From NCBI RefSeq assembly GCF_900141855.1, contig NZ_FQYU01000007.1, positions 1 to 64,000 of the forward strand: a DNA stretch of 64,000 bases. The letters are read 5' to 3'. The translations under genes were made by a program, and so were the position numbers. The notes under the pieces were generated by a model that worked only from the letters and a program-made list of their open reading frames with translations, was not told the origin of the DNA and did no database searches. The DNA comes from Pseudozobellia thermophila (GTDB taxonomy: Bacteria > Bacteroidota > Bacteroidia > Flavobacteriales > Flavobacteriaceae). Shown in pieces: positions 1 through 64,000 of the stretch. Every line of letters starts with the position of its first letter. Positions within the stretch are counted from its first letter, which is position 1.

Positions 1-77
1 CAATGCACTTTCCAACTTCTCTTGTGAATGTCGATCCCAATGTATAACTTCGGTACAGCAGTAATTTGAGTAACCAT
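1..77 (-). mobile_element. IS110-family transposase, N-terminal fragment cut by the window edge
   Basis: Reading leftward from an ATG at 77 gives 25 codons before the window ends. The peptide contains LYIGIDIHKRSWKV, the usual opening of IS110-family DEDD transposases: a beta strand ending in G-I-D, whose Asp is the first catalytic residue, followed by a K/R-S-W stretch. IS110 elements use an RNA-guided serine/DEDD recombinase and normally lack terminal inverted repeats. Only the first 25 residues are visible, so completeness and subgroup (IS110 or IS1111) cannot be judged. The neighbour on the right is an array boundary repeat; the IS1111-attC subgroup is known to insert at integron attC sites. 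Confidence 0.72.
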
Positions 78-219
78 ATCTTTAATTTTTAGTTCATTTT
101 AAAGATACTCGACTTACTGCTTTTTCATCGATGCTATAGCAAATGGGGGTTGACTGCTTAAATATGAAGATATTACAACAAAATAACATTCGGTCTGGCG
201 GACAAAGATTCGGTTTCAA
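78..219 (-). other. Non-coding leader upstream of the IS110-type transposase
   Basis: This stretch lies between the transposase start (77) and the first array boundary repeat (about 220). I see no credible gene in it. In the IS110 subgroup the non-coding end upstream of the transposase encodes the bridge RNA that recognises target and donor. This is where such an RNA would lie if the element is of that subgroup. No bridge-RNA fold could be established by eye, and the element's end is not defined. The entry marks a candidate region only. Confidence 0.25.
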
Positions 220-286
220 AATCTCGCACTTGCCATAGCCAGGGCCGTATGCCACGCAACTACTCATAGCCGTCTGGCCGTTGTAA
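220..286 (+). repeat. Cassette-boundary repeat ending in GTTGTAA
   Basis: The sequence shares the blocks CCATAGCC, ATGCCACGCAACT and CATAGCCG...CCGTTGTAA with the boundary at 3404-3487. It ends in GTTGTAA at 280-286, about 27 bp before the first array gene. The shared blocks occur in the same order at both places, so this is a copy of the same boundary element. It resembles the right half of an integron attC site (a GTT core after a foldable arm), but the consensus GTTRRRY is not matched exactly. Confidence 0.5.
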
Positions 287-313
287 ACAACAAACATTAA
301 TCTCCTTCATTAA

Positions 314-829
314 ATGAGTTTTAAAGAAGTAAAAATGAATCAAAAAGAATTAAAAAAAATCTTTTATAAATGGATTAGTTCAATATTTGGAACGCTTCTG
401 TTTGGTTTTATATTTTCTTTCATTTTTTACCTCGTTTATGATAGTCATTCCAAACCTTTTGACATAGGTACCTTGATATTTTTAATAGGTCTTGGATTTT
501 TTCTTTTAATGGGTCTATTAAATCTCTTAGGATTACTTTTTAGTCCTAACAGTATAAGAAGAGATCTTAGTCAAAAGAAGAAAATAATAACTCAACTTAA
601 AATTGAAGATAAAAAGTTGACTAGAAAAGCTAATTCGTCTATTATTTCGGGATATAGTATCTATTTCAATGACAATGAATTTTTAACTACTTATGAGGTT
701 AGTAAAAATACTTTTGAAAAAGTAAACATTGGAGATGAAATTTATCTAGAATGTTCGAAATTCGGAAAGTGGATTATTGATATTCGATGGAATTCTGAAA
801 GTATAGAAAATAGGAGCTATGTAAAATAA
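314..829 (+). CDS. Small membrane protein of unknown function
   Basis: I do not recognise this 171-residue protein. Residues about 20-45 and 52-75 are strongly hydrophobic and form two predicted transmembrane helices. A basic stretch follows (RRDLSQKKKIIT) and then a soluble C-terminal domain of about 90 residues with alternating beta-like character, including GDEIYLECSKFGKW. A second in-frame ATG at 335 could be the true start; nothing in the sequence decides between them. The gene is AT-rich, follows the boundary repeat at 220-286 by 27 bp, and is followed after 36 bp by another orphan membrane protein, so the two probably travel together. Confidence 0.6.
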   Translation: MSFKEVKMNQKELKKIFYKWISSIFGTLLFGFIFSFIFYLVYDSHSKPFDIGTLIFLIGLGFFLLMGLLNLLGLLFSPNSIRRDLSQKKKIITQLKIEDKKLTRKANSSIISGYSIYFNDNEFLTTYEVSKNTFEKVNIGDEIYLECSKFGKWIIDIRWNSESIENRSYVK

Positions 830-865
830 CTGTTTACCACTCAACCTCTAAACACCTATAGAATA

Positions 866-1933
866 GTGACTAGACTAAGAATTGGATATAGAAGTATTTT
901 TAATAAAAAATACGAAATTGAACTGTTTGACTTTTTAATTGGGAATACAGATCAATTCAACATACCATATAATGGTCTTGATTTATGGAACAGTAAGGAG
1001 TCGGAAACAAAAGTTCTTCAAGTTGAAGAACGAATTGAGTATTTTCATTTTATGTACATACCCGTTTTTCCTGTCACCCATGTTTGGACTTTAAGAAAGG
1101 AAGATGGTAAATTATACAGTTTGGAATCGGTAAAATATAAAATTGAAAGTAGGGTGAAAAAATCACGCTACCCTATTTACACTTTTATGCTCCCGTTGCT
1201 GGTTTTACTTTCAATTTCAATTTATATACTCAGCGTATATGGTAAAAAACACCTTCGAGCCTATCGACAAGACAAAAAGAAGCAAATTACCAAGGAATTA
1301 CTTTTAAGCAAATTGGATAGTGCCGAACCACCTTTTTACATTGTGCTTGCAAAAGACGGTTTATCTAAAAATACACTTCAAAGAGTGGATTCTATGGTGG
1401 ACCAAACTTATTTCATTAGCAAACTACCCTTAAAAATTGACACTTTCGAATATGGCACCTTAGACTATACTTATTACAGTGCTTTAGAAAAGTATAGGTT
1501 AATTCAAACACAGGTTTCAAAGGATTCCCTCTACTCCTTGGTATACGGCAATTCATACTTACACCTTGATAACGAAATAAAGAAGGTTCTTTCTGCCAAG
1601 GAATTAGAAACCCCAAAGCTTGAAATCAGCTTTAATGACCAAGGGCTTGAAATTAAAAATCTAGGTAAGCCAATTACATTTATAAATTTTACCGACAACA
1701 GTCCTGAAAAAGGTCTTTGGAAATTTGAGCCAAACCTTTACTTAGATACAAATAAAAGTATCCTTGGGATGTATTCCCAAAAAAATGTTAAGGCCAAGAA
1801 TAATGAAGAAATCAGGCTCACCCTAACTTTTGATGATGGCGAGGAGTTTATCGAATATGAAGTGAGTGGAACATATACAGACATAGGGGGGAGAAAATCG
1901 TTTGTCGAAAACCAAATAAATCGAGTAGAATAA
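866..1933 (+). CDS. Single-pass membrane protein of unknown function
   Basis: This 355-residue protein begins with GTG. Residues 1-100 are soluble and include a region rich in aromatics (FHFMYIPVFPVTHVWTL) that resembles small phospholipid- or membrane-associated modules. One clear transmembrane helix lies near residues 105-125. The C-terminal 230 residues are extracytoplasmic or cytoplasmic and end in a beta-rich part. No family motif was recognised. It sits 36 bp after the 171-aa membrane protein and is the last gene before the first full intergenic module. Its stop codon is followed directly by CGG, giving TAACGG, the same junction seen at other cassette ends. Confidence 0.6.
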   Translation: MTRLRIGYRSIFNKKYEIELFDFLIGNTDQFNIPYNGLDLWNSKESETKVLQVEERIEYFHFMYIPVFPVTHVWTLRKEDGKLYSLESVKYKIESRVKKSRYPIYTFMLPLLVLLSISIYILSVYGKKHLRAYRQDKKKQITKELLLSKLDSAEPPFYIVLAKDGLSKNTLQRVDSMVDQTYFISKLPLKIDTFEYGTLDYTYYSALEKYRLIQTQVSKDSLYSLVYGNSYLHLDNEIKKVLSAKELETPKLEISFNDQGLEIKNLGKPITFINFTDNSPEKGLWKFEPNLYLDTNKSILGMYSQKNVKAKNNEEIRLTLTFDDGEEFIEYEVSGTYTDIGGRKSFVENQINRVE

Positions 1934-1942
1934 CGGATTACG

Positions 1943-2222
1943 GCACAAGTAACCCCTGCACAAGTCCTTGCACAGCGAAAAAACACCTTTTTTAAGTCCT
2001 TTTCAAGGGCTTTTTGTTTTTAGTTCGGTCTTTGCGCCTTGATCTTTGAACTGTCCAGAAGGGCGATTAACAGTCGGGACAGGACCTTTTCGTACCTATT
2101 TAGGGAAGCAAGTGACCCTCCCTGCTTTTTACACTGCATAAAGCCGAATTAGGATCCACCACCCGATCGGCAAGGATCAAATCCCTTTTTTTTATAACTT
2201 GTACCAAAGGCACAATGGCTAT
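1943..2222 (+). repeat. Intergenic module, copy A (full length)
   Basis: This is the first of six related intergenic modules (A-F). In order it carries: AAGTAACCCCTGCACAAGTC and CCTTGCACAGCG; a poly-A/T stretch with a terminator (1994-2020); TTTGAACTGTCC with a partner GGACAG 20 bp on; CCCGATCGGCAAGGATC; and a T-run followed by ACTTGTACCAAAGGCACAA. The same blocks recur in the same order in copies C (8427-8720), D, E and F, with indels. The region holds no gene. It separates the 866-1933 gene from the CPBP gene. Confidence 0.8.
1994..2020 (+). terminator. Rho-independent terminator in module A
   Basis: AAGTCC and GGGCTT form a short stem (one G-T pair) around TTTTCAA. It is followed by TTTTTGTTTTT. 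It lies 60 bp after the stop at 1933 and should end the transcript of the 314-1933 pair. Confidence 0.6.
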
Positions 2223-2244
2223 AAGTAATTGCATCTACTTATAG
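2219..2244 (+). repeat. Perfect 9-bp inverted repeat at the end of module A
   Basis: CTATAAGTA at 2219-2227 pairs with TACTTATAG at 2236-2244 across an 8-base loop. It directly follows the conserved GGCACAA of the module and lies about 60 bp before the CPBP start, so it may mark the junction to the next cassette or sit in its leader. Confidence 0.5.
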
Positions 2245-2302
2245 GCTATGCCCTTCGAGGACATTGCACATGGCCAAACCCTTGTATACAATTTTAAAAA
2301 CT

Positions 2303-2920
2303 ATGATAAACGAAACAATAGGAGCGATTCTTCAAATTTTGGTTTTTACGTTAATACCATTTCTAGTGTATATAATTAAAAATAAATCGCCAAAAGGTTT
2401 TTTGAATTATATCGGATTAAAACAATCAACAAAAAGAGCAAACTATTTAGCAATTGTAGCTTGCCTATTGTTTGCCGCACCCATTCTAATTCTCACTTTT
2501 ACAAATTCCGAATTTAAAGACATAATGTTCGACCCAAACAGTATAACCGGAAAGTTTAGACAGATGGGTTTGGGAACCTATTCCATAACTCTTTTACTTA
2601 TTACGGCTGTTTTCAAAACCTCTCTTTCCGAAGAAATTATATTTAGAGGGTTTATTGCAAAAAGACTTGTAAGTATAATGGGTTTTGTAAAAGGGAACGT
2701 ACTTCAAGCAGCGCTTTTCGGAATTATTCATACCCTCATGTTTGCACTGATCACAACCAATATTTTTTTCTTACTGGTTATATTTATTATTCCCTCTATC
2801 GGTGCCTATGTTTCGGTATATCTTAATGAAAAAATCGGAAAGGGAAGTATTGTTCCCGGTTGGATTTCGCATGGATTGGCAAATATAATTGCATACGGCA
2901 TTGTAGGCTTTGTAATTTGA
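2303..2920 (+). CDS. CPBP-family intramembrane glutamic metalloprotease
   Basis: The protein has 205 residues with about six hydrophobic helices and the three conserved CPBP (Abi/CAAX prenyl protease, type II Rce1-like) motifs. These are E110-E111-x3-R115, then H143 in IIHTLMF, then H190 in WISHGLANI. These residues form the catalytic Glu and metal/His centre in the family. Bacterial members serve in membrane proteolysis, bacteriocin immunity or are of unknown role. TTG at 2264 and ATG at 2270 are in frame upstream, but that segment still resembles array junction sequence, so I chose ATG 2303, which places the first helix right after the start. It is a single-gene cassette between module A and the repeat-rich region 2921-3522. 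Confidence 0.85.
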   Translation: MINETIGAILQILVFTLIPFLVYIIKNKSPKGFLNYIGLKQSTKRANYLAIVACLLFAAPILILTFTNSEFKDIMFDPNSITGKFRQMGLGTYSITLLLITAVFKTSLSEEIIFRGFIAKRLVSIMGFVKGNVLQAALFGIIHTLMFALITTNIFFLLVIFIIPSIGAYVSVYLNEKIGKGSIVPGWISHGLANIIAYGIVGFVI

Positions 2921-3214
2921 GATCAATAAGCCGTGTACAACAAAAAACACCCCTTTCACAAGCCATTGATTCGCTGTAAAAACGGATCCGTACAGGTACC
3001 CTGCCAACACCTTGTGCAACAGGGGTAGGATCCATAGCCAAACAAGCTTTTCCCCTTTACCTGGTTTGCGTATTTTCTATATCAAAAGTGGTATCCCGTA
3101 AAATTGACATACAACATAAACAGGCGCAGCCCAGACCGTATCGACTGATATACATAGGATTAAGCATTTTTTTATATTTTTAGGGCAGTACGTGAAGGTT
3201 GTATCTATTTATGT
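2921..3214. other. Non-coding spacer after the CPBP gene
   Basis: I see no gene here. The stretch contains CAAGCCATTGATTCGCTG and CACCTTGTGCAACAGGGG, loosely like the start of the A-F modules, and TTTTTTTATATTTTTAGGG near 3170. It is probably a decayed array junction. Confidence 0.4.
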
Positions 3215-3297
3215 GATGGTCGATGATACCTCCGGCCCGTAAAAAACCGGGCGGTCGAGGCCGCCGTCCCTCCCCTTTTTTCCTACCATCGACCATC
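3215..3297. repeat. Long inverted repeat with nested GC hairpins
   Basis: GATGGTCGATG (3215-3225) pairs perfectly with CATCGACCATC (3287-3297). Inside the loop are CCCG-TAAAAAAC-CGGG and GGCGG-TCGAGG-CCGCC hairpins. The whole can fold into a branched structure of about 83 bases. No coding potential was seen. It lies in the spacer before the AraC/secreted-protein cassette. Confidence 0.6.
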
Positions 3298-3403
3298 GGC
3301 CAGGCAGTACGACTGCACATTCGCCCATAAAATTTGCTATATTCAATCCTAGAAAACCCGGACGGAGCCGCTCGCGGTCGGTAGCATCGACATCACTGGC
3401 CAT

Positions 3404-3487
3404 AGCGAATGTGCGTCTAATGGCGATCCCTTGCTAAGGTATGCCTGGCATACCACGCAACTCGCCATAGCCGCCTGCCCGTTGTAA
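3404..3487. repeat. attC-like foldable boundary element ending in GTTGTAA
   Basis: A nested imperfect stem runs from 3420 to 3468. ATGGCGA (3420-3426) pairs with TCGCCAT (3462-3468), TTGC (3431-3434) with GCAA (3457-3460), and GGTATGCC (3438-3445) with GGCATACC (3447-3454), with small bulges between the blocks. GCGAATGTG at 3404 also pairs with CACATTCGC near 3316. The element ends in CCCGTTGTAA (GTTGTAA 3481-3487), 35 bp before the AraC start. Arms with bulges and a terminal GTT are what integron attC sites show. It shares ordered blocks with 220-286. Confidence 0.6.
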
Positions 3488-3522
3488 CGTATATGAAAAA
3501 CCAGTAACGGAAAAATTCAATT

Positions 3523-4392
3523 TTGCGAAAATTCATTTTTGAAAAATCAAAGTACGGCTTCGAATTGCTAATGGACTTACACAAGTTTGAAGGTAATCCT
3601 AATGTTTTCTTTGACCCCAATCCACAGATCACCGATTTTTTTGAGATCATGATTTTTGAAAAGGCGAATGGAAGCATAGAATTGAACGGGCAATTGTTGG
3701 AAATTAAGGAGAATAGCGTTTTTTTTATTTCCCCCTTCCAAAAAAAATGCTGTATGATCGACCTATCCGGCATTAAGGGTTTTCATCTTGTATTTCAGAG
3801 TGATTTTTTATCCGACTTTTTTGGCGATAAACTGTTCACCTACCGGTTACAATATTTTTATAATTCCCAGCACCCTCAATTTTTACGACTGAAAAATGAT
3901 GATTATGCTTTTATACGATCGGCATTGAACGAAATTATCGCCGAGATAAAAAACTATCAAAATGATAGTCCCCATATCTTGCGTTCCCTATTGTATTTTT
4001 CTTTGTCAAAGCTCAATCGGTTGTATTCAAAATGCTACAATATTTCACCAAGCACGCAATCGAATTCAATAATCTATAAATTTAAAGAACTACTCGAACT
4101 AAATATTCGCACCTCGCATACGGTAGAAGAATATTGCAACTTATTAAATGTAACTCGCCATCAGCTTAATGCCTTGGTCAAAGAGCATACCAGATATACA
4201 ACAAAGGAAATTATCAGCAATAGGCTACTCATTGAGATAAAAACCGAACTACGCTATTCCGATAAAACAATATCAGAAATAGCCCATGACTTAAATTTTA
4301 GTGAACCAAATAACTTGTCACGATTTTTTATGAAAATGGAGGACATGAATCCTTCCGCTTACAGAAAGATTTACCAAAATGATAGCAATTAA
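3523..4392 (+). CDS. AraC-family transcriptional regulator
   Basis: This is a 289-residue cytoplasmic regulator. Residues 1-180 form a cupin-like sensing domain. The C-terminal 100 residues carry two helix-turn-helix motifs: TVEEYCNLLNVTRHQLNALVKE, then SDKTISEIAHDLNFSEPNNLSRFFMK with the family's P-S-A-Y-R ending. The start is TTG at 3523, kept because the FEKSKYG segment before the ATG at 3571 looks like the true N-terminus of this group. It is the first gene of a two-gene cassette, with a secreted protein 65 bp downstream that it may control. Its ligand is unknown. Confidence 0.85.
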   Translation: MRKFIFEKSKYGFELLMDLHKFEGNPNVFFDPNPQITDFFEIMIFEKANGSIELNGQLLEIKENSVFFISPFQKKCCMIDLSGIKGFHLVFQSDFLSDFFGDKLFTYRLQYFYNSQHPQFLRLKNDDYAFIRSALNEIIAEIKNYQNDSPHILRSLLYFSLSKLNRLYSKCYNISPSTQSNSIIYKFKELLELNIRTSHTVEEYCNLLNVTRHQLNALVKEHTRYTTKEIISNRLLIEIKTELRYSDKTISEIAHDLNFSEPNNLSRFFMKMEDMNPSAYRKIYQNDSN

Positions 4393-4457
4393 CAATAAAG
4401 TGATACGGTAATAAGGCTATTAAATCGGATTTTTGTCCAAAACAAAGATTAAAAATC

Positions 4458-5531
4458 ATGACAAATATAATTTGTGCAATCATTGCTTTGTTGGGTTTTC
4501 AACTGGCTATTGCCCAAGGCCCTGAAATAAAAGTCGACATGGTCGCCTCGAATTGGAATGTTTCAGAAGAAACAAGGTTCGAAAAATTTGACAATAGGGA
4601 AACCTTGGTTTTAAACGGAGGAAGGATTACGGTCAAAGATCAAAAATTTGCAAACGGCACCATAGAGGTGGAAGTATATGCAAACACAATCAGAAGTTTT
4701 GCCGGTATTACTTTTAGAAAGCAAAACAACGATATGGAAGAAGTATATATGCGAATGCATAAATCGAACCAAGTTGATGCCGTTCAGTATACACCCATAT
4801 TTAACAATGAGTCGAATTGGCAATTATATAGAGAAAAACAAGCAAGGGTTTCATTTAAGAAAACAGGTTGGAACAGCTTACGAATCGAAGTAAACAACCA
4901 AAGTGCCGAGGTTTTTGTAAACGATAAAAAAGTCATGACAATTGACAAACTAAGAACAGAACATAATACTGGGGAAATTGGGCTTTTTGCCTTGTTCCCA
5001 AATCGATTCTCAAACTTTAGATTTACACCCAAAGAGGCCGTAGAAAGTACCAAAAAAGACAGCATTGCCCCTGTTGACCCTGCAATTATTACAAAATGGG
5101 AAATAACGAAATCAAAACCCTACAAGGCCGAAGAGATACACTATGAAAATTTTTTAGAGGAAGAATACATTACCGTTGAAACTGAGGCGACAGGTCTTTT
5201 ACCTATTTCCAAATACATAAAAAAGTCATCTTCCGGCAACTTCGAACAGAATGAAGAAGACTATATCGTAGCATCAACTACGGTACATTCCGATAATGAT
5301 GAAACAAAACTTTTCTCATTTGATTATAGTGACAGAATAATAGTCTATTTAAACGGGAAAGTCCTTTTTAAAGGCAATAATACCTTTAGGGCAAAAGGGA
5401 TTCAGTACATGGGACATATTGATATCAATACCAATAAATTATACCTGCCCCTTGAAAAAGGAGTAAACAACATTCATTGTGTTGTTATAGATAAGGCGAA
5501 CGGGTGGGGCTTAATTGCCAAATTGGAATAA
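4458..5531 (+). CDS. Secreted protein with a concanavalin A-like/DUF1080-type domain
   Basis: The 357-residue protein starts with a signal peptide (hydrophobic core IICAIIALLGFQLAIAQ, cleavage after about residue 20). Residues 25-195 look like a LamG/3-keto-disaccharide hydrolase-type beta-sandwich: FANGTIEVEVYANTI, then FAGITFRKQ, then WNSLRIEVNNQSAEVFVNDKK, and GEIGLFALF. The C-terminal 150 residues form a second beta-rich domain resembling a jelly roll. It should be periplasmic or outer-membrane associated and bind or act on carbohydrate, although no catalytic residues were identified. It follows the AraC gene and is closed by module B. Confidence 0.65.
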   Translation: MTNIICAIIALLGFQLAIAQGPEIKVDMVASNWNVSEETRFEKFDNRETLVLNGGRITVKDQKFANGTIEVEVYANTIRSFAGITFRKQNNDMEEVYMRMHKSNQVDAVQYTPIFNNESNWQLYREKQARVSFKKTGWNSLRIEVNNQSAEVFVNDKKVMTIDKLRTEHNTGEIGLFALFPNRFSNFRFTPKEAVESTKKDSIAPVDPAIITKWEITKSKPYKAEEIHYENFLEEEYITVETEATGLLPISKYIKKSSSGNFEQNEEDYIVASTTVHSDNDETKLFSFDYSDRIIVYLNGKVLFKGNNTFRAKGIQYMGHIDINTNKLYLPLEKGVNNIHCVVIDKANGWGLIAKLE

Positions 5532-5548
5532 AAATTCGCCTTACAACA

Positions 5549-5640
5549 AAAGTAAGCCCTGCACAAGTCCTTGCACAGCGAAAAAAACACCTTTTTTAAG
5601 CCCTTTTTAGGGGCTTTTTGTTTTTAGGCCAGTCTTTGTG
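5549..5640 (+). repeat. Intergenic module, copy B (short form)
   Basis: It contains AGTAAGCCCTGCACAAGTCC, TTGCACAGCG, the terminator and TTTTTAGGCCAGTCTTTG, which match copies A and E closely. The right part of the module (CGATCGGCAAG and the ACTTGTACC hairpin) is missing. The sequence runs straight into the promoter of the RibD_C/ArsR operon, so this copy is truncated or that operon entered inside it. Confidence 0.75.
5598..5625 (+). terminator. Rho-independent terminator in module B
   Basis: AAGCCC-TTTTTAG-GGGCTT forms a perfect 6-bp stem followed by TTTTGTTTTT. It lies 67 bp after the stop at 5531 and ends the AraC/secreted-protein transcript. Confidence 0.8.
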
Positions 5641-5737
5641 AAGGATTCAAAAATGGGGAAGCCTTCACCATTAGCGGTCATTGGAAACCACTTTACAAAC
5701 CTCAAAACCACAACATAATTCATTTTTTTAAAAAACA

Positions 5738-5784
5738 TTTGAGAAACCGATTGGTTTCATATATATTTGCAACTGATTGGTTTC
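5738..5784 (+). promoter_or_regulatory. Promoter with embedded operator for the RibD_C-ArsR-SRPBCC operon
   Basis: A Bacteroidota-type -7 element TATATTTG lies at 5762-5769 and a -33 TTTG at 5738-5741, 20 bp apart. Between them sits the palindrome GAAACCGATTGGTTTC (5743-5758, 6-bp perfect arms). A second, partial copy AACTGATTGGTTTC follows at 5771-5784 over the likely transcription start. The gene starts at 5798. An operator between and just after the promoter elements fits repression by the ArsR protein encoded second in the operon. Confidence 0.75.
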
Positions 5785-5797
5785 GTATTTTAGAAAA

Positions 5798-6364
5798 ATG
5801 AGAAAATTAAAATTACAGGTCCAAACGACCATAGATGGTTTTATTTCAGGTCAAAATGGGGAAATGGATTGGATGGAGTTTCCTTGGACCGATGACATTA
5901 CCAATTATGTTCGAGAAATTACCGAACCGATAGACACAATTGTTCTAGGTAGAAAATTGGCGGAAGGATTTATTCCACATTGGGCAAATGTTGCCAAAGA
6001 CCCCGACAATCCAGAGTATGAAGGCGGGGTTAAATATGCTTCAACCCAAAAAATCGTATTTACCAAAACACTTGACAAATCAATTTGGGAAAACACTGAA
6101 ATTGCCAAAGGCGACCTGGTCGAAGAAATTACCAATTTAAAGCATAGGCCAGGCAAAGACATTATTGCTTATGGTGGTGGTGCATTCGTTTCCGCACTCA
6201 TCAAAAACAAGCTTATTGACGAGTTGCATTTGTTTGTAAACCCTGCTGCTATCGGAAGCGGAATGCCCATTTTTAAAGAGTTGACCGAGATGCAAAAATT
6301 TAATCTCGTTGATGTGCAAAAATTTGAATGCAACATTATTGCCATGTTGTATAAACCCGAATAA
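5798..6364 (+). CDS. RibD C-terminal/dihydrofolate reductase-like NADPH oxidoreductase
   Basis: The 188-residue protein begins LKLQVQTTIDGFISG, the usual first strand and Asp-Gly turn of the RibD_C (DHFR-like) family. It continues with TIVLGRKLAEGF and the nucleotide-binding block IIAYGGGAFVSALIKNKLIDEL. The family reduces pteridine- or riboflavin-type substrates with NADPH, but many stand-alone members have no known substrate. The TTG at 5777 is in frame but lies in the operator, so ATG 5798 is the start. The gene is followed by the ArsR gene after 2 bp and forms an operon with it. Confidence 0.85.
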   Translation: MRKLKLQVQTTIDGFISGQNGEMDWMEFPWTDDITNYVREITEPIDTIVLGRKLAEGFIPHWANVAKDPDNPEYEGGVKYASTQKIVFTKTLDKSIWENTEIAKGDLVEEITNLKHRPGKDIIAYGGGAFVSALIKNKLIDELHLFVNPAAIGSGMPIFKELTEMQKFNLVDVQKFECNIIAMLYKPE

Positions 6365-6366
6365 GT

Positions 6367-6687
6367 ATGCGTAGAGATGTTTTTCAAGCAATTGCAGACC
6401 CAACAAGACGAGCCATAATAATGCTTTTGGCCGTTGGTGCAATGACCCCAAATGCCATAGCCGATCATTTTGATTCAAGCAGACAAGCTGTTTCAAAACA
6501 TTTGCGAATACTTACAGAATGTGAAATAATCAAACAGGAGCGACAAGGCAGGGAAATTCATTATCACTTAAATGCTGATAAAATGAAGGATGTAGAAAGA
6601 TGGTTGGAGCAATTTAAAGCGCTAATGGACAAACGCTTTGACCAATTGGACACCGTTTTAGAACAATTGAAATCGAAAGGAAAATGA
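6367..6687 (+). CDS. ArsR-family winged-helix repressor
   Basis: The 106-residue protein has the ArsR layout: FQAIADPTRRAIIMLL, the recognition helix region DHFDSSRQAVSKHLRILTEC, and a beta-wing (EIIKQERQGREIHYHL). It has no Cys pair for metal sensing, so it belongs to the metal-independent group often found upstream of SRPBCC (AHSA1) genes. It probably binds the GAAACC-N4-GGTTTC operator at 5743-5758 and represses its own operon. The stop overlaps the next start (ATGA at 6684). Confidence 0.9.
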   Translation: MRRDVFQAIADPTRRAIIMLLAVGAMTPNAIADHFDSSRQAVSKHLRILTECEIIKQERQGREIHYHLNADKMKDVERWLEQFKALMDKRFDQLDTVLEQLKSKGK

Positions 6688-7664
6688 ACCCAAACTTAAA
6701 ATTTGACTTCGTAGTCGATAAGGACAAAAACACAATTAATGTGGAACGCGAGTTTGCCGCAAACCTTGAATTGGTTTGGGAAGCGTGGACAAATCCCGAA
6801 ATTCTTGACCTGTGGTGGGCACCTAAACCCTATAAAACAAGAACAAAATCAATGGATTTTCGCGAGGGCGGAATGTGGCTTTACGAAATGTATAATACCG
6901 AAGGTGAAAACCCGCAAGAATGTCATTGGTGCAAAAATGATTACATCAAAATTGTAAATCAATCCATGTTTTCGGGATTAGATGCCTTCTGTGATGAAAA
7001 CGGAACAGTTAACCCAGAAATGCCTAGAACCCAATGGACAAATAAGTTCAATGAATATGGAGAGAAAACCCTTGTGACCATTACAGCCAAGTACGAGAGC
7101 CTTGGTGACTTGGAAAAAATTATCGCAATAGGCTTTAAAGAAGGTTTTACCATGGCTATGGAAAATCTGGACCAATACATTGAAGCACAATTTAAACTGC
7201 GCAATCAAAATAAAACCAACAATAGGCCAAGAGTAACGACCTACTTAAACTTCGCAGGTAATACAGAAGAAGCTTTCAAATTTTATAAATCTGTTTTCAA
7301 AACTGAATTTATAGGTAAAGGCATTGAACGTTTTGAAGATGTGCCTGCAAGTACCGAAAATTGGCCTCCCATTGCCGATAACGTAAAAAAAATGGTTTTA
7401 CACGTTGAATTGCCCATAGTTGGTGGGCATATATTAATGGGTACGGACGCACCAAAGGAAATGGGCTTTGCATTGACAAGTGGAAACAATATGCATATTT
7501 GCCTAGAACCCGCAACAAGGGAAGAAGCCGACCGGCTATTTATTGAACTTTCTGTAGATGGCAACATTACAATGCCAATGGCAGATATGTTTTTTGGTGC
7601 TTACTTCGGAGAATTTACAGATAAGTTTGGTATCAACTGGATGATCAATTACATAAACAAATAA
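6684..7664 (+). CDS. SRPBCC (AHSA1-like) and VOC/PhnB-like fusion protein
   Basis: The protein has 326 residues in two domains. Residues about 1-175 are an AHSA1/SRPBCC domain: REFAANLELVWEAWTNPE, then WWAPKPYKT and FREGGMWLYEM, ending in GFTMAMENLDQYIE. Residues about 182-325 are a PhnB-type VOC domain: VTTYLNFAGNTEEAFKFYKS, HVELPIVGGHILMGTDAP and GAYFGEFTDKFGINWMINY. The two domains are usually separate genes that co-occur next to ArsR repressors, so this is a natural fusion of a common neighbour pair. SRPBCC domains bind hydrophobic ligands in a cavity; VOC domains handle small electrophiles or resistance functions. The substrate is unknown. Confidence 0.87.
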   Translation: MNPNLKFDFVVDKDKNTINVEREFAANLELVWEAWTNPEILDLWWAPKPYKTRTKSMDFREGGMWLYEMYNTEGENPQECHWCKNDYIKIVNQSMFSGLDAFCDENGTVNPEMPRTQWTNKFNEYGEKTLVTITAKYESLGDLEKIIAIGFKEGFTMAMENLDQYIEAQFKLRNQNKTNNRPRVTTYLNFAGNTEEAFKFYKSVFKTEFIGKGIERFEDVPASTENWPPIADNVKKMVLHVELPIVGGHILMGTDAPKEMGFALTSGNNMHICLEPATREEADRLFIELSVDGNITMPMADMFFGAYFGEFTDKFGINWMINYINK

Positions 7665-7799
7665 CGACAAAAAGCCCTTGTAACCATTAAAAGGCTGAAA
7701 GATGGGGTCTTGTCCCTTACATCCCCTTTTATGAAAACCCAACCTTCTTTCAGGCCGATATCCCGTATATCACAAATTGTGTGATTTTAATCAAAATCA

Positions 7800-7830
7800 A
7801 AGGTGGTTTTGAGACAGACTGCCGTTGTAA
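7800..7830 (+). repeat. Cassette-boundary repeat ending in GTTGTAA
   Basis: GACAGACTGCCGTTGTAA ends in GTTGTAA at 7824-7830, as at 280-286 and 3481-3487. CAGACAGACTGC is also found at 11046 in another boundary. The preceding spacer (7665-7799) starts TAACGACAAAAAGCCCTTG after the SRPBCC-VOC stop and contains ATCACA-AATTG-TGTGAT near 7769, a 6-bp inverted repeat. No gene lies between 7665 and 7864. Confidence 0.45.
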
Positions 7831-7864
7831 AGCATTAAAGCATAATTCCAAAATTTAGAGAATA

Positions 7865-8413
7865 TTGAGCATCAAAAAATACTACGAGATAAGATCTTCA
7901 CTTTCATGGTTAATATATGAAGAACACGCTTTAAGTCTAAAACTTGCTGCTGACGATTCGTTCGAAAAAGGAAAAGAGGTTATGCAAATTAGGGATCAAA
8001 ATGAACGAGTTCATGCACTTGGTTTGTTTAGAGGTAGTATGCTTATGTATGCGGTTAGTTTGGAATTAATCCTAAAAGCTAGAGCTTTATTTGAGGAAAA
8101 AGACAATATTCTGAATGGTCAAATTTCTTCATTTAAGGAGTTTATGAATCAATGGAAATCAAAAAATACCAATGGTCATGGTTACATGGAGATAGTTAAC
8201 CATTACAAAATAGAGTTGTCTGAAAAAGAAATTGAACTATTAAACAATTTTCAAAGTTACACTAGCTGGGCTGGTCGCTTTCCTTTTCCAAAAAAGGAAG
8301 ATAAAATAACGGAAATGGAAAAATATGGAAGAGTTAGTGGAACTGTAAAAACTAGACATAAACAAGAAATTCAAGAGTTTTTAGATAAACAAATGGCGGC
8401 AATGAAAATATAA
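7865..8413 (+). CDS. Helical orphan protein, possibly HEPN-like
   Basis: The 182-residue protein starts at TTG 7865 in frame with no better ATG nearby. It is predicted almost fully helical and soluble. The pattern LSWLIYEEHALSLKLAADDSF...GLFRGSMLMYAVSLELILKA resembles the first helices of HEPN-type proteins, in which a small protein contains an A-x-E-L-x-L-K-A helix. I do not see a clear R-x4-6-H active site, so the assignment is tentative. It is a single-gene cassette: GTTGTAA boundary on the left, TAACCC stop junction and module C on the right. Confidence 0.6.
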   Translation: MSIKKYYEIRSSLSWLIYEEHALSLKLAADDSFEKGKEVMQIRDQNERVHALGLFRGSMLMYAVSLELILKARALFEEKDNILNGQISSFKEFMNQWKSKNTNGHGYMEIVNHYKIELSEKEIELLNNFQSYTSWAGRFPFPKKEDKITEMEKYGRVSGTVKTRHKQEIQEFLDKQMAAMKI

Positions 8414-8426
8414 CCCTTTACAACAC

Positions 8427-8720
8427 TGGTAACCCTTGCACAAATCCTTGAACAGCGAAAAAAACACCTTTTTTAAGCCCTTATTGGGAAACAAAGTGCC
8501 CCTACCCCGCTCCTAGAGTGTTATTCCGTGAATTTCCGGTATTCCTGCCCGTGCCGTTCAGGCGGGTTTTCAGGTGGTAGGCGACGATCTAATGTCAAGC
8601 GGGCGCACCCTTTTTACGGGTACTCCTTTTTTCCCCCGCATACCCAAAACTGCCATCCCTGTTTTAATCCGCAAGGGTCAAATCCTTTTTTTTATAACTT
8701 GCACCAAAGGCACAAAGCCT
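8427..8720 (+). repeat. Intergenic module, copy C (full length, terminator decayed)
   Basis: It begins GGTAACCCTTGCACAAATCC and TTGAACAGCG, continues with GTGCCCCTACCCCGCTCC, then GGTATTCCTGCCCGTGCCG, TTCAGGCGGGTTTTCAGG and TAGGCGACGATC as in copy E. It ends with a T-run and ATAACTTGCACCAAAGGCAC as in copy A. AAGCCC has lost its pairing partner, so the terminator hairpin is not intact. Short open frames across this block are chance reading frames within the repeat. Confidence 0.8.
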
Positions 8721-8735
8721 AAAATTCATTGCTCG

Positions 8736-8902
8736 CGGATCTCCCAATCGGAAATCGTGCGCAAAAAGCTACCCCCGCCCGTACCGAACGGCTACCTTCC
8801 CGACTTTGTCATGCAGGCGGGCGTTCGGAGGGGTTTGGGCTACGGAGGGGTTGTCCTTCGGACGAATCACATCAACGAACCCTAGCCTAAGCGTTGTGTA
8901 AC
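8736..8902 (+). repeat. Right-hand boundary block with foldable stem, ending in GTTGTGT
   Basis: CGGATCTCCCAATCGGAAAT followed by GCGCAAAAAGCTACC and CCCGCCCGT (8736-8782) recurs at 12974-13020 in front of the DUF1801/YdeI gene. Further right, GGCTA (8838-8842) pairs with TAGCC (8883-8887), GGGTT with AACCC inside it, and GTCC-TTC-GGAC at the tip. The block ends in AAGCGTTGTGTAAC, with GTTGTGT at 8893-8899. No gene is present between 8414 and 9023. Confidence 0.55.
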
Positions 8903-9023
8903 AATTGACCGGCATTCAGGAAAATCATCCATCCATTAACGAAAATTGTCCATTTTATTCAGGGTGAATGCACGCCATCTTTGTGTTGTCGATATTGACA
9001 AACAACAATTAAAACAGTTTAGA

Positions 9024-9569
9024 ATGGAAAATTTAGTTAAAGTAGAATTTAATGTTCCTACAAGGGAGCAAGTATCTCCAACAAATCAAGAGATTTTTGA
9101 CAATTTAAACAAGGCATTGGGCTTTGTCCCTAACCTTTATGCTACAATTGCCTATTCAGACAATGGCCTCAAAAAGTACTTGGACTATCAAAACGCCAAA
9201 ACATCATTATCGAACAAAGAAAAGGAAGCCGTGAACCTAATTGTCAGTCAGGTAAACGGATGTATTTATTGCCAAAGTGCACACACCGTACTGGCAAAAA
9301 TGAATGGATTCGATGACAAACAACTGTTGGATATCAGAAAAGGACAGAGCGAGAATGCCAAATTGAATGCTTTGGTTAAATTGGCGGCCGACATTACCAG
9401 AAACAAAGGAAATGCAAGTGATGAAAATGTCAAGGACTTTTTTGACCAGGGATATACAAAGGAAAACCTTGTCGATTTGATCCTTCAGGTAAGTGATAAA
9501 ACGGCCATGAATTATTTACACAATCTTACGAAAGTGCCTGTCGATTTCCCAATGGCCGAAAGTTTGTAA
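9024..9569 (+). CDS. AhpD-like carboxymuconolactone decarboxylase-family protein
   Basis: The 181-residue helical protein carries C80-x2-C83-x3-H87 in CIYCQSAH. This is the redox-active centre of the AhpD branch of the CMD family, which acts in peroxidase reduction. Stand-alone members are thought to protect against oxidants or organic peroxides. The frame is open upstream to 8946, but the extension is array junction DNA, so I chose ATG 9024, whose sequence begins MENLVKVEFNVPTREQVSP. It heads a three-gene cassette with an NTF2-like protein and an AraC regulator. Confidence 0.88.
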   Translation: MENLVKVEFNVPTREQVSPTNQEIFDNLNKALGFVPNLYATIAYSDNGLKKYLDYQNAKTSLSNKEKEAVNLIVSQVNGCIYCQSAHTVLAKMNGFDDKQLLDIRKGQSENAKLNALVKLAADITRNKGNASDENVKDFFDQGYTKENLVDLILQVSDKTAMNYLHNLTKVPVDFPMAESL

Positions 9570-9640
9570 ATTCATAAACCTAATATGGGAGTCGTGTCAA
9601 CATGATTCCCACATTGGGTTTACCAAAACATCTATGTACA

Positions 9641-10063
9641 ATGAATCAGGAAGAAAAAAAATATCCACTTCCCCCCTTCACATTGAATACGGCTCTTGAA
9701 AAAGTGCAAATGGCAGAAGATGCATGGAATAGCAAAGATCCTCTAGGTGTATCAAAAGCATATACTTTAGATTCCGAGTGGCGAAACCGGACTCAATTTA
9801 TCAACGGACGGGAAGAGATCGTCCAATTTCTGACTGAAAAATGGAAGAAAGAAAGAAATTACAAACTAAAAAAGGAACTTTGGGGATTTCGAGAAAACAG
9901 AATGGCGGTGCGATTTGAGTATGAATATCAAGATGAAAACGACCAATGGTACAGGGCGTATGGAAACGAGCTCTGGGAGTTTAACGAAAATGGACTCATG
10001 CAAAAACGGTTTGCAAGTATTAACGACTTAAAAATTGATAAAAGCGAAAGAAAGCTGATCTAA
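9641..10063 (+). CDS. DUF1348/NTF2-like (SnoaL-type) protein
   Basis: The 140-residue protein matches the DUF1348 pattern: [20 protein letters not shown], then [20 protein letters not shown], then [11 protein letters not shown], with [19 protein letters not shown] and an LWEF strand. The fold is the NTF2 cone with a hydrophobic pocket. The function is unknown. An earlier ATG at 9602 exists, but family members start shortly before the P-L-P-P-F motif, which favours 9641. It lies 71 bp after the AhpD-like gene and 9 bp before the AraC gene. Confidence 0.85.
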
Positions 10064-10072
10064 TATTGGGCT

Positions 10073-10957
10073 ATGCTGCAAGATAACCATTTCACATTCA
10101 TCAATCCCCAAACGGGCAATCTGGCCTTCAAACTATACCATTTTGAAAAGGAAAACCCATTTGACCATATTCAGCGGTTGAATTATTACGCTCTCATTTG
10201 GGTAAAGCAGGGCAAGGGCAACGTCAAGGCTGATTTTTCAAACTATGACTTTCAAGAGCATACCCTATTTTCCTTTTCACCCTACCAACCTTTTATGCTC
10301 AATGCCGAAACTGAAATTAGTGGTTCAGTAATAAATTTTCATCCTGACTTCTTTTGCATCCATAAGCATCACAAAGAAGTCGCATGCAATGGAGTATTGT
10401 TCAACAATATTTACGACCCGCCTTTTATCCACGTGAGCGAGGCTGCAAAAGCAAATTTTGAAATGATCATTGACCAAATCAAAACTGAAATGCAAAAACC
10501 TGATTTGGCACAATATGAACTATTGATTTCCTACCTGAAAATATTCTTGATTTCAGCATCAAGACTAAAAACGGCACAACAGGGTGACGGACAAAACATA
10601 ACAGAAAGAAATAAAGAGCCCTTTATATTACAAAACCTAAAGAGCTATATAGAATCGCATTACAAGACCAAGCATACCGCCAGCGACTATGCCGAAATGC
10701 TATCCATTTCGCCAAAAGCCCTATCCAAACTGACCAAGGTACATTTCAACAAAACCTTGACGGACTTAATCGCTGAACGCATCGTCATAGAAGCCAAAAG
10801 ACAGCTGTATCTAACAGATAAAACCGTGAAAGAAATCGCTTATGAGTTGGGCTATAATGATGAATATTATTTTAGTAGATTCTTTAAGAAGAATGCAGAC
10901 GTATCGCCACATCGGTACCGGGAAACAGTTGGTTTTGATAGAGCTTCAACCGTTTAA
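10073..10957 (+). CDS. AraC-family transcriptional regulator
   Basis: The 294-residue regulator has an N-terminal cupin-like domain (FSNYDFQEHTLFSFSPYQPF). Its C-terminal AraC DNA-binding domain has HTASDYAEMLSISPKALSKL and then TDKTVKEIAYELGYNDEYYF, with the P-H-R-Y-R end. It is the third gene of the cassette, 9 bp after the DUF1348 gene, so it is co-transcribed with, and probably regulates, the AhpD-like and DUF1348 genes. Confidence 0.87.
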   Translation: MLQDNHFTFINPQTGNLAFKLYHFEKENPFDHIQRLNYYALIWVKQGKGNVKADFSNYDFQEHTLFSFSPYQPFMLNAETEISGSVINFHPDFFCIHKHHKEVACNGVLFNNIYDPPFIHVSEAAKANFEMIIDQIKTEMQKPDLAQYELLISYLKIFLISASRLKTAQQGDGQNITERNKEPFILQNLKSYIESHYKTKHTASDYAEMLSISPKALSKLTKVHFNKTLTDLIAERIVIEAKRQLYLTDKTVKEIAYELGYNDEYYFSRFFKKNADVSPHRYRETVGFDRASTV

Positions 10958-11040
10958 ACAGAAAAACGGACGCACATCAAAAGCTATACTTAATGCGGGT
11001 TCTTGTTTTAAATTGAAAGTAGGTGATTATGAATAAACAT

Positions 11041-11102
11041 AACGGCAGACAGACTGCGAAGTGCATTCCAGTCACGCACTACGCGTAGCCAAACCGTTGT
11101 GA
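11041..11102 (+). repeat. attC-like site, compact (62 bp)
   Basis: AACGG (11041-11045) pairs with CCGTT near 11094-11098. Inside, CTGCGAAGTGC pairs imperfectly with GCACTACGCGTAG, with AGTGC/GCACT perfect. Mismatched and bulged bases lie along the stem, and the tip loop is ATTCCAGTCAC. The right end is GTTGTGA (11096-11102), 18 bp before the next start; the left AAC follows ATA. Length, bulged stem and AAC/GTT ends all resemble a short integron attC site, but the 7-bp cores do not match RYYYAAC/GTTRRRY exactly. Confidence 0.6.
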
Positions 11103-11120
11103 GTCATAAAAAAAAGGAAC

Positions 11121-11681
11121 ATGAAAAACTTAGACATAATTATTCCAGGGGTATTTATTATTCTATTGAGTCTGTGTACTTATATCTTTTTTGGTAAAAT
11201 CGGACCCTTGGTCATTGGAGGAGCAAGCGCAGGTGGGTTTCTTTTATACCTTAAAACCGGATATAAATATCGATTCGACACATCCAAAGTGATCATCGCC
11301 TATTTGTTGACTGTCATTTTCTTCATTGTCCATGTATACGAAGAATACATTTTCGGTTTTGAAAGTGTTGCGTCTGAACTTAGTGGTCAAGAAGTTTCAC
11401 AGCAAGGCCTACTGACTTTTGCTGCATTCTTTGCCCCTGTAATGTGGATAACCGGAGCAATATTCATTATTAAGCAATGGGCTTTAGGATATTATTTTCT
11501 GGCTTTTTTCTTTGTAGCCATGACCATTGCAGAATTAACCCATTTTATTTTTCCTTTTATTCTATATGGAGAATGGAGATATACAGCAGGAGTAGCAACG
11601 GCAGCATTGCCATTAATTCCAGCATGGTATGGTTTGATAGTAACACTTAAGGAAACTAAAAGATTAAGGGATGAGTCATAA
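11121..11681 (+). CDS. HXXEE-domain integral membrane protein
   Basis: The 186-residue protein has six hydrophobic helices and the family motif HVYEEYIFGF (H-x2-E-E) near residue 72. A second His/Glu site follows in TIAELTHFIFP. Proteins with this domain are small membrane proteins of unknown function, possibly metal-dependent. The start is ATG 11121 with AAAGGAAC just before it, an unusually clear purine-rich site for this group. It follows the attC-like site by 18 bp and overlaps the next gene by 11 bp. Confidence 0.8.
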   Translation: MKNLDIIIPGVFIILLSLCTYIFFGKIGPLVIGGASAGGFLLYLKTGYKYRFDTSKVIIAYLLTVIFFIVHVYEEYIFGFESVASELSGQEVSQQGLLTFAAFFAPVMWITGAIFIIKQWALGYYFLAFFFVAMTIAELTHFIFPFILYGEWRYTAGVATAALPLIPAWYGLIVTLKETKRLRDES

Positions 11682-11862
11682 GAAAAAATTGGCCTTAGTG
11701 CTTCTGTTTGGAATACCCTCCATATCAAAACCCGTTTTCGCACATACAGATATCAATTCTGATGCAGGTATACTTTCCAACGTTATTGCTGTGGGACTAG
11801 TTCTTGCATCCATAATCATATTTATCCTGGTAAGTAGAAAAAAGAAGGAAAACGACACATAA
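11671..11862 (+). CDS. Small secreted or membrane-anchored protein
   Basis: The 63-residue protein begins with a signal-type sequence (KKKLALVLLFGIPSISKPVFA) and ends with one transmembrane helix (VIAVGLVLASIIIFILV) followed by RKKKEND. It starts inside the HXXEE gene in another frame, which indicates translational coupling, and is its likely partner. No family was recognised. The stop is followed by CAT (TAACAT), then module D begins. Confidence 0.55.
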   Translation: MSHKKKLALVLLFGIPSISKPVFAHTDINSDAGILSNVIAVGLVLASIIIFILVSRKKKENDT

Positions 11863-11865
11863 CAT

Positions 11866-12036
11866 GGGTAAGCCTCGCACAAGTCCTGGAACAGCGAAAA
11901 AACACCTTCTTAAGCCCTATTTAGGGGACAAAGTGCCCCCGCCCCGCTTTTACACTGCACAATGGGGATCCGTCGCCCGATGGGCAAGCATCGACGAGCA
12001 CTTTTTTGGTGATTTGTGCTACAGGCACACAAGCTA
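11866..12036 (+). repeat. Intergenic module, copy D (internally deleted)
   Basis: The order is GGGTAAGCCTCGCACAAGTC, GGAACAGCGAAAAAACACC, AAGCCCTATTTAGGGG, GTGCCCCCGCCCCGCTTTTA, TCGCCCGATGGGCAAGCATC, then a T-run and TTTGTGCTACAGGCACAC. The terminator stem is weak here (CCC-TATTTA-GGG). After the module, ACAGCG (12112-12117) pairs with CGCTGT (12145-12150) shortly before the next gene, perhaps the boundary stem of that cassette. No gene lies in 11863-12171. Confidence 0.75.
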
Positions 12037-12171
12037 AACCTAAGGCGGACCATGGTGCCAAATCAAATGGTCTGTGTATATTTATAAAATCGCTAAATTG
12101 AAAATTGCGCGACAGCGTGCCCCCGAACCATGCTTAGCCCAGATCGCTGTACTTCAACCAACCCATAACCA

Positions 12172-12939
12172 ATGATAAAATTCTTTAGAAAGATTCGCCA
12201 AAAAATGCTGACTGAAAACAAATTCAGCAAATACCTTCTTTATGCCATTGGAGAAATTGTGCTTGTTGTTATCGGGATATTAATTGCCTTACAGATTAAC
12301 AATAACAACAATTACAACGAACAAAGAAATCTAGAGCAGGAATATTTAGTATCGCTACGATCGGAATTTGAAACCAACCTGAACAAAATAAATGCCTCGA
12401 TTCAAGAAAATGAACAACGAATAGAATCACTTGACAATCTATCTACCCTATTTGACAAAAATGTACTTGATACGGTCAGCAATCGGGAAATATCGCAGAT
12501 GTTTGCTCCTGTTCTTGGTAGTCAATTAAGCTATTTGCCTTCAACAGGGGTTTTAAATGACATCATTAGTTCTGGTAAGCTTAATATCATTTTGAATAAA
12601 AACTTAAGGCAACACCTGGCCTCTTTTGAAAGCTCATTGGATTTTATAAATATTCAGTTAAATGAAGCAAATTTTTATGACGACAATTTACGCTCGCTTT
12701 TATATAATAAGGGAAGTGTGCGTAACATTATAAGTGATATAGGATTTATGGATTTTGAAAACGAGTCGATTTCCGAAATGGTAAACAACAAGCCGATGTT
12801 CAAATTAGTTGAATTTGAAAATTACCTGCTGGGTTATCGACTCTTGGCCAAAGCAACGAATGGGCCAAAGTTATTTGGTCGCATAAAGGCGGAAATAGAA
12901 ACCATACTAAAATTAATCGAGCAAGAACTGGACAACTAA
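12172..12939 (+). CDS. DUF6090-type single-pass membrane protein
   Basis: The 255-residue protein begins MIKFFRKIRQKMLTENKFSK followed by a helix (YLLYAIGEIVLVVIGILIALQI) and NNNNNYNEQ. This N-terminus is characteristic of a very common family of membrane-anchored proteins in Flavobacteriia and Cytophagia (DUF6090). The remainder is a helical periplasmic domain of about 200 residues. The function is unknown. It forms a single-gene cassette between module D and a short boundary; its stop is followed by CGA (TAACGA). Confidence 0.8.
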   Translation: MIKFFRKIRQKMLTENKFSKYLLYAIGEIVLVVIGILIALQINNNNNYNEQRNLEQEYLVSLRSEFETNLNKINASIQENEQRIESLDNLSTLFDKNVLDTVSNREISQMFAPVLGSQLSYLPSTGVLNDIISSGKLNIILNKNLRQHLASFESSLDFINIQLNEANFYDDNLRSLLYNKGSVRNIISDIGFMDFENESISEMVNNKPMFKLVEFENYLLGYRLLAKATNGPKLFGRIKAEIETILKLIEQELDN

Positions 12940-12973
12940 CGAAAGCACAACAAGGGCCAAAATTCGGTGCCTT

Positions 12974-13040
12974 CGGATTTTCTGGACGAAAATCACGCGC
13001 AAATAGCTACCCCGCCCGTTACCCAACATTTGGGAGAAAC
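12974..13040 (+). repeat. Short boundary block shared with 8736-8782
   Basis: CGGATTTTCTGGACGAAAAT, then GCGCAAATAGCTACC and CCGCCCGTTACC align with 8736-8782 in the same order. The block occupies the gap between the DUF6090 gene and the DUF1801/YdeI gene. The open frame of the latter extends back through it, which must be read as chance. Confidence 0.6.
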
Positions 13041-13050
13041 CGAGCAACAA

Positions 13051-13695
13051 ATGAACCAAGAAGTAAATAAATACCTGAACAACCTCAAAAACTGGAAAGA
13101 GGAATTAACAAAACTTCGTGAAATTATTCTCGAATGTGGACTGAACGAAGAGTATAAATGGATGCACCCTTGTTATACGGACAAAGGAAAAAACATTGTT
13201 CTAATCCATGGGTTTAAAAATTATTGTGCCATTCTGTTTAATAAAGGAGCTTTATTAAAGGACCCTGAAAATATATTAATTCAGCAAACAGAAAACGTAC
13301 AAGCTGCCAGACAAATACGGTTTACCGACTTACCTGAAATTTTTGAACTAAAACCGATTATTAAGGATTATATTAAAGAAGCAGTCGAAATTGAAAAATC
13401 GGGAATTAAAATAAAAAAGAAAAAAACCACTGATTTTGAAATACCAAATGAGTTAGAGGAAAAATTTGGGGAAAATCCGGATTTCGAAGAAGCATTTTCG
13501 AGACTAACCCCTGGTAGACAAAGAGGGTATCTTTTGTATTTTAATAAACCAAAACAATCTAAAACCAAAATATCCCGAATTGAAAAAAATATGGAACGAA
13601 TTATGGATGGATACGGATTAAATGATTGTACTTGCGGATTATCGAAACGAAAGCCGCATTGTGATGGTTCACATAAACAATTGGAAACGGAATAA
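13051..13695 (+). CDS. DUF1801/YdeI-like protein fused to a CDGSH iron-sulfur motif
   Basis: The 214-residue protein has two parts. Residues 1-175 match the YdeI/OmpD-associated (DUF1801-containing) family: NLKNWKEELTKLREIILECG, then KWMHPCYTDKGKNIVLIHGF, ILFNKGALLKDP and a helical part ending RGYLLYFNKPKQSKTK. Residues 191-208 form a CDGSH zinc-finger-type [2Fe-2S] site with ligands C193, C195, C204 and H208. The addition suggests a redox or Fe-S function for the YdeI-like part. ATG 13051 was chosen because the frame back to 12967 is repeat-derived. It is a single-gene cassette closed by module E. Confidence 0.82.
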   Translation: MNQEVNKYLNNLKNWKEELTKLREIILECGLNEEYKWMHPCYTDKGKNIVLIHGFKNYCAILFNKGALLKDPENILIQQTENVQAARQIRFTDLPEIFELKPIIKDYIKEAVEIEKSGIKIKKKKTTDFEIPNELEEKFGENPDFEEAFSRLTPGRQRGYLLYFNKPKQSKTKISRIEKNMERIMDGYGLNDCTCGLSKRKPHCDGSHKQLETE

Positions 13696-13710
13696 AAAGC
13701 CTTGGGTAAC

Positions 13711-14031
13711 ACCGGCAAGCCCTGTACAAGTCCTTGAACAGTGAAAAAACACTTTTTATAAGCCCTTTTTAGTTTTTTTTGTTTTTAGGCCGGTCTTTGC
13801 AACTTGATCTTTGAACGGTCAAAAAGGGCGTAGAGCATGCGGAGCAGGACCTTTTCGCCCCTTTTTAAGGTACCGAGTGCCCCCGCCCCGCTCTTGGGGC
13901 GTTTTTCCGTAAACTTTAGGTATTCCTGCCCGTGCCGTTCAGGCGGGTTTTAGGTTGTAGGCGACGATCCATCGCCCGATCGGCAAGTATGCCAAAGCTC
14001 TTTTTTATATCTTGTACAACGGGCACGCTGT
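13711..14031 (+). repeat. Intergenic module, copy E (full length)
   Basis: This is the most complete copy beside A and C. It has GGCAAGCCCTGTACAAGTCC, TTGAACAGTG, AAGCCCTTTTTAG followed by a long T-run (stem partner lost), GGCCGGTCTTTGC, CTTGATCTTTGAACGGTC and CAGGACCTTTTCGCCCC. Then come GTGCCCCCGCCCCGCTC, GGTATTCCTGCCCGTGCCG, TTCAGGCGGGTTTTAGG, GTAGGCGACGATCCATCGCC and CGATCGGCAAG, ending in a T-run and CTTGTACAACGGGCACG. Combining it with A and C gives the consensus unit of about 320 bp. No gene lies in 13696-14084. Confidence 0.82.
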
Positions 14032-14084
14032 GTTGGGATTAATTTGAAAAAAAAACACAATCAACAACTTAGTATTTTAAACCC

Positions 14085-15074
14085 ATGAAATACTTTTCCG
14101 TAAACCTATATAGAAAAATGCTTGATTGTGCCATTGAGGAAGGCCTCTCCAGAGAGAGTCTTATGGATTTAACAACCCCCATTAACGCTTTGGATTCTTT
14201 ACAAGTCGTTTCGGCTGAGGAGTTCCTAACCTTACATGAATTACTTGCCGATAAACTTGGGCACGGTTTTGCCGTAAGAGTAGGCCAAAAAATGGTAATC
14301 GAAGATTATGGCGTTTTAGGACTTTCTTGGCGCACATGCTCAACAGTTGGGGAGATTTTTGAACGTAGCGAACGCTACTTCAAACTATTATCCAACACCT
14401 TTGATTGGCAAATTAAGAAGGAAGGAAGCATTTCACATATAGTACTCAATCGTGAAGCACATCGAAAAGGAATGGAACTATCGACCGAGGCAAGTCTTTC
14501 AGCAACAGTAGTCGTACTCCAAGCCATGTCCGAAAAAGACATTTCCCCCATTCAAGTAAGTTTCAAACATAAAGAGCCCAAAGATCTCACTAGCCATAAA
14601 GCAGCATTTAATTGTCCTATTTTATTTGACCGACCACAATACTCAATCAGTTACAAAACAGCCGATTTAAATTTAAGAACCGCCAAGGCAGATGCCAGCA
14701 TCAACAGGTATTTACTACAACAAGTTGATGAGAAGGCCAAAGGCATAAAAATTCCTGGCAATAAGTTTGTTCGTGATGTTGAAGCACTTATAAAAGATGC
14801 GCTTCCAACAGGCATTCCAAGCATACATTATATCAGTGACCTTGCGGCTATGAGCAATCGAACATTGACCCGCAGACTTTCCGAAGCTGGTGTTACCTAT
14901 CGTGATTTGGTTAAAAAAACCCAAGAAAAAATCGCAAAAGAAATGCTACGCAAAAACACTGTGAGTATAGGCGAGATTGCGTTCTTAACAGGTTTTTCAG
15001 AACAAAGTGCCTTTAATCGTGCTTTTAAAAAATGGACTGACCTCACCCCATCTGAATTCAGAAAAAACAATTAG
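14085..15074 (+). CDS. AraC-family regulator with arabinose-binding-type N-domain
   Basis: The 329-residue regulator differs from the other AraC proteins here. Residues 15-200 match the PF12625-type (OruR/ArgR-like) sensing domain, with LTLHELLADKLGHGFAVRVG, EDYGVLGLSWRTCSTVGE and VSFKHKEPKD. Residues about 230-328 are the AraC DNA-binding domain: IHYISDLAAMSNRTLTRRLS, then VSIGEIAFLTGFSEQSAFNR and the T-P-S-E-F-R end. The ligand is unknown. It starts a long co-directional block (14085-20065) and may govern the NmrA-like oxidoreductase gene set that follows after 227 bp. Confidence 0.87.
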   Translation: MKYFSVNLYRKMLDCAIEEGLSRESLMDLTTPINALDSLQVVSAEEFLTLHELLADKLGHGFAVRVGQKMVIEDYGVLGLSWRTCSTVGEIFERSERYFKLLSNTFDWQIKKEGSISHIVLNREAHRKGMELSTEASLSATVVVLQAMSEKDISPIQVSFKHKEPKDLTSHKAAFNCPILFDRPQYSISYKTADLNLRTAKADASINRYLLQQVDEKAKGIKIPGNKFVRDVEALIKDALPTGIPSIHYISDLAAMSNRTLTRRLSEAGVTYRDLVKKTQEKIAKEMLRKNTVSIGEIAFLTGFSEQSAFNRAFKKWTDLTPSEFRKNN

Positions 15075-15301
15075 AATGCTCTTTTTGGCGTAAACTGTCA
15101 AAATCTTGTCTTTAAGTGTCAAAAAAACCATTTGATCGCTTCACACCTTTGTATCATCAAATTGACTACTCGATTATAGATAAAGACATCAATCACTTTA
15201 GCGGCCGTGTCATGGATAACCAATAAACAGTAATGCTGGCAAAGGGTTATCCAAAATACTGAATCGAGCCATAGAAATTACAAATCAAAAAACGAACAGT
15301 C

Positions 15302-15703
15302 ATGAAACAATTAAGAGCTATTGGTATTGGCGTTATTATCTGGATCATTGGGGTCAGTCTTTATACACTTTCCTTTTACATCCAAGTTTTACAAAATGCG
15401 GAACAACAAGCAAATATGCTGCTTTTTATTTCAGTCATACCATTGGTCTGGTATGGGGCAAGACTATACTACAAAAAAGAAACGAACACACATGGATATT
15501 GGGTTGGGCAAACCTTTTTTTTAACCGCAACAGCCTTGGATGCTATAATAACGGTTCCTGTTTTTGTTATCCCAAATGGAGGCTCCTATTATCAATTTTT
15601 CACGGATTTAGGATTTTGGCTTATAGGCTTTGAATTCTTAGGCATAACAGTACTCTATTGGTATATCAAGGTAGAAATCAATAAACAAAACCAAATTACA
15701 TAA
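15302..15703 (+). CDS. Four-helix integral membrane protein
   Basis: The 133-residue protein has four hydrophobic helices, at about residues 6-28, 37-53, 67-89 and 102-124. Its first helix and the YTLSFYIQVLQNAEQQAN loop resemble the small DUF5367-type membrane proteins, but I cannot confirm that. The gene starts at ATG 15302, 227 bp after the AraC gene, and lies 12 bp before the NmrA-like gene, with which it should be co-transcribed. Confidence 0.65.
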   Translation: MKQLRAIGIGVIIWIIGVSLYTLSFYIQVLQNAEQQANMLLFISVIPLVWYGARLYYKKETNTHGYWVGQTFFLTATALDAIITVPVFVIPNGGSYYQFFTDLGFWLIGFEFLGITVLYWYIKVEINKQNQIT

Positions 15704-15715
15704 AACGCATATATC

Positions 15716-16537
15716 ATGAAACAAAACATTTTAGTTATCGGAGGTACAGGAAAAACAGGTCGTCGGGTTGCAAAAAAATTAAAAGAATCTGGCCACAATG
15801 TGCGCATTGTTGGTAGAAAAACAAACCCGGTATTTGATTGGGAAAATCCTGAAACCTACAATGCTGCTTTAAAAGATATGGATAGAGCCTACATCGTATA
15901 TTATCCTGATTTAGCTGTCCCTGGAGCCAGAGATGCCATTGGCAAACTGGTTGAAAAAGCTATAAAGGCAGGATTGGATAAAGTCGTTTTACTATCAGGA
16001 AAGGGAGAAACTGAAGCAGAAGCTTGCGAGCAAATCGTGGCAAATTCCGGATTAAATTATACACTGGTTAGAGCATCATGGTTTAACCAAAACTTTAGTG
16101 AAGGCGCCTTTTTGGAATTTGTGCGGCAAGGTACCGTGGCCCTGCCAATGCCAGAGGCTGAGATTCCTTTTGTGGATGCCGATGATATTGCAGATGTGGT
16201 TTCAAAAGTACTGATGGATGATACTTTCAACGGGAAAACCATAACCGTAACAGGACCTCAAAAAAGTACCTTTAAGGAAGTGACCGGTATCATGGCCGAA
16301 GCCATAGATAAACCCATTCAATTTGTACCTATTTCCATTGATGAGTTTAAGGAAAGTATGCGAAAAGCCGGCTTGCCCAATACTTACGTCTGGCTCTTCG
16401 GTTATTTGTTCAAAGAAGTATTAGGCAACCCAGACAACCAAGAAGTTTCCAATGATGTTGCCGTAGTGTTGGGTAGGCCCGCGAAAGATTTTGAAACGTA
16501 TGCTAAGGAAACTGCGGCAACTGGTATTTGGGGTTAG
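15716..16537 (+). CDS. NmrA-like NAD(P)-binding protein
   Basis: The 273-residue protein opens with a Rossmann fold, NILVIGGTGKTGRRVAKKL (G-G-T-G-K-T-G), and IVGRK at the end of beta-2 for NADP preference. It continues with KAIKAGLDKVVLLSGKGE, LVRASWFNQNF and IPFVDADDIADVVSKVL, all usual for the NmrA/atypical SDR family (NAD(P)H-sensing regulators and isoflavone-reductase-like enzymes). No Tyr-x3-Lys catalytic pair is evident, as is normal for NmrA. It is the core of a small operon with membrane proteins on both sides (12 and 15 bp spacing). Confidence 0.88.
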   Translation: MKQNILVIGGTGKTGRRVAKKLKESGHNVRIVGRKTNPVFDWENPETYNAALKDMDRAYIVYYPDLAVPGARDAIGKLVEKAIKAGLDKVVLLSGKGETEAEACEQIVANSGLNYTLVRASWFNQNFSEGAFLEFVRQGTVALPMPEAEIPFVDADDIADVVSKVLMDDTFNGKTITVTGPQKSTFKEVTGIMAEAIDKPIQFVPISIDEFKESMRKAGLPNTYVWLFGYLFKEVLGNPDNQEVSNDVAVVLGRPAKDFETYAKETAATGIWG

Positions 16538-16552
16538 CAAAAAAGAATCGAA

Positions 16553-16969
16553 ATGATATTTAAAAAAAGTACAATTACATTCGTCATTCTCTTGTATGCT
16601 CTAGCTGTACCTTTTTTAGAAATTAATGACACTCATGTATTTAACCCTGACTGGACACCACATGCAAAAATTCATGAAGTATGGCAACTCATCACCAATT
16701 CGGCAATAGGAGTTTTATGTTTATGGTTGCTTTGGGCCAAAAAAGAGAACAAGTTAAGCTCACTATTGAGCATGTTAGTAACTGGTGGGTTTTTGTTGGC
16801 TTACTTATTACAGGATTTGTATGGCGGCTCAATGAAATATCTAGACGGAAGTGAAAAAACAATTTTAGGTCTAAACATAGGAGTTTTGGGATTCGGTCTG
16901 GGTTTCACATTATTAGTGATCGTCCATTTTTATGGTTTTGGTGATACCGGTAAAGCATCTAAACACTAA
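16553..16969 (+). CDS. Four-helix integral membrane protein
   Basis: This 138-residue protein has hydrophobic helices near residues 8-20, 45-62, 72-90 and 105-128. It carries the loop NPDWTPHAKIHEVWQ, in which Trp and two His face the same side, perhaps a ligand or metal site. I could not name the family. It lies 15 bp after the NmrA-like gene and 2 bp before the serine hydrolase gene, which implies co-transcription. Confidence 0.65.
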   Translation: MIFKKSTITFVILLYALAVPFLEINDTHVFNPDWTPHAKIHEVWQLITNSAIGVLCLWLLWAKKENKLSSLLSMLVTGGFLLAYLLQDLYGGSMKYLDGSEKTILGLNIGVLGFGLGFTLLVIVHFYGFGDTGKASKH

Positions 16970-16971
16970 AA

Positions 16972-18663
16972 ATGAATATGAAAACAACTTTTCAATTCAT
17001 AAGGTTCTTACTGCTTATTTTAAATGCCGTTACCATACATGCCCAAAACAATAGTGGACCAATCAACATCCATCACATAACAACGAAAATCGATAGCCTT
17101 TTAAGTAATTATAATGAGAATGAACCGGGCGTTGCCATTGGTCTTGTAAAAAACAATCAGTTGATCTATGAAAAGTACTTTGGATTGGCCAATCTTGACT
17201 ATGGGACACCGATTCACAAAGGGACTTCCTTTCATGTGGCTTCGGTTTCAAAACAGTTTACCGCATTTGCCATTTTCTTACTTGAAGACGAAGGAAAACT
17301 GTCTTTGGAGGATGATATTGGAATCCATCTTCCTGAGATGCACGAATTTGAGCACAAAATTACCATTGGCCATTTGCTAAATCACACAAGTGGGCTAAAA
17401 GACAAGTATAACCTATTACGCCTCTCTGGTTGGACGCTAGATGATGTCATTACCAATGAACAGGTGTTGAAGATTATTTTTAATCAAGAGACCTTAAATT
17501 TCAAACCCAACGAAAATCATATGTATAGCAATACCAACTATGTATTGTTGGCAGAAATCGTAGCTAGGGTATCGAAGATGTCCTTTGCCGAGTTTACGCA
17601 TAAACACATTTTTGAACCCCTAAGGATGTATGATTCCAAATTTGTAGATCAAAAAGGACAGGTTGTTAAAAATAAAAGCCTTTCCTATTTCAAAGTCGAT
17701 TCAATATACGTTGAAGATCTATTTAATAACTTCAGTGTTGGTGCTACCAACCTTAACACGACAATTACAGATTTGAGTAAATGGCTTATTAATTATGACA
17801 CAAAAAAAGTCGGTAGCCCAGCTATCTTTAAAAAAATGCAAACCTTACGGCATTTGAACAATGGAGAAACCTACGGCTATGCAAATGGTTTGTTCATCAA
17901 CACCTATAAAGGGTTCAAACGTATTGAACACAGTGGACAGGACGCCAGCTATCAGTCTTATTTGGCAAGATTTCCAGAACTGAACTTGAGTGTGATCTTT
18001 ACAAATACGAATGGTGAAATCAATGGCTCCAGAATGGTGTATGATATCATGGACATTTGTCTAGAACCCTATCTTAAAAATAAAAAATCAATTTCATCAC
18101 CCAAAAAACTATTAACCCACAAAAAACCTATTAAGAAAGGAACGGCATATTTAAAACAATTTGAGGGCCATTATTGGGATGAAGATGATACATATTCACG
18201 CCACATTAAAGTTGAAAATGACACCTTGCGTTTTATTACCAAGAATGGCAACACTGCCTTAGTGCCAGTAGGCGAACATGCTTTTGAAATGGATATTCAT
18301 GACTATGTGGGTATCTCCTTTGCAAACAACCAGATGATTATGACACTGGGTGATGGCTATCAAATCATTTCAGAAAAATATACTCCTGCACAATACAATG
18401 CAACTACTCTTGAAGAATTTACCGGAAGATATTACAGCTCTGAATTGAATGCCTACTACTCATTTTATGTGAAAGAAAATCAATTGGTTGCAAAACACAC
18501 AAGACTGGGTGATTTCAAATTAAATGCTATTAAAAATGACTATTTCATTGGTAATAAAGGGTCATTTCTAAAGGTGGTTTTTATAAGAAACTCTGCTAAT
18601 GATATTATTGGATTTGAGGTATCCAGCAGTAGGGCGAAAAATGTATCATTCGTAAAAATATAA
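16972..18663 (+). CDS. Class C beta-lactamase-like serine hydrolase, secreted
   Basis: The 563-residue protein has an N-terminal signal peptide (FIRFLLLILNAVTIHAQ) and a beta-lactamase/transpeptidase-like domain over residues about 35-370. The catalytic S91-V-S-K94 and Y185-S-N187 motifs are seen, and HSGQDASYQSYLARFP takes the place of the K-T-G strand. Residues 380-560 form an accessory lipocalin-like domain common in flavobacterial members. Such enzymes are usually esterases or peptidases, less often lactamases. It acts in the periplasm. A second in-frame ATG is at 16978. It ends 2 bp before a PD40 lipoprotein gene. Confidence 0.88.
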   Translation: MNMKTTFQFIRFLLLILNAVTIHAQNNSGPINIHHITTKIDSLLSNYNENEPGVAIGLVKNNQLIYEKYFGLANLDYGTPIHKGTSFHVASVSKQFTAFAIFLLEDEGKLSLEDDIGIHLPEMHEFEHKITIGHLLNHTSGLKDKYNLLRLSGWTLDDVITNEQVLKIIFNQETLNFKPNENHMYSNTNYVLLAEIVARVSKMSFAEFTHKHIFEPLRMYDSKFVDQKGQVVKNKSLSYFKVDSIYVEDLFNNFSVGATNLNTTITDLSKWLINYDTKKVGSPAIFKKMQTLRHLNNGETYGYANGLFINTYKGFKRIEHSGQDASYQSYLARFPELNLSVIFTNTNGEINGSRMVYDIMDICLEPYLKNKKSISSPKKLLTHKKPIKKGTAYLKQFEGHYWDEDDTYSRHIKVENDTLRFITKNGNTALVPVGEHAFEMDIHDYVGISFANNQMIMTLGDGYQIISEKYTPAQYNATTLEEFTGRYYSSELNAYYSFYVKENQLVAKHTRLGDFKLNAIKNDYFIGNKGSFLKVVFIRNSANDIIGFEVSSSRAKNVSFVKI

Positions 18664-18665
18664 TT

Positions 18666-19613
18666 ATGAAAGGTGTTAACGTTACTTTTCTATTCATAGT
18701 CCTTCATTTGTTTTCTTGCAGTAAAGAAACAGAATCAAATATAGTGCTGTTAGATCCTGACATTCCAACTGACACGCCTTTGGTTTTTGGGGAAGGGATT
18801 ATTTCAACTGAGAGCTACGAGTTTGCAATTACCTTTACTCCAGAAATGGACGAACTTTATTTTACACGGAGAAAACCTGGAGAAGACAATACAATTTATT
18901 GCATGCAATTAGTTGACGATAAGTGGTCCAGCCCAAAACCTGCATTTTTTACAGCAACCAAAGGGTGGGATTTCGAACCTCATATCAACCCAAAAGGGGA
19001 TAAACTGTATTTTGGAAGTACACGACCTCTAAACGATACACCTAAACCACCAGGACTTCACCAATGGTATAGTAAGAGGGAAGCAAAGGGCTGGAGCACG
19101 CCAATACCGTTGCAGAAACCATTTGTAGATAGAACCATAATCATGTACTTGACCTCTACTGAAGAGGGTAATTTATATTTCACCGCTGGAGAGAAAGGAG
19201 ATGCTCCAGAAGATTGGGTTATTTACAAGTCAATCAAAGAGGATGGTCAATACAAAAGTATTGATAGAATGGGAAAGGAAATCAATACTGCTGCCAAATG
19301 GGTAGCCCATTCATACATAGCTCCAAACGAAAGCTATATGATTTATGATTTTAAGAGTGATTTAGGTTATGGTGAAAGTGATTTGTACATCAGTTTTAAT
19401 AAAAATGAAAAATGGTCAAGGCCCTTTAACATGGGGCCCAAGATAAACACAGATCAAACTGAAATGGCTGCAAGTGTATCGCCCGATGGCAAGTATTTGT
19501 TTTTCCATAGAGGCGGAGAAAATGAGGGTAATATTTATTGGGTGGGTTTTAGACCGATAAAAGAGGAAATGGAAAAGAATTTTAACCAACACCAATACTT
19601 GAAAGAACCATGA
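18666..19613 (+). CDS. PD40-repeat (WD40-like) lipoprotein
   Basis: The 315-residue protein has a lipoprotein signal with the lipobox L-F-S-C (Cys near residue 18). A TolB-like PD40 beta-propeller follows, with repeats such as FAITFTPEMDELYFTRRKPG, HINPKGDKLYFGSTRP and SVSPDGKYLFFHRG. The family is typical of outer-membrane or periplasmic binding scaffolds in Bacteroidota. The stop overlaps the GNAT start by 4 bases, so the last three genes of the block are tightly coupled. Confidence 0.85.
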   Translation: MKGVNVTFLFIVLHLFSCSKETESNIVLLDPDIPTDTPLVFGEGIISTESYEFAITFTPEMDELYFTRRKPGEDNTIYCMQLVDDKWSSPKPAFFTATKGWDFEPHINPKGDKLYFGSTRPLNDTPKPPGLHQWYSKREAKGWSTPIPLQKPFVDRTIIMYLTSTEEGNLYFTAGEKGDAPEDWVIYKSIKEDGQYKSIDRMGKEINTAAKWVAHSYIAPNESYMIYDFKSDLGYGESDLYISFNKNEKWSRPFNMGPKINTDQTEMAASVSPDGKYLFFHRGGENEGNIYWVGFRPIKEEMEKNFNQHQYLKEP

Positions 19614-20065
19614 AATATAGAAAAGCAACAACCAATGACGTATTTACCATTGTAGAAATGATTGCTGACGATTCCTTGGGCCGTAAACGGGAAAACCTTA
19701 CCATCCCATTGGCAAGATCCTATTATGACGCCTTTGAGCGAATCGATTCTGACCCAAACCAAGAACTGATGGTGGTCGAAAATGGAGATGGACAGATTAT
19801 CGCTGTTTTTCAAATGACGTTTATCCCTTATTTAACATACCAAGGAGGTATTCGTGCACAAATTGAAGGAGTACGCGTGCATAAGAAACATCGGGGACTT
19901 GGTATTGGGAAAGCCATATTTCAATGGGCTATCCAAAGAGCGAAGGAACGCAAAGCTCATTTGTTGCAGTTGACCACCGACAAGAAACGTCCCGACGCCA
20001 TTCGCTTTTATGAATCGCTTGGATTCAAGGCCACACATCAAGGCATGAAAATGCATTTGAATTAG
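19610..20065 (+). CDS. GNAT-family N-acetyltransferase
   Basis: The 151-residue protein shows the GNAT order: KYRKATTNDVFTIVEMI, AVFQMTFIPYLTYQGG, the motif-A strand AQIEGVRVHKKHRGLGIGKA with the acetyl-CoA pyrophosphate loop (R-G-L-G-I-G-K-A), and RFYESLGFKATHQGM at the end. The acceptor substrate is unknown. The overlapping start (19610) couples it to the PD40 lipoprotein. It is the last gene before module F and closes the longest block of the array. Confidence 0.92.
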   Translation: MKYRKATTNDVFTIVEMIADDSLGRKRENLTIPLARSYYDAFERIDSDPNQELMVVENGDGQIIAVFQMTFIPYLTYQGGIRAQIEGVRVHKKHRGLGIGKAIFQWAIQRAKERKAHLLQLTTDKKRPDAIRFYESLGFKATHQGMKMHLN

Positions 20066-20087
20066 ATTAAAATACCAGTGCCAACAC

Positions 20088-20256
20088 GGGTAACCAAGGG
20101 ACAAGTCCATAATGAACAAAATTGCGCCCAGTTTTAAGCCCTTTTTAGGGCTTTTTCCCGATTACCGCCCCTACCCTGAAATCGCATGCCAGGATAACTA
20201 TCGATAGACCGTGGGCGAAACGTACTTTTTTGTTAACTTGTGCAGCGGTACACGCC
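20088..20256 (+). repeat. Intergenic module, copy F (shortened, diverged)
   Basis: It contains GGGTAACCAAGGGACAAGTCC, ATAATGAACAAAATTGCG, the terminator, CGCCCCTACCC, then a T-run with TTAACTTGTGCAGCGGTACA. It is the most diverged of the six copies but keeps the order leader, terminator, T-run, TTGTGC/GTACACG hairpin. No gene lies in 20066-20359. Confidence 0.65.
20136..20156 (+). terminator. Rho-independent terminator in module F
   Basis: AAGCCC-TTTTTA-GGGCTT forms a perfect 6-bp stem followed by TTTCCC. It lies 70 bp after the GNAT stop and ends the 14085-20065 block. Confidence 0.75.
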
Positions 20257-20359
20257 GTATAGATAATGGCTTGGTGCCCCTAGCCTATAGATCCACACAG
20301 ATTTCGTATTCGGTATGCATGTGCTACATTGGCCAGGACGGAATCATTAAAAATGAAGA

Positions 20360-21193
20360 ATGAAATTAAAAGTATTGGCGTTTCTGTTTGCGATTACCAT
20401 CATGGCCTGCAGGGCACAGGAAGCAAGTACGGGACCACAGCCTCCCGCTGAAACCGGTGAAAAATTCAAAGTAGGAATAGCAGGCTATACCTTCGTAAAA
20501 TTCGACCTCGATAAAACACTTGAAACAATGAAAGCGCTCGATGTACATTATTTATGCATCAAGGATTTTCATTTGCCCATGACGAGTACCGATGAGGAAA
20601 TTGCCGCCTTTCATGAAAAATTGAAAGCCAGCCATGTTACCGGTTATGCCGTTGGCCCAATTTATATGAAAAGTAAAAAGGCAGTCGACCGGGCTTTTGA
20701 ATATGCGAAAAGGGTTGGGGTAAAATTGATCGTCGGCGTACCCAACGTTGAGCTGCTTCCTTATGTGGACAAAAAAGTAAAAGAGTACGATTTTAAATTT
20801 GCGATTCATTTACACGGGCCGGATATTAAAATCTTTCCAGATGCCGAAGATGTCTGGAACCACACCAAAGACCTCGACCCGAGGATTGGAATGTGCTTGG
20901 ACATCGGTCACGACACACGCAACGGCAAAGACCCCGTTGCCGACCTGAAAAAATACCATACCCGCGTTTTCGATATGCACATTAAGGATGTTACGGCCCC
21001 TACTAAATCGGGGTATTCACTCGAAGTAGGCCGTGGTATTATCGACTTTCCCGCACTGGTGAATATGATCAGAAAAGTTGGTTACACAGGGGTTTGCAGT
21101 ATGGAACATGAAAGAAACCAAGACAATCCCTTTATGGGACTTGCCGAATCTGTCGGTTATTTCAGGGCCGTGATCGAAACCACGAAGAAATAG
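20360..21193 (+). CDS. Sugar phosphate isomerase/epimerase-family (TIM barrel) lipoprotein
   Basis: The 277-residue protein starts with a lipoprotein signal (FLFAITIMAC, lipobox Cys near residue 17). It continues with the AP-endonuclease 2/xylose isomerase-like TIM barrel: VGIAGYTFVKFDLDKTLETM, KFAIHLHGPDIK, IGMCLDIGHDTRNGKDP, FDMHIKDVT and GVCSMEHERN. His, Asp and Glu residues at strand ends form the usual metal site. The family isomerises or epimerises free sugars; here it is exported. Codon and base composition are closer to the core chromosome than to the AT-rich array genes. Confidence 0.88.
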   Translation: MKLKVLAFLFAITIMACRAQEASTGPQPPAETGEKFKVGIAGYTFVKFDLDKTLETMKALDVHYLCIKDFHLPMTSTDEEIAAFHEKLKASHVTGYAVGPIYMKSKKAVDRAFEYAKRVGVKLIVGVPNVELLPYVDKKVKEYDFKFAIHLHGPDIKIFPDAEDVWNHTKDLDPRIGMCLDIGHDTRNGKDPVADLKKYHTRVFDMHIKDVTAPTKSGYSLEVGRGIIDFPALVNMIRKVGYTGVCSMEHERNQDNPFMGLAESVGYFRAVIETTKK

Positions 21194-21572
21194 GAACCAA
21201 AATGACTTTGTTTTCAAAAGGTCGGGACTCTTAAACCCTTGCCCCCCTTAGTCCTTGCCCATAACAGCGGATAAAAAGCCGTTTCGGCCACTCCACGGAG
21301 GGGAAAAGGGGAAAGTCCGAAGCCCGGCCCGCATCCACAGTATCAAAAAAAAACCATCACCTTATTCAATACCCAAGGAAGTTGGGGCCAGACCGGCCTT
21401 GGCCATTATTGAAAAAATCAGGGTCGGGCTTAAGGCCCGATGGCCTTGCAAAAAGTTGGCATTTATCCGCTATATTTGGTAGCGGCCAGGGGAATGGCCC
21501 TTGCAAATGCTTGCAAAAGCCCAGCCGAAACCCAGGGCGTAATGTATAACGATACTTTCGAAAACAAGGAAA
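21194..21572. other. Non-coding spacer with a wide inverted repeat
   Basis: No gene was recognised. AGCGGATAAA (21266-21275) pairs with TTTATCCGCT (21462-21471). Inside lie further G+C-rich inverted elements, and the block ends CCAGGGCGTAATGTATAACG shortly before the DinB gene, similar in position to the GTTGTAACGTATATG end at 3481-3495. It may be the last, diverged boundary of the array. Confidence 0.45.
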
Positions 21573-22040
21573 ATGACCCAATCCGAACTCATCATCCTAA
21601 ATTTTACGGAAATAAGGAGAAGAAGCATAGAAATTTGGAAGAAACTGCCTGAAAGCCACTATAATTGGAAACCTGACGAAAAAGCCATGACGGCCATAGA
21701 AATGGTCAGACACGTTTTGGAAGCCGATTACGGATGGAACATTATCATCAACAGGGGCAGTATGGCCAATTATCAAACACCCTGGGAAAATCGACCTTTC
21801 ATCAGCGTTGCCGATGAAATTCAATTTGCCGAACCCTACAGAAATGCCTTTTTAAAGAGTGTGCGGCAATTTTCGGATACAGACCTGGCGGAAACGGAAA
21901 TCGTCCACCCCGGAAATGGAGACAAAAAAACACTTGGAAAGTATTTGCTGCGGATCGGCTATCACGAATCCGTTCACGCAGGACAATTCCTTTCGTACCT
22001 AAGGGCAATGAAAATAGATCGTCCCGAGATATGGGACTAA
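21573..22040 (+). CDS. DinB-family protein
   Basis: This 155-residue four-helix protein matches the DinB/DUF664 family. The metal-site histidines appear as VRHVLEADYGW in helix 2 and HESVHAGQFLSYLRAM in the last helix, and EIWKKLPESHYNWKPDEKAM is the typical N-terminal stretch. Family members include thiol-dependent metal enzymes, but most are uncharacterised. It is followed by a Crp-like gene after 19 bp and a second DinB gene after that. Confidence 0.9.
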   Translation: MTQSELIILNFTEIRRRSIEIWKKLPESHYNWKPDEKAMTAIEMVRHVLEADYGWNIIINRGSMANYQTPWENRPFISVADEIQFAEPYRNAFLKSVRQFSDTDLAETEIVHPGNGDKKTLGKYLLRIGYHESVHAGQFLSYLRAMKIDRPEIWD

Positions 22041-22059
22041 CACAATAACCCCAGCCAAC

Positions 22060-22596
22060 ATGAACCCTATTTCCAATCTGATCGATAAAATCAACAGCGA
22101 AAACCTCTGGGATGGAAAGGTAGAATTGCAGCGCAATGACTATTTAAAGGTACAGGGAAGTATCGACACCAATATCTACCTGGTTACCCATGGAAGCTTG
22201 AGGATCTTTATAATCAATCAATTCGAGGAGCATACCATTAGATTTGGGTACAAAAATAACCTGATAGCTGCTTTGGATTCATTTTTGACCGAACAACCTT
22301 CCGATTTCTATATCCAAGCCCTAAAAAAAACAACGCTCAACTATATGACCAAAAAAAACTTTGTCCCTTTTATCGAATCATCCAAAGCGAACAAAAACAT
22401 ATGGCTCGGTATTCTCGAAAATTTTGTTCTACAACAAATGGAAAGGGAAAGGGATATTCTAACCTCCTCCCCTATTGAACGTTACAATAGGGTTTTAAAG
22501 AGAAGTCCACAACTATTCCAGGAAATACCGAATAAATATATTGCATCCTATTTAAGAATGTCACCTGAAACGCTTTCCAGAATTAAAAAGTCTTGA
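22060..22596 (+). CDS. Short Crp/Fnr-type cyclic-nucleotide-binding regulator
   Basis: The 178-residue protein has a cNMP-binding-type beta-roll (residues 20-110, NIYLVTHGSLRIFIINQFEE). A short C-terminal winged helix follows, with KYIASYLRMSPETLSRIKKS as recognition helix. This form is typical of the Bacteroidota Crp/Fnr group lacking the usual N-terminal extension. The effector is unknown. It lies between two DinB genes and probably regulates this small set. Confidence 0.85.
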   Translation: MNPISNLIDKINSENLWDGKVELQRNDYLKVQGSIDTNIYLVTHGSLRIFIINQFEEHTIRFGYKNNLIAALDSFLTEQPSDFYIQALKKTTLNYMTKKNFVPFIESSKANKNIWLGILENFVLQQMERERDILTSSPIERYNRVLKRSPQLFQEIPNKYIASYLRMSPETLSRIKKS

Positions 22597-22648
22597 TTTC
22601 GGTCAAGGTTTTTCCCCGGTCAATTCTTGAAATTTGTACAAAAAACCC

Positions 22649-23203
22649 ATGACAACAACAGCTCGAGAGTTACTGCAGGACCTATTGGAGATGACTCGCA
22701 AAAACATGAACGATGTCGAAAGGTTTAAATCCCGGTCGCCCGAATTTTTAAACTGGAAGGAAAACCCCAATAGCTGGAGCGTATTGGAATGCATAGAGCA
22801 TTTAAATAGGTATGGCGATTTTTATATACCCGAGATAACAAAGCGGATAGAGGCCTCAAAACATAAAAATTCGGAACTGTTCAAAAGCAACTGGCTAGGC
22901 GAATACTTTAGCCGATCGGTAGCCTACCATAACGATTTAAATAAAATGAAAACCTTTAAATCCATGAATCCCATCAATTCAACATTGACCGTTCAAACCC
23001 TTGAAAAATTTATAGGCCAACAACATCGGATCATCGAACTACTCGACCGGTCAAAAAGCGTAAATCTCGATAAGACCAAAACAGCCATCTCCATATCAAA
23101 ATGGGTCAAATTAAAACTGGGAGACACGCTCAGGGTGGTCGTCTACCATAATGAAAGGCACGTCAAACAAGCCGAAAAAACTTTAAAAAGGGCCCTTGAA
23201 TAA
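22649..23203 (+). CDS. DinB-family protein
   Basis: The 184-residue protein is a second DinB-like protein, distinct from the one at 21573. It carries KENPNSWSVLECIEHLNRYGD in the first part, a helical centre and VVYHNERHVKQAEKTL at the end with the conserved His pair. The frame is open to TTG 22634, but ATG 22649 suits the family start. Like its neighbour it is probably a metal-dependent enzyme of unknown substrate. Confidence 0.85.
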   Translation: MTTTARELLQDLLEMTRKNMNDVERFKSRSPEFLNWKENPNSWSVLECIEHLNRYGDFYIPEITKRIEASKHKNSELFKSNWLGEYFSRSVAYHNDLNKMKTFKSMNPINSTLTVQTLEKFIGQQHRIIELLDRSKSVNLDKTKTAISISKWVKLKLGDTLRVVVYHNERHVKQAEKTLKRALE

Positions 23204-23475
23204 CTTGCCACGGGCCCCGTACGACCAAAGGGCCTACCTAAAAGCGCTTAAAGCATTACTTTAGGTCGCATTGGGCACCATCGAAAGATCGCGGTACTGT
23301 CAACCAGGTATTCCCTTCCCATATTGGCATTTCGCACGATAGGTGGTGCGTACATAAAAAATGGACCAATATACACCGGGACATTACCTCCAAACATCCC
23401 TGGTTTTCACTATATTTCCATTAAATTGGACAGCCGGCACATCGGGCCGCAAAGTTCCCCGTATAAAAACACGAA
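23204..23475. other. Non-coding spacer before the FAD/NAD(P) gene
   Basis: This 272-bp stretch carries no gene, terminator or module copy that I could identify. Open frames across it do not look like proteins. Confidence 0.5.
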
Positions 23476-25242
23476 ATGAAGGAGGTAAGAAAAGTTGGGA
23501 TTATCGGCATAGGCCCCAGAGGAGGCTATGCCTTGGAAAGGCTGGTCCTTGAACTGGCAAGACAAAAAAGCCTTCACAACATTCATTTTTCCCTTTTCGA
23601 ACCGACCGGAAATTTCGGAAACGGTCCGGTCTATGATTTACACCAAAACCCATCGAATTGGATCAATATTACCGAAAGGGTAATGGAGCTGCCCCGGAGG
23701 GAAGCCCTGGACAGCCCTGACTTGAAAATTCCCTCCTTTCCCTCCTACCACGAATGGGTCGGCAAAGATTACGATACAATTTCCGAGGACACCATGGACA
23801 CCTACCCCCCTCGTAACCAAATAGGAAAATACCTGTCCCAAAGATTTGAGTCGCTCACCCTGCCCTTGATGGCTACGAATAGGGTTTCAATGTATGAGGA
23901 AGAGGTTAGGAAAATCGATTATTCCAATAAGGATACAATTCAAATACTAACCGATACGGGCACCCATACGGGATACGATGAAGTCGTGTTGACCATAGGC
24001 CATCAATTAACGGAAGCATCGCAACAGATAAAAGATTGGGACAAGTTTGCCTCCGACAAGGGAAGCATCAACTTGTTTAAAGCCCCGTACCCGACAACCG
24101 CCTATCTAGACCATCAGAACCTGAATGGAAAAAGTTGTATCGGTATCCGGGGGTTCGGATTGGCCATGATAGACGTAGTACGGGCCATCTCAGAAAAATT
24201 CGGAAAGTTTATCCTTGAGGATGGGCAAACCCGGGCATGCACTTACCAGGCAGGGAAGGAATGCCATGTTATGTATGTTCCGTTTTCGCTCGACGGGTTG
24301 CCCTCCGTCCCTAAACCCTTGAATGCCCGAGTCGACAACTGGTTTGAACCGTCAAAGGCGGCCCTTATCCGCTTTGAAGAACAGATAGGAGACCAACAAA
24401 CCCAGCAAAAGGCAGGGAGCCCCCTTTTTCTAATAGCAAGTTTTGCTCCCATAGCAGCCGCCATTTATGCCCAACTGCCCAAGCCGGCACATGCGCAAAA
24501 TCTATCAAAGACCGGTGTTGAGGAGTTGGTAATACAATGGCTCAAGGACCAAACTATTGACCATCCGCTTATCACCCCCGGCAATCAACCCGCCCTAAAA
24601 AGCATGGAGGAATTTGTGGAGATGGCCATTGGAAATAGGCCCATAAGCTTGGACTATTGCATCGGTCAGGTGTGGCGCCATTGCCAACCCTCCATATACA
24701 GGGCCTTGTCGTTCAACAACTGTTCAGACCGTGTTTTTGCCGAAATTATCGCCCTGGACGAATCGACAAAGAGATACTCCTATGGCCCTCCCGTCGACAG
24801 CATCCAGCAATTATTGGCATTGGGGAGGGCGGGCGCCCTCAACTTAGAATTCGTCAACGACCCCCATATCGAATTGACCGAAAAGGGCTGGAGGTTTGAC
24901 CTCGAAGGCCGATCGGTTACGGCCACAATGATGATCGATTCCGTTTTGGATGCCCCTAAAATCAAATCGGTCAGGTCGCCCATCGTCAAAAACCTGCTCG
25001 AAGACAACTTAATGAAGGTTGTTCACGATGATTTGGGCATTAAAACCGATAAATACGGCTACCTGCTATCTAAAAACAATGATAGCGACAAGCCCATAGC
25101 ACTCCTTGGTAGGCTCGCCAAGGGCACGGTTATCGGTGTAGATGCCATTTTGGAGTGCTTTGGCCCCCGCCCAAGGCAATGGGCCGAACAAGCGGCGGCC
25201 AAACACATTGATTGGTTGCATAAAATGAAGGCAGCCATGTAA
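23476..25242 (+). CDS. FAD/NAD(P)-binding protein
   Basis: The 588-residue cytoplasmic protein begins with a dinucleotide fold (KVGIIGIGPRGGYALERLVL). It matches the FAD-NAD(P)-binding family PF13454 (HydA/LhgO-like, often called FAD/NAD(P)-binding protein), including ITERVMELPRREAL, YPPRNQIGKYLSQRFE and VVLTIGHQL. The substrate is unknown; the family is not tied to one reaction. The gene stands alone with 270-370 bp spacers on both sides. Its GC content resembles the core chromosome. Confidence 0.85.
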   Translation: MKEVRKVGIIGIGPRGGYALERLVLELARQKSLHNIHFSLFEPTGNFGNGPVYDLHQNPSNWINITERVMELPRREALDSPDLKIPSFPSYHEWVGKDYDTISEDTMDTYPPRNQIGKYLSQRFESLTLPLMATNRVSMYEEEVRKIDYSNKDTIQILTDTGTHTGYDEVVLTIGHQLTEASQQIKDWDKFASDKGSINLFKAPYPTTAYLDHQNLNGKSCIGIRGFGLAMIDVVRAISEKFGKFILEDGQTRACTYQAGKECHVMYVPFSLDGLPSVPKPLNARVDNWFEPSKAALIRFEEQIGDQQTQQKAGSPLFLIASFAPIAAAIYAQLPKPAHAQNLSKTGVEELVIQWLKDQTIDHPLITPGNQPALKSMEEFVEMAIGNRPISLDYCIGQVWRHCQPSIYRALSFNNCSDRVFAEIIALDESTKRYSYGPPVDSIQQLLALGRAGALNLEFVNDPHIELTEKGWRFDLEGRSVTATMMIDSVLDAPKIKSVRSPIVKNLLEDNLMKVVHDDLGIKTDKYGYLLSKNNDSDKPIALLGRLAKGTVIGVDAILECFGPRPRQWAEQAAAKHIDWLHKMKAAM

Positions 25243-25612
25243 ACGGAGTTGGCACTTTTATTCAAACCCCTGCTTTTTTCGAGGGCGAATGGTGCCCATG
25301 TACCATTTTCCATCCTTCGGGCGCATTTACGGGCAACAAGGTCCTTCCCGAATTTGGGACAATGATCGGAATGACAGGTCAAGTTTTTGACCCCAGCCCT
25401 TCGTTAAGCCCCTTGTTCCATCCTTAAAAAGGAATTCCGATACACTTCAAAAAATTAATAGCAGCCCCTGCGATCCATTCCAAATTCTTTCCAGTTTTGG
25501 CTTCTACGTTTGCATTGTAATAAAAAAAACAAGCTATGGAGACCTGAAGAATACAGCCGTCATAATCGAACGATCAAAAAAAATCCAAGAAAAATTAATT
25601 CTATACATCACA
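25243..25612. other. Non-coding spacer before the PepSY-like gene
   Basis: No gene is present. TACGTTTG at 25505-25512 fits the Bacteroidota -7 element TAnnTTTG, but no -33 TTTG at the right distance was found. Nothing else was recognised. Confidence 0.4.
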
Positions 25613-26074
25613 ATGAAAGACACTATTAAAATTCCCGTAATCGCAATGGCATCGATGCTAACCCTTTTTACCTCATGTAGTGACGATGACGACAATTCCA
25701 ATGACATCTTTTTAAGCGAAGCAGAGATTCCCGAAAGCATCCAAACTTACATCAACGATCATTTTGGGGAAACTACGATCCTCAATGCCGAAAAAGAAAC
25801 GGAAAACGATGGGGTAACCTATGAAATCCATTTATCGGACAACACCGATCTGGAGTTTAACGGCGATTTGGATATTGTTGATATCGACGGTACATCAAAA
25901 CTTCCTGAATCTGTAATACCGGAAGCCATTCGCGACTATACCGCTACCAACTATCCGGACAATTACATTACCGATTGGGAATTGGAACTGGATCACCAAC
26001 AGGTGGAATTGGACAACCATGTCGAGCTCGAATTTGACATGAACGGCGATTTTATCCGCATCGACAAGGATTGA
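25613..26074 (+). CDS. PepSY-like (DUF2874-type) lipoprotein
   Basis: The 153-residue protein has a lipoprotein signal (ASMLTLFTSC, lipobox Cys near residue 22) followed by an acidic linker DDDDNSND. Then come two PepSY-like repeats: IPESIQTYINDHFGETTILN with YEIHLSDNTDLEFNGDLDIV, and IPEAIRDYTATNYPDNYITD with VELEFDMNGDFIRIDKD. PepSY-like proteins are periplasmic or surface-anchored and often inhibitory or signalling. It is followed by a strong terminator at 26114-26143 that also serves the gene arriving from the other side. Confidence 0.87.
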   Translation: MKDTIKIPVIAMASMLTLFTSCSDDDDNSNDIFLSEAEIPESIQTYINDHFGETTILNAEKETENDGVTYEIHLSDNTDLEFNGDLDIVDIDGTSKLPESVIPEAIRDYTATNYPDNYITDWELELDHQQVELDNHVELEFDMNGDFIRIDKD

Positions 26075-26113
26075 TTTTCCTCCTTTTTTCCGATTAAGGA
26101 AGCAGAACAAATG

Positions 26114-26143
26114 AAAATAGCTAGGTTTTATCCTAGCTATTTT
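26114..26143. terminator. Bidirectional Rho-independent terminator
   Basis: AAAATAGCTAGG (26114-26125) pairs perfectly with CCTAGCTATTTT (26132-26143) over a six-base loop, so each strand reads a stem followed by T-rich sequence. It lies between the convergent PepSY-like gene (stop 26074) and the CoA-transferase gene (end 26203). Confidence 0.88.
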
Positions 26144-26202
26144 CTATTTACACACATTTAAAAAAAGGACGCTTCCCGCTGTAAAGGACCGGCCTGGGCT
26201 AG

Positions 26203-27711
26203 CTAGGCATGGTCATCGGCATACTCCTGTATTTTCATGGTGCCTTGGTTCTTGAACCGGGTATGCCAGCTAAATGCTTTTTGTAGTATATGTGGTGTAT
26301 GACCGCCCTGTTTGTAAGCCTCTTCGAAATATTGCGTCAATTGTTCCTTGTACTCCGGATGCACACAATTCTCGATAATCACCCGGGCCCTTTCTATAGG
26401 CGCCAATCCCCTGATATCGGCCAAGCCTTGCTCGGTGACCAGGATATCGACATCGTGCTCGGTATGGTCGGTATGCGAAACCATGGGAACAATATGTGAT
26501 ATCTTACCTCCTTTTGACATCGACGGGCAGGCAAAAATGCTCAGGTAGCCGTTTCTTGCAAAATCGCCCGAACCCCCGATACCGTTCATCATTTTGGTAC
26601 CGGTGATATGGGTAGAGTTCACATTTCCGTATATATCGAACTCAATGGCGGTATTTATTCCAATAACTCCCAAACGGCTGATGACCTCGGCAGCATTACT
26701 GATGTTCTGGGGGCGTAATACGAGCTTGTCCTTATACTTTTCAAAATCACCGAACACCCTACGGGAGCATTCCTCGGTCACGGTGATGGAAGATGCCGAG
26801 GCGAATACCAATTTTCCGGAATCGAAAAGCTCAAAGGTACTGTCTTGAAGCACTTCGGAGTACATGGTCAGGTTCTTGAACCTGCTCTTGGTAAAACCCG
26901 ATAGAATGGCATTGGCCGTTTTCCCGATACCTGCCTGCAAGGGCAGTAGCGACTCCGTTAACCTGCCTTCGTCCACCTCTTTTTCCAAAAAACCAAGAAT
27001 ATGGTTCGAAATGGCCGTGGTCTTCTCGTCCGGGGCGGCAATGACGGCCGGACTGTCGGGAACCTCGGTAAAAACAATGGCCGCTACCTTTTCCGGGTCT
27101 ATTTTTATATAGGGCACACCAATTCTGGTGTCGGGATCACGGATGGGTATGACATCCCTATGGGGTTGCTTTTTTAAAAATTTTACATCGTGCACCCCGG
27201 CAAGGGTTTCCGGAAAGGTCTTGTTGATCTCTATAATGATCTTATCGGCCTTCTCGGTAAAGATCGGGGAATTACCGACCGAGGTGGTGGGTATAATATA
27301 TCCTTCCTCGGTAACCGCCACCGCCTCTATAATGGCCACATCTATTTTAAAGGTATCTATACTCTGTAACATATCGGCGGTTTGCCCCAAGTGTTGGTCT
27401 ACATATAGCACTTCATGGTTATTGATGCTCTTTCGCAAGGTAGGATCGGCCTGAAAAGGCATTCTTTTGTACAGGGCCCCGTTTTTGGCCAAATCGGCAT
27501 CGGTATCATACCCTAATGAGGCCCCGCTCAAAACCGTCACCTTTAAATCTTCGTAAAGTGCCCTTTCTGCCACTTGTGGCAAAACGGTCTTGCTATCCCC
27601 GGCCTTGGTAAAACCACTGACTCCCAATACATCGCGGTTTTTAATGAGCAAGGCCGCCTTTTCAGGTGTTTGAACCTTGTCTTTGTAAGGCGCATATTTA
27701 ATTCTATCCAT
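26203..27711 (-). CDS. Acetyl-CoA hydrolase/transferase, succinate CoA-transferase type
   Basis: The 502-residue protein is a class I CoA-transferase: GVSGFTKAGDSKTVLPQVAE at the start, the acyl-enzyme Glu region EFDIYGNVNSTHITGTKM, the oxyanion motif NGIGGSGDFARNG and the end QGLADIRGLAPIERARVIIE. The layout fits succinyl-CoA:acetate (SCACT) enzymes, which move CoA between succinate and acetate or propionate and allow a bypass of succinyl-CoA synthetase. It is cytoplasmic. The start is ATG 27711. It is divergent from an AraC regulator whose start lies 184 bp away and which may control it. Confidence 0.9.
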   Translation of the reverse strand: MDRIKYAPYKDKVQTPEKAALLIKNRDVLGVSGFTKAGDSKTVLPQVAERALYEDLKVTVLSGASLGYDTDADLAKNGALYKRMPFQADPTLRKSINNHEVLYVDQHLGQTADMLQSIDTFKIDVAIIEAVAVTEEGYIIPTTSVGNSPIFTEKADKIIIEINKTFPETLAGVHDVKFLKKQPHRDVIPIRDPDTRIGVPYIKIDPEKVAAIVFTEVPDSPAVIAAPDEKTTAISNHILGFLEKEVDEGRLTESLLPLQAGIGKTANAILSGFTKSRFKNLTMYSEVLQDSTFELFDSGKLVFASASSITVTEECSRRVFGDFEKYKDKLVLRPQNISNAAEVISRLGVIGINTAIEFDIYGNVNSTHITGTKMMNGIGGSGDFARNGYLSIFACPSMSKGGKISHIVPMVSHTDHTEHDVDILVTEQGLADIRGLAPIERARVIIENCVHPEYKEQLTQYFEEAYKQGGHTPHILQKAFSWHTRFKNQGTMKIQEYADDHA

Positions 27712-27894
27712 CTTTCTAATATGTATTTTATAATTTTTGGTTGGAAAAATTTCCTATTTGATCATTATTTTTCCTTTGGTTGCCGTTTTATCAAAAACGA
27801 GCCTGTAATTTATAGAAGATATTTAATGTCTATTTATTTAAATAAGACAATGTTTTATTAATTTAGTGCATTGCCTCCATCATCACGACCATTC

Positions 27895-28701
27895 ATGGAC
27901 AGTAAGTATTATTTAACCGAGGTAGACAAGAATCCGCACAGTATTTTTTGCTACCACAATTTAATGGGAGAAACGTTCATTGAAGCCCACAGTCATGATA
28001 AAGGACAGTTTTTATATACCGAAGGGGGCGTGGTACATGTAAAGACCACCCGTAGAATGTACTATTTACCGGCCCGGCATTACATGTGGATACCGTCCGG
28101 GGTACAACATGCCATTTACCCCAGCTCGCCCCGTGTTGTCATGAGAAACCTATATTTTCCCATGTCGGTTACCACCACCGGATTTTACAAAAAAGAAGGC
28201 ATCTACCCGATCAACAACCTACTGATGGAGCTATTGCTATTTACCAAAAACTGGAACGGCGACATCGCCAAGTCCCAAAAAAGCAAATATGCCATTGTTT
28301 GCGCCTTTAAGGAACTGTTGGGGCAAACGGTCTCCAAATCCCTGCACATAGAGTTGCCTCATGCTACGGACAAACGATTGGTCTCCATTATCAAGTACCT
28401 TACCGAAAACATTCAGCACGAACACCATTTGCCTGAATTGGCATCCCGTTTTAGCATGACGGACAAGTCGTTGTACCGTCTTTTTAAAAAAGACCTGGGC
28501 ATGTCGTTTATCAAGTATTACACCCAGTTGCGGATCTTTAAATCCTTGGAATATTTAATAAACTCCGACCATACCATTTCAGAAATAGCGCACATGGTAG
28601 GTTATAACAGTCTGCCCACTTTCAGCAACACCTTCACGAAAATCATGGGAAAACGGCCTTCGGAGTACAGAACATCGAACGAAGTATACTTGGCACCTTA
28701 G
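27895..28701 (+). CDS. AraC-family transcriptional regulator with cupin domain
   Basis: The 268-residue protein has an N-terminal cupin: FCYHNLMGETFIEAHSHDKG, GGVVHVKTTRRMYYLPARHY and PSGVQHAIYPSSP. Its C-terminal AraC DNA-binding domain has HHLPELASRFSMTDKSLYRL and then ISEIAHMVGYNSLPTFSNTF. TTG 27871 is in frame, but ATG 27895 is the likely start. It is divergent from the CoA-transferase gene; the 184-bp intergenic region contains the AT-rich palindrome TTATTTAAATAA near 27833, a possible binding site. The cupin histidines may bind a small acid or metal ligand. Confidence 0.87.
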   Translation: MDSKYYLTEVDKNPHSIFCYHNLMGETFIEAHSHDKGQFLYTEGGVVHVKTTRRMYYLPARHYMWIPSGVQHAIYPSSPRVVMRNLYFPMSVTTTGFYKKEGIYPINNLLMELLLFTKNWNGDIAKSQKSKYAIVCAFKELLGQTVSKSLHIELPHATDKRLVSIIKYLTENIQHEHHLPELASRFSMTDKSLYRLFKKDLGMSFIKYYTQLRIFKSLEYLINSDHTISEIAHMVGYNSLPTFSNTFTKIMGKRPSEYRTSNEVYLAP

Positions 28702-29167
28702 TCCTGTAATACGCCCCAATAATGTCCAAAACGGTTAAGAACACCGGTCTCCGTTCTTTCGTGCCGGTGCCTGCGCCCGATGGGTCCCTACCTGGTCGCA
28801 GTACAACGGCCAATCGACGACAACCCACAAAAAAAGGATGTCTATAAGGAACAAGAAATCAAAGCCCTACTTTTACAGGCTTTCTTTTTTAGCCTTCATA
28901 AAGGCGAGCTCCCCGACTTGCCCAAAACCCATTCTTACCTACAAGTTAAGTACTATTTATGTATAAAACAGCCAGATATACTGTCCTTTGCTTAAAGAAT
29001 TCCCCAAAATATTCAAAGACCTTAAAAAAGGAAAAATTATTGCTATCCCCCTCCTGATAAAGTCAGTCATTTTAAGTATTTTTAACTAGAATTTACCGCT
29101 ATCGATTACGCGTCCATTGCCCCACATATAGCGTGTAGGTAGGGTTTGCAATAATGATGAGCGTTTT
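28702..29167. other. Spacer between the AraC gene and cydA
   Basis: No gene was recognised in this 466-bp region. It holds an inverted repeat CACCGG/CCGGTG (28742-28747 and 28764-28769), the terminator at 28861-28890, and the cydA leader. An off-register FNR-like box TGA-TAAAG-TCA at 29055-29065 has a spacer one base too short. Confidence 0.5.
28861..28890 (+). terminator. Rho-independent terminator
   Basis: AAAGCC (28861-28866) pairs with GGCTTT (28878-28883) across an 11-base loop, followed by CTTTTTT. It is 160 bp after the AraC stop and shields cydA from upstream reading. Confidence 0.65.
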
Positions 29168-30499
29168 ATGGAAGACATGCTATTTTACGATAGGATGCAG
29201 TTCGCATTTACTATCACCTTTCACTACCTGTTTCCACAATTGACCATGGGACTATCGCTGATGATCGTCTATTTTAAGTGGAAGTTTCTCAAGACCAAAA
29301 TCGACAAATACAACGATGCCGCTAAGTTTTGGATGAAGATTTTCGCCTTAAACTTTGCCATGGGCGTGGTTACCGGTATTCCCATGGAATTTCAATTCGG
29401 CACCAACTGGGCCAAGTTTTCGGAACTGACCGGGGGCATCATCGGTCAGACCCTGGCAATGGAAGGTATGTTTTCCTTCTTTTTGGAATCGTCCTTTCTG
29501 GGCCTTTTTTTATTTGGAGAAAAGCTTTTGGGCCATAAACTGCACTTTGTCACCGGGTTTTTGGTCTTCTTGGGTTCATGGGCCAGTGGATACCTTATTA
29601 TCGCCACCCATTCGTGGATGCAATACCCCGTTGGCTATGAAATCTTGGAAAACGGCAAGTTCGTATTGAACAATTTCGGGGCCTTGTTTTCCAACCCCTG
29701 GCTATTACCTTCCTATCTGCACAACCAGGCGGCTTCGTTGGTTACTTCGTCCTTTGTGGTTTCGGCCGTAGGAGCCTTTTACCTGCTCAACGACAAACAC
29801 CATGGCTTCGGTAAAATCTTTGTAAGGACCGGTGTGGTCTTTGGCCTGATTGCGAGTCTACTGGTAGCTTTTCCAACAGGGGATTGGGCCGCAAAGAACG
29901 TGGCCAAGCACCAGCCCGTAACCTTCGCCGCCATGGAAGGCATCTTTGAAACCGAAGATGGGGGCTCTGAAATAGTACTGATCGGGCAACCCAACATGCT
30001 GGAGAAAAAACTGGACAACAAAATCGCGGTACCCAACATCCTAAGTTTCTTGACCTATCAAAAATGGGACGCGCAAATTAAGGGCCTTAACGAATTCGAG
30101 CCCAAAGACTATCCCACCAATGTTCCCGGCCTCTATTACGCCTACCATATTATGGTGGGTTTGGGCACTGTTTTTATAGGCTTGATGCTATTGGCGGGCG
30201 TACAGCTCATCCGGAAAAAACTATATAAGACCAAATGGATCTTGTGGTCGCTTATGTTTATGCTGCCCTTTCCGTATATTGCCAATACGACGGGCTGGTA
30301 TACCGCCGAACTGGGCCGACAGCCCTGGCTCGTATACAATTTACTGCGTACCGTCGATGGTGCCTCGCCAACGGTTTCCTCGGGAAATACCCTGTTTACC
30401 TTGCTCGGCTTTATTGGCCTGTACTTGCTTTTGGGGCTTTTGTTCTTGATGCTCGCAGGAAAGATAATCAATAAGGGCCCACAACTTAATCAGCACTAG
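29168..30499 (+). CDS. cydA: Cytochrome bd ubiquinol/menaquinol oxidase subunit I
   Basis: The 443-residue inner-membrane protein has the CydA layout: FTITFHYLFPQLTMGLSL with the high-spin haem His, MEGMFSFFLESSFLGLFLFG with the quinol/haem Glu, and GWYTAELGRQPWLVYNLLRT at the C-terminal part. It is shorter than the long Q-loop enzymes, as in the short-loop group common in Bacteroidota. With CydB it oxidises menaquinol at low oxygen with high affinity. cydB follows 2 bp later. No clear FNR box with the spacing seen at hemN and cco is present in the leader. Confidence 0.95.
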   Translation: MEDMLFYDRMQFAFTITFHYLFPQLTMGLSLMIVYFKWKFLKTKIDKYNDAAKFWMKIFALNFAMGVVTGIPMEFQFGTNWAKFSELTGGIIGQTLAMEGMFSFFLESSFLGLFLFGEKLLGHKLHFVTGFLVFLGSWASGYLIIATHSWMQYPVGYEILENGKFVLNNFGALFSNPWLLPSYLHNQAASLVTSSFVVSAVGAFYLLNDKHHGFGKIFVRTGVVFGLIASLLVAFPTGDWAAKNVAKHQPVTFAAMEGIFETEDGGSEIVLIGQPNMLEKKLDNKIAVPNILSFLTYQKWDAQIKGLNEFEPKDYPTNVPGLYYAYHIMVGLGTVFIGLMLLAGVQLIRKKLYKTKWILWSLMFMLPFPYIANTTGWYTAELGRQPWLVYNLLRTVDGASPTVSSGNTLFTLLGFIGLYLLLGLLFLMLAGKIINKGPQLNQH

Positions 30500-30501
30500 T
30501 T

Positions 30502-31578
30502 ATGGAATTGTTCTGGTATATTATTTTAATGTCGATGTTGGCCATTTATGTCGTTTTGGACGGCTATGACTTTGGAGCGGGAATCGTTCATCTGTTCTTT
30601 GCCAAAACGGAAAAGGACAAAAAGGCGATCACTAATGCCATCGGCCCTTTTTGGGACGCCAATGAGGTTTGGTTGATCGCTGCCGGAGGGGTTCTTTTTT
30701 TCGCCTTCCCTACCCTGTACGCATCGTCGTTCAGTGGTTTTTACCTGCCCCTGATGATTATTCTGTGGCTACTGATCTTCAGGGCCATCGGACTGGAACT
30801 GAGGGGGCAGGTCCACAATACCATGTGGGAAGCCATATGGGACAAGGCCTTTGGCATAGCCAGTCTGTTGTTGGCGCTCTTCTTTGGGGTCGCCTTGGGC
30901 AATGTGGTCAGGGGGGTCAACCTGGGCAACGTCGTCGATGGTGTATCTACGCACGAAGCCCATTATTTCTTTTTGCCCCTGTGGAACCCCACCTTTAGTC
31001 CACATGCCGAAAGTTTGGGGGTCATCGATTGGTTTACCTTGTTGCTGGGGGTCATAGGTGTTGTCTCCCTCACCATTCACGGGGCCAATTGGATCATCTT
31101 CAAAACCAATTCCGGACTGAACGAACGATTGAAAAGAGTGGTTTTCAGCCTTAATATCGTCCTATTGCTTCTGGTGGTCGTTTCCCTCTTCGCATGGCAC
31201 ATCATAGAGCCGCGGCCCTTCCACAATTTCTTGGCCCATCCTTGGCTATGGGTTTTTCCCCTAACGGCGTTTACAGGCCTGTTCGGTCTGTTCAAAGTAA
31301 GGTCCTTTCAAAAAGACGGTATGGGCTTTTTGTTCTCTTCCCTGTTTTTACTGGGGGGACTGACGTCTACGGTCGCATCCATTTTCCCAAAGGTACTGCC
31401 CTCTACGAACTCCATCAACCCCGATTTGACCCTGTACAATGTCGCCGCCCACGAATACGGCCTGTCCGTAGGAGTGTATTGGTTCATTATAGCCGTTGTC
31501 TTAGTAGCCGCCTATATGTTTATACAATACAGGGTATTTAAAGGAAAAATGGACGATGTGGGATATGGGGAGCACTGA
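30502..31578 (+). CDS. cydB: Cytochrome bd oxidase subunit II
   Basis: The 358-residue polytopic membrane protein carries the CydB hallmarks: VLDGYDFGAGIVHLFF at the start, AIGPFWDANEVWLIAAGGVL in the first loop and SLTIHGANWIIFKTNSGLNE in the centre. It partners CydA, from which it is separated by only 2 bp. The CydX-like small third subunit was not identified nearby. Confidence 0.95.
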   Translation: MELFWYIILMSMLAIYVVLDGYDFGAGIVHLFFAKTEKDKKAITNAIGPFWDANEVWLIAAGGVLFFAFPTLYASSFSGFYLPLMIILWLLIFRAIGLELRGQVHNTMWEAIWDKAFGIASLLLALFFGVALGNVVRGVNLGNVVDGVSTHEAHYFFLPLWNPTFSPHAESLGVIDWFTLLLGVIGVVSLTIHGANWIIFKTNSGLNERLKRVVFSLNIVLLLLVVVSLFAWHIIEPRPFHNFLAHPWLWVFPLTAFTGLFGLFKVRSFQKDGMGFLFSSLFLLGGLTSTVASIFPKVLPSTNSINPDLTLYNVAAHEYGLSVGVYWFIIAVVLVAAYMFIQYRVFKGKMDDVGYGEH

Positions 31579-31612
31579 CCCTACGTCCAGCCCCTACTAT
31601 ACATAAAAAATC

Positions 31613-32173
31613 ATGACCGAAAAAGAGAAAATGCTCAATGGGGACCCTTACGATTCAAGGGACCCCGAACTCATAAAAACCTACCACAAGGCCCGAAAAT
31701 TATTGAAAAGGTACAATTCACTCGATTCCGAGCTTTTACGGGAGAGGGAAGAGGTTTTGAGCGATCTCCTTGGGTCCAAGGAGGCGGGCGTTTGGATCGA
31801 AAGCCCTTTTTTCTGCGACTACGGCGAGAACATCTCGATCGGGGAAAACACCTTCGTGAACACCAACTGCATGTTTTTGGACAACAATAAGATCACGATA
31901 GGAAAAAACGGCCTGATCGCCCCTTACGTTCAGATCTATACCGCCAAGCATCCCCTAAGGGCATCGGAACGCATAGTGGATAGGCGCTATTTGACTTCCA
32001 CCAAACCGGTGAGCATTGGAGACAACGTTTGGATCGGGGGCAATTCCGTCATCTTTCCCGGGGTGCGCATCGGCAACAACGTAACCATCGGCGCGGGAAG
32101 CGTGGTAACCAAAAACATTCCCGATAATGTCCTGGCTTTTGGCAATCCGTGTAAAGTACGGAGAGAACTCTAA
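31613..32173 (+). CDS. Maltose/galactoside-type sugar O-acetyltransferase
   Basis: The 186-residue protein starts with the Mac N-terminal domain (MTEKEKMLNGDPYDSRDPEL) and continues with a left-handed beta-helix of hexapeptide repeats (ISIGENTFVNTNCMFLDNNK, VSIGDNVWIGGNSVIFPGV, VTIGAGSVVTKNIPDNVLAF). Family members use acetyl-CoA to acetylate sugars or nodulation-type oligosaccharides. The catalytic His is in YTAKHPL. It lies 35 bp after cydB and is probably unrelated in function. Confidence 0.92.
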   Translation: MTEKEKMLNGDPYDSRDPELIKTYHKARKLLKRYNSLDSELLREREEVLSDLLGSKEAGVWIESPFFCDYGENISIGENTFVNTNCMFLDNNKITIGKNGLIAPYVQIYTAKHPLRASERIVDRRYLTSTKPVSIGDNVWIGGNSVIFPGVRIGNNVTIGAGSVVTKNIPDNVLAFGNPCKVRREL

Positions 32174-32407
32174 AAAGAAGTAGATTTTGTACCGTCCATA
32201 CAGACCCGTCAACATTATTTTCCATAATTTTGCCCCACAAATTTGCACATGGGCACCACCTCCAATAGTTCACCCCATAACAAAACACCATAAACCAAAA
32301 GATCATCATTGTACAATGTAACGTCGGCCACTTCCCTCCCCTTATTATGACAAGGCCAAATTGGAAACAAAAAAACGAAGTGGCACTTTTTGACCAACCG
32401 AACTAAA

Positions 32408-33160
32408 ATGTTTAGACATCAAGGTAAAAGCAGGACACTGGAACACAATTTGCGCATTGCAACGGTTTTGTCGTTTGTGGCCGGAATTGTCAACGTTACG
32501 GGGTTCTTGGCCTTCAAACAACTGACCACCAACGTCACCGGGCATTTTGCCTTGTTCATCTACGATCTGGCCAATTTCGAATTTTGGAAGGGAACGGTTT
32601 ATTTTCTCTATATCTTCTCCTTCCTTTTCGGCTCTTTTTCATCGAGCTTTTTGATCGAGCGGTACAGACAGAACAAACAACTTAACATCTTCGTCTTGCC
32701 CACCATAATCGAATGCTTGATCTTAACATCGATCGGCCTCTTCGGCAGTGTCGTTGAGACCCGATCTCCTGATTTGATCGTGTGCTTGCTGCTTTTCGCC
32801 ATGGGCCTGCAGAACTCCTTTGTGACCAAACTATCGAATGCCGTAGTAAGAACCACGCACCTGACCGGTCTTTTTACCGATCTGGGCATTGATATTTCGC
32901 AGCTTTTTTTCCCAAAAACACATCCCAACCGCATAAAGATCAAGTCTAAAATTAAGCTGCGTATTTACATTATTTTGTTCTTTTTCGCCGGGGGACTGAT
33001 CGGAGGCTATCTATACTCCAAACTGGACCTGGAGCTTTACACCTTGGTTTTCGGCGCCTTTGTTTTGTTACTGAGCTTGTTTTATGACGATATGAGGTAC
33101 AGGCTCATAAAGACCAAAAGAAAATACAACCAAAGAAAAACCTTGCGAAACACCGTATAA
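32408..33160 (+). CDS. YoaK-family (DUF1275) membrane protein
   Basis: The 250-residue protein has six transmembrane helices and the DUF1275 pattern: TVLSFVAGIVNVTGFLAFKQ, TTNVTGHFALFIYDLANFEF, AMGLQNSFVTKLSNAVVRTT and HLTGLFTDLGIDIS. The function of the family is unknown. TTG 32390 is in frame 18 bp upstream; ATG 32408 is preferred. An A-rich stretch lies before the start. Confidence 0.87.
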   Translation: MFRHQGKSRTLEHNLRIATVLSFVAGIVNVTGFLAFKQLTTNVTGHFALFIYDLANFEFWKGTVYFLYIFSFLFGSFSSSFLIERYRQNKQLNIFVLPTIIECLILTSIGLFGSVVETRSPDLIVCLLLFAMGLQNSFVTKLSNAVVRTTHLTGLFTDLGIDISQLFFPKTHPNRIKIKSKIKLRIYIILFFFAGGLIGGYLYSKLDLELYTLVFGAFVLLLSLFYDDMRYRLIKTKRKYNQRKTLRNTV

Positions 33161-33299
33161 TACCAATTGCAGGAAAGACCAACGGTTGGCCATTCCACGC
33201 ATATTTATTATTTTAGTACATACACGGATAGCCCGCTCGCTACAAGAATACCGTCGTCGATTTTTAAGATATTTATTTGTCTAACCAAGAAGGTTTGGT

Positions 33300-33764
33300 A
33301 TGGAAAAAATAAGAAAACCCGGCTTTATGTTGGTGGGCCTTCAACTTAAAGACAAAACCACCAACAAAGACAACCGCTCCAGTGTCGATTGTGGTAACTT
33401 ATGGCAGCAATTCGAAAACGATAAAATTTTCGATCTCGTCCCGAATAAGTTAAGCGACGAAATATATGCCGTTTACTACGACTATGACAAAGACGAAACA
33501 GAGGCATTTTCATACTTTATCGGTTGCAAGGTGGCCGAAGGAAGCGATTATCCGAAACACCTTAGCAGCCTAAAGATCCCGGGGCAAACCTATCATAAAA
33601 TAACCGTAAGGGGCGTGATGACAGGATGTATTACCGATGCATGGATCAAAATATGGAACTCCGACCTCAAACGAAAGTTCGGATATGATTTTGAGGTATA
33701 CGATGAGCGTAGCCAAGACTGGAACGATGCCGAATTGGACATCTACCTTTCTACCTTTGGATAG
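33300..33764 (+). CDS. GyrI-like/effector-binding domain protein
   Basis: The 154-residue protein matches the GyrI-like small-molecule-binding domain (bacterial transcription activator effector-binding). It has FMLVGLQLKDKTTNKD, then IYAVYYDYDKDETEAFSYFI, YHKITVRGVMTGCITDAWIK and FEVYDERSQDWNDAELDIYL, with the conserved acidic residue at the pocket. It has no DNA-binding domain. Stand-alone forms bind or hydrolyse lipophilic cations. It stands alone on this strand. Confidence 0.88.
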   Translation: MEKIRKPGFMLVGLQLKDKTTNKDNRSSVDCGNLWQQFENDKIFDLVPNKLSDEIYAVYYDYDKDETEAFSYFIGCKVAEGSDYPKHLSSLKIPGQTYHKITVRGVMTGCITDAWIKIWNSDLKRKFGYDFEVYDERSQDWNDAELDIYLSTFG

Positions 33765-33833
33765 GCATGGAAGGTAAGGAACCGCCAAGGCAAGTTCCTC
33801 CCAAGGCCCCACACCACATTGACCCTGCCTACC

Positions 33834-34973
33834 CTACCGGCCCAGTTTTGACGGGTCTATAAGGATATACTTCACCGACTCCCTGTTGTAGGTATAGGTG
33901 GCATGCACGAGGCCATCGGCGGCCTGGATGATTGCCGGATAGGCATAGCCGTGTTCGGAAGCCTCATTTTCAATGGTCATTACCGGTGTCCAGTGTACCC
34001 CGTCCTCCGAAAGGGCCAGGTTCAACAAATCCCGTCCGCGGTTGGCCTTTGTCCTAAGTTTGTGGTTATAGATCAACAGGTGCCGCCCGTCCTTTAAGGT
34101 TACCGCATCCGTTCCCGAATTGGGATTGGGCAAATCGATGGCTTTGATCTCTCTCCAGGTTTTTCCGTTGTCGTTCGACCATGATTGGCCCAGGACGCCC
34201 TGTCTGGTACGGGCCAAGATCATCAGGCGGCCGTCCGGAAAATGAAGGATACTGGGCTGTATGGCGTCAAAGGCAACACCATCGTTAATGGGCCCGATTA
34301 CCTCCCAGTTATTTCCCGAGGGGTCGGTCTTTTCGAAATGGACCCTCCATATTACTTCACCGTCCTCGATTCTTTCACTGCTTGACGGATGTAAGATGGT
34401 GCCATCGGGCAACTGAAACGGCTTGTTCTTTACCGGTCCCAACAAATGGCCGATCTTGTCGTTTTCTCCCAATTTTCGAGCATAGGACCAGGTTTTACCA
34501 TCATCGTCGGAGGTCTTTACCATACCCCACCAGTCCCTCGGGTTCGGTCCTTCCTTATAGAACAAATGCAAGGGGCCCTCTTTGGGGAGAAAAAGAACGG
34601 GGTTCCAGGTGGCGTAGCGCAGGGTATCGTTATGAAAGCCGTTGGCCACTTCTACGGGGTATGTCCACTCCCCGTCTTGGTATCGCGATACCCTGATCCC
34701 AACATCGGGGTGCTTTTCATACGGACCTGCAAAAAACGCAGCCACGAGTCCGGAAGGGGTCTCGACTATCGTCGAGGCGTGTGCACTGGCCTCCGGTCTT
34801 TGGTCCAAGGGGTATATAAATTCGCGTTTAAGAAGTGCCCCCTGCCCTACTTTTTCAAGGGGAGGGATAAAAAATTTACCGGTGACATCGTTAGGCTTCC
34901 TATTGGGGTCCTGTCCATTGGCAAATAGGGTAAACAGGCCGGCGAACAGTATCGTTCGTACTATTTTCATCAT
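33834..34973 (-). CDS. Secreted sialidase-fold (BNR/Asp-box) protein
   Basis: The 379-residue protein begins with a signal peptide (MMKIVRTILFAGLFTLFANG). It has the six-bladed sialidase propeller: VGIRVSRYQDGEWTYPVEVA, Asp boxes T-S-D-D-D-G-K-T-W and S-N-D-N-G-K-T-W, and FPDGRLMILARTRQG. Flavobacterial members often act as rhamnogalacturonan or glycosidase-type enzymes rather than neuraminidases. The exported enzyme should act in the periplasm or outside. Codons upstream to 35003 are open, but the signal peptide and the promoter at 35024-35052 fix the start at 34973. Confidence 0.85.
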   Translation of the reverse strand: MMKIVRTILFAGLFTLFANGQDPNRKPNDVTGKFFIPPLEKVGQGALLKREFIYPLDQRPEASAHASTIVETPSGLVAAFFAGPYEKHPDVGIRVSRYQDGEWTYPVEVANGFHNDTLRYATWNPVLFLPKEGPLHLFYKEGPNPRDWWGMVKTSDDDGKTWSYARKLGENDKIGHLLGPVKNKPFQLPDGTILHPSSSERIEDGEVIWRVHFEKTDPSGNNWEVIGPINDGVAFDAIQPSILHFPDGRLMILARTRQGVLGQSWSNDNGKTWREIKAIDLPNPNSGTDAVTLKDGRHLLIYNHKLRTKANRGRDLLNLALSEDGVHWTPVMTIENEASEHGYAYPAIIQAADGLVHATYTYNRESVKYILIDPSKLGR

Positions 34974-35023
34974 AAGGCTATCTCGATTGTTGCCCCTGGC
35001 CAAGGCCTAGGCGTTATAAAGGT

Positions 35024-35052
35024 AAAATATACGAAAGCACTTGTATACCAAA
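35024..35052 (-). promoter_or_regulatory. Promoter of the sialidase-fold gene
   Basis: On the minus strand TTTG (35052-35049) is followed after 17 bp by TATATTTT (35031-35024), a fair match to the TTTG/TAnnTTTG promoter. The ATG at 34973 is 51 bp downstream. Confidence 0.55.
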
Positions 35053-35310
35053 CTGCCTATTATTTCGCTTTTATACGTGGTTTTTTGCCCTATGTCGTAG
35101 CCTCTGGCTATGTACATCCAAGGCGATAAAGACAATAATCAATTTACAATCAATAACTTACCACATCCCCATACGCAAATTGACGTGTTCGACGGATTGG
35201 CGTTGCCCCAAACATAGGACAAGTAGTGCTTTTGCTCTTTCCGGTTCCTTCCCCACTCCTTGACCGCCCATTATACAAGGCAGGCCATGGCCCCTAAAAT
35301 TCCTATTTTC
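35053..35310. other. Non-coding intergenic segment between divergent promoters
   Basis: No gene or repeat was recognised between the sialidase promoter and the FNR box of hemN. The stretch contains AT-rich CAATAATCAATTTACAATCA near 35133 but no defined motif. Confidence 0.45.
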
Positions 35311-35353
35311 TGACAAATATCATGTTTTGAAAAAGGCGCGTCGGGTAAGTTTG
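35311..35353 (+). promoter_or_regulatory. FNR-type box and promoter of hemN
   Basis: TGACAAATATCA (35311-35322) is an FNR/CRP-like box (TGAC-N4-ATCA), and TAAGTTTG at 35346-35353 is a good -7 element. The distance from box centre to the end of the -7 element is 36.5 bp, identical to the cco, uspA, fnr-like and ccoI promoters. It places the box at about -43 and fits class II activation. Confidence 0.75.
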
Positions 35354-35368
35354 TGCAAAAACAAGTCT

Positions 35369-36721
35369 ATGTGCCATCTGATTCAAAAATACAACGTTCC
35401 CGGTCCGCGATACACGAGTTATCCGACCGTACCCCACTGGAATACGGAGGAATTCTCGGGAAAGAAATGGATGACTACCGTTCAAAGGAGCTTTGAGGAA
35501 AGTAATACCGATGGTATAAGCCTGTACATCCACCTTCCTTTTTGCGAAAGTCTATGCACCTTTTGTGGATGCCACAAACGCATTACCAAAAGACATTCGG
35601 TCGAAGTGCCCTATGTCATGTCGGTACTCAAGGAATGGAAACTGTACTGCAAGGCCTTTTCAGAAAAACCACGGATAAAACAACTGCATTTGGGAGGCGG
35701 CACGCCCACTTTCTTTTCCATGGTAAACTTGAGCATGTTGATCAAAGGTTTGTTCGAAACCGCAGAACGGACCGAACACTTCGAATACAGTTTCGAGGGG
35801 CATCCGAACAACACGACCTATGAACAACTAGAAGGGCTGTACGAACTGGGGTTTACAAGGGTAAGCTTTGGTGTACAAGACTACAACCCTACCGTACAAA
35901 AGGCCATTAACCGCATTCAACCCTTCGAGAACGTAAAACGGGTAACGGAATGGGCCAAACACATTGGCTATACTTCGGTAGGCCATGATATTATATTCGG
36001 ACTGCCCCATCAAACCCAAGAGCATGTGCGGCATACCATTGCCAAGACCAAGGAGCTGCTGCCCGACCGTTTGGCTTTTTATAGCTACGCCCACACCCCA
36101 TGGCTCAAGGGCAATGGCCAAAGAGGCTATAAGGAAGAGGACCTTCCCTCCGCACAGGAAAAGCGAAACCAGTACGAATTGGGCAAGGCCCTGCTGTTGG
36201 AGCAAGGATATAAGGAAATAGGGATGGATCATTTTGCCCTTGAAACCGACAGTCTTTACACCGCAATGAAAAACGGCTCCCTGCATCGCAATTTTATGGG
36301 ATATACCGAATCAAAGACCCAGTTGATGATCGGTTTGGGACTTTCGAGCATAAGCGATAGCTGGTACGGCTTTGCCCAAAACGTAAAAAGCCTAGAAGAG
36401 TACCAACACTTGGTAGACAATCATATCATACCTATTTACAGGGGGCATATCCTTTCGGAAGAAGACCAACTTGTCAGAAAGCACATCTTGAACTTGATGT
36501 GCCGTATGCAAACTTCATGGACCGACCAAGAAGCCCCCCTACTGTCGGCGTCCCAGGAAAGATTAAGAGGTATGGAAGAGGACGGCTTGGTGGTCTTGTC
36601 CCCGAAAAGCGTCCGGATAACCGAAAAGGGCAGGCCCTTTGTAAGAAACGTGTGCATGGCCTTTGATCAATACCTGCAACGGCAGTCACCGAATACCCGT
36701 GTATTTTCAATGACCGTATAG
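35369..36721 (+). CDS. hemN: Oxygen-independent coproporphyrinogen III oxidase
   Basis: The 450-residue radical-SAM enzyme converts coproporphyrinogen III to protoporphyrinogen IX without oxygen, for haem synthesis. The cluster motif C-E-S-L-C-T-F-C-G-C (C-x3-C-x2-C) is in SLYIHLPFCESLCTFCGCHK, followed by HLGGGTPTFFS for SAM binding and RVSFGVQDYNPTVQKAINRI. The frame extends to TTG 35327, but the -7 element lies between, so ATG 35369 is the start. The FNR-type box explains why it stands in a micro-oxic respiration block. Confidence 0.95.
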   Translation: MCHLIQKYNVPGPRYTSYPTVPHWNTEEFSGKKWMTTVQRSFEESNTDGISLYIHLPFCESLCTFCGCHKRITKRHSVEVPYVMSVLKEWKLYCKAFSEKPRIKQLHLGGGTPTFFSMVNLSMLIKGLFETAERTEHFEYSFEGHPNNTTYEQLEGLYELGFTRVSFGVQDYNPTVQKAINRIQPFENVKRVTEWAKHIGYTSVGHDIIFGLPHQTQEHVRHTIAKTKELLPDRLAFYSYAHTPWLKGNGQRGYKEEDLPSAQEKRNQYELGKALLLEQGYKEIGMDHFALETDSLYTAMKNGSLHRNFMGYTESKTQLMIGLGLSSISDSWYGFAQNVKSLEEYQHLVDNHIIPIYRGHILSEEDQLVRKHILNLMCRMQTSWTDQEAPLLSASQERLRGMEEDGLVVLSPKSVRITEKGRPFVRNVCMAFDQYLQRQSPNTRVFSMTV

Positions 36722-36775
36722 GCCCATTGCCCGGGCAGTACCCTATCTTTAATCACCGGCTGGTTTAATTTGGGC

Positions 36776-36811
36776 CAAGTTGTACAAACTTGTCTTAAAT
36801 TAATATCTTTA
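36776..36811 (+). promoter_or_regulatory. Palindrome and -7 element before the PNPOx-like gene
   Basis: CAAGTT (36776-36781) and AACTTG (36787-36792) form a perfect 6-bp inverted repeat around GTACA. It is followed by TATCTTTA (36804-36811), a match to TAnnTTTG with a final A. The centre lies 27 bp before the end of the -7 element, so an operator that covers the -33 region is likely. It is not the FNR-type box of the neighbouring genes. Confidence 0.55.
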
Positions 36812-36827
36812 TTGAAATACCTTAGCC

Positions 36828-37283
36828 ATGATAAAAAATTTGGAAATACAGCAATGCATACAGCTTTTGGGCAAAAACTACATTGCCCGTCTGGGCTATA
36901 TCTACGGCTCGACCCCGCACGTTATACCGATCACCTATTTTCACGATGCCGAAGAAAAATGCATTATCAGTTATTCTTCGGAAGGCCATAAACTCGATGC
37001 CATGCGACGTTTCGATTCGGTCTCTTTACAAGTTGACGAGATAACCGACGTGCACCACTGGCAATCGGTACTTGTGCAGGGCAGGTTTCAGGAGCTTAAG
37101 GGGAGTACGGCCAAAAAGTACTTGCACAAATTTGCCGAAGGGGTACAACGGATCATCGAGGACCACGACGGCGACGCCAAGTTTATCAGTGACTTTTCGA
37201 GTCGGATATTCGGTAAGGAAGCCCCCGTGGTGTTCATTATCAGGATCAATGCGATCAATGGCAAGGAAAGGACCGGCAAATGA
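36828..37283 (+). CDS. Pyridoxamine 5'-phosphate oxidase-like FMN-binding protein
   Basis: The 151-residue protein has the split-barrel flavin fold: LGKNYIARLGYIYGSTPHVI, PITYFHDAEEKCIISYSSEG, HKLDAMRRFDSVSLQVDEIT and WQSVLVQGRFQELKGSTAKK. It resembles the small heme/flavin-binding (HugZ/PdxH-like) proteins rather than true PdxH, so the substrate is unclear. It lies downstream of hemN with its own promoter and an inverted repeat. It is convergent with the cco-associated TauE gene. Confidence 0.87.
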   Translation: MIKNLEIQQCIQLLGKNYIARLGYIYGSTPHVIPITYFHDAEEKCIISYSSEGHKLDAMRRFDSVSLQVDEITDVHHWQSVLVQGRFQELKGSTAKKYLHKFAEGVQRIIEDHDGDAKFISDFSSRIFGKEAPVVFIIRINAINGKERTGK

Positions 37284-37302
37284 CCCGGAGGTAAATAACG
37301 GA

Positions 37303-38007
37303 TCAGTTACCACATTCCATCGTACTGGATACGGTCGGTGAAACGGGTGCCGGAGAAACATAGGGTATTCCCAGGCCCAAACCCCTTAAGATAAAGAGGG
37401 CCCCTACGATTACCACAAAAACGGGAATAAGCTTTTGTACCTTGTTACGCAATCCCCCCTGTAACAAAGTACTGAAGTAAACGGCAGCGGTCATCAAGGG
37501 TACGGTGCCCAGACCGAACAAGATCATATATAAGGCGCCCTGCCATGCACTGCCCATGGCTATCGAACCGAAAAGCCCCATATAGACCAATCCGCAGGGC
37601 AAAAAGCCGTTTAAAAATCCGATCGTAAGGAAGGTATCGGGCGATTTTTTTTTGAGCTCCTGGCCCAGTCTGCTCTTTACTTGGGATATCAACCTATAAA
37701 TGGGCCTCGACACGTTATACTTGCCCAAGAGACGGGCCGGAACCAATACCAATACGATCATTACGATACCTATGGCAATCGAAAGGTTTTGCTGCATCCC
37801 AAAAACATAGAGTCCTTTGCCCAACCAACCGAAGACCAGGCCGATCAAGCCGTAGGCCAAAAGGCGGCCCAAATGGTAAATCGAGACTTGCCCGAACTTT
37901 TTAAAATTGTTGGTCCTGTCCACGGGCAGCATAAAGGCAATCGGGCCGCACATCCCCACGCAGTGCAAACTTCCCATCAATCCCAATATCAAAGCGGACA
38001 AGAACAT
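37303..38007 (-). CDS. TauE/SafE-like (PF13386) membrane protein of the cbb3 cluster
   Basis: The 234-residue protein has six helices and the motif LHCVGMCGPIAFMLP at the first helix, with GFLNGFLPCGLVYMGLFGSI in the centre, features of the cytochrome c biogenesis-type half-transporter family found at the end of cco clusters. The Cys pairs (C-x3-C and P-C-G) may bind copper or shuttle electrons for oxidase assembly; that is inference. It lies 1 bp after fixH and is the last gene of the leftward cco operon. Confidence 0.85.
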   Translation of the reverse strand: MFLSALILGLMGSLHCVGMCGPIAFMLPVDRTNNFKKFGQVSIYHLGRLLAYGLIGLVFGWLGKGLYVFGMQQNLSIAIGIVMIVLVLVPARLLGKYNVSRPIYRLISQVKSRLGQELKKKSPDTFLTIGFLNGFLPCGLVYMGLFGSIAMGSAWQGALYMILFGLGTVPLMTAAVYFSTLLQGGLRNKVQKLIPVFVVIVGALFILRGLGLGIPYVSPAPVSPTVSSTMECGN

Positions 38008-38008
38008 A

Positions 38009-38452
38009 CTAATAGGTCAAACTTTCTTTGTGCAGGTACGCTTCGCCATCGTACTCCCAAAATACCTTAATGTCCCAACGGCCACCTAACAAACGGTTGT
38101 CAGGTATAAGCAAATGTTTATTGGACAGACTTAAATCGAGGTCAAAATCCAAATGTTTATTAGATGGCCTATACAGGGACACTGTTCCTTTTATTTTGTT
38201 ATATTCAAAGTCTTCCGGAAAGGTTAGGGTCAGCCCCTCGTCCGATTTCACGACCGAAATCCGCGCATTTTTGTTCGCGTTTTCCTCGGCATCGATTTCC
38301 TTCTGATAACCGAGTTCGTCGCGATAGTACTCTTCGGTGACCAAATCGTGGTTGGCCCGGTTATCGGTGCTCATCCGTACCACGAAAAACATAATGAACG
38401 ATATAAATGCCACGAAGGCCAAAACGATTGCGGTTCCCCAGTTTATTTTCAT
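38009..38452 (-). CDS. ccoH: FixH/CcoH-family cbb3 oxidase assembly protein
   Basis: The 147-residue protein has one N-terminal transmembrane helix (INWGTAIVLAFVAFISFIMF) and a periplasmic beta domain with the family features: HDLVTEEYYRDELGYQKEID, then LTFPEDFEYNKIKGTVSLYRP and GRWDIKVFWEYDGEAYLHK. FixH helps assemble the cbb3 oxidase, probably with CcoI. It lies 8 bp after ccoG and 1 bp before the TauE-like gene. Confidence 0.9.
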   Translation of the reverse strand: MKINWGTAIVLAFVAFISFIMFFVVRMSTDNRANHDLVTEEYYRDELGYQKEIDAEENANKNARISVVKSDEGLTLTFPEDFEYNKIKGTVSLYRPSNKHLDFDLDLSLSNKHLLIPDNRLLGGRWDIKVFWEYDGEAYLHKESLTY

Positions 38453-38460
38453 GATTCCTT

Positions 38461-39882
38461 TTATTTATAGCTTCGGGGGCCTAAAAAGGCGGTCGTGGTC
38501 GTTTCGATCAAACGATCGCCACTGTACACCCCGATTTTTAATTTTTCCTTGTCGCTCTTTAATGCCGCTTGGTCAATTTCAATGAAAAGCGTTCCTTCGG
38601 CCAAATCTTGGGCGGGCACCACGAAAGCCTGCTTCCGTACCAATTCGATTTTTCCTTTATGGGACAGTAGCTTAAAGTTGACACTGTCTACATCGCGAAC
38701 GGTCTTGTTCACCAATTTATAGGTATAGACGTTGCTGATAACATTACCTTCCTTGTGCTCGAACAGTTGCCCTGGCAAGCGTAAAATATTAGCCTCCAAA
38801 TCGTTGCGCAAGAAGAGCATGCCCAACAAGATTCCCATAAGAATGACCAGAACGGCGGTATACCCCTTCAACCTTGGGGTAAAGGTAAATTTGGCCTTCT
38901 TTTCAATGTTGTCCTCACTGGCATAGCGGATCAAGCCCTTGGGCAGGTTTACCTTTTCCATGATGGTATCGCACTCATCGATACAGGCGGTACAGTTGAC
39001 GCATTCCAATTGGGTTCCGTTTCTGATATCGATCCCTGTCGGACAAACGTTGACACATTGCTTACAATCGATACAATCGCCATAGCCCAAAGCGGCCCGG
39101 TCTTCGTTCTTGCGAAATTTCTTTCTGCCATTTTCGCCTTCGCCCCGCTTATGGTCGTAGGCCACCACGATGGATTTATTGTCCAAGAGAACGCCTTGCA
39201 TACGCCCGTAGGGACAGGCAATAATACATACCTGCTCGCGGAACCAGGCAAAAACAAAATAGAACACCCCTGTAAATATCAACAGCGATACCATGGTGCT
39301 CAAGTGTGCCATGGGGCCGTCTGCTATGTAACTAAGTAGACGGTCACTACCTATCAAGTAGGCCAGGAACACATTGGCGATCAAGAACGAAATAATAAAG
39401 AAGACCGTCCATTTCAGCACTCTTTTACGGATTTTCTCGCCGTTCCAAGCCTGTCTATCGAGTTTGATCTGTGCGCCCCGGTCCCCATCGATCCAATACT
39501 CGATCCTTCGAAACACCATTTCCATAAAAATGGTCTGGGGGCACATCCATCCGCAAAAAATCCGGCCAAAGGCCACCGTAAAGAGGGCTATAAAGACCAC
39601 GCCGATGATCATGGATATGACGACCAGGTGAAAATCTTGGGGCCAAAAGGGAAAACCAAAAATATTGAATCGGCGTTCAAGAACGTTGAACATGAAAAAC
39701 TGGTTTCCGTTTACCTTTATAAAAGGGCCGGCAAACAAAATGGCCAATAGAAAGTAACTTACCAACTTGCGGTAGTTGTAATATTTGCCACTCGGTTTTT
39801 TGGGGAATATCCAGGCGCGCTTGCCCTCCTCGTTTATGGTTCCGATACTGTCCCTAAAATTCTCTTGATCCTGTTGTGCCAT
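38461..39882 (-). CDS. ccoG: CcoG-type 4Fe-4S protein, Cu(II)/electron transfer for cbb3 assembly
   Basis: The 473-residue membrane protein has five helices and cysteine clusters in the CcoG order: CGWMCPQTIFMEMVFR, CIIACPYGRMQG, and two ferredoxin sites CIDCKQCVNVCPTGIDI and ECVNCTACIDECDTIM. The C-terminal beta domain is periplasmic. CcoG reduces Cu(II) before delivery to the oxidase. It lies 80 bp after ccoP. Confidence 0.95.
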   Translation of the reverse strand: MAQQDQENFRDSIGTINEEGKRAWIFPKKPSGKYYNYRKLVSYFLLAILFAGPFIKVNGNQFFMFNVLERRFNIFGFPFWPQDFHLVVISMIIGVVFIALFTVAFGRIFCGWMCPQTIFMEMVFRRIEYWIDGDRGAQIKLDRQAWNGEKIRKRVLKWTVFFIISFLIANVFLAYLIGSDRLLSYIADGPMAHLSTMVSLLIFTGVFYFVFAWFREQVCIIACPYGRMQGVLLDNKSIVVAYDHKRGEGENGRKKFRKNEDRAALGYGDCIDCKQCVNVCPTGIDIRNGTQLECVNCTACIDECDTIMEKVNLPKGLIRYASEDNIEKKAKFTFTPRLKGYTAVLVILMGILLGMLFLRNDLEANILRLPGQLFEHKEGNVISNVYTYKLVNKTVRDVDSVNFKLLSHKGKIELVRKQAFVVPAQDLAEGTLFIEIDQAALKSDKEKLKIGVYSGDRLIETTTTAFLGPRSYK

Positions 39883-39961
39883 TTTAATCTGCCGTTGGAA
39901 AAAATCTGGTTTTAAAGGACAACGGACCCATAACAGATGGCCGTTGCCCGTTAATTAGTAG

Positions 39962-40855
39962 CTATTTGGCCGCGTCGTCTTCGGACGCTTCCCATAAATC
40001 GCCTTCCGGAGCCTTGGGGTTGGCAGGCGTAGTACCCTGAAAACTGAGTACATAACTGGCCACCTGGGCAATTTCCAAGGGTTTCAGGGTCTGTTTCCAG
40101 GCGATCATGCCCTTACCGTCCCTACCTCCTTCAGATATGGTATTGAAGACATTTTTGATGCCGCCGCCCAAAATCCAGTGCTGGTCCGTTAAGTTGGGGC
40201 CGATACCCCCACCGCCATCGATCATGTGACAGGCGACACAATTGCTTTCAAAAATGGTCTTTCCGGCCTTGAGGTCGCTGGCTTCCGTCAAGACCTCCAC
40301 CGTACTGGCATCGACCAAGTCTTTGGCATTTTTCTTGTATTCCTCTATGGCCTGCTGTGCCATGGCCATTTCGGTCTCAAATTCCTCAAGCTGGTCGTAA
40401 TCGTTGAAGACGTGGAACCTCAACAGATAGACTACGGCAAAGACGATGGTGGCATAGAACATATAGACCCACCAGGGCGGCAATTTGTTATCGAGCTCCC
40501 GTATACCATCGTAGTTATGGTCCAATATAATTTCACTCTCTTCCTCGACGGGTTTCGAACCCAAGAGTTTTTGGTATACCCTCTTGCCCCATTTCCATTC
40601 CCATTGCTTGCTTTTCGCCTCGAGGTAGCGTTCCTTGGCCTCTTCGGAAAGCGTCTGGTACATTACATTTTCAATGGCCTTCACGATCAAGGCGATGGCA
40701 ATCAAAACCAATAGAACGAAGGCCATGAATATCTGTACCATGGTATACTCTATAAATGCCGGCTTTTCACCCGAATCGACATAAAACTCTACGATGCCGA
40801 GAATTACAAAAAAACTTAGGGGTATTATTATCCACCAGTTCGAACTGCTTTTCAT
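39962..40855 (-). CDS. ccoP: cbb3-type cytochrome c oxidase subunit III, monoheme
   Basis: The 297-residue protein has an N-terminal CcoP domain with two transmembrane helices and ELDNKLPPWWVYMFYATIVF. A single c-type cytochrome domain follows, with C206-V-A-C209-H210 and Met in the axial region (GKGMIAWKQ). Proteobacterial CcoP has two haems; a single haem is the usual Bacteroidota form. It transfers electrons to the CcoN centre. The start overlaps the end of ccoQ by 4 bases. Confidence 0.95.
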   Translation of the reverse strand: MKSSSNWWIIIPLSFFVILGIVEFYVDSGEKPAFIEYTMVQIFMAFVLLVLIAIALIVKAIENVMYQTLSEEAKERYLEAKSKQWEWKWGKRVYQKLLGSKPVEEESEIILDHNYDGIRELDNKLPPWWVYMFYATIVFAVVYLLRFHVFNDYDQLEEFETEMAMAQQAIEEYKKNAKDLVDASTVEVLTEASDLKAGKTIFESNCVACHMIDGGGGIGPNLTDQHWILGGGIKNVFNTISEGGRDGKGMIAWKQTLKPLEIAQVASYVLSFQGTTPANPKAPEGDLWEASEDDAAK

Positions 40856-41043
40856 AAGTCTAAATTTTGTTGGTTGTTATTATCTAGGGGGAGTTCGCTC
40901 ATTTCCTGTACATGTTTTTTTGATGCGGTAAACACCCACCAGAACAACAGTATAAAGAAGACGAAGAATATAAGTAGGGAGAGCATGGGGTAAGTGGCGA
41001 CCCCATCAATGCTTTCCATATGGCTTTTTACAAATTTCAGCAT
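40852..41043 (-). CDS. ccoQ: cbb3-type oxidase CcoQ/FixQ-like subunit
   Basis: The 63-residue protein has one transmembrane helix (MLSLLIFFVFFILLFWWVFT) and a short charged tail with KKHVQEMSELPLDN. Size, position between ccoNO and ccoP and 4-bp overlap with ccoP identify it as CcoQ, which stabilises the complex. Confidence 0.88.
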   Translation of the reverse strand: MLKFVKSHMESIDGVATYPMLSLLIFFVFFILLFWWVFTASKKHVQEMSELPLDNNNQQNLDL

Positions 41044-41049
41044 AGCGTG

Positions 41050-43248
41050 TTAGTTTTGTGATATTACTTCATCGGTTTCCTTGATTTTTATATCGGTGCC
41101 CAAGCGCTGTAAGTAGGCGATCAAGGCTACGATTTCGCGGTCTTTCATTTCTACGAATTCTTCCCCGTTTTCCCCGGCGGTCTTTTTATCGGCCTCATAA
41201 CTTTTGGCAAAGTCGGGGTCGGAATACAGGTTCTGTTCTATTTTCGACGCCTGCTCGTCCATCAACTGTTCCGCATTTTCGATTTCCTCCTCGGTATACG
41301 GAACCCCAAGGGTAACCATGGCCCTCATCTTATCTTGGATATCACTTCGGTCGTGACGGTTGCGTACCAACCATTTGTACGATGGCATGATGGATCCCGA
41401 AGATGTGGTCTGCGGGTCGTACATGTGGTTCAGGTGCCAGTTGTCGGAGTACTTGCCACCGACCCGCAATAGATCGGGACCGGTTCGCTTACTTCCCCAT
41501 AGGAAGGGATGGTCGTAAACAAATTCCCCGGCCTTGGCATATTCGCCATACCGCTCGACCTCACTTCTAAAAGGCCTTACCATTTGCGAATGGCAGCTTA
41601 CACAACCTTCCCTGATGTAGAGGTCACGACCTTCGAGTTCCAACGGGGTATATGGTTTGACACTGGTTATGGTCGGTATGTTCGATTTGATCAAAAGGGT
41701 GGGTACGATCTGTACGATGCCCCCGATCAAAATGGCGATAGTGGCAAGAATGGTCAATTGGATGGGCTTACGTTCGATCCAAGTATGTAGCGTTTCGCCA
41801 GCCGTTCTTTTTTTGGAAACCTTGGCAAGGGCCGGTGCCTCTGCCAGTTCATCTTCGACCTTGCTTCCCGACCTGATGGTTACCACAACGTTGTAGATCA
41901 TGGTACAGGCCCCGATAATGTACAGGCTGCCCCCGATGGCCCGCATCCAGTACATCGGCATAATTTCATTGACGGTCTCCAGGAAGTTACCGTATACCAA
42001 GGTGCCGTCCGGATTAAACTCCTTCCACATCAAGGCTTGGGTAAAGCCGGCCACGTACATCGGCAAGGTGTAGAGGATAATACCTAGGGTACCAATCCAA
42101 AAATGGAAGTTGGCCAGGCCTTGGGAATACAGTCTAGTCTTGGTCATTTTGGGCACCAACCAATAAATCATACCAAAGGTAAGGAAACCGTTCCACGCCA
42201 ATGCCCCTACGTGTACGTGGGCAATGATCCAGTCGCTAAAGTGGGCAATGGCATTCACGTTCTTTAGGGAAAGCATGGGGCCTTCGAAGGTCGCCATACC
42301 GTAACCCGTAATGGCCACGACCATGAATTTAAGAATGGGGTCGGTCCTAACCTTGTCCCACGCCCCGCGCAAGGTCAACAATCCGTTGATCATACCTCCC
42401 CAAGAAGGGGCTATCAGCATTACGGAAAAGGCAACCCCCAAGTTTTGGGCCCAATCGGGCAAGGCGGAATACAGCAAGTGGTGCGGACCGGCCCAGATAT
42501 AGATAAAGATCAAGGACCAAAAGTGTACAATGGACAACCTATAAGAGTATATAGGCCTATTGGCGGCCTTGGGAACAAAGTAATACATTAACCCAAGAAA
42601 CGGGGTGGTCAAAAAGAAGGCCACCGCATTGTGCCCGTACCACCACTGTACCAAGGCATCCTGTACCCCGGCGTACACCGAATAACTTTTTAAGGCACTT
42701 ACCGGAAGTTCCAGGTTATTGAAGATATGCAAGACCGCAACGGTAACGAAGGTGGCCAAATAGAACCAAATGGCCACATAGAGGTGACGTTGCCTTCTTT
42801 TCAACATCGTTCCGATCAAGTTGACACCGAAGGCCACCCAAACCAAGGTAATGGCAATATCAATGGGCCACTCCAGCTCGGCATACTCCTTCGTGCTCGT
42901 ATACCCCAAGGGCAAGGTAATAGCTGCCGCCACAATTATGGCCTGCCAACCCCAAAAATTGAAATTGCTCAGGAAGTCACTGAACATCCGGGCCTTGAGC
43001 AGGCGCTGGGTCGAGTAATAGACCCCCGCAAAGATGGCGTTCCCCACAAAGGCGAAGATTACCGCATTGGTATGCAAGGGGCGCAAACGCCCAAAACTCA
43101 ACCACGATATACCGTCGGTCAAATTGGGAAACATGAACATAAAGGCCAACAAAAGGCCTACCGACATGCCCACGATGCCCCAAAACATCGTGGCGTAAAG
43201 GAATTTTTTTACAATCTTGTTATCGTAATAAAATTGCTGTATCTCCAT
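41050..43248 (-). CDS. ccoNO: cbb3-type cytochrome c oxidase, fused CcoN-CcoO
   Basis: The 732-residue protein joins the catalytic subunit I and the monoheme subunit II. CcoN (about 1-480) has the haem and CuB histidines in LRPLHTNAVIFAFVGNAIF, WWYGHNAVAFFLTTPFLG, WAGPHHLLYS and IIAHVHVGALAWNG. CcoO (about 500-732) has its c-haem site at C549-V-S-C552-H553 (REGCVSCHSQM) and MPSYKWL further on. The fusion is normal for Bacteroidota. The enzyme reduces oxygen with high affinity at the inner membrane. It is 2 bp from ccoS and 6 bp from ccoQ. Confidence 0.96.
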   Translation of the reverse strand: MEIQQFYYDNKIVKKFLYATMFWGIVGMSVGLLLAFMFMFPNLTDGISWLSFGRLRPLHTNAVIFAFVGNAIFAGVYYSTQRLLKARMFSDFLSNFNFWGWQAIIVAAAITLPLGYTSTKEYAELEWPIDIAITLVWVAFGVNLIGTMLKRRQRHLYVAIWFYLATFVTVAVLHIFNNLELPVSALKSYSVYAGVQDALVQWWYGHNAVAFFLTTPFLGLMYYFVPKAANRPIYSYRLSIVHFWSLIFIYIWAGPHHLLYSALPDWAQNLGVAFSVMLIAPSWGGMINGLLTLRGAWDKVRTDPILKFMVVAITGYGMATFEGPMLSLKNVNAIAHFSDWIIAHVHVGALAWNGFLTFGMIYWLVPKMTKTRLYSQGLANFHFWIGTLGIILYTLPMYVAGFTQALMWKEFNPDGTLVYGNFLETVNEIMPMYWMRAIGGSLYIIGACTMIYNVVVTIRSGSKVEDELAEAPALAKVSKKRTAGETLHTWIERKPIQLTILATIAILIGGIVQIVPTLLIKSNIPTITSVKPYTPLELEGRDLYIREGCVSCHSQMVRPFRSEVERYGEYAKAGEFVYDHPFLWGSKRTGPDLLRVGGKYSDNWHLNHMYDPQTTSSGSIMPSYKWLVRNRHDRSDIQDKMRAMVTLGVPYTEEEIENAEQLMDEQASKIEQNLYSDPDFAKSYEADKKTAGENGEEFVEMKDREIVALIAYLQRLGTDIKIKETDEVISQN

Positions 43249-43250
43249 AG

Positions 43251-43454
43251 TTATTCGTTTAGTTGGATAGCTTCTTTTTGTTTACATTTCTTTTTTTCGG
43301 AAGGTGTTTTGATCAATTCGTCCTCGAAAAGCATTCGAACCGAAGGTGTGTAGTCATCATCGTACTGGCCACTCTTTACCGAAACGATAAAGGCAATGAA
43401 GAACAGGACCGCTACGGCAAGGCTGATGGCCAACAATACATAAATAACACTCAT
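43251..43454 (-). CDS. ccoS: cbb3-type oxidase assembly protein CcoS
   Basis: The 67-residue protein has one helix (VIYVLLAISLAVAVLFFIAF) and the family's short acidic tail SVKSGQYDDDYTPSVRML. CcoS is needed for cofactor insertion into the oxidase. It is the first gene of the leftward cco operon and follows the FNR-type promoter at 43474-43516. Confidence 0.9.
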   Translation of the reverse strand: MSVIYVLLAISLAVAVLFFIAFIVSVKSGQYDDDYTPSVRMLFEDELIKTPSEKKKCKQKEAIQLNE

Positions 43455-43473
43455 ACCTACCTGAATTTGGGGG

Positions 43474-43516
43474 TAAAACTACGGTGTCTGGCCGCTATTA
43501 AATATGACTTATATCA
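43474..43516 (-). promoter_or_regulatory. FNR-type box and promoter of the cco operon
   Basis: On the minus strand TGATATAAGTCA (43516-43505) is followed by TAGTTTTA (43481-43474), a TAnnTTTA -7 element. The box centre lies 36.5 bp from the end of the -7 element, the same as at hemN and uspA. CcoS starts 20 bp further at 43454. Confidence 0.75.
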
Positions 43517-43591
43517 GGTTTTGAAAATTCTCTTAAATTTTCCTAACAACAACACACAAACACCTGTAAACCAACATTATAAAAACCACAA

Positions 43592-44077
43592 TCACCAAAA
43601 ACATTTTCGGTTATCACGGGGTGGGGCGCCCCAGTCGGCCGCCTTAGTTTTTTTGCCCCTTGGGTAGATAGTAAAAAGGGCGGCCACAATGACCACGTTT
43701 TTGATCACATATTGCCCGAGCAAGGTAGGCACGAAGGGGCTATGGGAAAAAGAGACATCGTTCAGGATAAGCAGCGTGGAAAAAGTACACGCCATATGCC
43801 CCAAAGCTACGAACAAGGTCTGCTTTCTAAAGAGATCCAACAACAAAAACAAGCCGATCCCCACTTCCAAAAAAGCCAGAAGCAGAATGGACAGATATGG
43901 GGGAATGAGGCCAAAGGTAAGCGACGCAATGGTCTCTTGGGCCAGTTTCTCGGCCGGACTCAAGTCGTTAAAAAACTTTAAGGAACCAAACCAGAGATAA
44001 ACAATGGCTATCGAAACCTGAAGTAAGGAGATTTTTCCAAAGTGTTCGCTTATTGGCGAGTTGTTTGAAGTTGGCAT
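43592..44077 (-). CDS. DoxX-like integral membrane protein
   Basis: The 161-residue protein has four hydrophobic helices: LLQVSIAIVYLWFGSLKFF, LSILLLAFLEVGIGLFLLLD, LFVALGHMACTFSTLLILND and LGQYVIKNVVIVAALFTIYP, similar to DoxX/YkgB-type four-helix proteins. The function is unknown. It lies between ccoI and the cco promoter, a place where ccoI and ccoS are often adjacent in related bacteria. A hairpin at 44101-44117 separates it from ccoI. Confidence 0.7.
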   Translation of the reverse strand: MPTSNNSPISEHFGKISLLQVSIAIVYLWFGSLKFFNDLSPAEKLAQETIASLTFGLIPPYLSILLLAFLEVGIGLFLLLDLFRKQTLFVALGHMACTFSTLLILNDVSFSHSPFVPTLLGQYVIKNVVIVAALFTIYPRGKKTKAADWGAPPRDNRKCFW

Positions 44078-44100
44078 ATATTCTTAAATGGTAAAAGATC

Positions 44101-44117
44101 GGTTTGCCGTGCAAACC
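44101..44117. terminator. Hairpin between ccoI and the DoxX-like gene
   Basis: GGTTTGC-CGT-GCAAACC is a perfect 7-bp stem. The T-run (TAATTTTTT) follows it on the plus strand, whereas the genes here read leftward and see GATCTTTTACC after it. It could be a weak terminator for ccoI or a binding site; strand use is uncertain. Confidence 0.4.
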
Positions 44118-44188
44118 TAATTTTTTGAAACGAATTTTTCCAATTTCAGCCCCCTAAGCCGGGACAATTTAAAAAAAAAGGGGCGGGA

Positions 44189-46591
44189 TCAGCCCAGTTT
44201 TCGGCCGATAAGATTGGTGGCCACCGTGGTAAAGGCCACTACACTGATTGAGCTCAAGGGCATCAAAATAGCGGCAATTACGGGCTCCAACTGCCCGGTA
44301 ACCGCAAAAAACAACCCGATGACATTGTAAAACAGCGAAAGAAAAAAGCTGAGCTTTATGATGCCCACAGCCCGTTTGGAGGCCTTGATATAGGCGAATA
44401 GCTCCTTAAATTTCGATGCGTCCAAAATGGCGTCGCAGGCAGGTGAAAACACATTGATATCCTCCGAAATGGCAATACCCACATCGGCCTGGGCCAAGGC
44501 CCCCGCATCGTTCAATCCGTCCCCTACCATCATCACCTTATGGCCTTCGCCTTGCGCCCTTTTTATAAAATGGAGCTTGTCTATGGGTTTTTGGTCAAAG
44601 TACAGTAAGGTAGAAATGGGCAAAAGCTCCTGCAACCTTTGTTTTTCACCCGAATTGTCTCCCGAAAGAATGGCCAACTTCATCTTGTGCGAGAGCTCTT
44701 CGAATACTTCGACAATCCCATCGCGATACTCATTTCTAAAGACATAGCACCCCTTATAGGCATCGTTGGCCGAAATATGTACGGCCGTACTATCGTCCCT
44801 TGCCGAAGCGCCGTTACCGGTAAACTCGGCGGAGCCCACCTTGATATTTCCCAGTTCGGTCGAAGCCTCTATGCCTTGGCCCGTATGCTCGGTAAAATCG
44901 TCAATGGTAACGATGTTGTGCTCCGAAAGCATATCGTACAGGGCACGACTAAGCGGATGGTTCGACGACCTCAGGGTGTTTTTGAGTACCGATTCCTCGG
45001 CTTCCGTCAACGGCATTCCCTCATAGAAGGCGGTCGTCGTGGATGAGGTGGTTATCGTACCCGTTTTATCAAAGATGGCCATGTCTATTTGTGCCAACCG
45101 CTCGATCACCCCGGCATTCTTCAAATAGAATTTCTTTCTCCCAAATATCCGCAGCATGTTGCCCAAGGTAAAAGGGGCGGCCAGGGCAATGGCACACGGA
45201 CAGGCGATGATCAAGACCGCCGTAAATACGTTGAGGGCGTTTTTGGAGTCGTAATAAAGCCAAAAGGCCGCCGCTACAAAGGCTATGGACAGTACTGCGA
45301 CGGTAAAACGCTTGCCAATGGAATCGGTCAGGGTTTGAAATCGGGTCGTTTTCTCCTCGTCAAAAACCGAATTGCCCCACAATTGGGTCAAATAGCTTTG
45401 CGAAACAGGCTTGGTTATCTCTATTTCAATGGCCCCGTTCAATTGTTTTCCACCCGCAAAGACCTTGTCACCGTTTTGCCTTAACACGGGTTCGGCCTCC
45501 CCCGTAACGAAGCTGTAGTCGATGTGTCCGTTCCCCTTGACGATAACGGCGTCGGCGGGTATGAGTTCCTCGTTTCGGATCAGCAGCCTGTCGCCCCTTT
45601 TTACTTCGTAAACCTGGGCCACCTCTTCCCTGCCGTCGGGCAGTATTCGGGTAACCGCTATCGGGAAATACGATTTGTAATCCCGTTCAAAGGAAAGGAA
45701 GGAATAGGTTTTTTGCTGAAAAAACTTTCCTAGCAACAGAAAGAATATCAGGCCCGTGAGCGAATCGAAGAAACCGGGCCCCCAATCAAAAATGATATCC
45801 ACGGTACTCCTAAGGAAAAGGGTCAGTATGCCCAAGGCTATGGGAACGTCTATATTGAGCATTTTGGAGCGCAGCCCCTTAAAGGCCGAAACGAAGTAGT
45901 CCCTTCCCGAATACAGCATTACGGGCAGGGAAAACAAGAACATAAGCCATCGGAAAAGGTTCTGGTACTCGTTCAGCCAGAATTCGCCCCCCGATTCCCT
46001 ATTGCTCGACAGGTCAAAATATTCGGGAAAGGAAAGGAACATAACGTTGCCAAAGGCAAAACCGGCAATGCCGAGTTTATAGATAAGGCTGCGATTGACG
46101 GGCTTTTTCTTGGGTTCGATATCGGCCAAACTGATATTGGGTTCGTAACCGATACGCCCCATTAAAAGTACCAAGTTTTTTAGGGGCAGTTCGGAGGCAT
46201 TGTAGGTTATGCGTACCGTTTTCTTGGGGAAGTCTACCTGCGAAGCCTTGACCGCCGGATTGAGCTTGTTCAAATTCTCCAAGACCCAAATACAGGAACT
46301 GCAATGAATATGGGGCACAAATAGATTGACAACCTGGACGTTCCCATCGCTAAACTCGACCAGTTGTTCGACAATTTCGGGAGATCCCAAAAAATCGTAC
46401 TTGCCTTCGTTTATTTTGGGAGTAGCACCGGCCTGACCCTGCAAGTCGTAATAATAAGACAGGTCGTTTTCGGAGAGAATTTCATAGACAGTCTTACAGC
46501 CCTGGCAACAAAAGGGCTTCCCATCGAACTCGATGGTAGTCTTGTCACAGGGCGTACCACAATGATAGCAGTGATCGGTGTTCATTTCCAT
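44189..46591 (-). CDS. ccoI: Copper-type P1B ATPase for cbb3 oxidase assembly
   Basis: The 800-residue protein begins with a CcoI-type metal-binding head (CYHCGTPCDKTTIEFDGKPF, then CCQGC). An HMA-like domain follows with HCSSCIWVLENL, then the ATPase core: TGEAEPVLRQ, the membrane motif C464-P-C466 in ACPCAIALAAP, the phosphorylated D508 in DKTGTIT, and GDGLNDAGALAQADVGIAI. CcoI exports Cu+ for insertion into CcoN. The frame is open to TTG 46609, but ATG 46591 (or ATG 46585) follows the inferred start of transcription. The promoter is shared in reverse with the fnr-like gene. Confidence 0.93.
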   Translation of the reverse strand: MEMNTDHCYHCGTPCDKTTIEFDGKPFCCQGCKTVYEILSENDLSYYYDLQGQAGATPKINEGKYDFLGSPEIVEQLVEFSDGNVQVVNLFVPHIHCSSCIWVLENLNKLNPAVKASQVDFPKKTVRITYNASELPLKNLVLLMGRIGYEPNISLADIEPKKKPVNRSLIYKLGIAGFAFGNVMFLSFPEYFDLSSNRESGGEFWLNEYQNLFRWLMFLFSLPVMLYSGRDYFVSAFKGLRSKMLNIDVPIALGILTLFLRSTVDIIFDWGPGFFDSLTGLIFFLLLGKFFQQKTYSFLSFERDYKSYFPIAVTRILPDGREEVAQVYEVKRGDRLLIRNEELIPADAVIVKGNGHIDYSFVTGEAEPVLRQNGDKVFAGGKQLNGAIEIEITKPVSQSYLTQLWGNSVFDEEKTTRFQTLTDSIGKRFTVAVLSIAFVAAAFWLYYDSKNALNVFTAVLIIACPCAIALAAPFTLGNMLRIFGRKKFYLKNAGVIERLAQIDMAIFDKTGTITTSSTTTAFYEGMPLTEAEESVLKNTLRSSNHPLSRALYDMLSEHNIVTIDDFTEHTGQGIEASTELGNIKVGSAEFTGNGASARDDSTAVHISANDAYKGCYVFRNEYRDGIVEVFEELSHKMKLAILSGDNSGEKQRLQELLPISTLLYFDQKPIDKLHFIKRAQGEGHKVMMVGDGLNDAGALAQADVGIAISEDINVFSPACDAILDASKFKELFAYIKASKRAVGIIKLSFFLSLFYNVIGLFFAVTGQLEPVIAAILMPLSSISVVAFTTVATNLIGRKLG

Positions 46592-46606
46592 TCGCTTATA
46601 CCGCTC

Positions 46607-46680
46607 CAAAGGTCTGACGAACTAAATTTTAAGAATATGATAATTATCAGTTTTTACCTTGGCCCTCCCGACTATTTTTG
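46607..46680. promoter_or_regulatory. Divergent FNR-type promoter between ccoI and the Crp/Fnr gene
   Basis: The perfect palindrome TGATAATTATCA at 46638-46649 (TGAT-AATT-ATCA) lies midway between two -7 elements. Rightward it is TATTTTTG (46673-46680). Leftward it is GACCTTTG (46614-46607; only the first T of TAnnTTTG is replaced). Both ends are 36.5 bp from the box centre. One protein site can thus serve both genes, which suggests that the regulator controls its own gene and ccoI. Confidence 0.75.
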
Positions 46681-46702
46681 TGCCGTCAGGTAAAATTAAA
46701 AT

Positions 46703-47392
46703 ATGGAAAGCAGATGTGAACATTGCATCGTTCGCCAATTCAATTCGCTACGCGCAATGACGAAAGACGAATTGAAAAAGGTTTCGGATGCAAAAATCTA
46801 CAAAAAAGTCAAAAAAGGGGAGGCGCTCTTCGAAGAAGGCCAAAAACTCGATGGCGTCTATTGCGTCCGTGAAGGGGTTTCCAAACTTTCAAAACTAAGT
46901 ACCAACGGCAAGGACCAAGTCGTCAAATTGGCCACCAAGGGGGCGGTCATGGGACAACGATCCGTCATTGCCGGCGAACATACCAATTTGAGTGCCATTG
47001 CCGTAAACGATATGGAGGTTTGCTTTGTGCCCAAGGAAAACATTCTCGACGCACTACAAAAGAATCCCGATTTTGCCGTTGAAGTCCTAAGGCATATGGC
47101 CCACGACCTTAAGGAAGCCGACGATGTCATTGTCAATATGAGCCAAAAGACGGTAAAACAGAGGGTTGCCGAGGCCTTTCTCTACTTGAGGAACAATTTT
47201 GGCGAAGACCACGAGGGCTATTTACTCTTGACCCTGTCGAGGGAAGATATCGCCAATGTGGTCGGTACGGCCACGGAGTCTTGTATACGGATCATTTCGG
47301 AATTCAAGAAAAAGGGATATTTGTCTACCTCTGGGAAGAAAATCAAGATATCGGATGAGAAAGGATTGGTCGAGCTTGTCCAAGGCTTTTGA
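46703..47392 (+). CDS. Crp/Fnr-family transcriptional regulator, probable FNR-type
   Basis: The 229-residue protein has two Cys near the N-terminus (C5-x2-C8), a cNMP-binding beta-roll (EALFEEGQKLDGVYCVREGV, residues about 30-120, with C55 and C104), a long dimer helix and a winged helix with LSREDIANVVGTATESCIRI as recognition element. The E-S-x2-R contact fits recognition of TTGAT/ATCAA half-sites. Whether it carries a 4Fe-4S cluster as in FNR is unproven, since only four scattered Cys could serve. The palindrome at 46638-46649 suggests autoregulation and control of cbb3, hemN and uspA. A strong terminator follows. Confidence 0.88.
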   Translation: MESRCEHCIVRQFNSLRAMTKDELKKVSDAKIYKKVKKGEALFEEGQKLDGVYCVREGVSKLSKLSTNGKDQVVKLATKGAVMGQRSVIAGEHTNLSAIAVNDMEVCFVPKENILDALQKNPDFAVEVLRHMAHDLKEADDVIVNMSQKTVKQRVAEAFLYLRNNFGEDHEGYLLLTLSREDIANVVGTATESCIRIISEFKKKGYLSTSGKKIKISDEKGLVELVQGF

Positions 47393-47397
47393 TAAAG

Positions 47398-47433
47398 TTG
47401 CCCGGTGCCGCCCCTAGGCCGGTCACCGGGCAA
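47398..47433. terminator. Hairpin terminator between convergent genes
   Basis: TTGCCCGGTG (47398-47407) pairs perfectly with CACCGGGCAA (47424-47433). It is a 10-bp stem placed 5 bp after the Crp/Fnr stop and 12 bp before the end of the convergent 61-aa gene. T-tracts on either side are weak, but position and strength support termination both ways. Confidence 0.65.
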
Positions 47434-47444
47434 ATCCTAAGTCT

Positions 47445-47630
47445 TTAGGCATAATTATTTACACCGTCCTCCATTTTCTGGTTTATAAACTCGTACTGGG
47501 GACTGTGCAACATTTTGTTATACAGCTCTTCGTTAACGTTGACAGGAATGCGAAGGTTAGGGAATTTGATTTTGTAGACATTGTCGTCTCCCTTTCCGAT
47601 AAGTGAAACTTTGACAGGTTTATTCTTCAT
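47445..47630 (-). CDS. Small conserved-looking hypothetical protein
   Basis: I do not recognise this 61-residue protein. It is basic at the start (MKNKPVKVSLIGKGDDN), continues VYKIKFPNLRIPVNVNEEL, and ends with the helix YNKMLHSPQYEFINQKM. It lies in its own gap, convergent with the Crp/Fnr gene and divergent from uspA, with AT-rich DNA before its start. Short length makes a chance frame possible, but composition and placement favour a real gene. Confidence 0.55.
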   Translation of the reverse strand: MKNKPVKVSLIGKGDDNVYKIKFPNLRIPVNVNEELYNKMLHSPQYEFINQKMEDGVNNYA

Positions 47631-47703
47631 AATCTAATGTTTTTAAGAATTAAATCATTAAAAAATAACCGATTAGACCTTGTTCAAATCGCATGCCAAA
47701 ACC

Positions 47704-47746
47704 TGATATATGTCATAGATTCAGGTAGGCATAAGACCTAATTTTA
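47704..47746 (+). promoter_or_regulatory. FNR-type box and promoter of uspA
   Basis: TGATATATGTCA (47704-47715) is nearly identical to the cco box read toward the gene (TGATATAAGTCA). TAATTTTA at 47739-47746 ends exactly 36.5 bp from the box centre, as in the other four promoters. The gene starts at 47771. Confidence 0.72.
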
Positions 47747-47770
47747 TACTTTGGAACCGAGCTAGTTTAT

Positions 47771-48679
47771 ATGAGGCAAATATTGATACCTACCGATTTT
47801 TCGGAAAACGCGTGGAACGCGACGCGTTATGCGCTAGAGCTTTTCAAGGAGGATGAATGCGTGTTTCACCTACTCAACACCTATACCCCCGCCCTTGTCA
47901 GTAACCGGTTTATTGCACACCCCAAAAATGGTAGGCCCATTGCCGCGGGATCCAAGGAGCAATCGGAAGAAGGGTTGGGAAAACTCATGCATCGCATAAG
48001 AAACTACACATCCAACGACAATCATTATTTCGAGACCTACTCGTCGTTCGCCATGCTGAACGATGAAGTCAAGCAATTTGTTGAGCAAGAAGGCATCGAT
48101 TATATCGTAATGGGAACAAAAGGGGCCTCGGACCAACCCGAGGTATATATGGGCCACAATACGGTCAGACTATTGAAATCGATTAAAAGCTGCCCTATTT
48201 TGGCCATTCCGAAACCCTTCGAATTTGCCCGGCCCGACGAAATTACCTTCTCTACCGATTTTTATAGGTTCTATACCGATTCGGAACTGGCCCCCTTGAT
48301 CGAGATGGCGAAGACCTTCGACGCGACCATCCGTATCGTTCACATTCAGCAGGGCATTGCCCCTTTGACCGATGTGCAACAGTTCAACCTGGGCATGTTG
48401 CGCAAATATTTGGGGCCGGTGGAACACTATGTGCATACGGTCTCAGAATTGGATTCGGTATCAAAAACCCTACAGGTCTTCAACGAAGAGCTGAACATCC
48501 ACTTATTGGCCATGCTCAATTACAGGTACAGCTATTTGGACCAGGTTACCGAAGACCCTGTCGTAAAGAAGAAAACCTTCGAAACCGAAGTACCCTTGAT
48601 GATCATTCCCGAACTAAGCATGGGCGGACCCGGCCATAGGGCAAAAAGCCCCATGTCATATGCCGAAGGGATCAATTGA
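47771..48679 (+). CDS. uspA: Universal stress protein with two Usp domains
   Basis: The 302-residue protein carries two tandem Usp domains. The first has RQILIPTDFSENAWNATRYA and DYIVMGTKGASDQPEVYMGH with VRLLKSIKSCPILAIPK. The second (from about residue 155) has ITFSTDFYRFYTDSELAPLI and the more variable ATP region. Usp proteins act in starvation and hypoxia stress. The FNR-type box ties it to the micro-oxic regulon, as with Usp proteins elsewhere. A start at ATG 47771 is clear. Confidence 0.9.
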   Translation: MRQILIPTDFSENAWNATRYALELFKEDECVFHLLNTYTPALVSNRFIAHPKNGRPIAAGSKEQSEEGLGKLMHRIRNYTSNDNHYFETYSSFAMLNDEVKQFVEQEGIDYIVMGTKGASDQPEVYMGHNTVRLLKSIKSCPILAIPKPFEFARPDEITFSTDFYRFYTDSELAPLIEMAKTFDATIRIVHIQQGIAPLTDVQQFNLGMLRKYLGPVEHYVHTVSELDSVSKTLQVFNEELNIHLLAMLNYRYSYLDQVTEDPVVKKKTFETEVPLMIIPELSMGGPGHRAKSPMSYAEGIN

Positions 48680-49005
48680 ACGAGGGAAGTCATTCCCTCA
48701 AAAACCTCGGCACGACACTTGCCCTAAACCAAGTAGGCAGGCCTTCCCCTTTTTTAGGGTTTCATTCAAACCCATATTTGGAAAAGACCTAACAGCATCC
48801 CCAGAATATAGTAGTTCCGGACTTTGGGGTATACACCAGGGATTCACGACACAAGGGCGTCCGATGTAAAGTAAAGGCGGGTACTCGATAGCCCATATTT
48901 ATCGGTTATTCCCCAGATTGATCGGAAGAAGTACCTTTCATACAGTGCCAGTAAATCGGCAGTCCTTTCAAATGGAATCCTCCCCTAACCTGTCAACCAA
49001 AAAAC
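48680..49005. other. Non-coding spacer after uspA
   Basis: This 326-bp stretch contains no gene, tRNA or repeat that I could identify. A terminator follows for the tRNA on the other strand. Confidence 0.45.
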
Positions 49006-49030
49006 AAAAGCCCCTAAAATAGGGGCTTTT
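49006..49030 (-). terminator. Rho-independent terminator downstream of tRNA-Ser
   Basis: AAAAGCCCCTA and TAGGGGCTTTT form an 11-bp perfect stem around AAA. On the minus strand it lies 13 bases after the 3' end of the tRNA. Confidence 0.85.
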
Positions 49031-49042
49031 CACGTTATTAAG

Positions 49043-49127
49043 CGGAGGAAGAGGGATTCGAACCCCCGGAGGTGTGACCCTCAACAGTTTTCAAGACTGC
49101 CGCATTCGACCACTCTGCCATTCCTCC
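49043..49127 (-). tRNA. tRNA-Ser(UGA)
   Basis: Read on the minus strand, acceptor arms GGAGGAA and TTCCTCC with discriminator G pair at the ends. The D arm contains AGAGTGGTCGAATG. The anticodon arm CAGTC-TTGAAAA-ACTG-type stem carries TGA at 49093-49091, and the long variable arm of serine tRNAs (GAGGGTCACACCTC) is followed by the T arm GGGGGTTCGAATCCC. The length is 85 nt. CCA is not encoded. Confidence 0.96.
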
Positions 49128-49232
49128 TAAGCGGGTGCAAATATAGAAAGCTTTTTTTTTACCCAAAAGATTTACATATTTTATTTTTTGGAAATTTTAA
49201 TTCAAGTGGTCAATCGTCGAGATAAAAATAAA

Positions 49233-49260
49233 GAAAGGGCCCCAAACCGGGTGCCCTTTC
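49233..49260 (-). terminator. Rho-independent terminator of the type IX/gliding operon
   Basis: GAAAGGGC (49233-49240) pairs perfectly with GCCCTTTC (49253-49260). On the minus strand the stem is followed by TTTATTTTTA. It lies 53 bp after the stop of the OmpA-family gene. Confidence 0.82.
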
Positions 49261-49313
49261 CTTCCACAGATCTAATGTACTAACCGAAAATTAGCCTCTT
49301 TTGCCCAAAACGG

Positions 49314-51260
49314 TTACTTCGTATTGGGGTTTATACTATTCTTTGAGATGATAATAAAGTCCGAACGACGGTTTTCGAGGTGTTTTTGATCACTACAGGC
49401 CACCCCGTTGGAACATTCGTTCTTTAAACGATACTCCCCGTAACCAAAGGCGCTTTCGATCCTATCGGTGCCGATGCCCTTGGAAATAAGGTATTTCTGC
49501 GTGGCTTTTGCCCTTTTGTCGGAGAGCACCAGGTTGTAATCGTCACTCCCTCGCGAATCGGTATGCGACTCGATCTTTATTACGATATCGGGGAAATTTT
49601 GCATGGCAAAGAGCACCTTTTCCAACTCGATTTCGGCGCGGGCCGTAATATCCCACTTATCGTAGTCGAAGTAGATGGGATCTACCTTGATCTTTTCCAC
49701 ATCGCCGTCCTTTTCAACGATACTGGCAAATTCGGTAAGGTATACCGTATTGTTAAGGGAAGGGGCTTCGGGGTTTACCCCGGTTTCAACGGTTACCGTT
49801 TCCTTCGAATACCCGGCCTTCGAAAATGCGATCACATTGGTCTTGTTACAGGGTAGGATCAGGTGATAATAGCCTTTTTCGTCGGTCCTGTAGATGGTCA
49901 ACAACTCATCGGTGGTGTTTTTTAACTCTACATTGGCCTCGGCAATGGGTTCCCCGGTTTTTTTATCGAGTACATATCCGGCATACTCCAAACAGTCCAC
50001 GGGCTTGACCTTGTCAAAGCTATAGATATCGTCGTCGCCCACCCCACCGGAACGATTCGAGGCAAAATAACCGCTTCCCTTCTTCTCTCCACGTATGAGC
50101 GAGAAATCGTCCATATTGCTATTGATGGGGGTACCCATGTTCATGGGCATCGAGTATTTTGTTTTGGAGTATATAACGGACCCGAAGATATCAAGGCCAC
50201 CGAGACCGTAGTGGCCATCGGAGGAAAAATACAGGGTATTGTCCATGACGAAGGGAAACATTTCCCTACCCCTGGTATTGATGCTAGGCCCCAGATTCAT
50301 TGGATCTGAAAGCACGTCGCCCTCATTGTTCAGTTCAACCACATAAATATCGGACTCCCCGTAGCCCCCGGGCATGTTCGAGGTAAAATAGAGATATCTT
50401 CCGTCCGGACTTAGCATGGGGTGGCCGCAGGAATAGTCCTTGCTATTAAAGCTCAAGGAGGTAACGTCTACCAATTGGTTCTGCCATATCCGCCCCCGCA
50501 ATATCTGCATGTTCGAAAGGCCCTCTTCATTGGCACTTAGCTTATTTTTTCTTTTTAGGAAGTTTCTGGTAAAGTAAACGGTCTCCCCGTCCCATGAAAA
50601 GGTCAGGGTTGCATCGTGGTAGGATGATTCTAGATTGGTCAAATACTTCTCGGGCACGTAATCCCGGTCGTCGGGCTTTGTAATATACAGGTCCAAATAA
50701 GGCTGTTTGTTCCAAGGATAAAGCTCTCCGCCCGATTTGATCGTATCCCTGGCCGATGCGAAGATCAATCCGCCGTTGAACAACATGGGTCCGAAATCGG
50801 ACTTCTTGCTGTTAAAGGGTAGGTTTTGTATGGCAAACCTTTCGTTTTGTCCCAATAGGCTGTCCAAGTATTTCTTTTGGGCCAAAATCATATCGAGCCG
50901 ATCCTGGTCGGTATAAAACTCCCTCAAAAGCTCATCGGCCCTTTTGGTTTTCATACCCGCCTTCAGGCTTTGTACCAATTTGATCATATTGCCCTCCCCT
51001 ACTTCCTTGCCCTCTATGGCATACAGCTTTTCGTACCATTTGGCGGCCTCTTGGTATCTATTGATATTGAAGTAGCTATCGGCCAGTTTTTGAATGGTAT
51101 TGAGCGAGGGCCTTCGTTTCTCCTGTGCCAGGTCTTCGTACAGGGCTATGGCCTTGTCGAACTTAAAGTCGGTAAAGAACTGATCGGCCCTTTCTTCCTT
51201 GTTTTGGGAATTGGCCATTAGGCATGAGCCCATAACGATATAAAGTATAATTTTTTTCAT
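49314..51260 (-). CDS. OmpA-family protein with TPR and PD40 propeller (PorE-like)
   Basis: The 648-residue protein has a signal peptide (KKIILYIVMGSCLMANS) and then TPR-like helices over about 25-150 (FDKAIALYEDLAQEKRRPSL). A PD40 propeller spans about 160-425 (HPMLSPDGRYLYFTSNMPG and similar), followed by a carboxypeptidase-regulatory-like beta domain (EAGYVLDKKTGEPIAEANVE-type) and a C-terminal OmpA peptidoglycan-binding domain (IKIESHTDSRGSDDYNLVLS, SDKRAKATQKYLISKGIGTD). This order matches PorE, which links the type IX system to peptidoglycan. It is the last gene of a leftward operon with PorP/SprF and a CHU_C adhesin. Confidence 0.9.
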   Translation of the reverse strand: MKKIILYIVMGSCLMANSQNKEERADQFFTDFKFDKAIALYEDLAQEKRRPSLNTIQKLADSYFNINRYQEAAKWYEKLYAIEGKEVGEGNMIKLVQSLKAGMKTKRADELLREFYTDQDRLDMILAQKKYLDSLLGQNERFAIQNLPFNSKKSDFGPMLFNGGLIFASARDTIKSGGELYPWNKQPYLDLYITKPDDRDYVPEKYLTNLESSYHDATLTFSWDGETVYFTRNFLKRKNKLSANEEGLSNMQILRGRIWQNQLVDVTSLSFNSKDYSCGHPMLSPDGRYLYFTSNMPGGYGESDIYVVELNNEGDVLSDPMNLGPSINTRGREMFPFVMDNTLYFSSDGHYGLGGLDIFGSVIYSKTKYSMPMNMGTPINSNMDDFSLIRGEKKGSGYFASNRSGGVGDDDIYSFDKVKPVDCLEYAGYVLDKKTGEPIAEANVELKNTTDELLTIYRTDEKGYYHLILPCNKTNVIAFSKAGYSKETVTVETGVNPEAPSLNNTVYLTEFASIVEKDGDVEKIKVDPIYFDYDKWDITARAEIELEKVLFAMQNFPDIVIKIESHTDSRGSDDYNLVLSDKRAKATQKYLISKGIGTDRIESAFGYGEYRLKNECSNGVACSDQKHLENRRSDFIIISKNSINPNTK

Positions 51261-51271
51261 GGAGTTCGGTT

Positions 51272-52198
51272 TTAGAAGAATCTTGGGGATAATGCACGCT
51301 TTGCACCGTCAAACAGGCTGTATTTGAGAATGATTTCGTGTGAGCCATCGTTGTAGCTTTTCAACCCCGTCGTCGAATAATCGTAGGCATAGCCCAAAAA
51401 GAAACTTTTGGCGATATGGATCCCCGCCATGGCGCTGATGGCGTCGTCGTATCGGTAGGCCAAGCCCAAGGTCAAGATCTCGTTGATCATAAAGTTTCCG
51501 GATACATCGACGGTAATCGGGGCACCTGCCACATGCTTTGTCAACAAGGTCGGTTTGAACTTTAGGTTATCGGTAAGGTCGAAGACATAGCCGGCCATGA
51601 CATAATATTGACTTTTAACGTCGGTAACCACCTCATCGTTATCGCTATAGATTTGTGAATTAAGGAAGTTATGGGTCGAAATTCCTACGTACCATTTATC
51701 GCTAAAGTAATAGGCCCCTGCCCCGAATACCGGTCTCAAGGTATTGATGTTGTCCGCAAAAATCGGATCCAGGCCATCTTCGTAGGTACCCTTCGACCAA
51801 TCTACCTTGAGGATATCGACCCCGGCGTTCAGTCCCAACGACAGCTTGGTCTTATACCCCACGGGAATCTGATAGGCAAAATTTCCGTTGATATCGATGT
51901 CGTTGGCGGCACCGATATTGTCGTTTACAAAGGTAAGGCCGAGCCTTACCCTTTCGCTGAACTTGCCCTGAACGGAGAGCGACTGGGTTTCGGGGGCCCC
52001 TTCGATCCCCACCCATTGCGAGCGATGGAGCAAAGTGGCATCAATAATACTATTCTCCGAAGAATAGCCCGGATTCAGTACCATGGTGTTGTACATGTAC
52101 TGTGTATATTGTGCCGGCTGCTGGGCGCTCATGGTATTTACGGCCATCAGAAAAACACAAAGAAAAAGTGTGGTTATGGTAATCGAATTGGTTTTCAT
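51272..52198 (-). CDS. PorP/SprF-family type IX secretion membrane protein
   Basis: The 308-residue outer-membrane protein has a signal peptide (ITTLFLCVFLMAVNTMSAQ) and the family start QPAQYTQYMYNTMVLNPGYS, followed by repeated beta-strands (IDATLLHRSQWVGIEGAPET, KFSERVRLGLTFVNDNIGAA). PorP/SprF proteins attach or export CHU_C/type B CTD proteins, and the preceding gene encodes one. It lies between that gene (58 bp) and the PorE-like gene (11 bp). Confidence 0.93.
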   Translation of the reverse strand: MKTNSITITTLFLCVFLMAVNTMSAQQPAQYTQYMYNTMVLNPGYSSENSIIDATLLHRSQWVGIEGAPETQSLSVQGKFSERVRLGLTFVNDNIGAANDIDINGNFAYQIPVGYKTKLSLGLNAGVDILKVDWSKGTYEDGLDPIFADNINTLRPVFGAGAYYFSDKWYVGISTHNFLNSQIYSDNDEVVTDVKSQYYVMAGYVFDLTDNLKFKPTLLTKHVAGAPITVDVSGNFMINEILTLGLAYRYDDAISAMAGIHIAKSFFLGYAYDYSTTGLKSYNDGSHEIILKYSLFDGAKRALSPRFF

Positions 52199-52256
52199 GT
52201 TAGGTATGTGTTAATGGTAGTGTATAGATTGGGTAAAAGCATTTCGGATTCGTCCC

Positions 52257-55200
52257 TTAACGGGCCAACTGTAACCATCCCACTAGATTTCTTTCCAGTT
52301 CCGGAATGTTGATCACGTAGTAATAGGTGCCTGAGGGCAGGTGGTCCCCACTGCTCAAAACTCCGTTGACGTTGGCAATTCCCGTCCACGTATTTCGATA
52401 ATCCGCCGTCTTGTACACCAGGTTACCGTTACGGTTATAGATTTCCAGGGTATTGGAGTAATCTTCGATACACTGCACCTTGAATACTTCGTTGAATCCG
52501 TCGTTATTGGGCGAAAATTCATTATAGACCTTTAGACAAAACTCCTCGCCCAAGACCATTCCGCAAGAGGTCACGTTTACATCGAGTACCATCGATTTAT
52601 TGGGGTTACATCCCGATGCGTCCTCATACGAGACGGTAAGGCTGTTGTCTTGTTCCTCGGTCCATTCTACCGTTACAAAATCGTCGGTGGCCGTACCACC
52701 ATCCGTTATCGTACCTCCTGTTACTTCCCAGCCATAATTGTTTTTTCCGCTCTGGGTAACGTAGGTATAGGCTGTGTTGAGGCAGGCATCTTCCGACTCG
52801 CCATCCAAGGTAATGGCTTCAAAATCATCTTCGGTAAGGCTTACCATTATTCGAAGTCGGGAACTGCTCTCACAACCGTTTTCGACGGCTGCCACATAGT
52901 ATCTTCCACCATCGGCCAAAGGCGTTGAGGGATCGATCATGCTTCCTCCGGCCGCACTGTCATAAAACACGACGTTGGCCTCGTTTACTTGGATGTCGGC
53001 AACTGTCGGACTTAGGCTGTCGCAAAACTCCTGAAGTTCGGAGGTCGTAGTAGGCTCGGGCACATCGTTGATTTGAACGGTTACCGCAACCCTGGCCAAT
53101 ACCGAGGCCGGAATGCCCAAGATACCTGCAAAATAAACATCGCCATCGGCCAAAGGGGTATCGGCATCGACCTGCACAAGGGCATCGAGGCTATCGAACA
53201 ATACCAAATCGTCGTCGCCCAATTCAATATCGGCCACCGTTGCCAATTCGGTCCTGCAAAAAACCTGTAAGAGGTTGTCGAGGGACAGGTCGGGTAATTC
53301 GATAAGGATTTCGTCGTTGCCCAAACATATACCGTTGTCGATAATGGTCTCGATAATGCCATCGGCATCGGAAACCAGGTCAAGGGCATCGACACTTATC
53401 TCAAAAGAGGAGTCGGCCTGTACAACGCCATCGAACTGCTGCCCATTGATTAACAACGAAACGATTTCACCAGTGTTTACATCACCTGAAACGGTGCCGC
53501 TCACGGTAGTGGTATTGTTTCCGTCGAAAATGGATATAAGGTCATCAAGCGTCTTGGTAACGACCGAAGTAATGGTTACGTTTTTATCATAATCCACTAC
53601 GTCAACAGTAACCGATTGCAAGTCCCCAGGGGCATTTTGACAAGCTGCACGACTTGTGGTCAGCGCGGTGTAATACGTATAAGGTCCGCCAGCCTCGGTC
53701 AAACCTGAAATGATCAGTCTATCGTTCCCGTCGATCTGATAGCTAGCCCCGCCCGAAACGGTACCATCGGTTATTTCCGAAACCATGTTGGCATCGAAGT
53801 ACCACGAGAAGTCGCCGTCGATGCTACTATTGGGAACCAGAACGACATCGTTCGACGAGCAGATCGAGCCCTCATTGCCGGTAATCGTAATATCCGCTGC
53901 CGTCGGGATATCCTCGACATGGATAAGGGCCTCGGTTCTAGGGGATTCCTGGGCACAGCCAATCCTGCCCGAGGCTACATAATATGTGGTGTCTTCGGTA
54001 AGTACAGGAGTCGTAAACGTACCGCCCGAACTTGTCGTTGCCAATAGATTGCCTCCATCGGCGGCATCGTACCAACGCAATTCGACCCCGCTCCCGTTGG
54101 CTACGCTGGCCGTCAAGTCGATCGTCGACCCCTCGCATATATAGGCACCTTCGGCATCAATGTTCAGGGTCGGTGCTTCAGGGCCCGCAAAAACCTCATA
54201 AATGTTCAAGTGTTGTTCAATGTCAACGCCCAATAGGGAAGACAAGGTAAGGGTCAACCGGTTGATGGGCTCAGGGGATTGGAATCCTATGGTCGCGGTG
54301 TCTCCGTTCTGCAAAAGGCCAAGTAAATCGAGACTTATCAGACTCGACAGGTCACTCGAGAACACCGGGGCGTTCGAACCGTTTTGTCCGGTAACCGTAA
54401 GGGCGTTTAAAACCCCCAAACTGACCAAGGATGGATCCACCGACAATTGGATATAGAAGGTGTTCGTCGCATCCTGTACTTCGTTAAAATAAAAGGTCTG
54501 TTCGATATCGGCGGCAACGTTCAAAATACCTAGGCCCAATTTGGAATAGGTGCCCGAATCCCCGTCTATGGCCGATTCGGGATCGGTAACCCCTGCCCCT
54601 CCAAGCCCCAAAAGGTCTAAACTAATACCATGTCCATCGAAGGAAGTATAACTGGGCGAGCCACAGGGTTCCTCGGCATCTCCGTAGTAAACTGCGGCAA
54701 CTTCGAGGTTCTTGGTCTGATTCAGTCCGATCAAGGAACCGGTTCGGTTGCTTATACCTATGGTGTTGTAAACACTGGTCGGGGTCATGGCAACGTAAAA
54801 ATCACCATTGGCATCGATGACCACACGGGCCTCATCGGTCGAAAATGCATCCACACTACTGGAAGACGACTCGACCACTACAACGTTATCATAGCTTGCC
54901 GAAACCGAGAACTCTTGGTTGCCTATAAGTAGGACTCCTACGACATCCGAAAGTAGCCCCCCCAAACTTCCGCCCAGCAAACTCGAAAGAATATCATCTT
55001 GGGTCTCCAATCTTACATAGGAAGTTGTATTCGATGGTAAATCGGACGGATAGGCCAGGTCCAAATTCCCTGAATAGGAACCAAGACCGGCAACCAGGCC
55101 TGAGTTCGCCCTGATCGTGGCATGGGTATTTAAATCCCCATCGATGGCATTGGCTGAAAGATCCACCTCATTTTGGCTGGAGACTGTAGTCGCATAGGTC

Positions 55201-55280
55201 TGCCCTTGGACGTACAGCACAGATGAAGTAAGAAAAATCAGCAATAAAAAATAGCCACGGGTAGTAATTTTCCGAAACAT
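52257..55280 (-). CDS. Large secreted adhesin-like protein with CHU_C (type B) C-terminal domain
   Basis: The 1007-residue protein has a signal peptide (YFLLLIFLTSSVLYVQGQ). Beta-rich modules follow over residues about 30-370, with Ig-like/SprB-type repeats over about 370-880 (EGSTIDLTASVANGSGVELR, then AVENGCESSSRLRIMVSLTE). It ends with a gliding-motility-associated C-terminal domain: VYNEFSPNNDGFNEVFKV, LEIYNRNGNLVYKTADYRN and LPSGTYYYVINIPELE. The CTD marks it for type IX secretion via the neighbouring PorP/SprF. It is probably a surface adhesin. Paired cysteines in the repeats suggest a rigid stalk. Confidence 0.9.
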   Translation of the reverse strand: MFRKITTRGYFLLLIFLTSSVLYVQGQTYATTVSSQNEVDLSANAIDGDLNTHATIRANSGLVAGLGSYSGNLDLAYPSDLPSNTTSYVRLETQDDILSSLLGGSLGGLLSDVVGVLLIGNQEFSVSASYDNVVVVESSSSSVDAFSTDEARVVIDANGDFYVAMTPTSVYNTIGISNRTGSLIGLNQTKNLEVAAVYYGDAEEPCGSPSYTSFDGHGISLDLLGLGGAGVTDPESAIDGDSGTYSKLGLGILNVAADIEQTFYFNEVQDATNTFYIQLSVDPSLVSLGVLNALTVTGQNGSNAPVFSSDLSSLISLDLLGLLQNGDTATIGFQSPEPINRLTLTLSSLLGVDIEQHLNIYEVFAGPEAPTLNIDAEGAYICEGSTIDLTASVANGSGVELRWYDAADGGNLLATTSSGGTFTTPVLTEDTTYYVASGRIGCAQESPRTEALIHVEDIPTAADITITGNEGSICSSNDVVLVPNSSIDGDFSWYFDANMVSEITDGTVSGGASYQIDGNDRLIISGLTEAGGPYTYYTALTTSRAACQNAPGDLQSVTVDVVDYDKNVTITSVVTKTLDDLISIFDGNNTTTVSGTVSGDVNTGEIVSLLINGQQFDGVVQADSSFEISVDALDLVSDADGIIETIIDNGICLGNDEILIELPDLSLDNLLQVFCRTELATVADIELGDDDLVLFDSLDALVQVDADTPLADGDVYFAGILGIPASVLARVAVTVQINDVPEPTTTSELQEFCDSLSPTVADIQVNEANVVFYDSAAGGSMIDPSTPLADGGRYYVAAVENGCESSSRLRIMVSLTEDDFEAITLDGESEDACLNTAYTYVTQSGKNNYGWEVTGGTITDGGTATDDFVTVEWTEEQDNSLTVSYEDASGCNPNKSMVLDVNVTSCGMVLGEEFCLKVYNEFSPNNDGFNEVFKVQCIEDYSNTLEIYNRNGNLVYKTADYRNTWTGIANVNGVLSSGDHLPSGTYYYVINIPELERNLVGWLQLAR

Positions 55281-55642
55281 ATTTGGTTATTTTGTAGGTT
55301 TAGTACTACTATAACCCATAATTGCTTCTATTAGTATGGTTTGGATTATATCTTATCCGTAAAAAACCGATTTCTTCGATAAACGGTATTATTTTCGATA
55401 TAAGACATCAAATAATTGCATTTCATCGATCATATATCTTTCTAAAACCTAAAGATAAAGCTCCAATCTTAAGTAAAAACTTACCTTTTTGTTCTATTTT
55501 AAATTTGATTTTACTTAAATGTGTTGTAAGAACTTACTTAAAATAACCCCTATAACATACACATTTGGGAAGTGGACAAAAAACACCCCCGTACCAGGAT
55601 TCCCGGCCGGGGGTTTGAAAACAACTTCGACTACTTAATTTC
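55281..55642. other. AT-rich intergenic region with terminator
   Basis: No gene was seen between the adhesin start and the end of the CAP gene. The left part is the likely promoter region of the leftward operon, though no clear TAnnTTTG could be placed. On the right is the hairpin at 55585-55614. Confidence 0.5.
55585..55614 (-). terminator. Terminator of the CAP-domain gene
   Basis: ACCCCC (55585-55590) pairs with GGGGGT (55609-55614). On the minus strand a T-rich tail (GTTTTTTGTCC) follows the stem, 30 bp after the stop of the CAP gene. Confidence 0.75.
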
Positions 55643-56137
55643 TTACTTGTAGAACAGTTGGGTAAAGTATAAGGTTCCATCTTGATCGGGGGCCACACTT
55701 ACGGCAGTATAGTCAAAGTCACCTTCCATTACCTTTTTATGTGTGGGACTGTTTTTCCAAGCCTCCACTATGGCTTTGGCATTGGTAAATTCCATTCCCA
55801 GGTTTTCCGATACAAAGTCGGCACCGGCATCGAGGGAAAGCTTGGAAGCCCTAAGTTCAAAATTGTCGTGGCTGATCATTCCTTCCGATATCATATATTC
55901 GTTATGGGCTATGGCGTAACTGTATGCAATGGAACTGAACTCAAGGGTACCCAGTCCGATCGAAACCCTGTATTCGTTGACGGCATCCATAACCTCTTGT
56001 TCCAAGGAGGAAACGGTTACATCTTGTGCCGTGGCGGCAACGGCTTCGTACAATTCATTTTCTTCGGTCGTTGATGAAGAACATGAGGTCATTAAGATCG
56101 TAATCGCAAGCAAGATTAAAGTTGTGTAACGTACCAT
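55643..56137 (-). CDS. CAP-domain (SCP/PR-1-type) lipoprotein
   Basis: The 164-residue protein has a lipoprotein signal (LILLAITILMTSCSSSTTEE, lipobox Cys near residue 19) and a CAP domain with EQEVMDAVNEYRVSIGLGTL, YAIAHNEYMISEGMISHDNF, GADFVSENLGMEF and AWKNSPTHKKVMEGDFDYTA. The CAP site residues His and Glu are present (IAHNEY, SENLG, SPTHKK). The role of bacterial CAP proteins is mostly unknown. Outer-membrane or periplasmic location is likely. Confidence 0.9.
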   Translation of the reverse strand: MVRYTTLILLAITILMTSCSSSTTEENELYEAVAATAQDVTVSSLEQEVMDAVNEYRVSIGLGTLEFSSIAYSYAIAHNEYMISEGMISHDNFELRASKLSLDAGADFVSENLGMEFTNAKAIVEAWKNSPTHKKVMEGDFDYTAVSVAPDQDGTLYFTQLFYK

Positions 56138-56577
56138 AGCTTTTTTAAATACCAGTTTGTAATTGTTTTCCGATGCAAAGGAACGGTGAATCCTATCCCC
56201 TCCTCAGCAATCGCTATATACGGTAGGCTTTGATCGTTTAAGTGCATGTTTTTCGAAATCCAAATCCTACAAAGAAAATGGGCCGGTCACAGGGCGTATA
56301 AACCGCGCAGAACGACGGTGATTTTGCCCCTTATCAGCGGTTTGGCCCCACTAAGCGATTCCGTGGTACCCGCTTCATCGACATGGGGTACCATAGTCCG
56401 GTCAAGATGCACGGGACCCCAAAAAAAACAGCCATATGGCCGGGGTAGGAAAAAACCGAGGCCATCGTGTCGAGATCCGGAAAAACCAGGGTATATTCTT
56501 TTCCATTGGCGATCCGTTTTAATTTTCCTATTTTGGGAAAATCAAAACCCCATAAGCCATTGGAACAAAGCGCAACC
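56138..56577. other. Intergenic spacer before the glycosyltransferase
   Basis: I see no gene in this 440-bp stretch; open frames across it do not look like proteins. CCTATTTTGG at 56527-56536 may be the -7 element of the glycosyltransferase gene, about 42 bp before its GTG start. Confidence 0.45.
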
Positions 56578-57576
56578 GTGTTGATCAGTATTTTAGTACC
56601 GTTTAAGAATACCCAGGATTTTTTGGAAGAATGCCTCGTGTCGATCATCGAACAAGGTTACCCCCATTGGGAAGTATTGGCCGTAGACGACCACTCCAAC
56701 GACAACAGTGTGGAAATTGTAAGGCGTTTTTCCCAATCGGATCCGCGCATCAAACTATACCCCAATAAGGGCCATGGCATTATCGAGGCGCTCCGAACGG
56801 CCTATGACGCCAGTAGGGGAACCTTGATCACCCGAATGGATTCCGATGATGTTATGGTGAAGGACAAATTACAGGTAATGGCCTACTCCCTTCAGGCACG
56901 GGGACCGGGGCACGTGGCCATAGGCCAGGTCCGCTACTTTTCGGACAGGGGAATCAGCAACGGTTACGAACGCTACGAACAATGGCTCAACCAACTTACC
57001 GAAAGGGGAAGCAACTACGGTGAAATCTATAAGGAATGCGTTATCCCCTCCCCTTGTTGGATGGTCTACCGCAACGACCTCGATGCCTGCGGGGCCTTCG
57101 ACCCCGACCGATATCCCGAAGATTACGACCTCACCTTCCGTTTTTATGAAAAGGGACTCCGATGCATCCCCTGCGACCAAGTATTGCACCTATGGCGCGA
57201 TTACGATACCCGGACGTCACGCACCAGTGAGCACTATGCACAAAATTATTTTCTCGATATCAAGCTCCACTATTTTCTAAGGCTAGACCGTGACCCCAAA
57301 CGCACATTGACCTTGTGGGGAGCGGGCAGCAAGGGAAAAGAGATCGCCAAGGGGCTGATCAAAAAGAAGGTCGAATTCCATTGGTTATGCGACAACCCCA
57401 ATAAAATAGGAAAGGAGATTTACGGTAAGCACATGTACCACTACTCCAAATTAAAGGAGCTGCCCCAAGCCCAAAGCATAATTACGGTAGCCAACGAAGA
57501 GGCCCAAGCGATGATAAGGGCTTATTTCGCCCAAATGGGACAGCAACCCATGACCGACTATTTCTTTTTTTGCTAG
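56578..57576 (+). CDS. Family 2 glycosyltransferase
   Basis: The 332-residue protein begins with the GT-A fold of family GT2: ISILVPFKNTQDFLEECLVS, VLAVDDHSNDNSVEIVRRFS and LITRMDSDDVMVKDKLQVMA (D-S-D-D in place of the D-x-D). CDQVLHLWRDYDTRTSRTSE lies near the acceptor site. The C-terminal 90 residues (TLTLWGAGSKGKEIAKGLIK) look like a small nucleotide-binding domain that is often appended in flavobacteria. GTG at 56578 was chosen since the family starts right before the first strand. The transferred sugar is unknown. Confidence 0.9.
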   Translation: MLISILVPFKNTQDFLEECLVSIIEQGYPHWEVLAVDDHSNDNSVEIVRRFSQSDPRIKLYPNKGHGIIEALRTAYDASRGTLITRMDSDDVMVKDKLQVMAYSLQARGPGHVAIGQVRYFSDRGISNGYERYEQWLNQLTERGSNYGEIYKECVIPSPCWMVYRNDLDACGAFDPDRYPEDYDLTFRFYEKGLRCIPCDQVLHLWRDYDTRTSRTSEHYAQNYFLDIKLHYFLRLDRDPKRTLTLWGAGSKGKEIAKGLIKKKVEFHWLCDNPNKIGKEIYGKHMYHYSKLKELPQAQSIITVANEEAQAMIRAYFAQMGQQPMTDYFFFC

Positions 57577-57590
57577 CCCTTTTAAAAGGG
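57577..57590. terminator. Short palindrome just after the glycosyltransferase stop
   Basis: CCCTTTTAAAAGGG is a perfect 14-bp palindrome placed immediately after the TAG stop. It has no separate loop or T-run, so it is a weak terminator candidate at most. Confidence 0.35.
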
Positions 57591-57632
57591 TAGGATCGAG
57601 ACGGCCTTAAGCCTATATGTCATTGATGAATA

Positions 57633-57665
57633 TTGCCGGCTTCCTTCTTTTTTTGACTATATTTG
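57633..57665 (+). promoter_or_regulatory. Promoter of the BatA/VWA-dihydroorotase-like operon
   Basis: TTG at 57633-57635 and TATATTTG at 57658-57665 form a -33/-7 pair with 22-bp spacing. The ATG at 57683 follows 18 bp after the -7 element, which supports this start over the frame opening at 57617. Confidence 0.7.
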
Positions 57666-57682
57666 CCATCTCAATCCAGGAA

Positions 57683-59602
57683 ATGCAGTTTAAATATCCA
57701 GAACTTCTTTGGGCTTTATTTCTACTCCTGATTCCCATTATTATCCATCTTTTCCAATTGCGGCGTTTTAAGAAGACACCGTTTACGAACGTAAAGTTTT
57801 TGAAAAAAGTGGTAGTGGAATCAAGGCGAAGCAAGGCCCTCAAAAAATGGTTGCTCCTGTTTACCAGATTGGCCTTGCTCGCTGCAATCGTATTGGCCTT
57901 CGCCCAACCTTTTTTCGCAAAAAAAGAAGCCCTAAAACAGAAGGAAGCCGTTATCTATCTAGACGACTCCTTTAGCATGCAAATGAAAAGCGAGGGAACG
58001 TCACTGCTTCAAAATGCCGTTCAACAACTCATTCAATCGGTCCCCAAGTCCCAAAAGTTCACCCTTTTCACCAATACGCGAACCTTTAGGAATACCCAGA
58101 TCGAAGACCTCCAGAACGATTTATTGGCCCTGGCCTACAGTGGCAAGCAATTGAGCCTGGACGATATCTACCTCAAGGCCCATTCGCTCTTCTCTTCGGA
58201 CGGCACCACCGAAAAGAACCTGATCGTCGTTTCCGATTTTCAAGAAACCATGTATTCGGGCGAAGTCGATTCCTTGGGGCCGATCAACCGACACTTTGTA
58301 GAATTACGTCCCCAGACCATGGAAAACATCGCCATCGATTCCGTTTTTTTCCGGTCCTTTAACGATGATCACCTGAACCTGACCGTAAGCCTGTCCAGCA
58401 CTACCGAAATAGAAAGTACCCCCGTATCCCTATACAACGACCAAGTACTGACGGCAAAGAGTTCGGCAAAGTTCAATACCGACAAAAAAGGGGAAGTAAG
58501 TTTTACCATCCCCGCTTCAGAAGTATTCAAGGGCACCCTTGAGATTACGGATAACGGCCTGTCCTATGACAACCGGCTCTATTTCAATATCGATGAGAAA
58601 GAAAAGATAAAGGTACTTGAAATTGGACCTAAAAACGATTCCTTTTTGCACCGCATTTACACCGAGGATGAATTTGAACTGACCGCGGTCACCTTAAACG
58701 CACTCAATTATGGCGATATCGAAAAACAGCACCTGGTCGTTCTCAACGAATTGCCCGGCATTCCTTCGCCTTTGACGGCAAGCCTTAAGGCATTTATCGA
58801 AGACGGGGGGCATTTGGCAATCATACCGGCCGGCGATGCGGACGTGAATTCCTACAATTTGCTTACTTCAAGTTTTGGGGCGGCCTTCGGCGAAGTAAAC
58901 CGGGGCCGGAAGAACATCACGCATATTTCATTTGAGCACCCGCTCTTTAGAAACGTGTTCGAAAAGACCATTTCAAATTTTCAGTACCCCACTAGCTCGG
59001 TACACTATAAACTAAGGTCGAAGGCCTCGGCAGCCCTTGCCTTTCAGGACAATGAGCCCTTTTTAGTCGCGGGTGAAGGTTTTTACCTCTTTGCTTCCCC
59101 CCTATCCGCCGATTATTCCAATTTTCAAAACGCGCCCTTGATCGTACCCACTTTCTACAATATAGGAACCAACAGTTTAAAGATTCCCCAATTGTATTAT
59201 GTGCTGGGGCGCCCCGCCCACATAGACGTACCCATTAATTTGACCCAAGACGGCGTGTTGAAGGTGGAAAAGGAAAATTATGAGCTCATCCCCCTACAGG
59301 AGTTGCTGACACATAGGGTAAGCATGACCTTTAACGATGAATTGATGGAAGATGGCATCTATGGCATCACCGACGGGAAGCAGATAATCGGACACTTGAG
59401 TTTTAACCACGATCGAAACGAAAGTGACCTGGGTTACCTAAATGTAGGTGATATTGTGGGCGTTAACCACAGCACATCCCTCCCTTCCCTATTTCAAAGT
59501 ATGGAAAACGACAATAGGGTTACGGAGCTTTGGAAATGGTTTGCTATTTTAGCGTTGATTTTGCTAATGGTGGAAATACTTATTCAAAAACTTTTTAAAT
59601 GA
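57683..59602 (+). CDS. BatA/aerotolerance regulator-type VWA membrane protein
   Basis: The 639-residue protein begins MQFKYPELLWALFLLLIPII and HLFQLRRFKKTPFTNVKFLK, the BatA N-terminal domain with two helices. It continues with a VWA domain whose MIDAS begins D-D-S-F-S-M, then a glutamine-amidotransferase-like stretch (FIEDGGHLAIIPAGDADVNS), and ends with a transmembrane helix (FAILALILLMVEILIQKLF). Related genes occur with moxR-batABD-type clusters, here without them. Membrane-bound, with its bulk outside the cytoplasm. It overlaps the next gene by 4 bases. Confidence 0.85.
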   Translation: MQFKYPELLWALFLLLIPIIIHLFQLRRFKKTPFTNVKFLKKVVVESRRSKALKKWLLLFTRLALLAAIVLAFAQPFFAKKEALKQKEAVIYLDDSFSMQMKSEGTSLLQNAVQQLIQSVPKSQKFTLFTNTRTFRNTQIEDLQNDLLALAYSGKQLSLDDIYLKAHSLFSSDGTTEKNLIVVSDFQETMYSGEVDSLGPINRHFVELRPQTMENIAIDSVFFRSFNDDHLNLTVSLSSTTEIESTPVSLYNDQVLTAKSSAKFNTDKKGEVSFTIPASEVFKGTLEITDNGLSYDNRLYFNIDEKEKIKVLEIGPKNDSFLHRIYTEDEFELTAVTLNALNYGDIEKQHLVVLNELPGIPSPLTASLKAFIEDGGHLAIIPAGDADVNSYNLLTSSFGAAFGEVNRGRKNITHISFEHPLFRNVFEKTISNFQYPTSSVHYKLRSKASAALAFQDNEPFLVAGEGFYLFASPLSADYSNFQNAPLIVPTFYNIGTNSLKIPQLYYVLGRPAHIDVPINLTQDGVLKVEKENYELIPLQELLTHRVSMTFNDELMEDGIYGITDGKQIIGHLSFNHDRNESDLGYLNVGDIVGVNHSTSLPSLFQSMENDNRVTELWKWFAILALILLMVEILIQKLFK

Positions 59603-60852
59603 ACATTCTTTTAAAATCGGCCAAAATAATTGATGAAACCCAAAAAGATCTTCATTTAAAGACCAGAGATATTCTTATAAAGAACGGCAACATTGCCAAA
59701 ATCGCCCCCAACCTATCCGCCGAACCCGAAACGGAGACCGTCGAGCTCGACAACCTTCACGTATCCCTTGGGTGGTTCGACAGCAGTGTCAGCTTCGGCG
59801 AACCGGGCTTCGAGGAGCGGGAGACCATAGCGAACGGACTTTCCACCGCCGCAAAAAGCGGATTTACCGATATTGTCCTCAACCCGAACGCACATCCCGT
59901 ACCCGACAGCAGTTCCGATATCGTCTTCTTAAAAAACGCCGCAAGGGGCCAAGTCACCAACTTATACCCCTTAGGAAGCTTAACGATCAAATCGGAGGGT
60001 GTCGACCTCGCCGAGCTATTCGATATGAAAAATTCCGGGGCCGTCGGTTTCTACGACTATAAAAGTCCGCTTCAAAACTCCAACCTCCTTAAGATAGCCC
60101 TGCAATACAGCCAGAATTTTGACGGATTGATCTGTTCATTTCCCTTGGATGCGAAAATTGCCGGAAAGGGCATCGTAAACGAGGGTGAGGTATCGACCCG
60201 ATTGGGCCTAAAAGGTATTCCGGCATTGTCGGAAGAACTACAATTGGTAAGGGACCTCTTTATTTTGGAGTATGCAGGGGGCAAGTTGCACGTACCTACC
60301 ATTTCAACGGCCACCTCGGTCAAACTGATTGCCGAGGCCAAGAAAAAAGGATTGAACGTTACCTGTAGCGTAGCCATTCACAATCTATTTTATACCGATG
60401 AAACCTTGGAAGATTTCGATTCTTCATACAAGGTGATGCCGCCCTTACGCGGTGCCAATGACGTAAAGGCCTTGATCCAGGGGGTAAAGGAGGGTACGAT
60501 CGATTTTGTTACCAGTGACCATACCCCATTGAACATCGAAGAAAAAAGGGTCGAATTCGACAACGCGGCCTACGGAAGCCTTGGCCTTGAAAGTGCCTTT
60601 GGCGTATTGAACCAAATTTTCGACACCGAGACCGCCGTTGACTTGCTGATAAAGGGAAGGGAAAGGTTTGGCATCGCCACCCCTACCATCGCGGAAGGGG
60701 CCCCGGCCTGCCTTGCCCTGTTCAATCCCGATGTCGAATATACCTTTGGTGCCGACGACATTCTATCTACCTCAAAAAACAGTATGTTTTTGGGAAGCAA
60801 GTTAAAGGGCCGGGCCTACGGATCGATAAGTAACGGACAATTGAGACGCTAA
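59599..60852 (+). CDS. Dihydroorotase-like amidohydrolase lacking the metal His pair
   Basis: The 417-residue protein has the amidohydrolase fold of PyrC-type dihydroorotase, including LKGIPALSEELQLVRDLFIL, VKVMPPLRGANDVKALI-like segments and FVTSDHTPLNIEEK near the C-terminal metal site. The first metal motif is altered: canonical D-x-H-V-H-x-R reads D61-S62-S63-V64-S65-F66-G67. Thus both metal histidines and the substrate Arg are gone. It is likely non-catalytic, like the PyrC-prime proteins that pair with aspartate transcarbamoylase, or has another reaction. The start overlaps the upstream stop (ATGA). Confidence 0.85.
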   Translation: MNILLKSAKIIDETQKDLHLKTRDILIKNGNIAKIAPNLSAEPETETVELDNLHVSLGWFDSSVSFGEPGFEERETIANGLSTAAKSGFTDIVLNPNAHPVPDSSSDIVFLKNAARGQVTNLYPLGSLTIKSEGVDLAELFDMKNSGAVGFYDYKSPLQNSNLLKIALQYSQNFDGLICSFPLDAKIAGKGIVNEGEVSTRLGLKGIPALSEELQLVRDLFILEYAGGKLHVPTISTATSVKLIAEAKKKGLNVTCSVAIHNLFYTDETLEDFDSSYKVMPPLRGANDVKALIQGVKEGTIDFVTSDHTPLNIEEKRVEFDNAAYGSLGLESAFGVLNQIFDTETAVDLLIKGRERFGIATPTIAEGAPACLALFNPDVEYTFGADDILSTSKNSMFLGSKLKGRAYGSISNGQLRR

Positions 60853-60878
60853 CACAAAAACAATATAAAAACAAACCC

Positions 60879-61193
60879 ATGAACCAGACGACCATAAACC
60901 AAGGCAAGACCATCGCGATCATCAGTTATATTACCTTTATCGGACTCATTGTGGCCTATATCATGAACAGCGACAAGCAAAACGCATTTGCCAAGTTCCA
61001 TATCGGGCAATCGTTGAGGATCGTTATTGCGGGACTCGCCAATTCGGTGCTCTCATGGTTTTTGCCTTCGGCATTGGGCATCATTAGTACGATTATCGGC
61101 TTCCTTCTCTTGGCTTTGATGATAATGGGCATAGTCAATGCGGTCAACGGAAAGGCCGAACCGCTCCCGGTCATCGGTTCCATTGAAATCTGA
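60879..61193 (+). CDS. DUF4870-type membrane protein
   Basis: The 104-residue protein has three helices and the family pattern: INQGKTIAIISYITFIGLIV, MNSDKQNAFAKFHIGQSLRI and NAVNGKAEPLPVIGSIEI at the end. Function unknown. It lies 26 bp after the dihydroorotase-like gene and 61 bp before a second, similar protein. Confidence 0.8.
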   Translation: MNQTTINQGKTIAIISYITFIGLIVAYIMNSDKQNAFAKFHIGQSLRIVIAGLANSVLSWFLPSALGIISTIIGFLLLALMIMGIVNAVNGKAEPLPVIGSIEI

Positions 61194-61254
61194 CCCATGA
61201 CAAACCCAAAAGTTATACCTTGCACAAGAAACCCGAGGAGTTAAATTTGATCTT

Positions 61255-61578
61255 ATGAGCACTGTTAAAGAAGGTAAAACCGCTGCCATTACAGCCTATT
61301 TCACCATTGTAGGGGCCCTGATCGCCATGAGCATGAACGCCGAACAAAAAAACGAGTTTGCCCGGTTTCACACCAGACAGGCCTTCGGTCTCCACCTGCT
61401 CTTCATTGCCTTCGGCATTCTTTCGAGCAACTGGGGCAATCTGTATTCTTTCTTTGGCCTCATGCTATGCTATTCCATTTTGTGGTTTTATGGCTTTTTT
61501 GGCGCCCTATCGGAAAAATACCAGTCCCTTCCCGTTTTAGGGCCTTATTTTCAAAAATGGTTTACATTTATAAGTTGA
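61255..61578 (+). CDS. DUF4870-type membrane protein, second copy
   Basis: The 107-residue protein resembles the preceding one in order: VKEGKTAAITAYFTIVGALI, MNAEQKNEFARFHTRQAFGL, and EKYQSLPVLGPYFQKWFTF. The middle helices differ, so this is an old tandem duplication. Function unknown. Confidence 0.8.
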   Translation: MSTVKEGKTAAITAYFTIVGALIAMSMNAEQKNEFARFHTRQAFGLHLLFIAFGILSSNWGNLYSFFGLMLCYSILWFYGFFGALSEKYQSLPVLGPYFQKWFTFIS

Positions 61579-61676
61579 GCCGGCCATGTTTGGAACGAAT
61601 CGGACGATCCCATGCCGTTTTCAACCCCGTAGTGACCAGCGAATCGAAAATATAATTTTTAAACCCATATCCGACA

Positions 61677-62336
61677 ATGACCACCGCTCCCCTATCATTG
61701 GAACACATCATCAGGCCCTCTTCGTCGGAAGAAGGCAAACCGCCCGTGTTGTTCATGTTTCACGGTTACGGCAGCAATGAGGAAGACCTGTTTTCCTTTG
61801 CTCCTGAGCTCCCTAAAGCCCTATGCATTATATCGGTACGCGCGCCCTACCCCCTGGAACCGTATGGCTATGCGTGGTACGCGATTAACTTTGATGCCCA
61901 GCAGGGCAAATGGAGCGACGACGACCAGGCAAGGGATTCGAGGGACAAAATAGTCCATTTTATAGACGAGGCCTGCGCAACGTACGGCCTTGACCAAAAC
62001 AGGGTAAGCCTCTTGGGTTTTAGCCAAGGTACCATCTTGGGTTATGCGGTAGCCTTGTCGTATCCCGACAAAATTAAGAACCTAATCGCCCTGAGCGGCT
62101 ATATCAACGAGTCGATTTTAAGTGAAAACTATAAAGATAGGGACCACGGGCACCTAAAGATCTACGCCTCACATGGGCAGGTCGACCAGGTCATACCCCC
62201 CGAATGGGCCCAGCGGGCACCCGAATTACTTAAACAATTGGGCATCGAACATGTATACGAAGAATTTCCTGTCGGACACGGCGTATCGCCCCAAAACTTT
62301 CATTCGTTCAACAAATGGCTGAACGACAGGTTTTAA
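61677..62336 (+). CDS. Phospholipase/carboxylesterase-family alpha/beta hydrolase
   Basis: The 219-residue protein has the carboxylesterase II order: PPVLFMFHGYGSNEEDLFSF, the nucleophile Ser in LLGFSQGTILGYAVALSYPD, LKIYASHGQVDQVIPPEW with the catalytic Asp, and VGHGVSPQNF with the His. It hydrolyses short-chain esters or lysophospholipids in the cytoplasm. The family is usually annotated as a serine esterase (YpfH-like). Confidence 0.93.
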   Translation: MTTAPLSLEHIIRPSSSEEGKPPVLFMFHGYGSNEEDLFSFAPELPKALCIISVRAPYPLEPYGYAWYAINFDAQQGKWSDDDQARDSRDKIVHFIDEACATYGLDQNRVSLLGFSQGTILGYAVALSYPDKIKNLIALSGYINESILSENYKDRDHGHLKIYASHGQVDQVIPPEWAQRAPELLKQLGIEHVYEEFPVGHGVSPQNFHSFNKWLNDRF

Positions 62337-62346
62337 ACTTGAGGCC

Positions 62347-62370
62347 AGGTAGGTAGGTTGGTAGGTAGGT
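62347..62370. repeat. Tandem AGGT microrepeat
   Basis: Six consecutive 4-bp units read AGGT, AGGT, AGGT, TGGT, AGGT, AGGT between two convergent genes. It is not coding. It is a possible slippage site. Confidence 0.7.
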
Positions 62371-62395
62371 TTGCCCTCCACCGAAATCAAAGTAC

Positions 62396-62896
62396 CTAAT
62401 TGCTGCGAGTGTACAACAAATGGTCGATAGTGGTAAAGTCTACCCCCAAATCGTCCTTAAGTTCGTATTTTATGAGTAACTCTCCCCAATACTTTCCATC
62501 CGAAAAGTCGGTCAATATCCATTTGTGGTTGAGTACCTTGATCTTGTTGATCTTAAAATCGCTTTCCATCCCCTCATAAGGTATAAGGGGGTTATCGCCC
62601 TTGCTTTCGTTGGTCTCGAGCAACTTGTCGGCTATGTACCTTGAAGGGTCGTCGAGCTTCAAATGGTCGTAATAGGCCAAGGCATCATCATTGTTCTCCA
62701 AGGAGAAGTACTGCATTTCAAGAACTTTCAACTGGGCGTCCTGCACCGAATCCTGCAATGCTTCCACCTCATTCTCGAGCTGGGCGATCCTGGCGTCCTT
62801 TGACTTGGCCATTTTTCCATTACTAACGAACAAATAAAGGCATATCATCGACATAAAAATGAACAGGTAAAGAACAATCTTACTTTTCATAAACAA
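62396..62896 (-). CDS. Membrane-anchored coiled-coil protein
   Basis: The 166-residue protein has one N-terminal helix (IVLYLFIFMSMICLYLFVSN), a heptad-type coiled coil over about 32-65 (ARIAQLENEVEALQDSVQDA), and a compact C-terminal domain ending FTTIDHLLYTRSN. The family was not recognised, although the pattern recurs in flavobacteria next to MBL-fold genes. It follows that gene by 12 bp in the same transcript. Confidence 0.7.
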   Translation of the reverse strand: MFMKSKIVLYLFIFMSMICLYLFVSNGKMAKSKDARIAQLENEVEALQDSVQDAQLKVLEMQYFSLENNDDALAYYDHLKLDDPSRYIADKLLETNESKGDNPLIPYEGMESDFKINKIKVLNHKWILTDFSDGKYWGELLIKYELKDDLGVDFTTIDHLLYTRSN

Positions 62897-62908
62897 GTAG
62901 GGTATTGA

Positions 62909-63685
62909 TTATACTTCTATAACGAGATTATCGTAGGCTAAATGTACACCGTCGGGCAATTTTTTTTCGACCTCTTCGTGAAACCCCAAAAGATGGCTGA
63001 TATGGGTCAAATAAGCACGCTCGGGCTTGATGTCATCGATAAACCCCAGGGCTTCCTCCAAATTGAAATGCGAATGGTGGGGCTCTTCGCGAAGTGCATT
63101 GACCACCAATACCTTTGTTCCGTAGATTTTTTCCTTTTCCGCCTCGTCGATGGTCTTGACATCGGTCAGATAGGTAAAATCGAGAAGGCGAAAACCGAAT
63201 ACCTGTATGCGGTTGTGGTTGGCCTCAATAGGAATGGCCGCGATATCACCAATTTTAAAAGGGCGGTCTTTTTTGACGATGTTGACCTCTACGGCCGGTG
63301 CACCCGGATAACGATTGGCTTCGGCAAAAATATAATCGAAACGCTTGCGAAGGGAATCGGCCACGCGTTGGTGCGCGAAAATGGGAATGTCGCCCTGCCT
63401 GAAGAAAAAAGGCCTGATATCGTCCAGACCCGCGGTATGGTCGGCATGTTCATGGGTAAAAAGGATACCGTCCAATCGAGTAACCCGATGCCTCAGCATT
63501 TGTTGCCTAAAATCGGGGCCGCAATCCACCACGTAATTGTAGCCCTCCCAAGAAATCATAATAGAGACCCGAAGCCTGTTGTCCCTTGGGTCCTTGCTCA
63601 AGCATACCGGATGGTTACTGCCTATTACAGGGACTCCTTGGGAAGTGCCCGTACCCAAAAAAGTGATTTTTAATGGCTCTTTCAT
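62909..63685 (-). CDS. MBL-fold metal-dependent hydrolase (PhnP-like)
   Basis: The 258-residue protein has the metallo-beta-lactamase fold: KITFLGTGTSQGVPVIG at the start, the metal motif H-E-H-A-D-H in GILFTHEHADHTAGLDDIRP, VDCGPDFRQQML, and AYLTHISHLLGFHEEVEKKL at the end. PhnP-type enzymes cleave cyclic phosphodiesters. It is the first gene of a two-gene leftward transcript. Confidence 0.9.
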   Translation of the reverse strand: MKEPLKITFLGTGTSQGVPVIGSNHPVCLSKDPRDNRLRVSIMISWEGYNYVVDCGPDFRQQMLRHRVTRLDGILFTHEHADHTAGLDDIRPFFFRQGDIPIFAHQRVADSLRKRFDYIFAEANRYPGAPAVEVNIVKKDRPFKIGDIAAIPIEANHNRIQVFGFRLLDFTYLTDVKTIDEAEKEKIYGTKVLVVNALREEPHHSHFNLEEALGFIDDIKPERAYLTHISHLLGFHEEVEKKLPDGVHLAYDNLVIEV

Positions 63686-63734
63686 GCGCGCTCAAATTTA
63701 TAACTAAATAATTTAATAGATTACCCGAACTTGT

Positions 63735-63742
63735 TAACTTTG
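63735..63742 (+). promoter_or_regulatory. -7 promoter element of the last gene
   Basis: TAACTTTG is an exact match to TAnnTTTG, 20 bp before the ATG at 63763. A -33 TTTG at the right distance was not found. Confidence 0.5.
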
Positions 63743-63762
63743 CTCTCATCAAATTTGTTAAA

Positions 63763-64000
63763 ATGGCTTCAGTTCTAAAAAGGGACACCTCCTTTGAAAA
63801 CATTCCCTCAATCAAGGCTAAAACTTTAAGGATCAACCTGAACCCTGATATTTACGGTACCTTTGCCGAGATAGGCGCGGGCCAGGAAACTGCAAGGCAT
63901 TTTTTTCGGTCCGGTGGCGCCTCGGGAACCATTGCAAAGGCAATGAGCGCCTACGATAAAGACTTTAGCGATGCCGTATATGGCATCGAGACCGACGGAC
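63763..64000 (+). CDS. Conserved Bacteroidota protein, N-terminal part cut by the window edge
   Basis: The first 79 residues read from ATG 63763 and include LRINLNPDIYGTFAEIGAGQ, ETARHFFRSGGASGTIAKAM and SAYDKDFSDAVYG. I recall this opening from a widely conserved Bacteroidota protein of about 480 residues often mislabelled as nicotinate-nucleotide adenylyltransferase or TonB receptor; its real function is not known to me. The G-A-G-Q-E motif and the S-G-T-I-A-K-A-M run are the conserved parts. The rest lies beyond the window. Confidence 0.7.
   Translation, partial: MASVLKRDTSFENIPSIKAKTLRINLNPDIYGTFAEIGAGQETARHFFRSGGASGTIAKAMSAYDKDFSDAVYGIETDG

Follow-up and report, generated by a model that had tools for sequence, protein, structure and literature searches.

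The first 21 kb of the window, by which we mean the whole 64,000-nucleotide stretch analysed here (G000:C31:1-64000), resemble an array of gene cassettes lacking an integrase, which raises the question of whether the locus belongs to an integron; of the natural platforms for gene capture, integrons are the best known. All sizeable genes between 314 and 21193 lie on the + strand, and GC content per kilobase is 0.30-0.42 until 20 kb and 0.39-0.52 beyond, which bears out the first-pass annotation of this region as AT-rich, same-strand blocks with few repeat types between them. The genes are separated by a 71-nt repeat (D1, six copies) and additional repeat families. The CTTGCACAGCGAAAAA seed, allowing up to three mismatches, occurs five times in the 64 kb, always on the + strand and inside the array (0.79 expected; five copies reached in 1 of 100 shuffles). 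The proposal that the repeats mark boundaries held for the + strand GTTGTRA sites at 280, 3481, 7824 and 11096 and failed for D1, which is an element inside or beside boundary sites. Since GTTGTRA also occurs five times on the opposite strand of the window, the 7-mer by itself is not significant. All five gene ends previously described as TAAC were found, but this overlap with stop codons differs from the core: in the preserved R'' boxes, AAC ends 11-16 nt past the stop codon (5547, 8424 and 13710). We read the window as the far end, by now partly degraded, of a chromosomal integron in a bacterium of the Flavobacteriaceae type, with a recombinase encoded on contig C28 as its likely integrase and exchange at G^TT, and we give this reading a probability of about 0.88.

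Base 1 of the window coincides with a contig end, so the "missing" integrase is at least partly explained by an assembly break. In the same genome, the repeats occur on eight contigs (C28, C34, C33, C10, C8, C14, C30 and C31), and on C28 they adjoin the gene for a divergent 355-amino acid tyrosine recombinase (G000:C28:1743-2810), which is likely the integrase of the system. The first-pass annotation was right that no integrase is visible in the window, and the genome search that it recommended, for a recombinase near further repeat copies, leads to this gene. The recombinase scored 198.5 bits against TIGR02249, below the cut-off of 265, and 209 bits against NF040815, for which the cut-off is 220. 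The ~42-residue IntI-specific insert is missing, leaving a gap in the alignment with IntI4. Using loose motif patterns, which left two of 83 clade members and one of 31 IntI proteins unplaced, we found a motif spacing of 64-65 in 81/83 clade recombinases versus 105-107 in 30/31 IntI proteins. Related recombinases lacking the N-terminal extension had a spacing of 63-65 in all 22 cases. One of the two Xer-like proteins of this genome gave a spacing of 112, which we took as a false motif match. The recombinases form their own clade in the tree, and Pfam returned zero matches for the ~85-residue N-terminal extension of the recombinase. The AlphaFold prediction of the integrase structure (mean pLDDT 75.7, pTM = 0.56) is too loose for domain arguments; its best Foldseek match was IntI4 (2a3v, TM 0.47). 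A plasmid search yielded 592 matching records, none at 60% identity or above. Because the IntI-specific insert is missing, attC recognition would have to work another way, perhaps through the N-terminal extension.

Alternatively, the array could derive from a canonical integron whose IntI was lost or left unassembled, making the C28 recombinase a bystander. IntI is present in the phylum in a broad sense (105/395 genomes) and the genome is a 36-contig draft, both of which would suit this explanation. However, TIGR02249 at E 1e-50 gave no match in this genome or in same-family genomes among the matches listed, the R1 search around 30 IntI genes found no site, and in many genera the recombinase next to attI and the arrays is a non-IntI one. 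We therefore consider a lost IntI very improbable.

An integron of the kind proposed here is more clearly seen in relatives, where the recombinase clade heads clean integrons consisting of an attI-like site and mostly one-gene cassettes; seven relatives carry the divergent recombinase, attI and cassettes together. Their arrays contain foldable attC-like sites with boundaries at G^TT[A/G]. Of 79 leaders, 50 carry the attI motif at G^TT[AG], compared with 66 of 5005 other Gs, and 29 lack it. Flank homology stops at the attI G^TT in some pairs: in a strict homology-break test of leaders in 10 pairs, four ended within 5 nt of G^TT, two ended 6 and 10 nt past it, and four broke earlier. Each cassette can pair, over its first ~10 bases, with the R'' box of its own attC (attC boxes are customarily named R''/L'' and L'/R'), with a mean of 4.48 contiguous matches over 44 cassettes versus 0.89 after permutation. 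A strand-wise chain count of such pairs was discarded as useless because self-complementary pairs are strand-symmetric. Orientation was uniform, with one strand per array in 276/277 matches and in 46/47 of a further count. The attC arms paired at 88.4%, compared with 71.7% in shuffled sequences, and four sites gave folding z values of -3.3 to -3.9; two of the five pairing measures did not rise above shuffles (9 double-change pairs against 7.7, and 14 pair types against 13.6). Relatives and other contigs of this genome show a clear hairpin architecture, and the window a weak one. The sites depart from the canonical cores RYYYAAC and GTTRRRY, as the first-pass annotation had stated for the repeats of the window: GTT[AG] is kept, and RRY is often missing (GTTGTAA, GTTACCC, GTTGCCA).

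We built an attC model from 25 hand-picked sites of 141-147 nt at ten loci, out of 90 distinct sites listed (27 were selected and two L143 sites omitted); the list behind the model includes chance pairs. In this genome, 150 of 1051 candidates were scored with the model, and all of its 39 matches fell on array contigs. Sites were present in 96 of 149 related genomes, with up to 115 per genome, including 39/39 relatives with the recombinase and 57 of the 110 in which no recombinase reached E 1e-60. Two genomes, G058 and G070, contain arrays and only weak, Xer-like recombinase matches. A second explanation is that the repeats are ordinary terminators or MITE-like sequences between operons, unrelated to gene turnover. 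The terminator-like hairpin in D1 and the weakness of the sites in the window are compatible with this, but the confinement of the matches to array contigs speaks against it, and terminators explain neither the complementary ends within a cassette nor repeats that end at G^TT. The case that had been named against mobility, namely invariant blocks or repeats spread over the chromosome, is likewise countered by this confinement and by the precise recurrence of cassettes in relatives, and we regard ordinary repeats as improbable in the extreme.

Recurrence provides comparative evidence that integrons of this kind move their cassettes. Near-identical cassettes recur in different neighborhoods with ends at G^TT. 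Among repeated cassettes, the right end lay at G^TT in 60/65 (0.43 expected), while the left end lay away from it in 32/65, since similarity continues into the preceding attC. Between L143 and L162, which come from different genomes, the upstream sequences are unrelated and G^TT is the exact point at which identity begins; similarity continues past the right end because the next cassettes share their first 7 bases by chance. Since attC sites within an array can be near identical, homologous recombination between them might duplicate cassettes with no need for a site-specific recombinase, and the displaced left ends would suit this explanation. The 60 right ends at G^TT and the exact onset of identity at L143/L162 make it hardly tenable. 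Chryseobacterium and Sphingobacterium share a ~1.06-kb cassette nearly unchanged, with G^TT as its exact start. Of 35 cross-genome matches, one was clean; judged in both copies, none had both ends, one had its left end and three had their right end at most 8 nt from G^TT. As far as comparison can tell, G^TT bounds the cassettes and they are mobile units.

In the mechanism we propose, the C28 recombinase would use two kinds of site: an attI-like one, reading GCGTATATTTGDGWG^TT[A/G] or a variant of it, and attC-like ones, in which the bottom strand can fold into a long imperfect hairpin. Exchange would take place between G and TT of the core and would insert, excise and shuffle circular cassettes. 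Comparison of sequences establishes the architecture, self-complementary ends, conserved attC pairing, uniform orientation, precise recurrence and one cross-order transfer; from these we infer catalysis by the C28 recombinase and use of the folded attC bottom strand. The eight array contigs presumably belong to a single array or to a few. The system thus appears to work like an integron, yet its recombinase falls outside IntI. We set aside the description "categorically new", given that the system is made of integron parts. More broadly, we think it probable that these loci represent a phylum-wide integron class of Bacteroidota, with arrays of up to more than 100 cassettes, cross-order exchange and an insert-less recombinase acting on folded attC, which is either of independent origin or a sister branch of IntI predating the insert.

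The system resembles the sedentary chromosomal integrons of the Vibrio type in its attI adjoining a tyrosine recombinase, long one-strand arrays, self-complementary cassette ends, G^TT core, foldable attC and ORF-less cassettes. It differs in that its integrase belongs to another lineage without the IntI insert, its attC core is mostly GTTRNNN rather than GTTRRRY, and R1 is unmatched around IntI genes. Like a CALIN (cluster of attC sites lacking integron integrases), the window holds cassettes and no integrase nearby; unlike a CALIN, it comes from a genome with a likely integrase on C28, and an assembly break accounts for at least part of the gap. The first-pass annotation had offered two readings, a diverged CALIN and a separate system of cassette exchange, and both find support: the array stretch of the window is an integrase-less, worn array piece with one clear and several weak attC-like sites, and the likely integrase is not a canonical IntI. 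By sequence, XerA/XerC/XerD are nearest (archaeal XerC-like 4a8e, E 1.5e-42), but the recombinase has the ~85-residue N-terminal extension, attI and cassette arrays, and a separate clade. Treponema-type integrons have an in-line integrase, and in the related group without the extension the recombinase likewise precedes the array on the same strand; this group, again, has no IntI insert.

Standard integron searches would miss such arrays because they require IntI and an attC model from other phyla. We found no description of this system in the literature surveyed by title and abstract opening. The IntegronFinder 2.0 paper reports Bacteroidota integrons as near absent, with In0 elements and one complete integron in Salinibacter ruber (PMC9024848), and a study of Tenacibaculum, from context a member of the same family, reports no integron with this tool (PMC10013915), a result that fits either tool blindness or real absence. 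Weighing against novelty, other papers list Bacteroidota among integron-bearing phyla (PMC8618304), report intI genes from the Bacteroidetes/Chlorobi group (PMC2426708) and describe the insert as not fully conserved in an integron-like subgroup (PMC8138268). Integron recombination is described as requiring the IntI-specific domain (PMC9668308). Should our reading of the system be right, a major phylum would hold a large and so far hidden pool of cassettes, it would become possible to test how integrons arose and whether they need the IntI-specific domain, and a second integrase-attC pair would be at hand for genetic engineering. Such arrays would also cause these genomes to assemble poorly at these loci.

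The window itself is a worn array end, carrying inserted elements and a probable ORF-less cassette. The attC model found one site at E < 0.001 and several weak ones, 9-mer end pairs were barely commoner than in controls (6 vs. 3-4), and an Rfam scan of 1-24000 returned zero families. On the - strand, an insertion-element end (1..143), presumably IS110-like by motif, is truncated by the contig end and lies inside an attC-like left arm. The same end occurs in four places (C31, C34, C30 and C8), with an attC left arm after it every time; Pfam gave zero matches for the 92-aa IS110-like piece on C34. Insertion elements that target attC sites exist. All further features lie on the + strand. A boundary right arm (249..293; GTTGTAA at 280, core G^TT after base 280) matches the end of a 267-bp unit over 38 bp (84%). 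Two cassette genes of unassigned function without Pfam matches (314-829 and 866-1933) are followed by a D1 element of ~290 bp with a terminator-like hairpin, inserted adjoining an R'' box (1938..2232), a weak attC-like site (2202..2293, 17 bits) and a CPBP (Rce1-like) cassette gene (2264..2920, PF02517). An attI-like leader copy without a recombinase gene (3138..3214) lies within a 346-bp, 89% match to the C28 leader and first unit; the leader alone matches over 78 bp (78%), and tblastn of C31 found no recombinase remnant. The 267-bp unit (3215..3481) ends at G^TT after 3481 and is probably the ORF-less cassette; its 3' part (3382-3493) has a weak attC score of 15 bits, and it was found in this genome only (1/149, with few candidates scored per genome).

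Genes for an AraC-type regulator (3523-4392) and a 3-keto-disaccharide hydrolase-like protein (4458-5531) precede an R'' box, TTACAAC (5541-5547), with a D1 piece (5541..5638), and RibD_C, ArsR-type and AHSA1/3-dmu genes (5777..7664). The cassette at 7824..8424 has intact ends, with GTTGTAAAG at its start and CTTTACAAC past its gene (7865-8413). D1 ends (8418-8482 and 8667-8732), a weak attC-like site (8702-8905, 25 bits; 8712-8782 in another scan, 13 bits) and AhpD/CMD, DUF1348 and AraC genes (8946..10957) lead to the clearest attC-like site in the window (10966..11108, 27 bits; core G^TT after 11096). It is followed by an HXXEE membrane protein gene (11121..11681), D1 pieces and a weak attC-like site (together 11857..12158; the site at 12017-12158, 13 bits), and a DUF6090 gene (12172..12939) with another weak site 3' of it (12939-13030, 12 bits). 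A second cassette with intact ends (13018..13710) opens with GTTACCCAA and closes with TTGGGTAAC; it carries a DUF1801/OmdA gene and adjoins a D1 element (13704..14045). AraC regulator, DUF5367, NmrA, unassigned, serine hydrolase (PF00144), PD40 and GNAT genes follow (14085..20062). A final D1-type repeat (20079..20149) is the last array signal, and a xylose-isomerase-like gene (20360..21193) marks the array edge, where GC content rises.

The first 21 kb of the window are the worn end of a cassette array. We consider it very probable (just under 0.9) that this system works like an integron, and file it as an integron class of Bacteroidota that has an integrase lineage of its own. The first-pass annotation had proposed an integron-like array lacking a visible integrase; its one-strand, low-GC genes spaced by recurring repeats were confirmed for this stretch. 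The Pseudozobellia thermophila genome comprises 5.04 Mb in 36 contigs, with the window at C31:1-64000; the contig starts at base 1, and sequence further left was therefore lost to assembly. A 321-bp stretch (window 3180-3500) had 29 matches in this genome, all on contigs C8, C10, C14, C28, C30, C31, C33 and C34. One copy on C28 (1325-1613, minus strand) sits upstream of the divergent gene for a 355-aa tyrosine recombinase (C28:1743-2810), some 130 bp away; this recombinase is the likely integrase and is presumably active in recombination. Window 3138-3483 matched the C28 leader and repeat at 89%, giving an attI-like copy without recombinase at 3138-3214; a third copy lies on C14. We infer the contig order of the arrays.

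Scanning the window with R1, an attC model built from 25 aligned sites, revealed one clear attC-like site (10966-11108, 27 bits) and weak ones at 2202, 3382, 12017 and 12939. Self-complementary ends of 9 bp are kept by two window cassettes (7824-8424 and 13018-13710) and of 7 bp by one (3481-5547). Pairs of 9-mer ends numbered 6 per 23 kb of array versus 4 and 3 in two 20-kb controls, which alone is not significant; what counts is their location at gene ends. Genome-wide, the best 150 of 1051 candidates were scored with R1, and the resulting 39 matches with E up to 0.1 fell exclusively on the eight array contigs. At the eight array loci, 46 of 47 matches were on the array strand.

We examined cassette ends in 44 cassettes chosen by motif only, with our own arrays and failed pairings counted in. 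The bases after the G are complementary to the cassette's own attC R'' box, typically over 10 bases, with pairing resuming after a mismatch. Contiguous matches beyond AAC averaged 4.48; in 5000 permutations the average was 0.89 (sd 0.17) and never rose above 1.66. Such complementarity is expected if cassettes circularise through their ends. Among the 25 aligned sites, the proposed attC pairing formed in 88.4% of cells versus 71.7% (sd 1.3) when shuffled. Double changes numbered 68 versus 24.1 shuffled and at most 18 in slid controls, counts inflated by the relatedness of the sequences; neither the tally of pairs showing a double change (9 against 7.7) nor that of pair types (14 against 13.6) was above shuffles. 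Folding z values of four attC bottom strands were -3.3 to -3.9, and the bottom strand is presumably the one used.

Cassette movement was assessed from near-identical stretches (≥95%, ≥250 bp) in the arrays of six genomes, yielding 65 pairs, most of them contributed by one genome (G013) and its two arrays. Both copies had their right end at G^TT in 60 of the 65 pairs, their left end there in 33 and both ends in 31; random positions averaged 0.43, with a maximum of 3. Neighbours around the repeated stretches differed, one example being a 1681-bp stretch that two arrays some 500 kb from each other carry in identical form. Across genomes, Chryseobacterium lacus (L143, within the array) and Sphingobacterium lumbrici (L162, at attI) share a nearly identical cassette of about 1060 bp, in which identity begins exactly at G^TT and a few internal mismatches occur; of the 35 cross-genome matches, no other was clean. 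Flank and recombinase were common up to the attI G^TT and then diverged in a Winogradskyella pair (L115/L117) and three Chryseobacterium/Kaistella pairs; in four other pairs of ten flank homology broke before it.

The recombinase was found at E 1e-60 or better in 39 of 149 relatives, our own genome counted in. Seven other genomes share its N-terminal extension, with 48-72% recombinase identity and, in one, two stops in the gene. There the recombinase is divergent from short genes with intervening sites roughly 144 or 205 bp long, whose number runs from one (near a contig end) to eleven or more. The order within a site is ACAAC, a short spacer, the left arm, about 80 nt, the right arm, a longer spacer such as GAGACC, and G^TT[A/G]. 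A more distant eighth genome (G046, 40% identity) had no clear array within the 6.4 kb examined. The array lies on the opposite side of the recombinase in the N-extended loci L155, L168, L173 and L176 (Flavobacterium and others). Among loci with a leader of at least 160 nt, a motif of the kind GCGTATATTTGDGWG abuts G^TT[AG] in 50 of 79, compared with 66 of 5005 other G positions; the 29 motif-less loci include Flavobacterium and others with the array on the opposite side of the recombinase. In 41 of 80 loci a first cassette showing 9 bp or more of self-complementarity begins within 420 bp, mostly at the attI motif, and some candidates elsewhere look like chance.

A GTDB genome scan confirmed at least 526 relatives, and the 80 retained include Maribacter, Winogradskyella, Flavobacterium, Chryseobacterium, Sphingobacterium, Chitinophagaceae and Bacteroidales. 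A contig end lay within 10 kb upstream in 52 of 80 loci versus 25 on the other side, an excess of the kind expected from repeats. With an E threshold of 0.001, R1 matched 96 of 149 relatives: each of the 39 that carry the recombinase, and 57 of the 110 others. Eight genomes selected for arrays carried 26-115 matches each. Six of them (G013, G023, G039 twice, G060, G067 and G086) have a related recombinase, not matching the N-terminal extension, within about 2 kb before a same-strand array. The other two, G058 and G070, had only weak, Xer-like recombinase matches; their arrays (26 and 40 attC matches, no close recombinase relative) may be CALIN-like or served by another integrase. Over 298 kb of such arrays, 276 of 277 R1 matches shared the strand of their array's other matches. 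The related recombinases that do not match the N-terminal extension are a second group, lying in line ahead of arrays with dozens of cassettes in complete genomes (L211-L213, L209, L214-L217, L221-L223).

Could this be an IntI integron? Foldable attC sites with paired arms, a membership feature, were clear in relatives and on other contigs of our genome and weak in the window; on the membership test the system fell outside the IntI integrons. Against TIGR02249 the C28 recombinase scored 198.5 bits in two pieces (cut-off 265), and alignment with IntI4 showed a gap: unlike IntI, it lacks the IntI-specific insert. The KDR-to-HxLRH distance was 64-65 residues for 81 of the 83 members and 63-65 for all 22 related recombinases, compared with 105-107 for 30 of 31 IntI. 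An archaeal integron study treats the additional domain as defining and necessary (PMC9668308), and a tyrosine recombinase survey describes it as not fully conserved in its integron-like subgroup yet essential (PMC8138268). In trees, the N-extended clade was fully supported and IntI formed a separate clade; the two array-linked groups together excluded IntI with 91/88 support, with long branches meeting near the root and sister nodes. In the phylum in its broad sense, 105 of 395 genomes carry a canonical IntI above the cut-off; among 108 IntI-matching genomes, none belonged to our family and one to our class. R1 had zero matches in 108 kb around 30 canonical IntI genes.

The repeat modules of the first-pass annotation arise from two kinds of extra sequence, a 267-bp unit and D1. 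The 267-bp unit, probably an ORF-less cassette, begins with GATGGTCGATG; of the 22 starts found, 18 have the complement inside the unit. The first core of the unit is G^AT, not G^TT, and it mostly terminates in an attC-like arm at G^TT. On C28 it separates attI from the first gene, and it also follows many cassettes, multiplied through the array (window 3215-3481 plus 21 further starts on our array contigs). A search of 148 relatives' genomes, with few candidates scored per genome, did not find it; ORF-less hairpin units likewise come first at attI in Winogradskyella flava and Euzebyella. N runs fall within copies of the unit (L052 at about 18210-18485; L055 just below 7790): the draft assembly halted inside these repeats. 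D1 is an insert of about 290 bp beside the R'' box with a terminator-like hairpin; this MITE-like element lies at window 1938-2232, with further copies (L052, L053, L054, L057). The insertion element whose end lies at window 1-143 is presumably IS110-like by motif; a Pfam search of a 92-aa piece on C34 gave no match. Four copies of the element's end (window 1-143; C34, C30 and C8, in L052, L056 and L058) interrupt the left arm of attC-like sites at one common position, as though the attC hairpin were its target.
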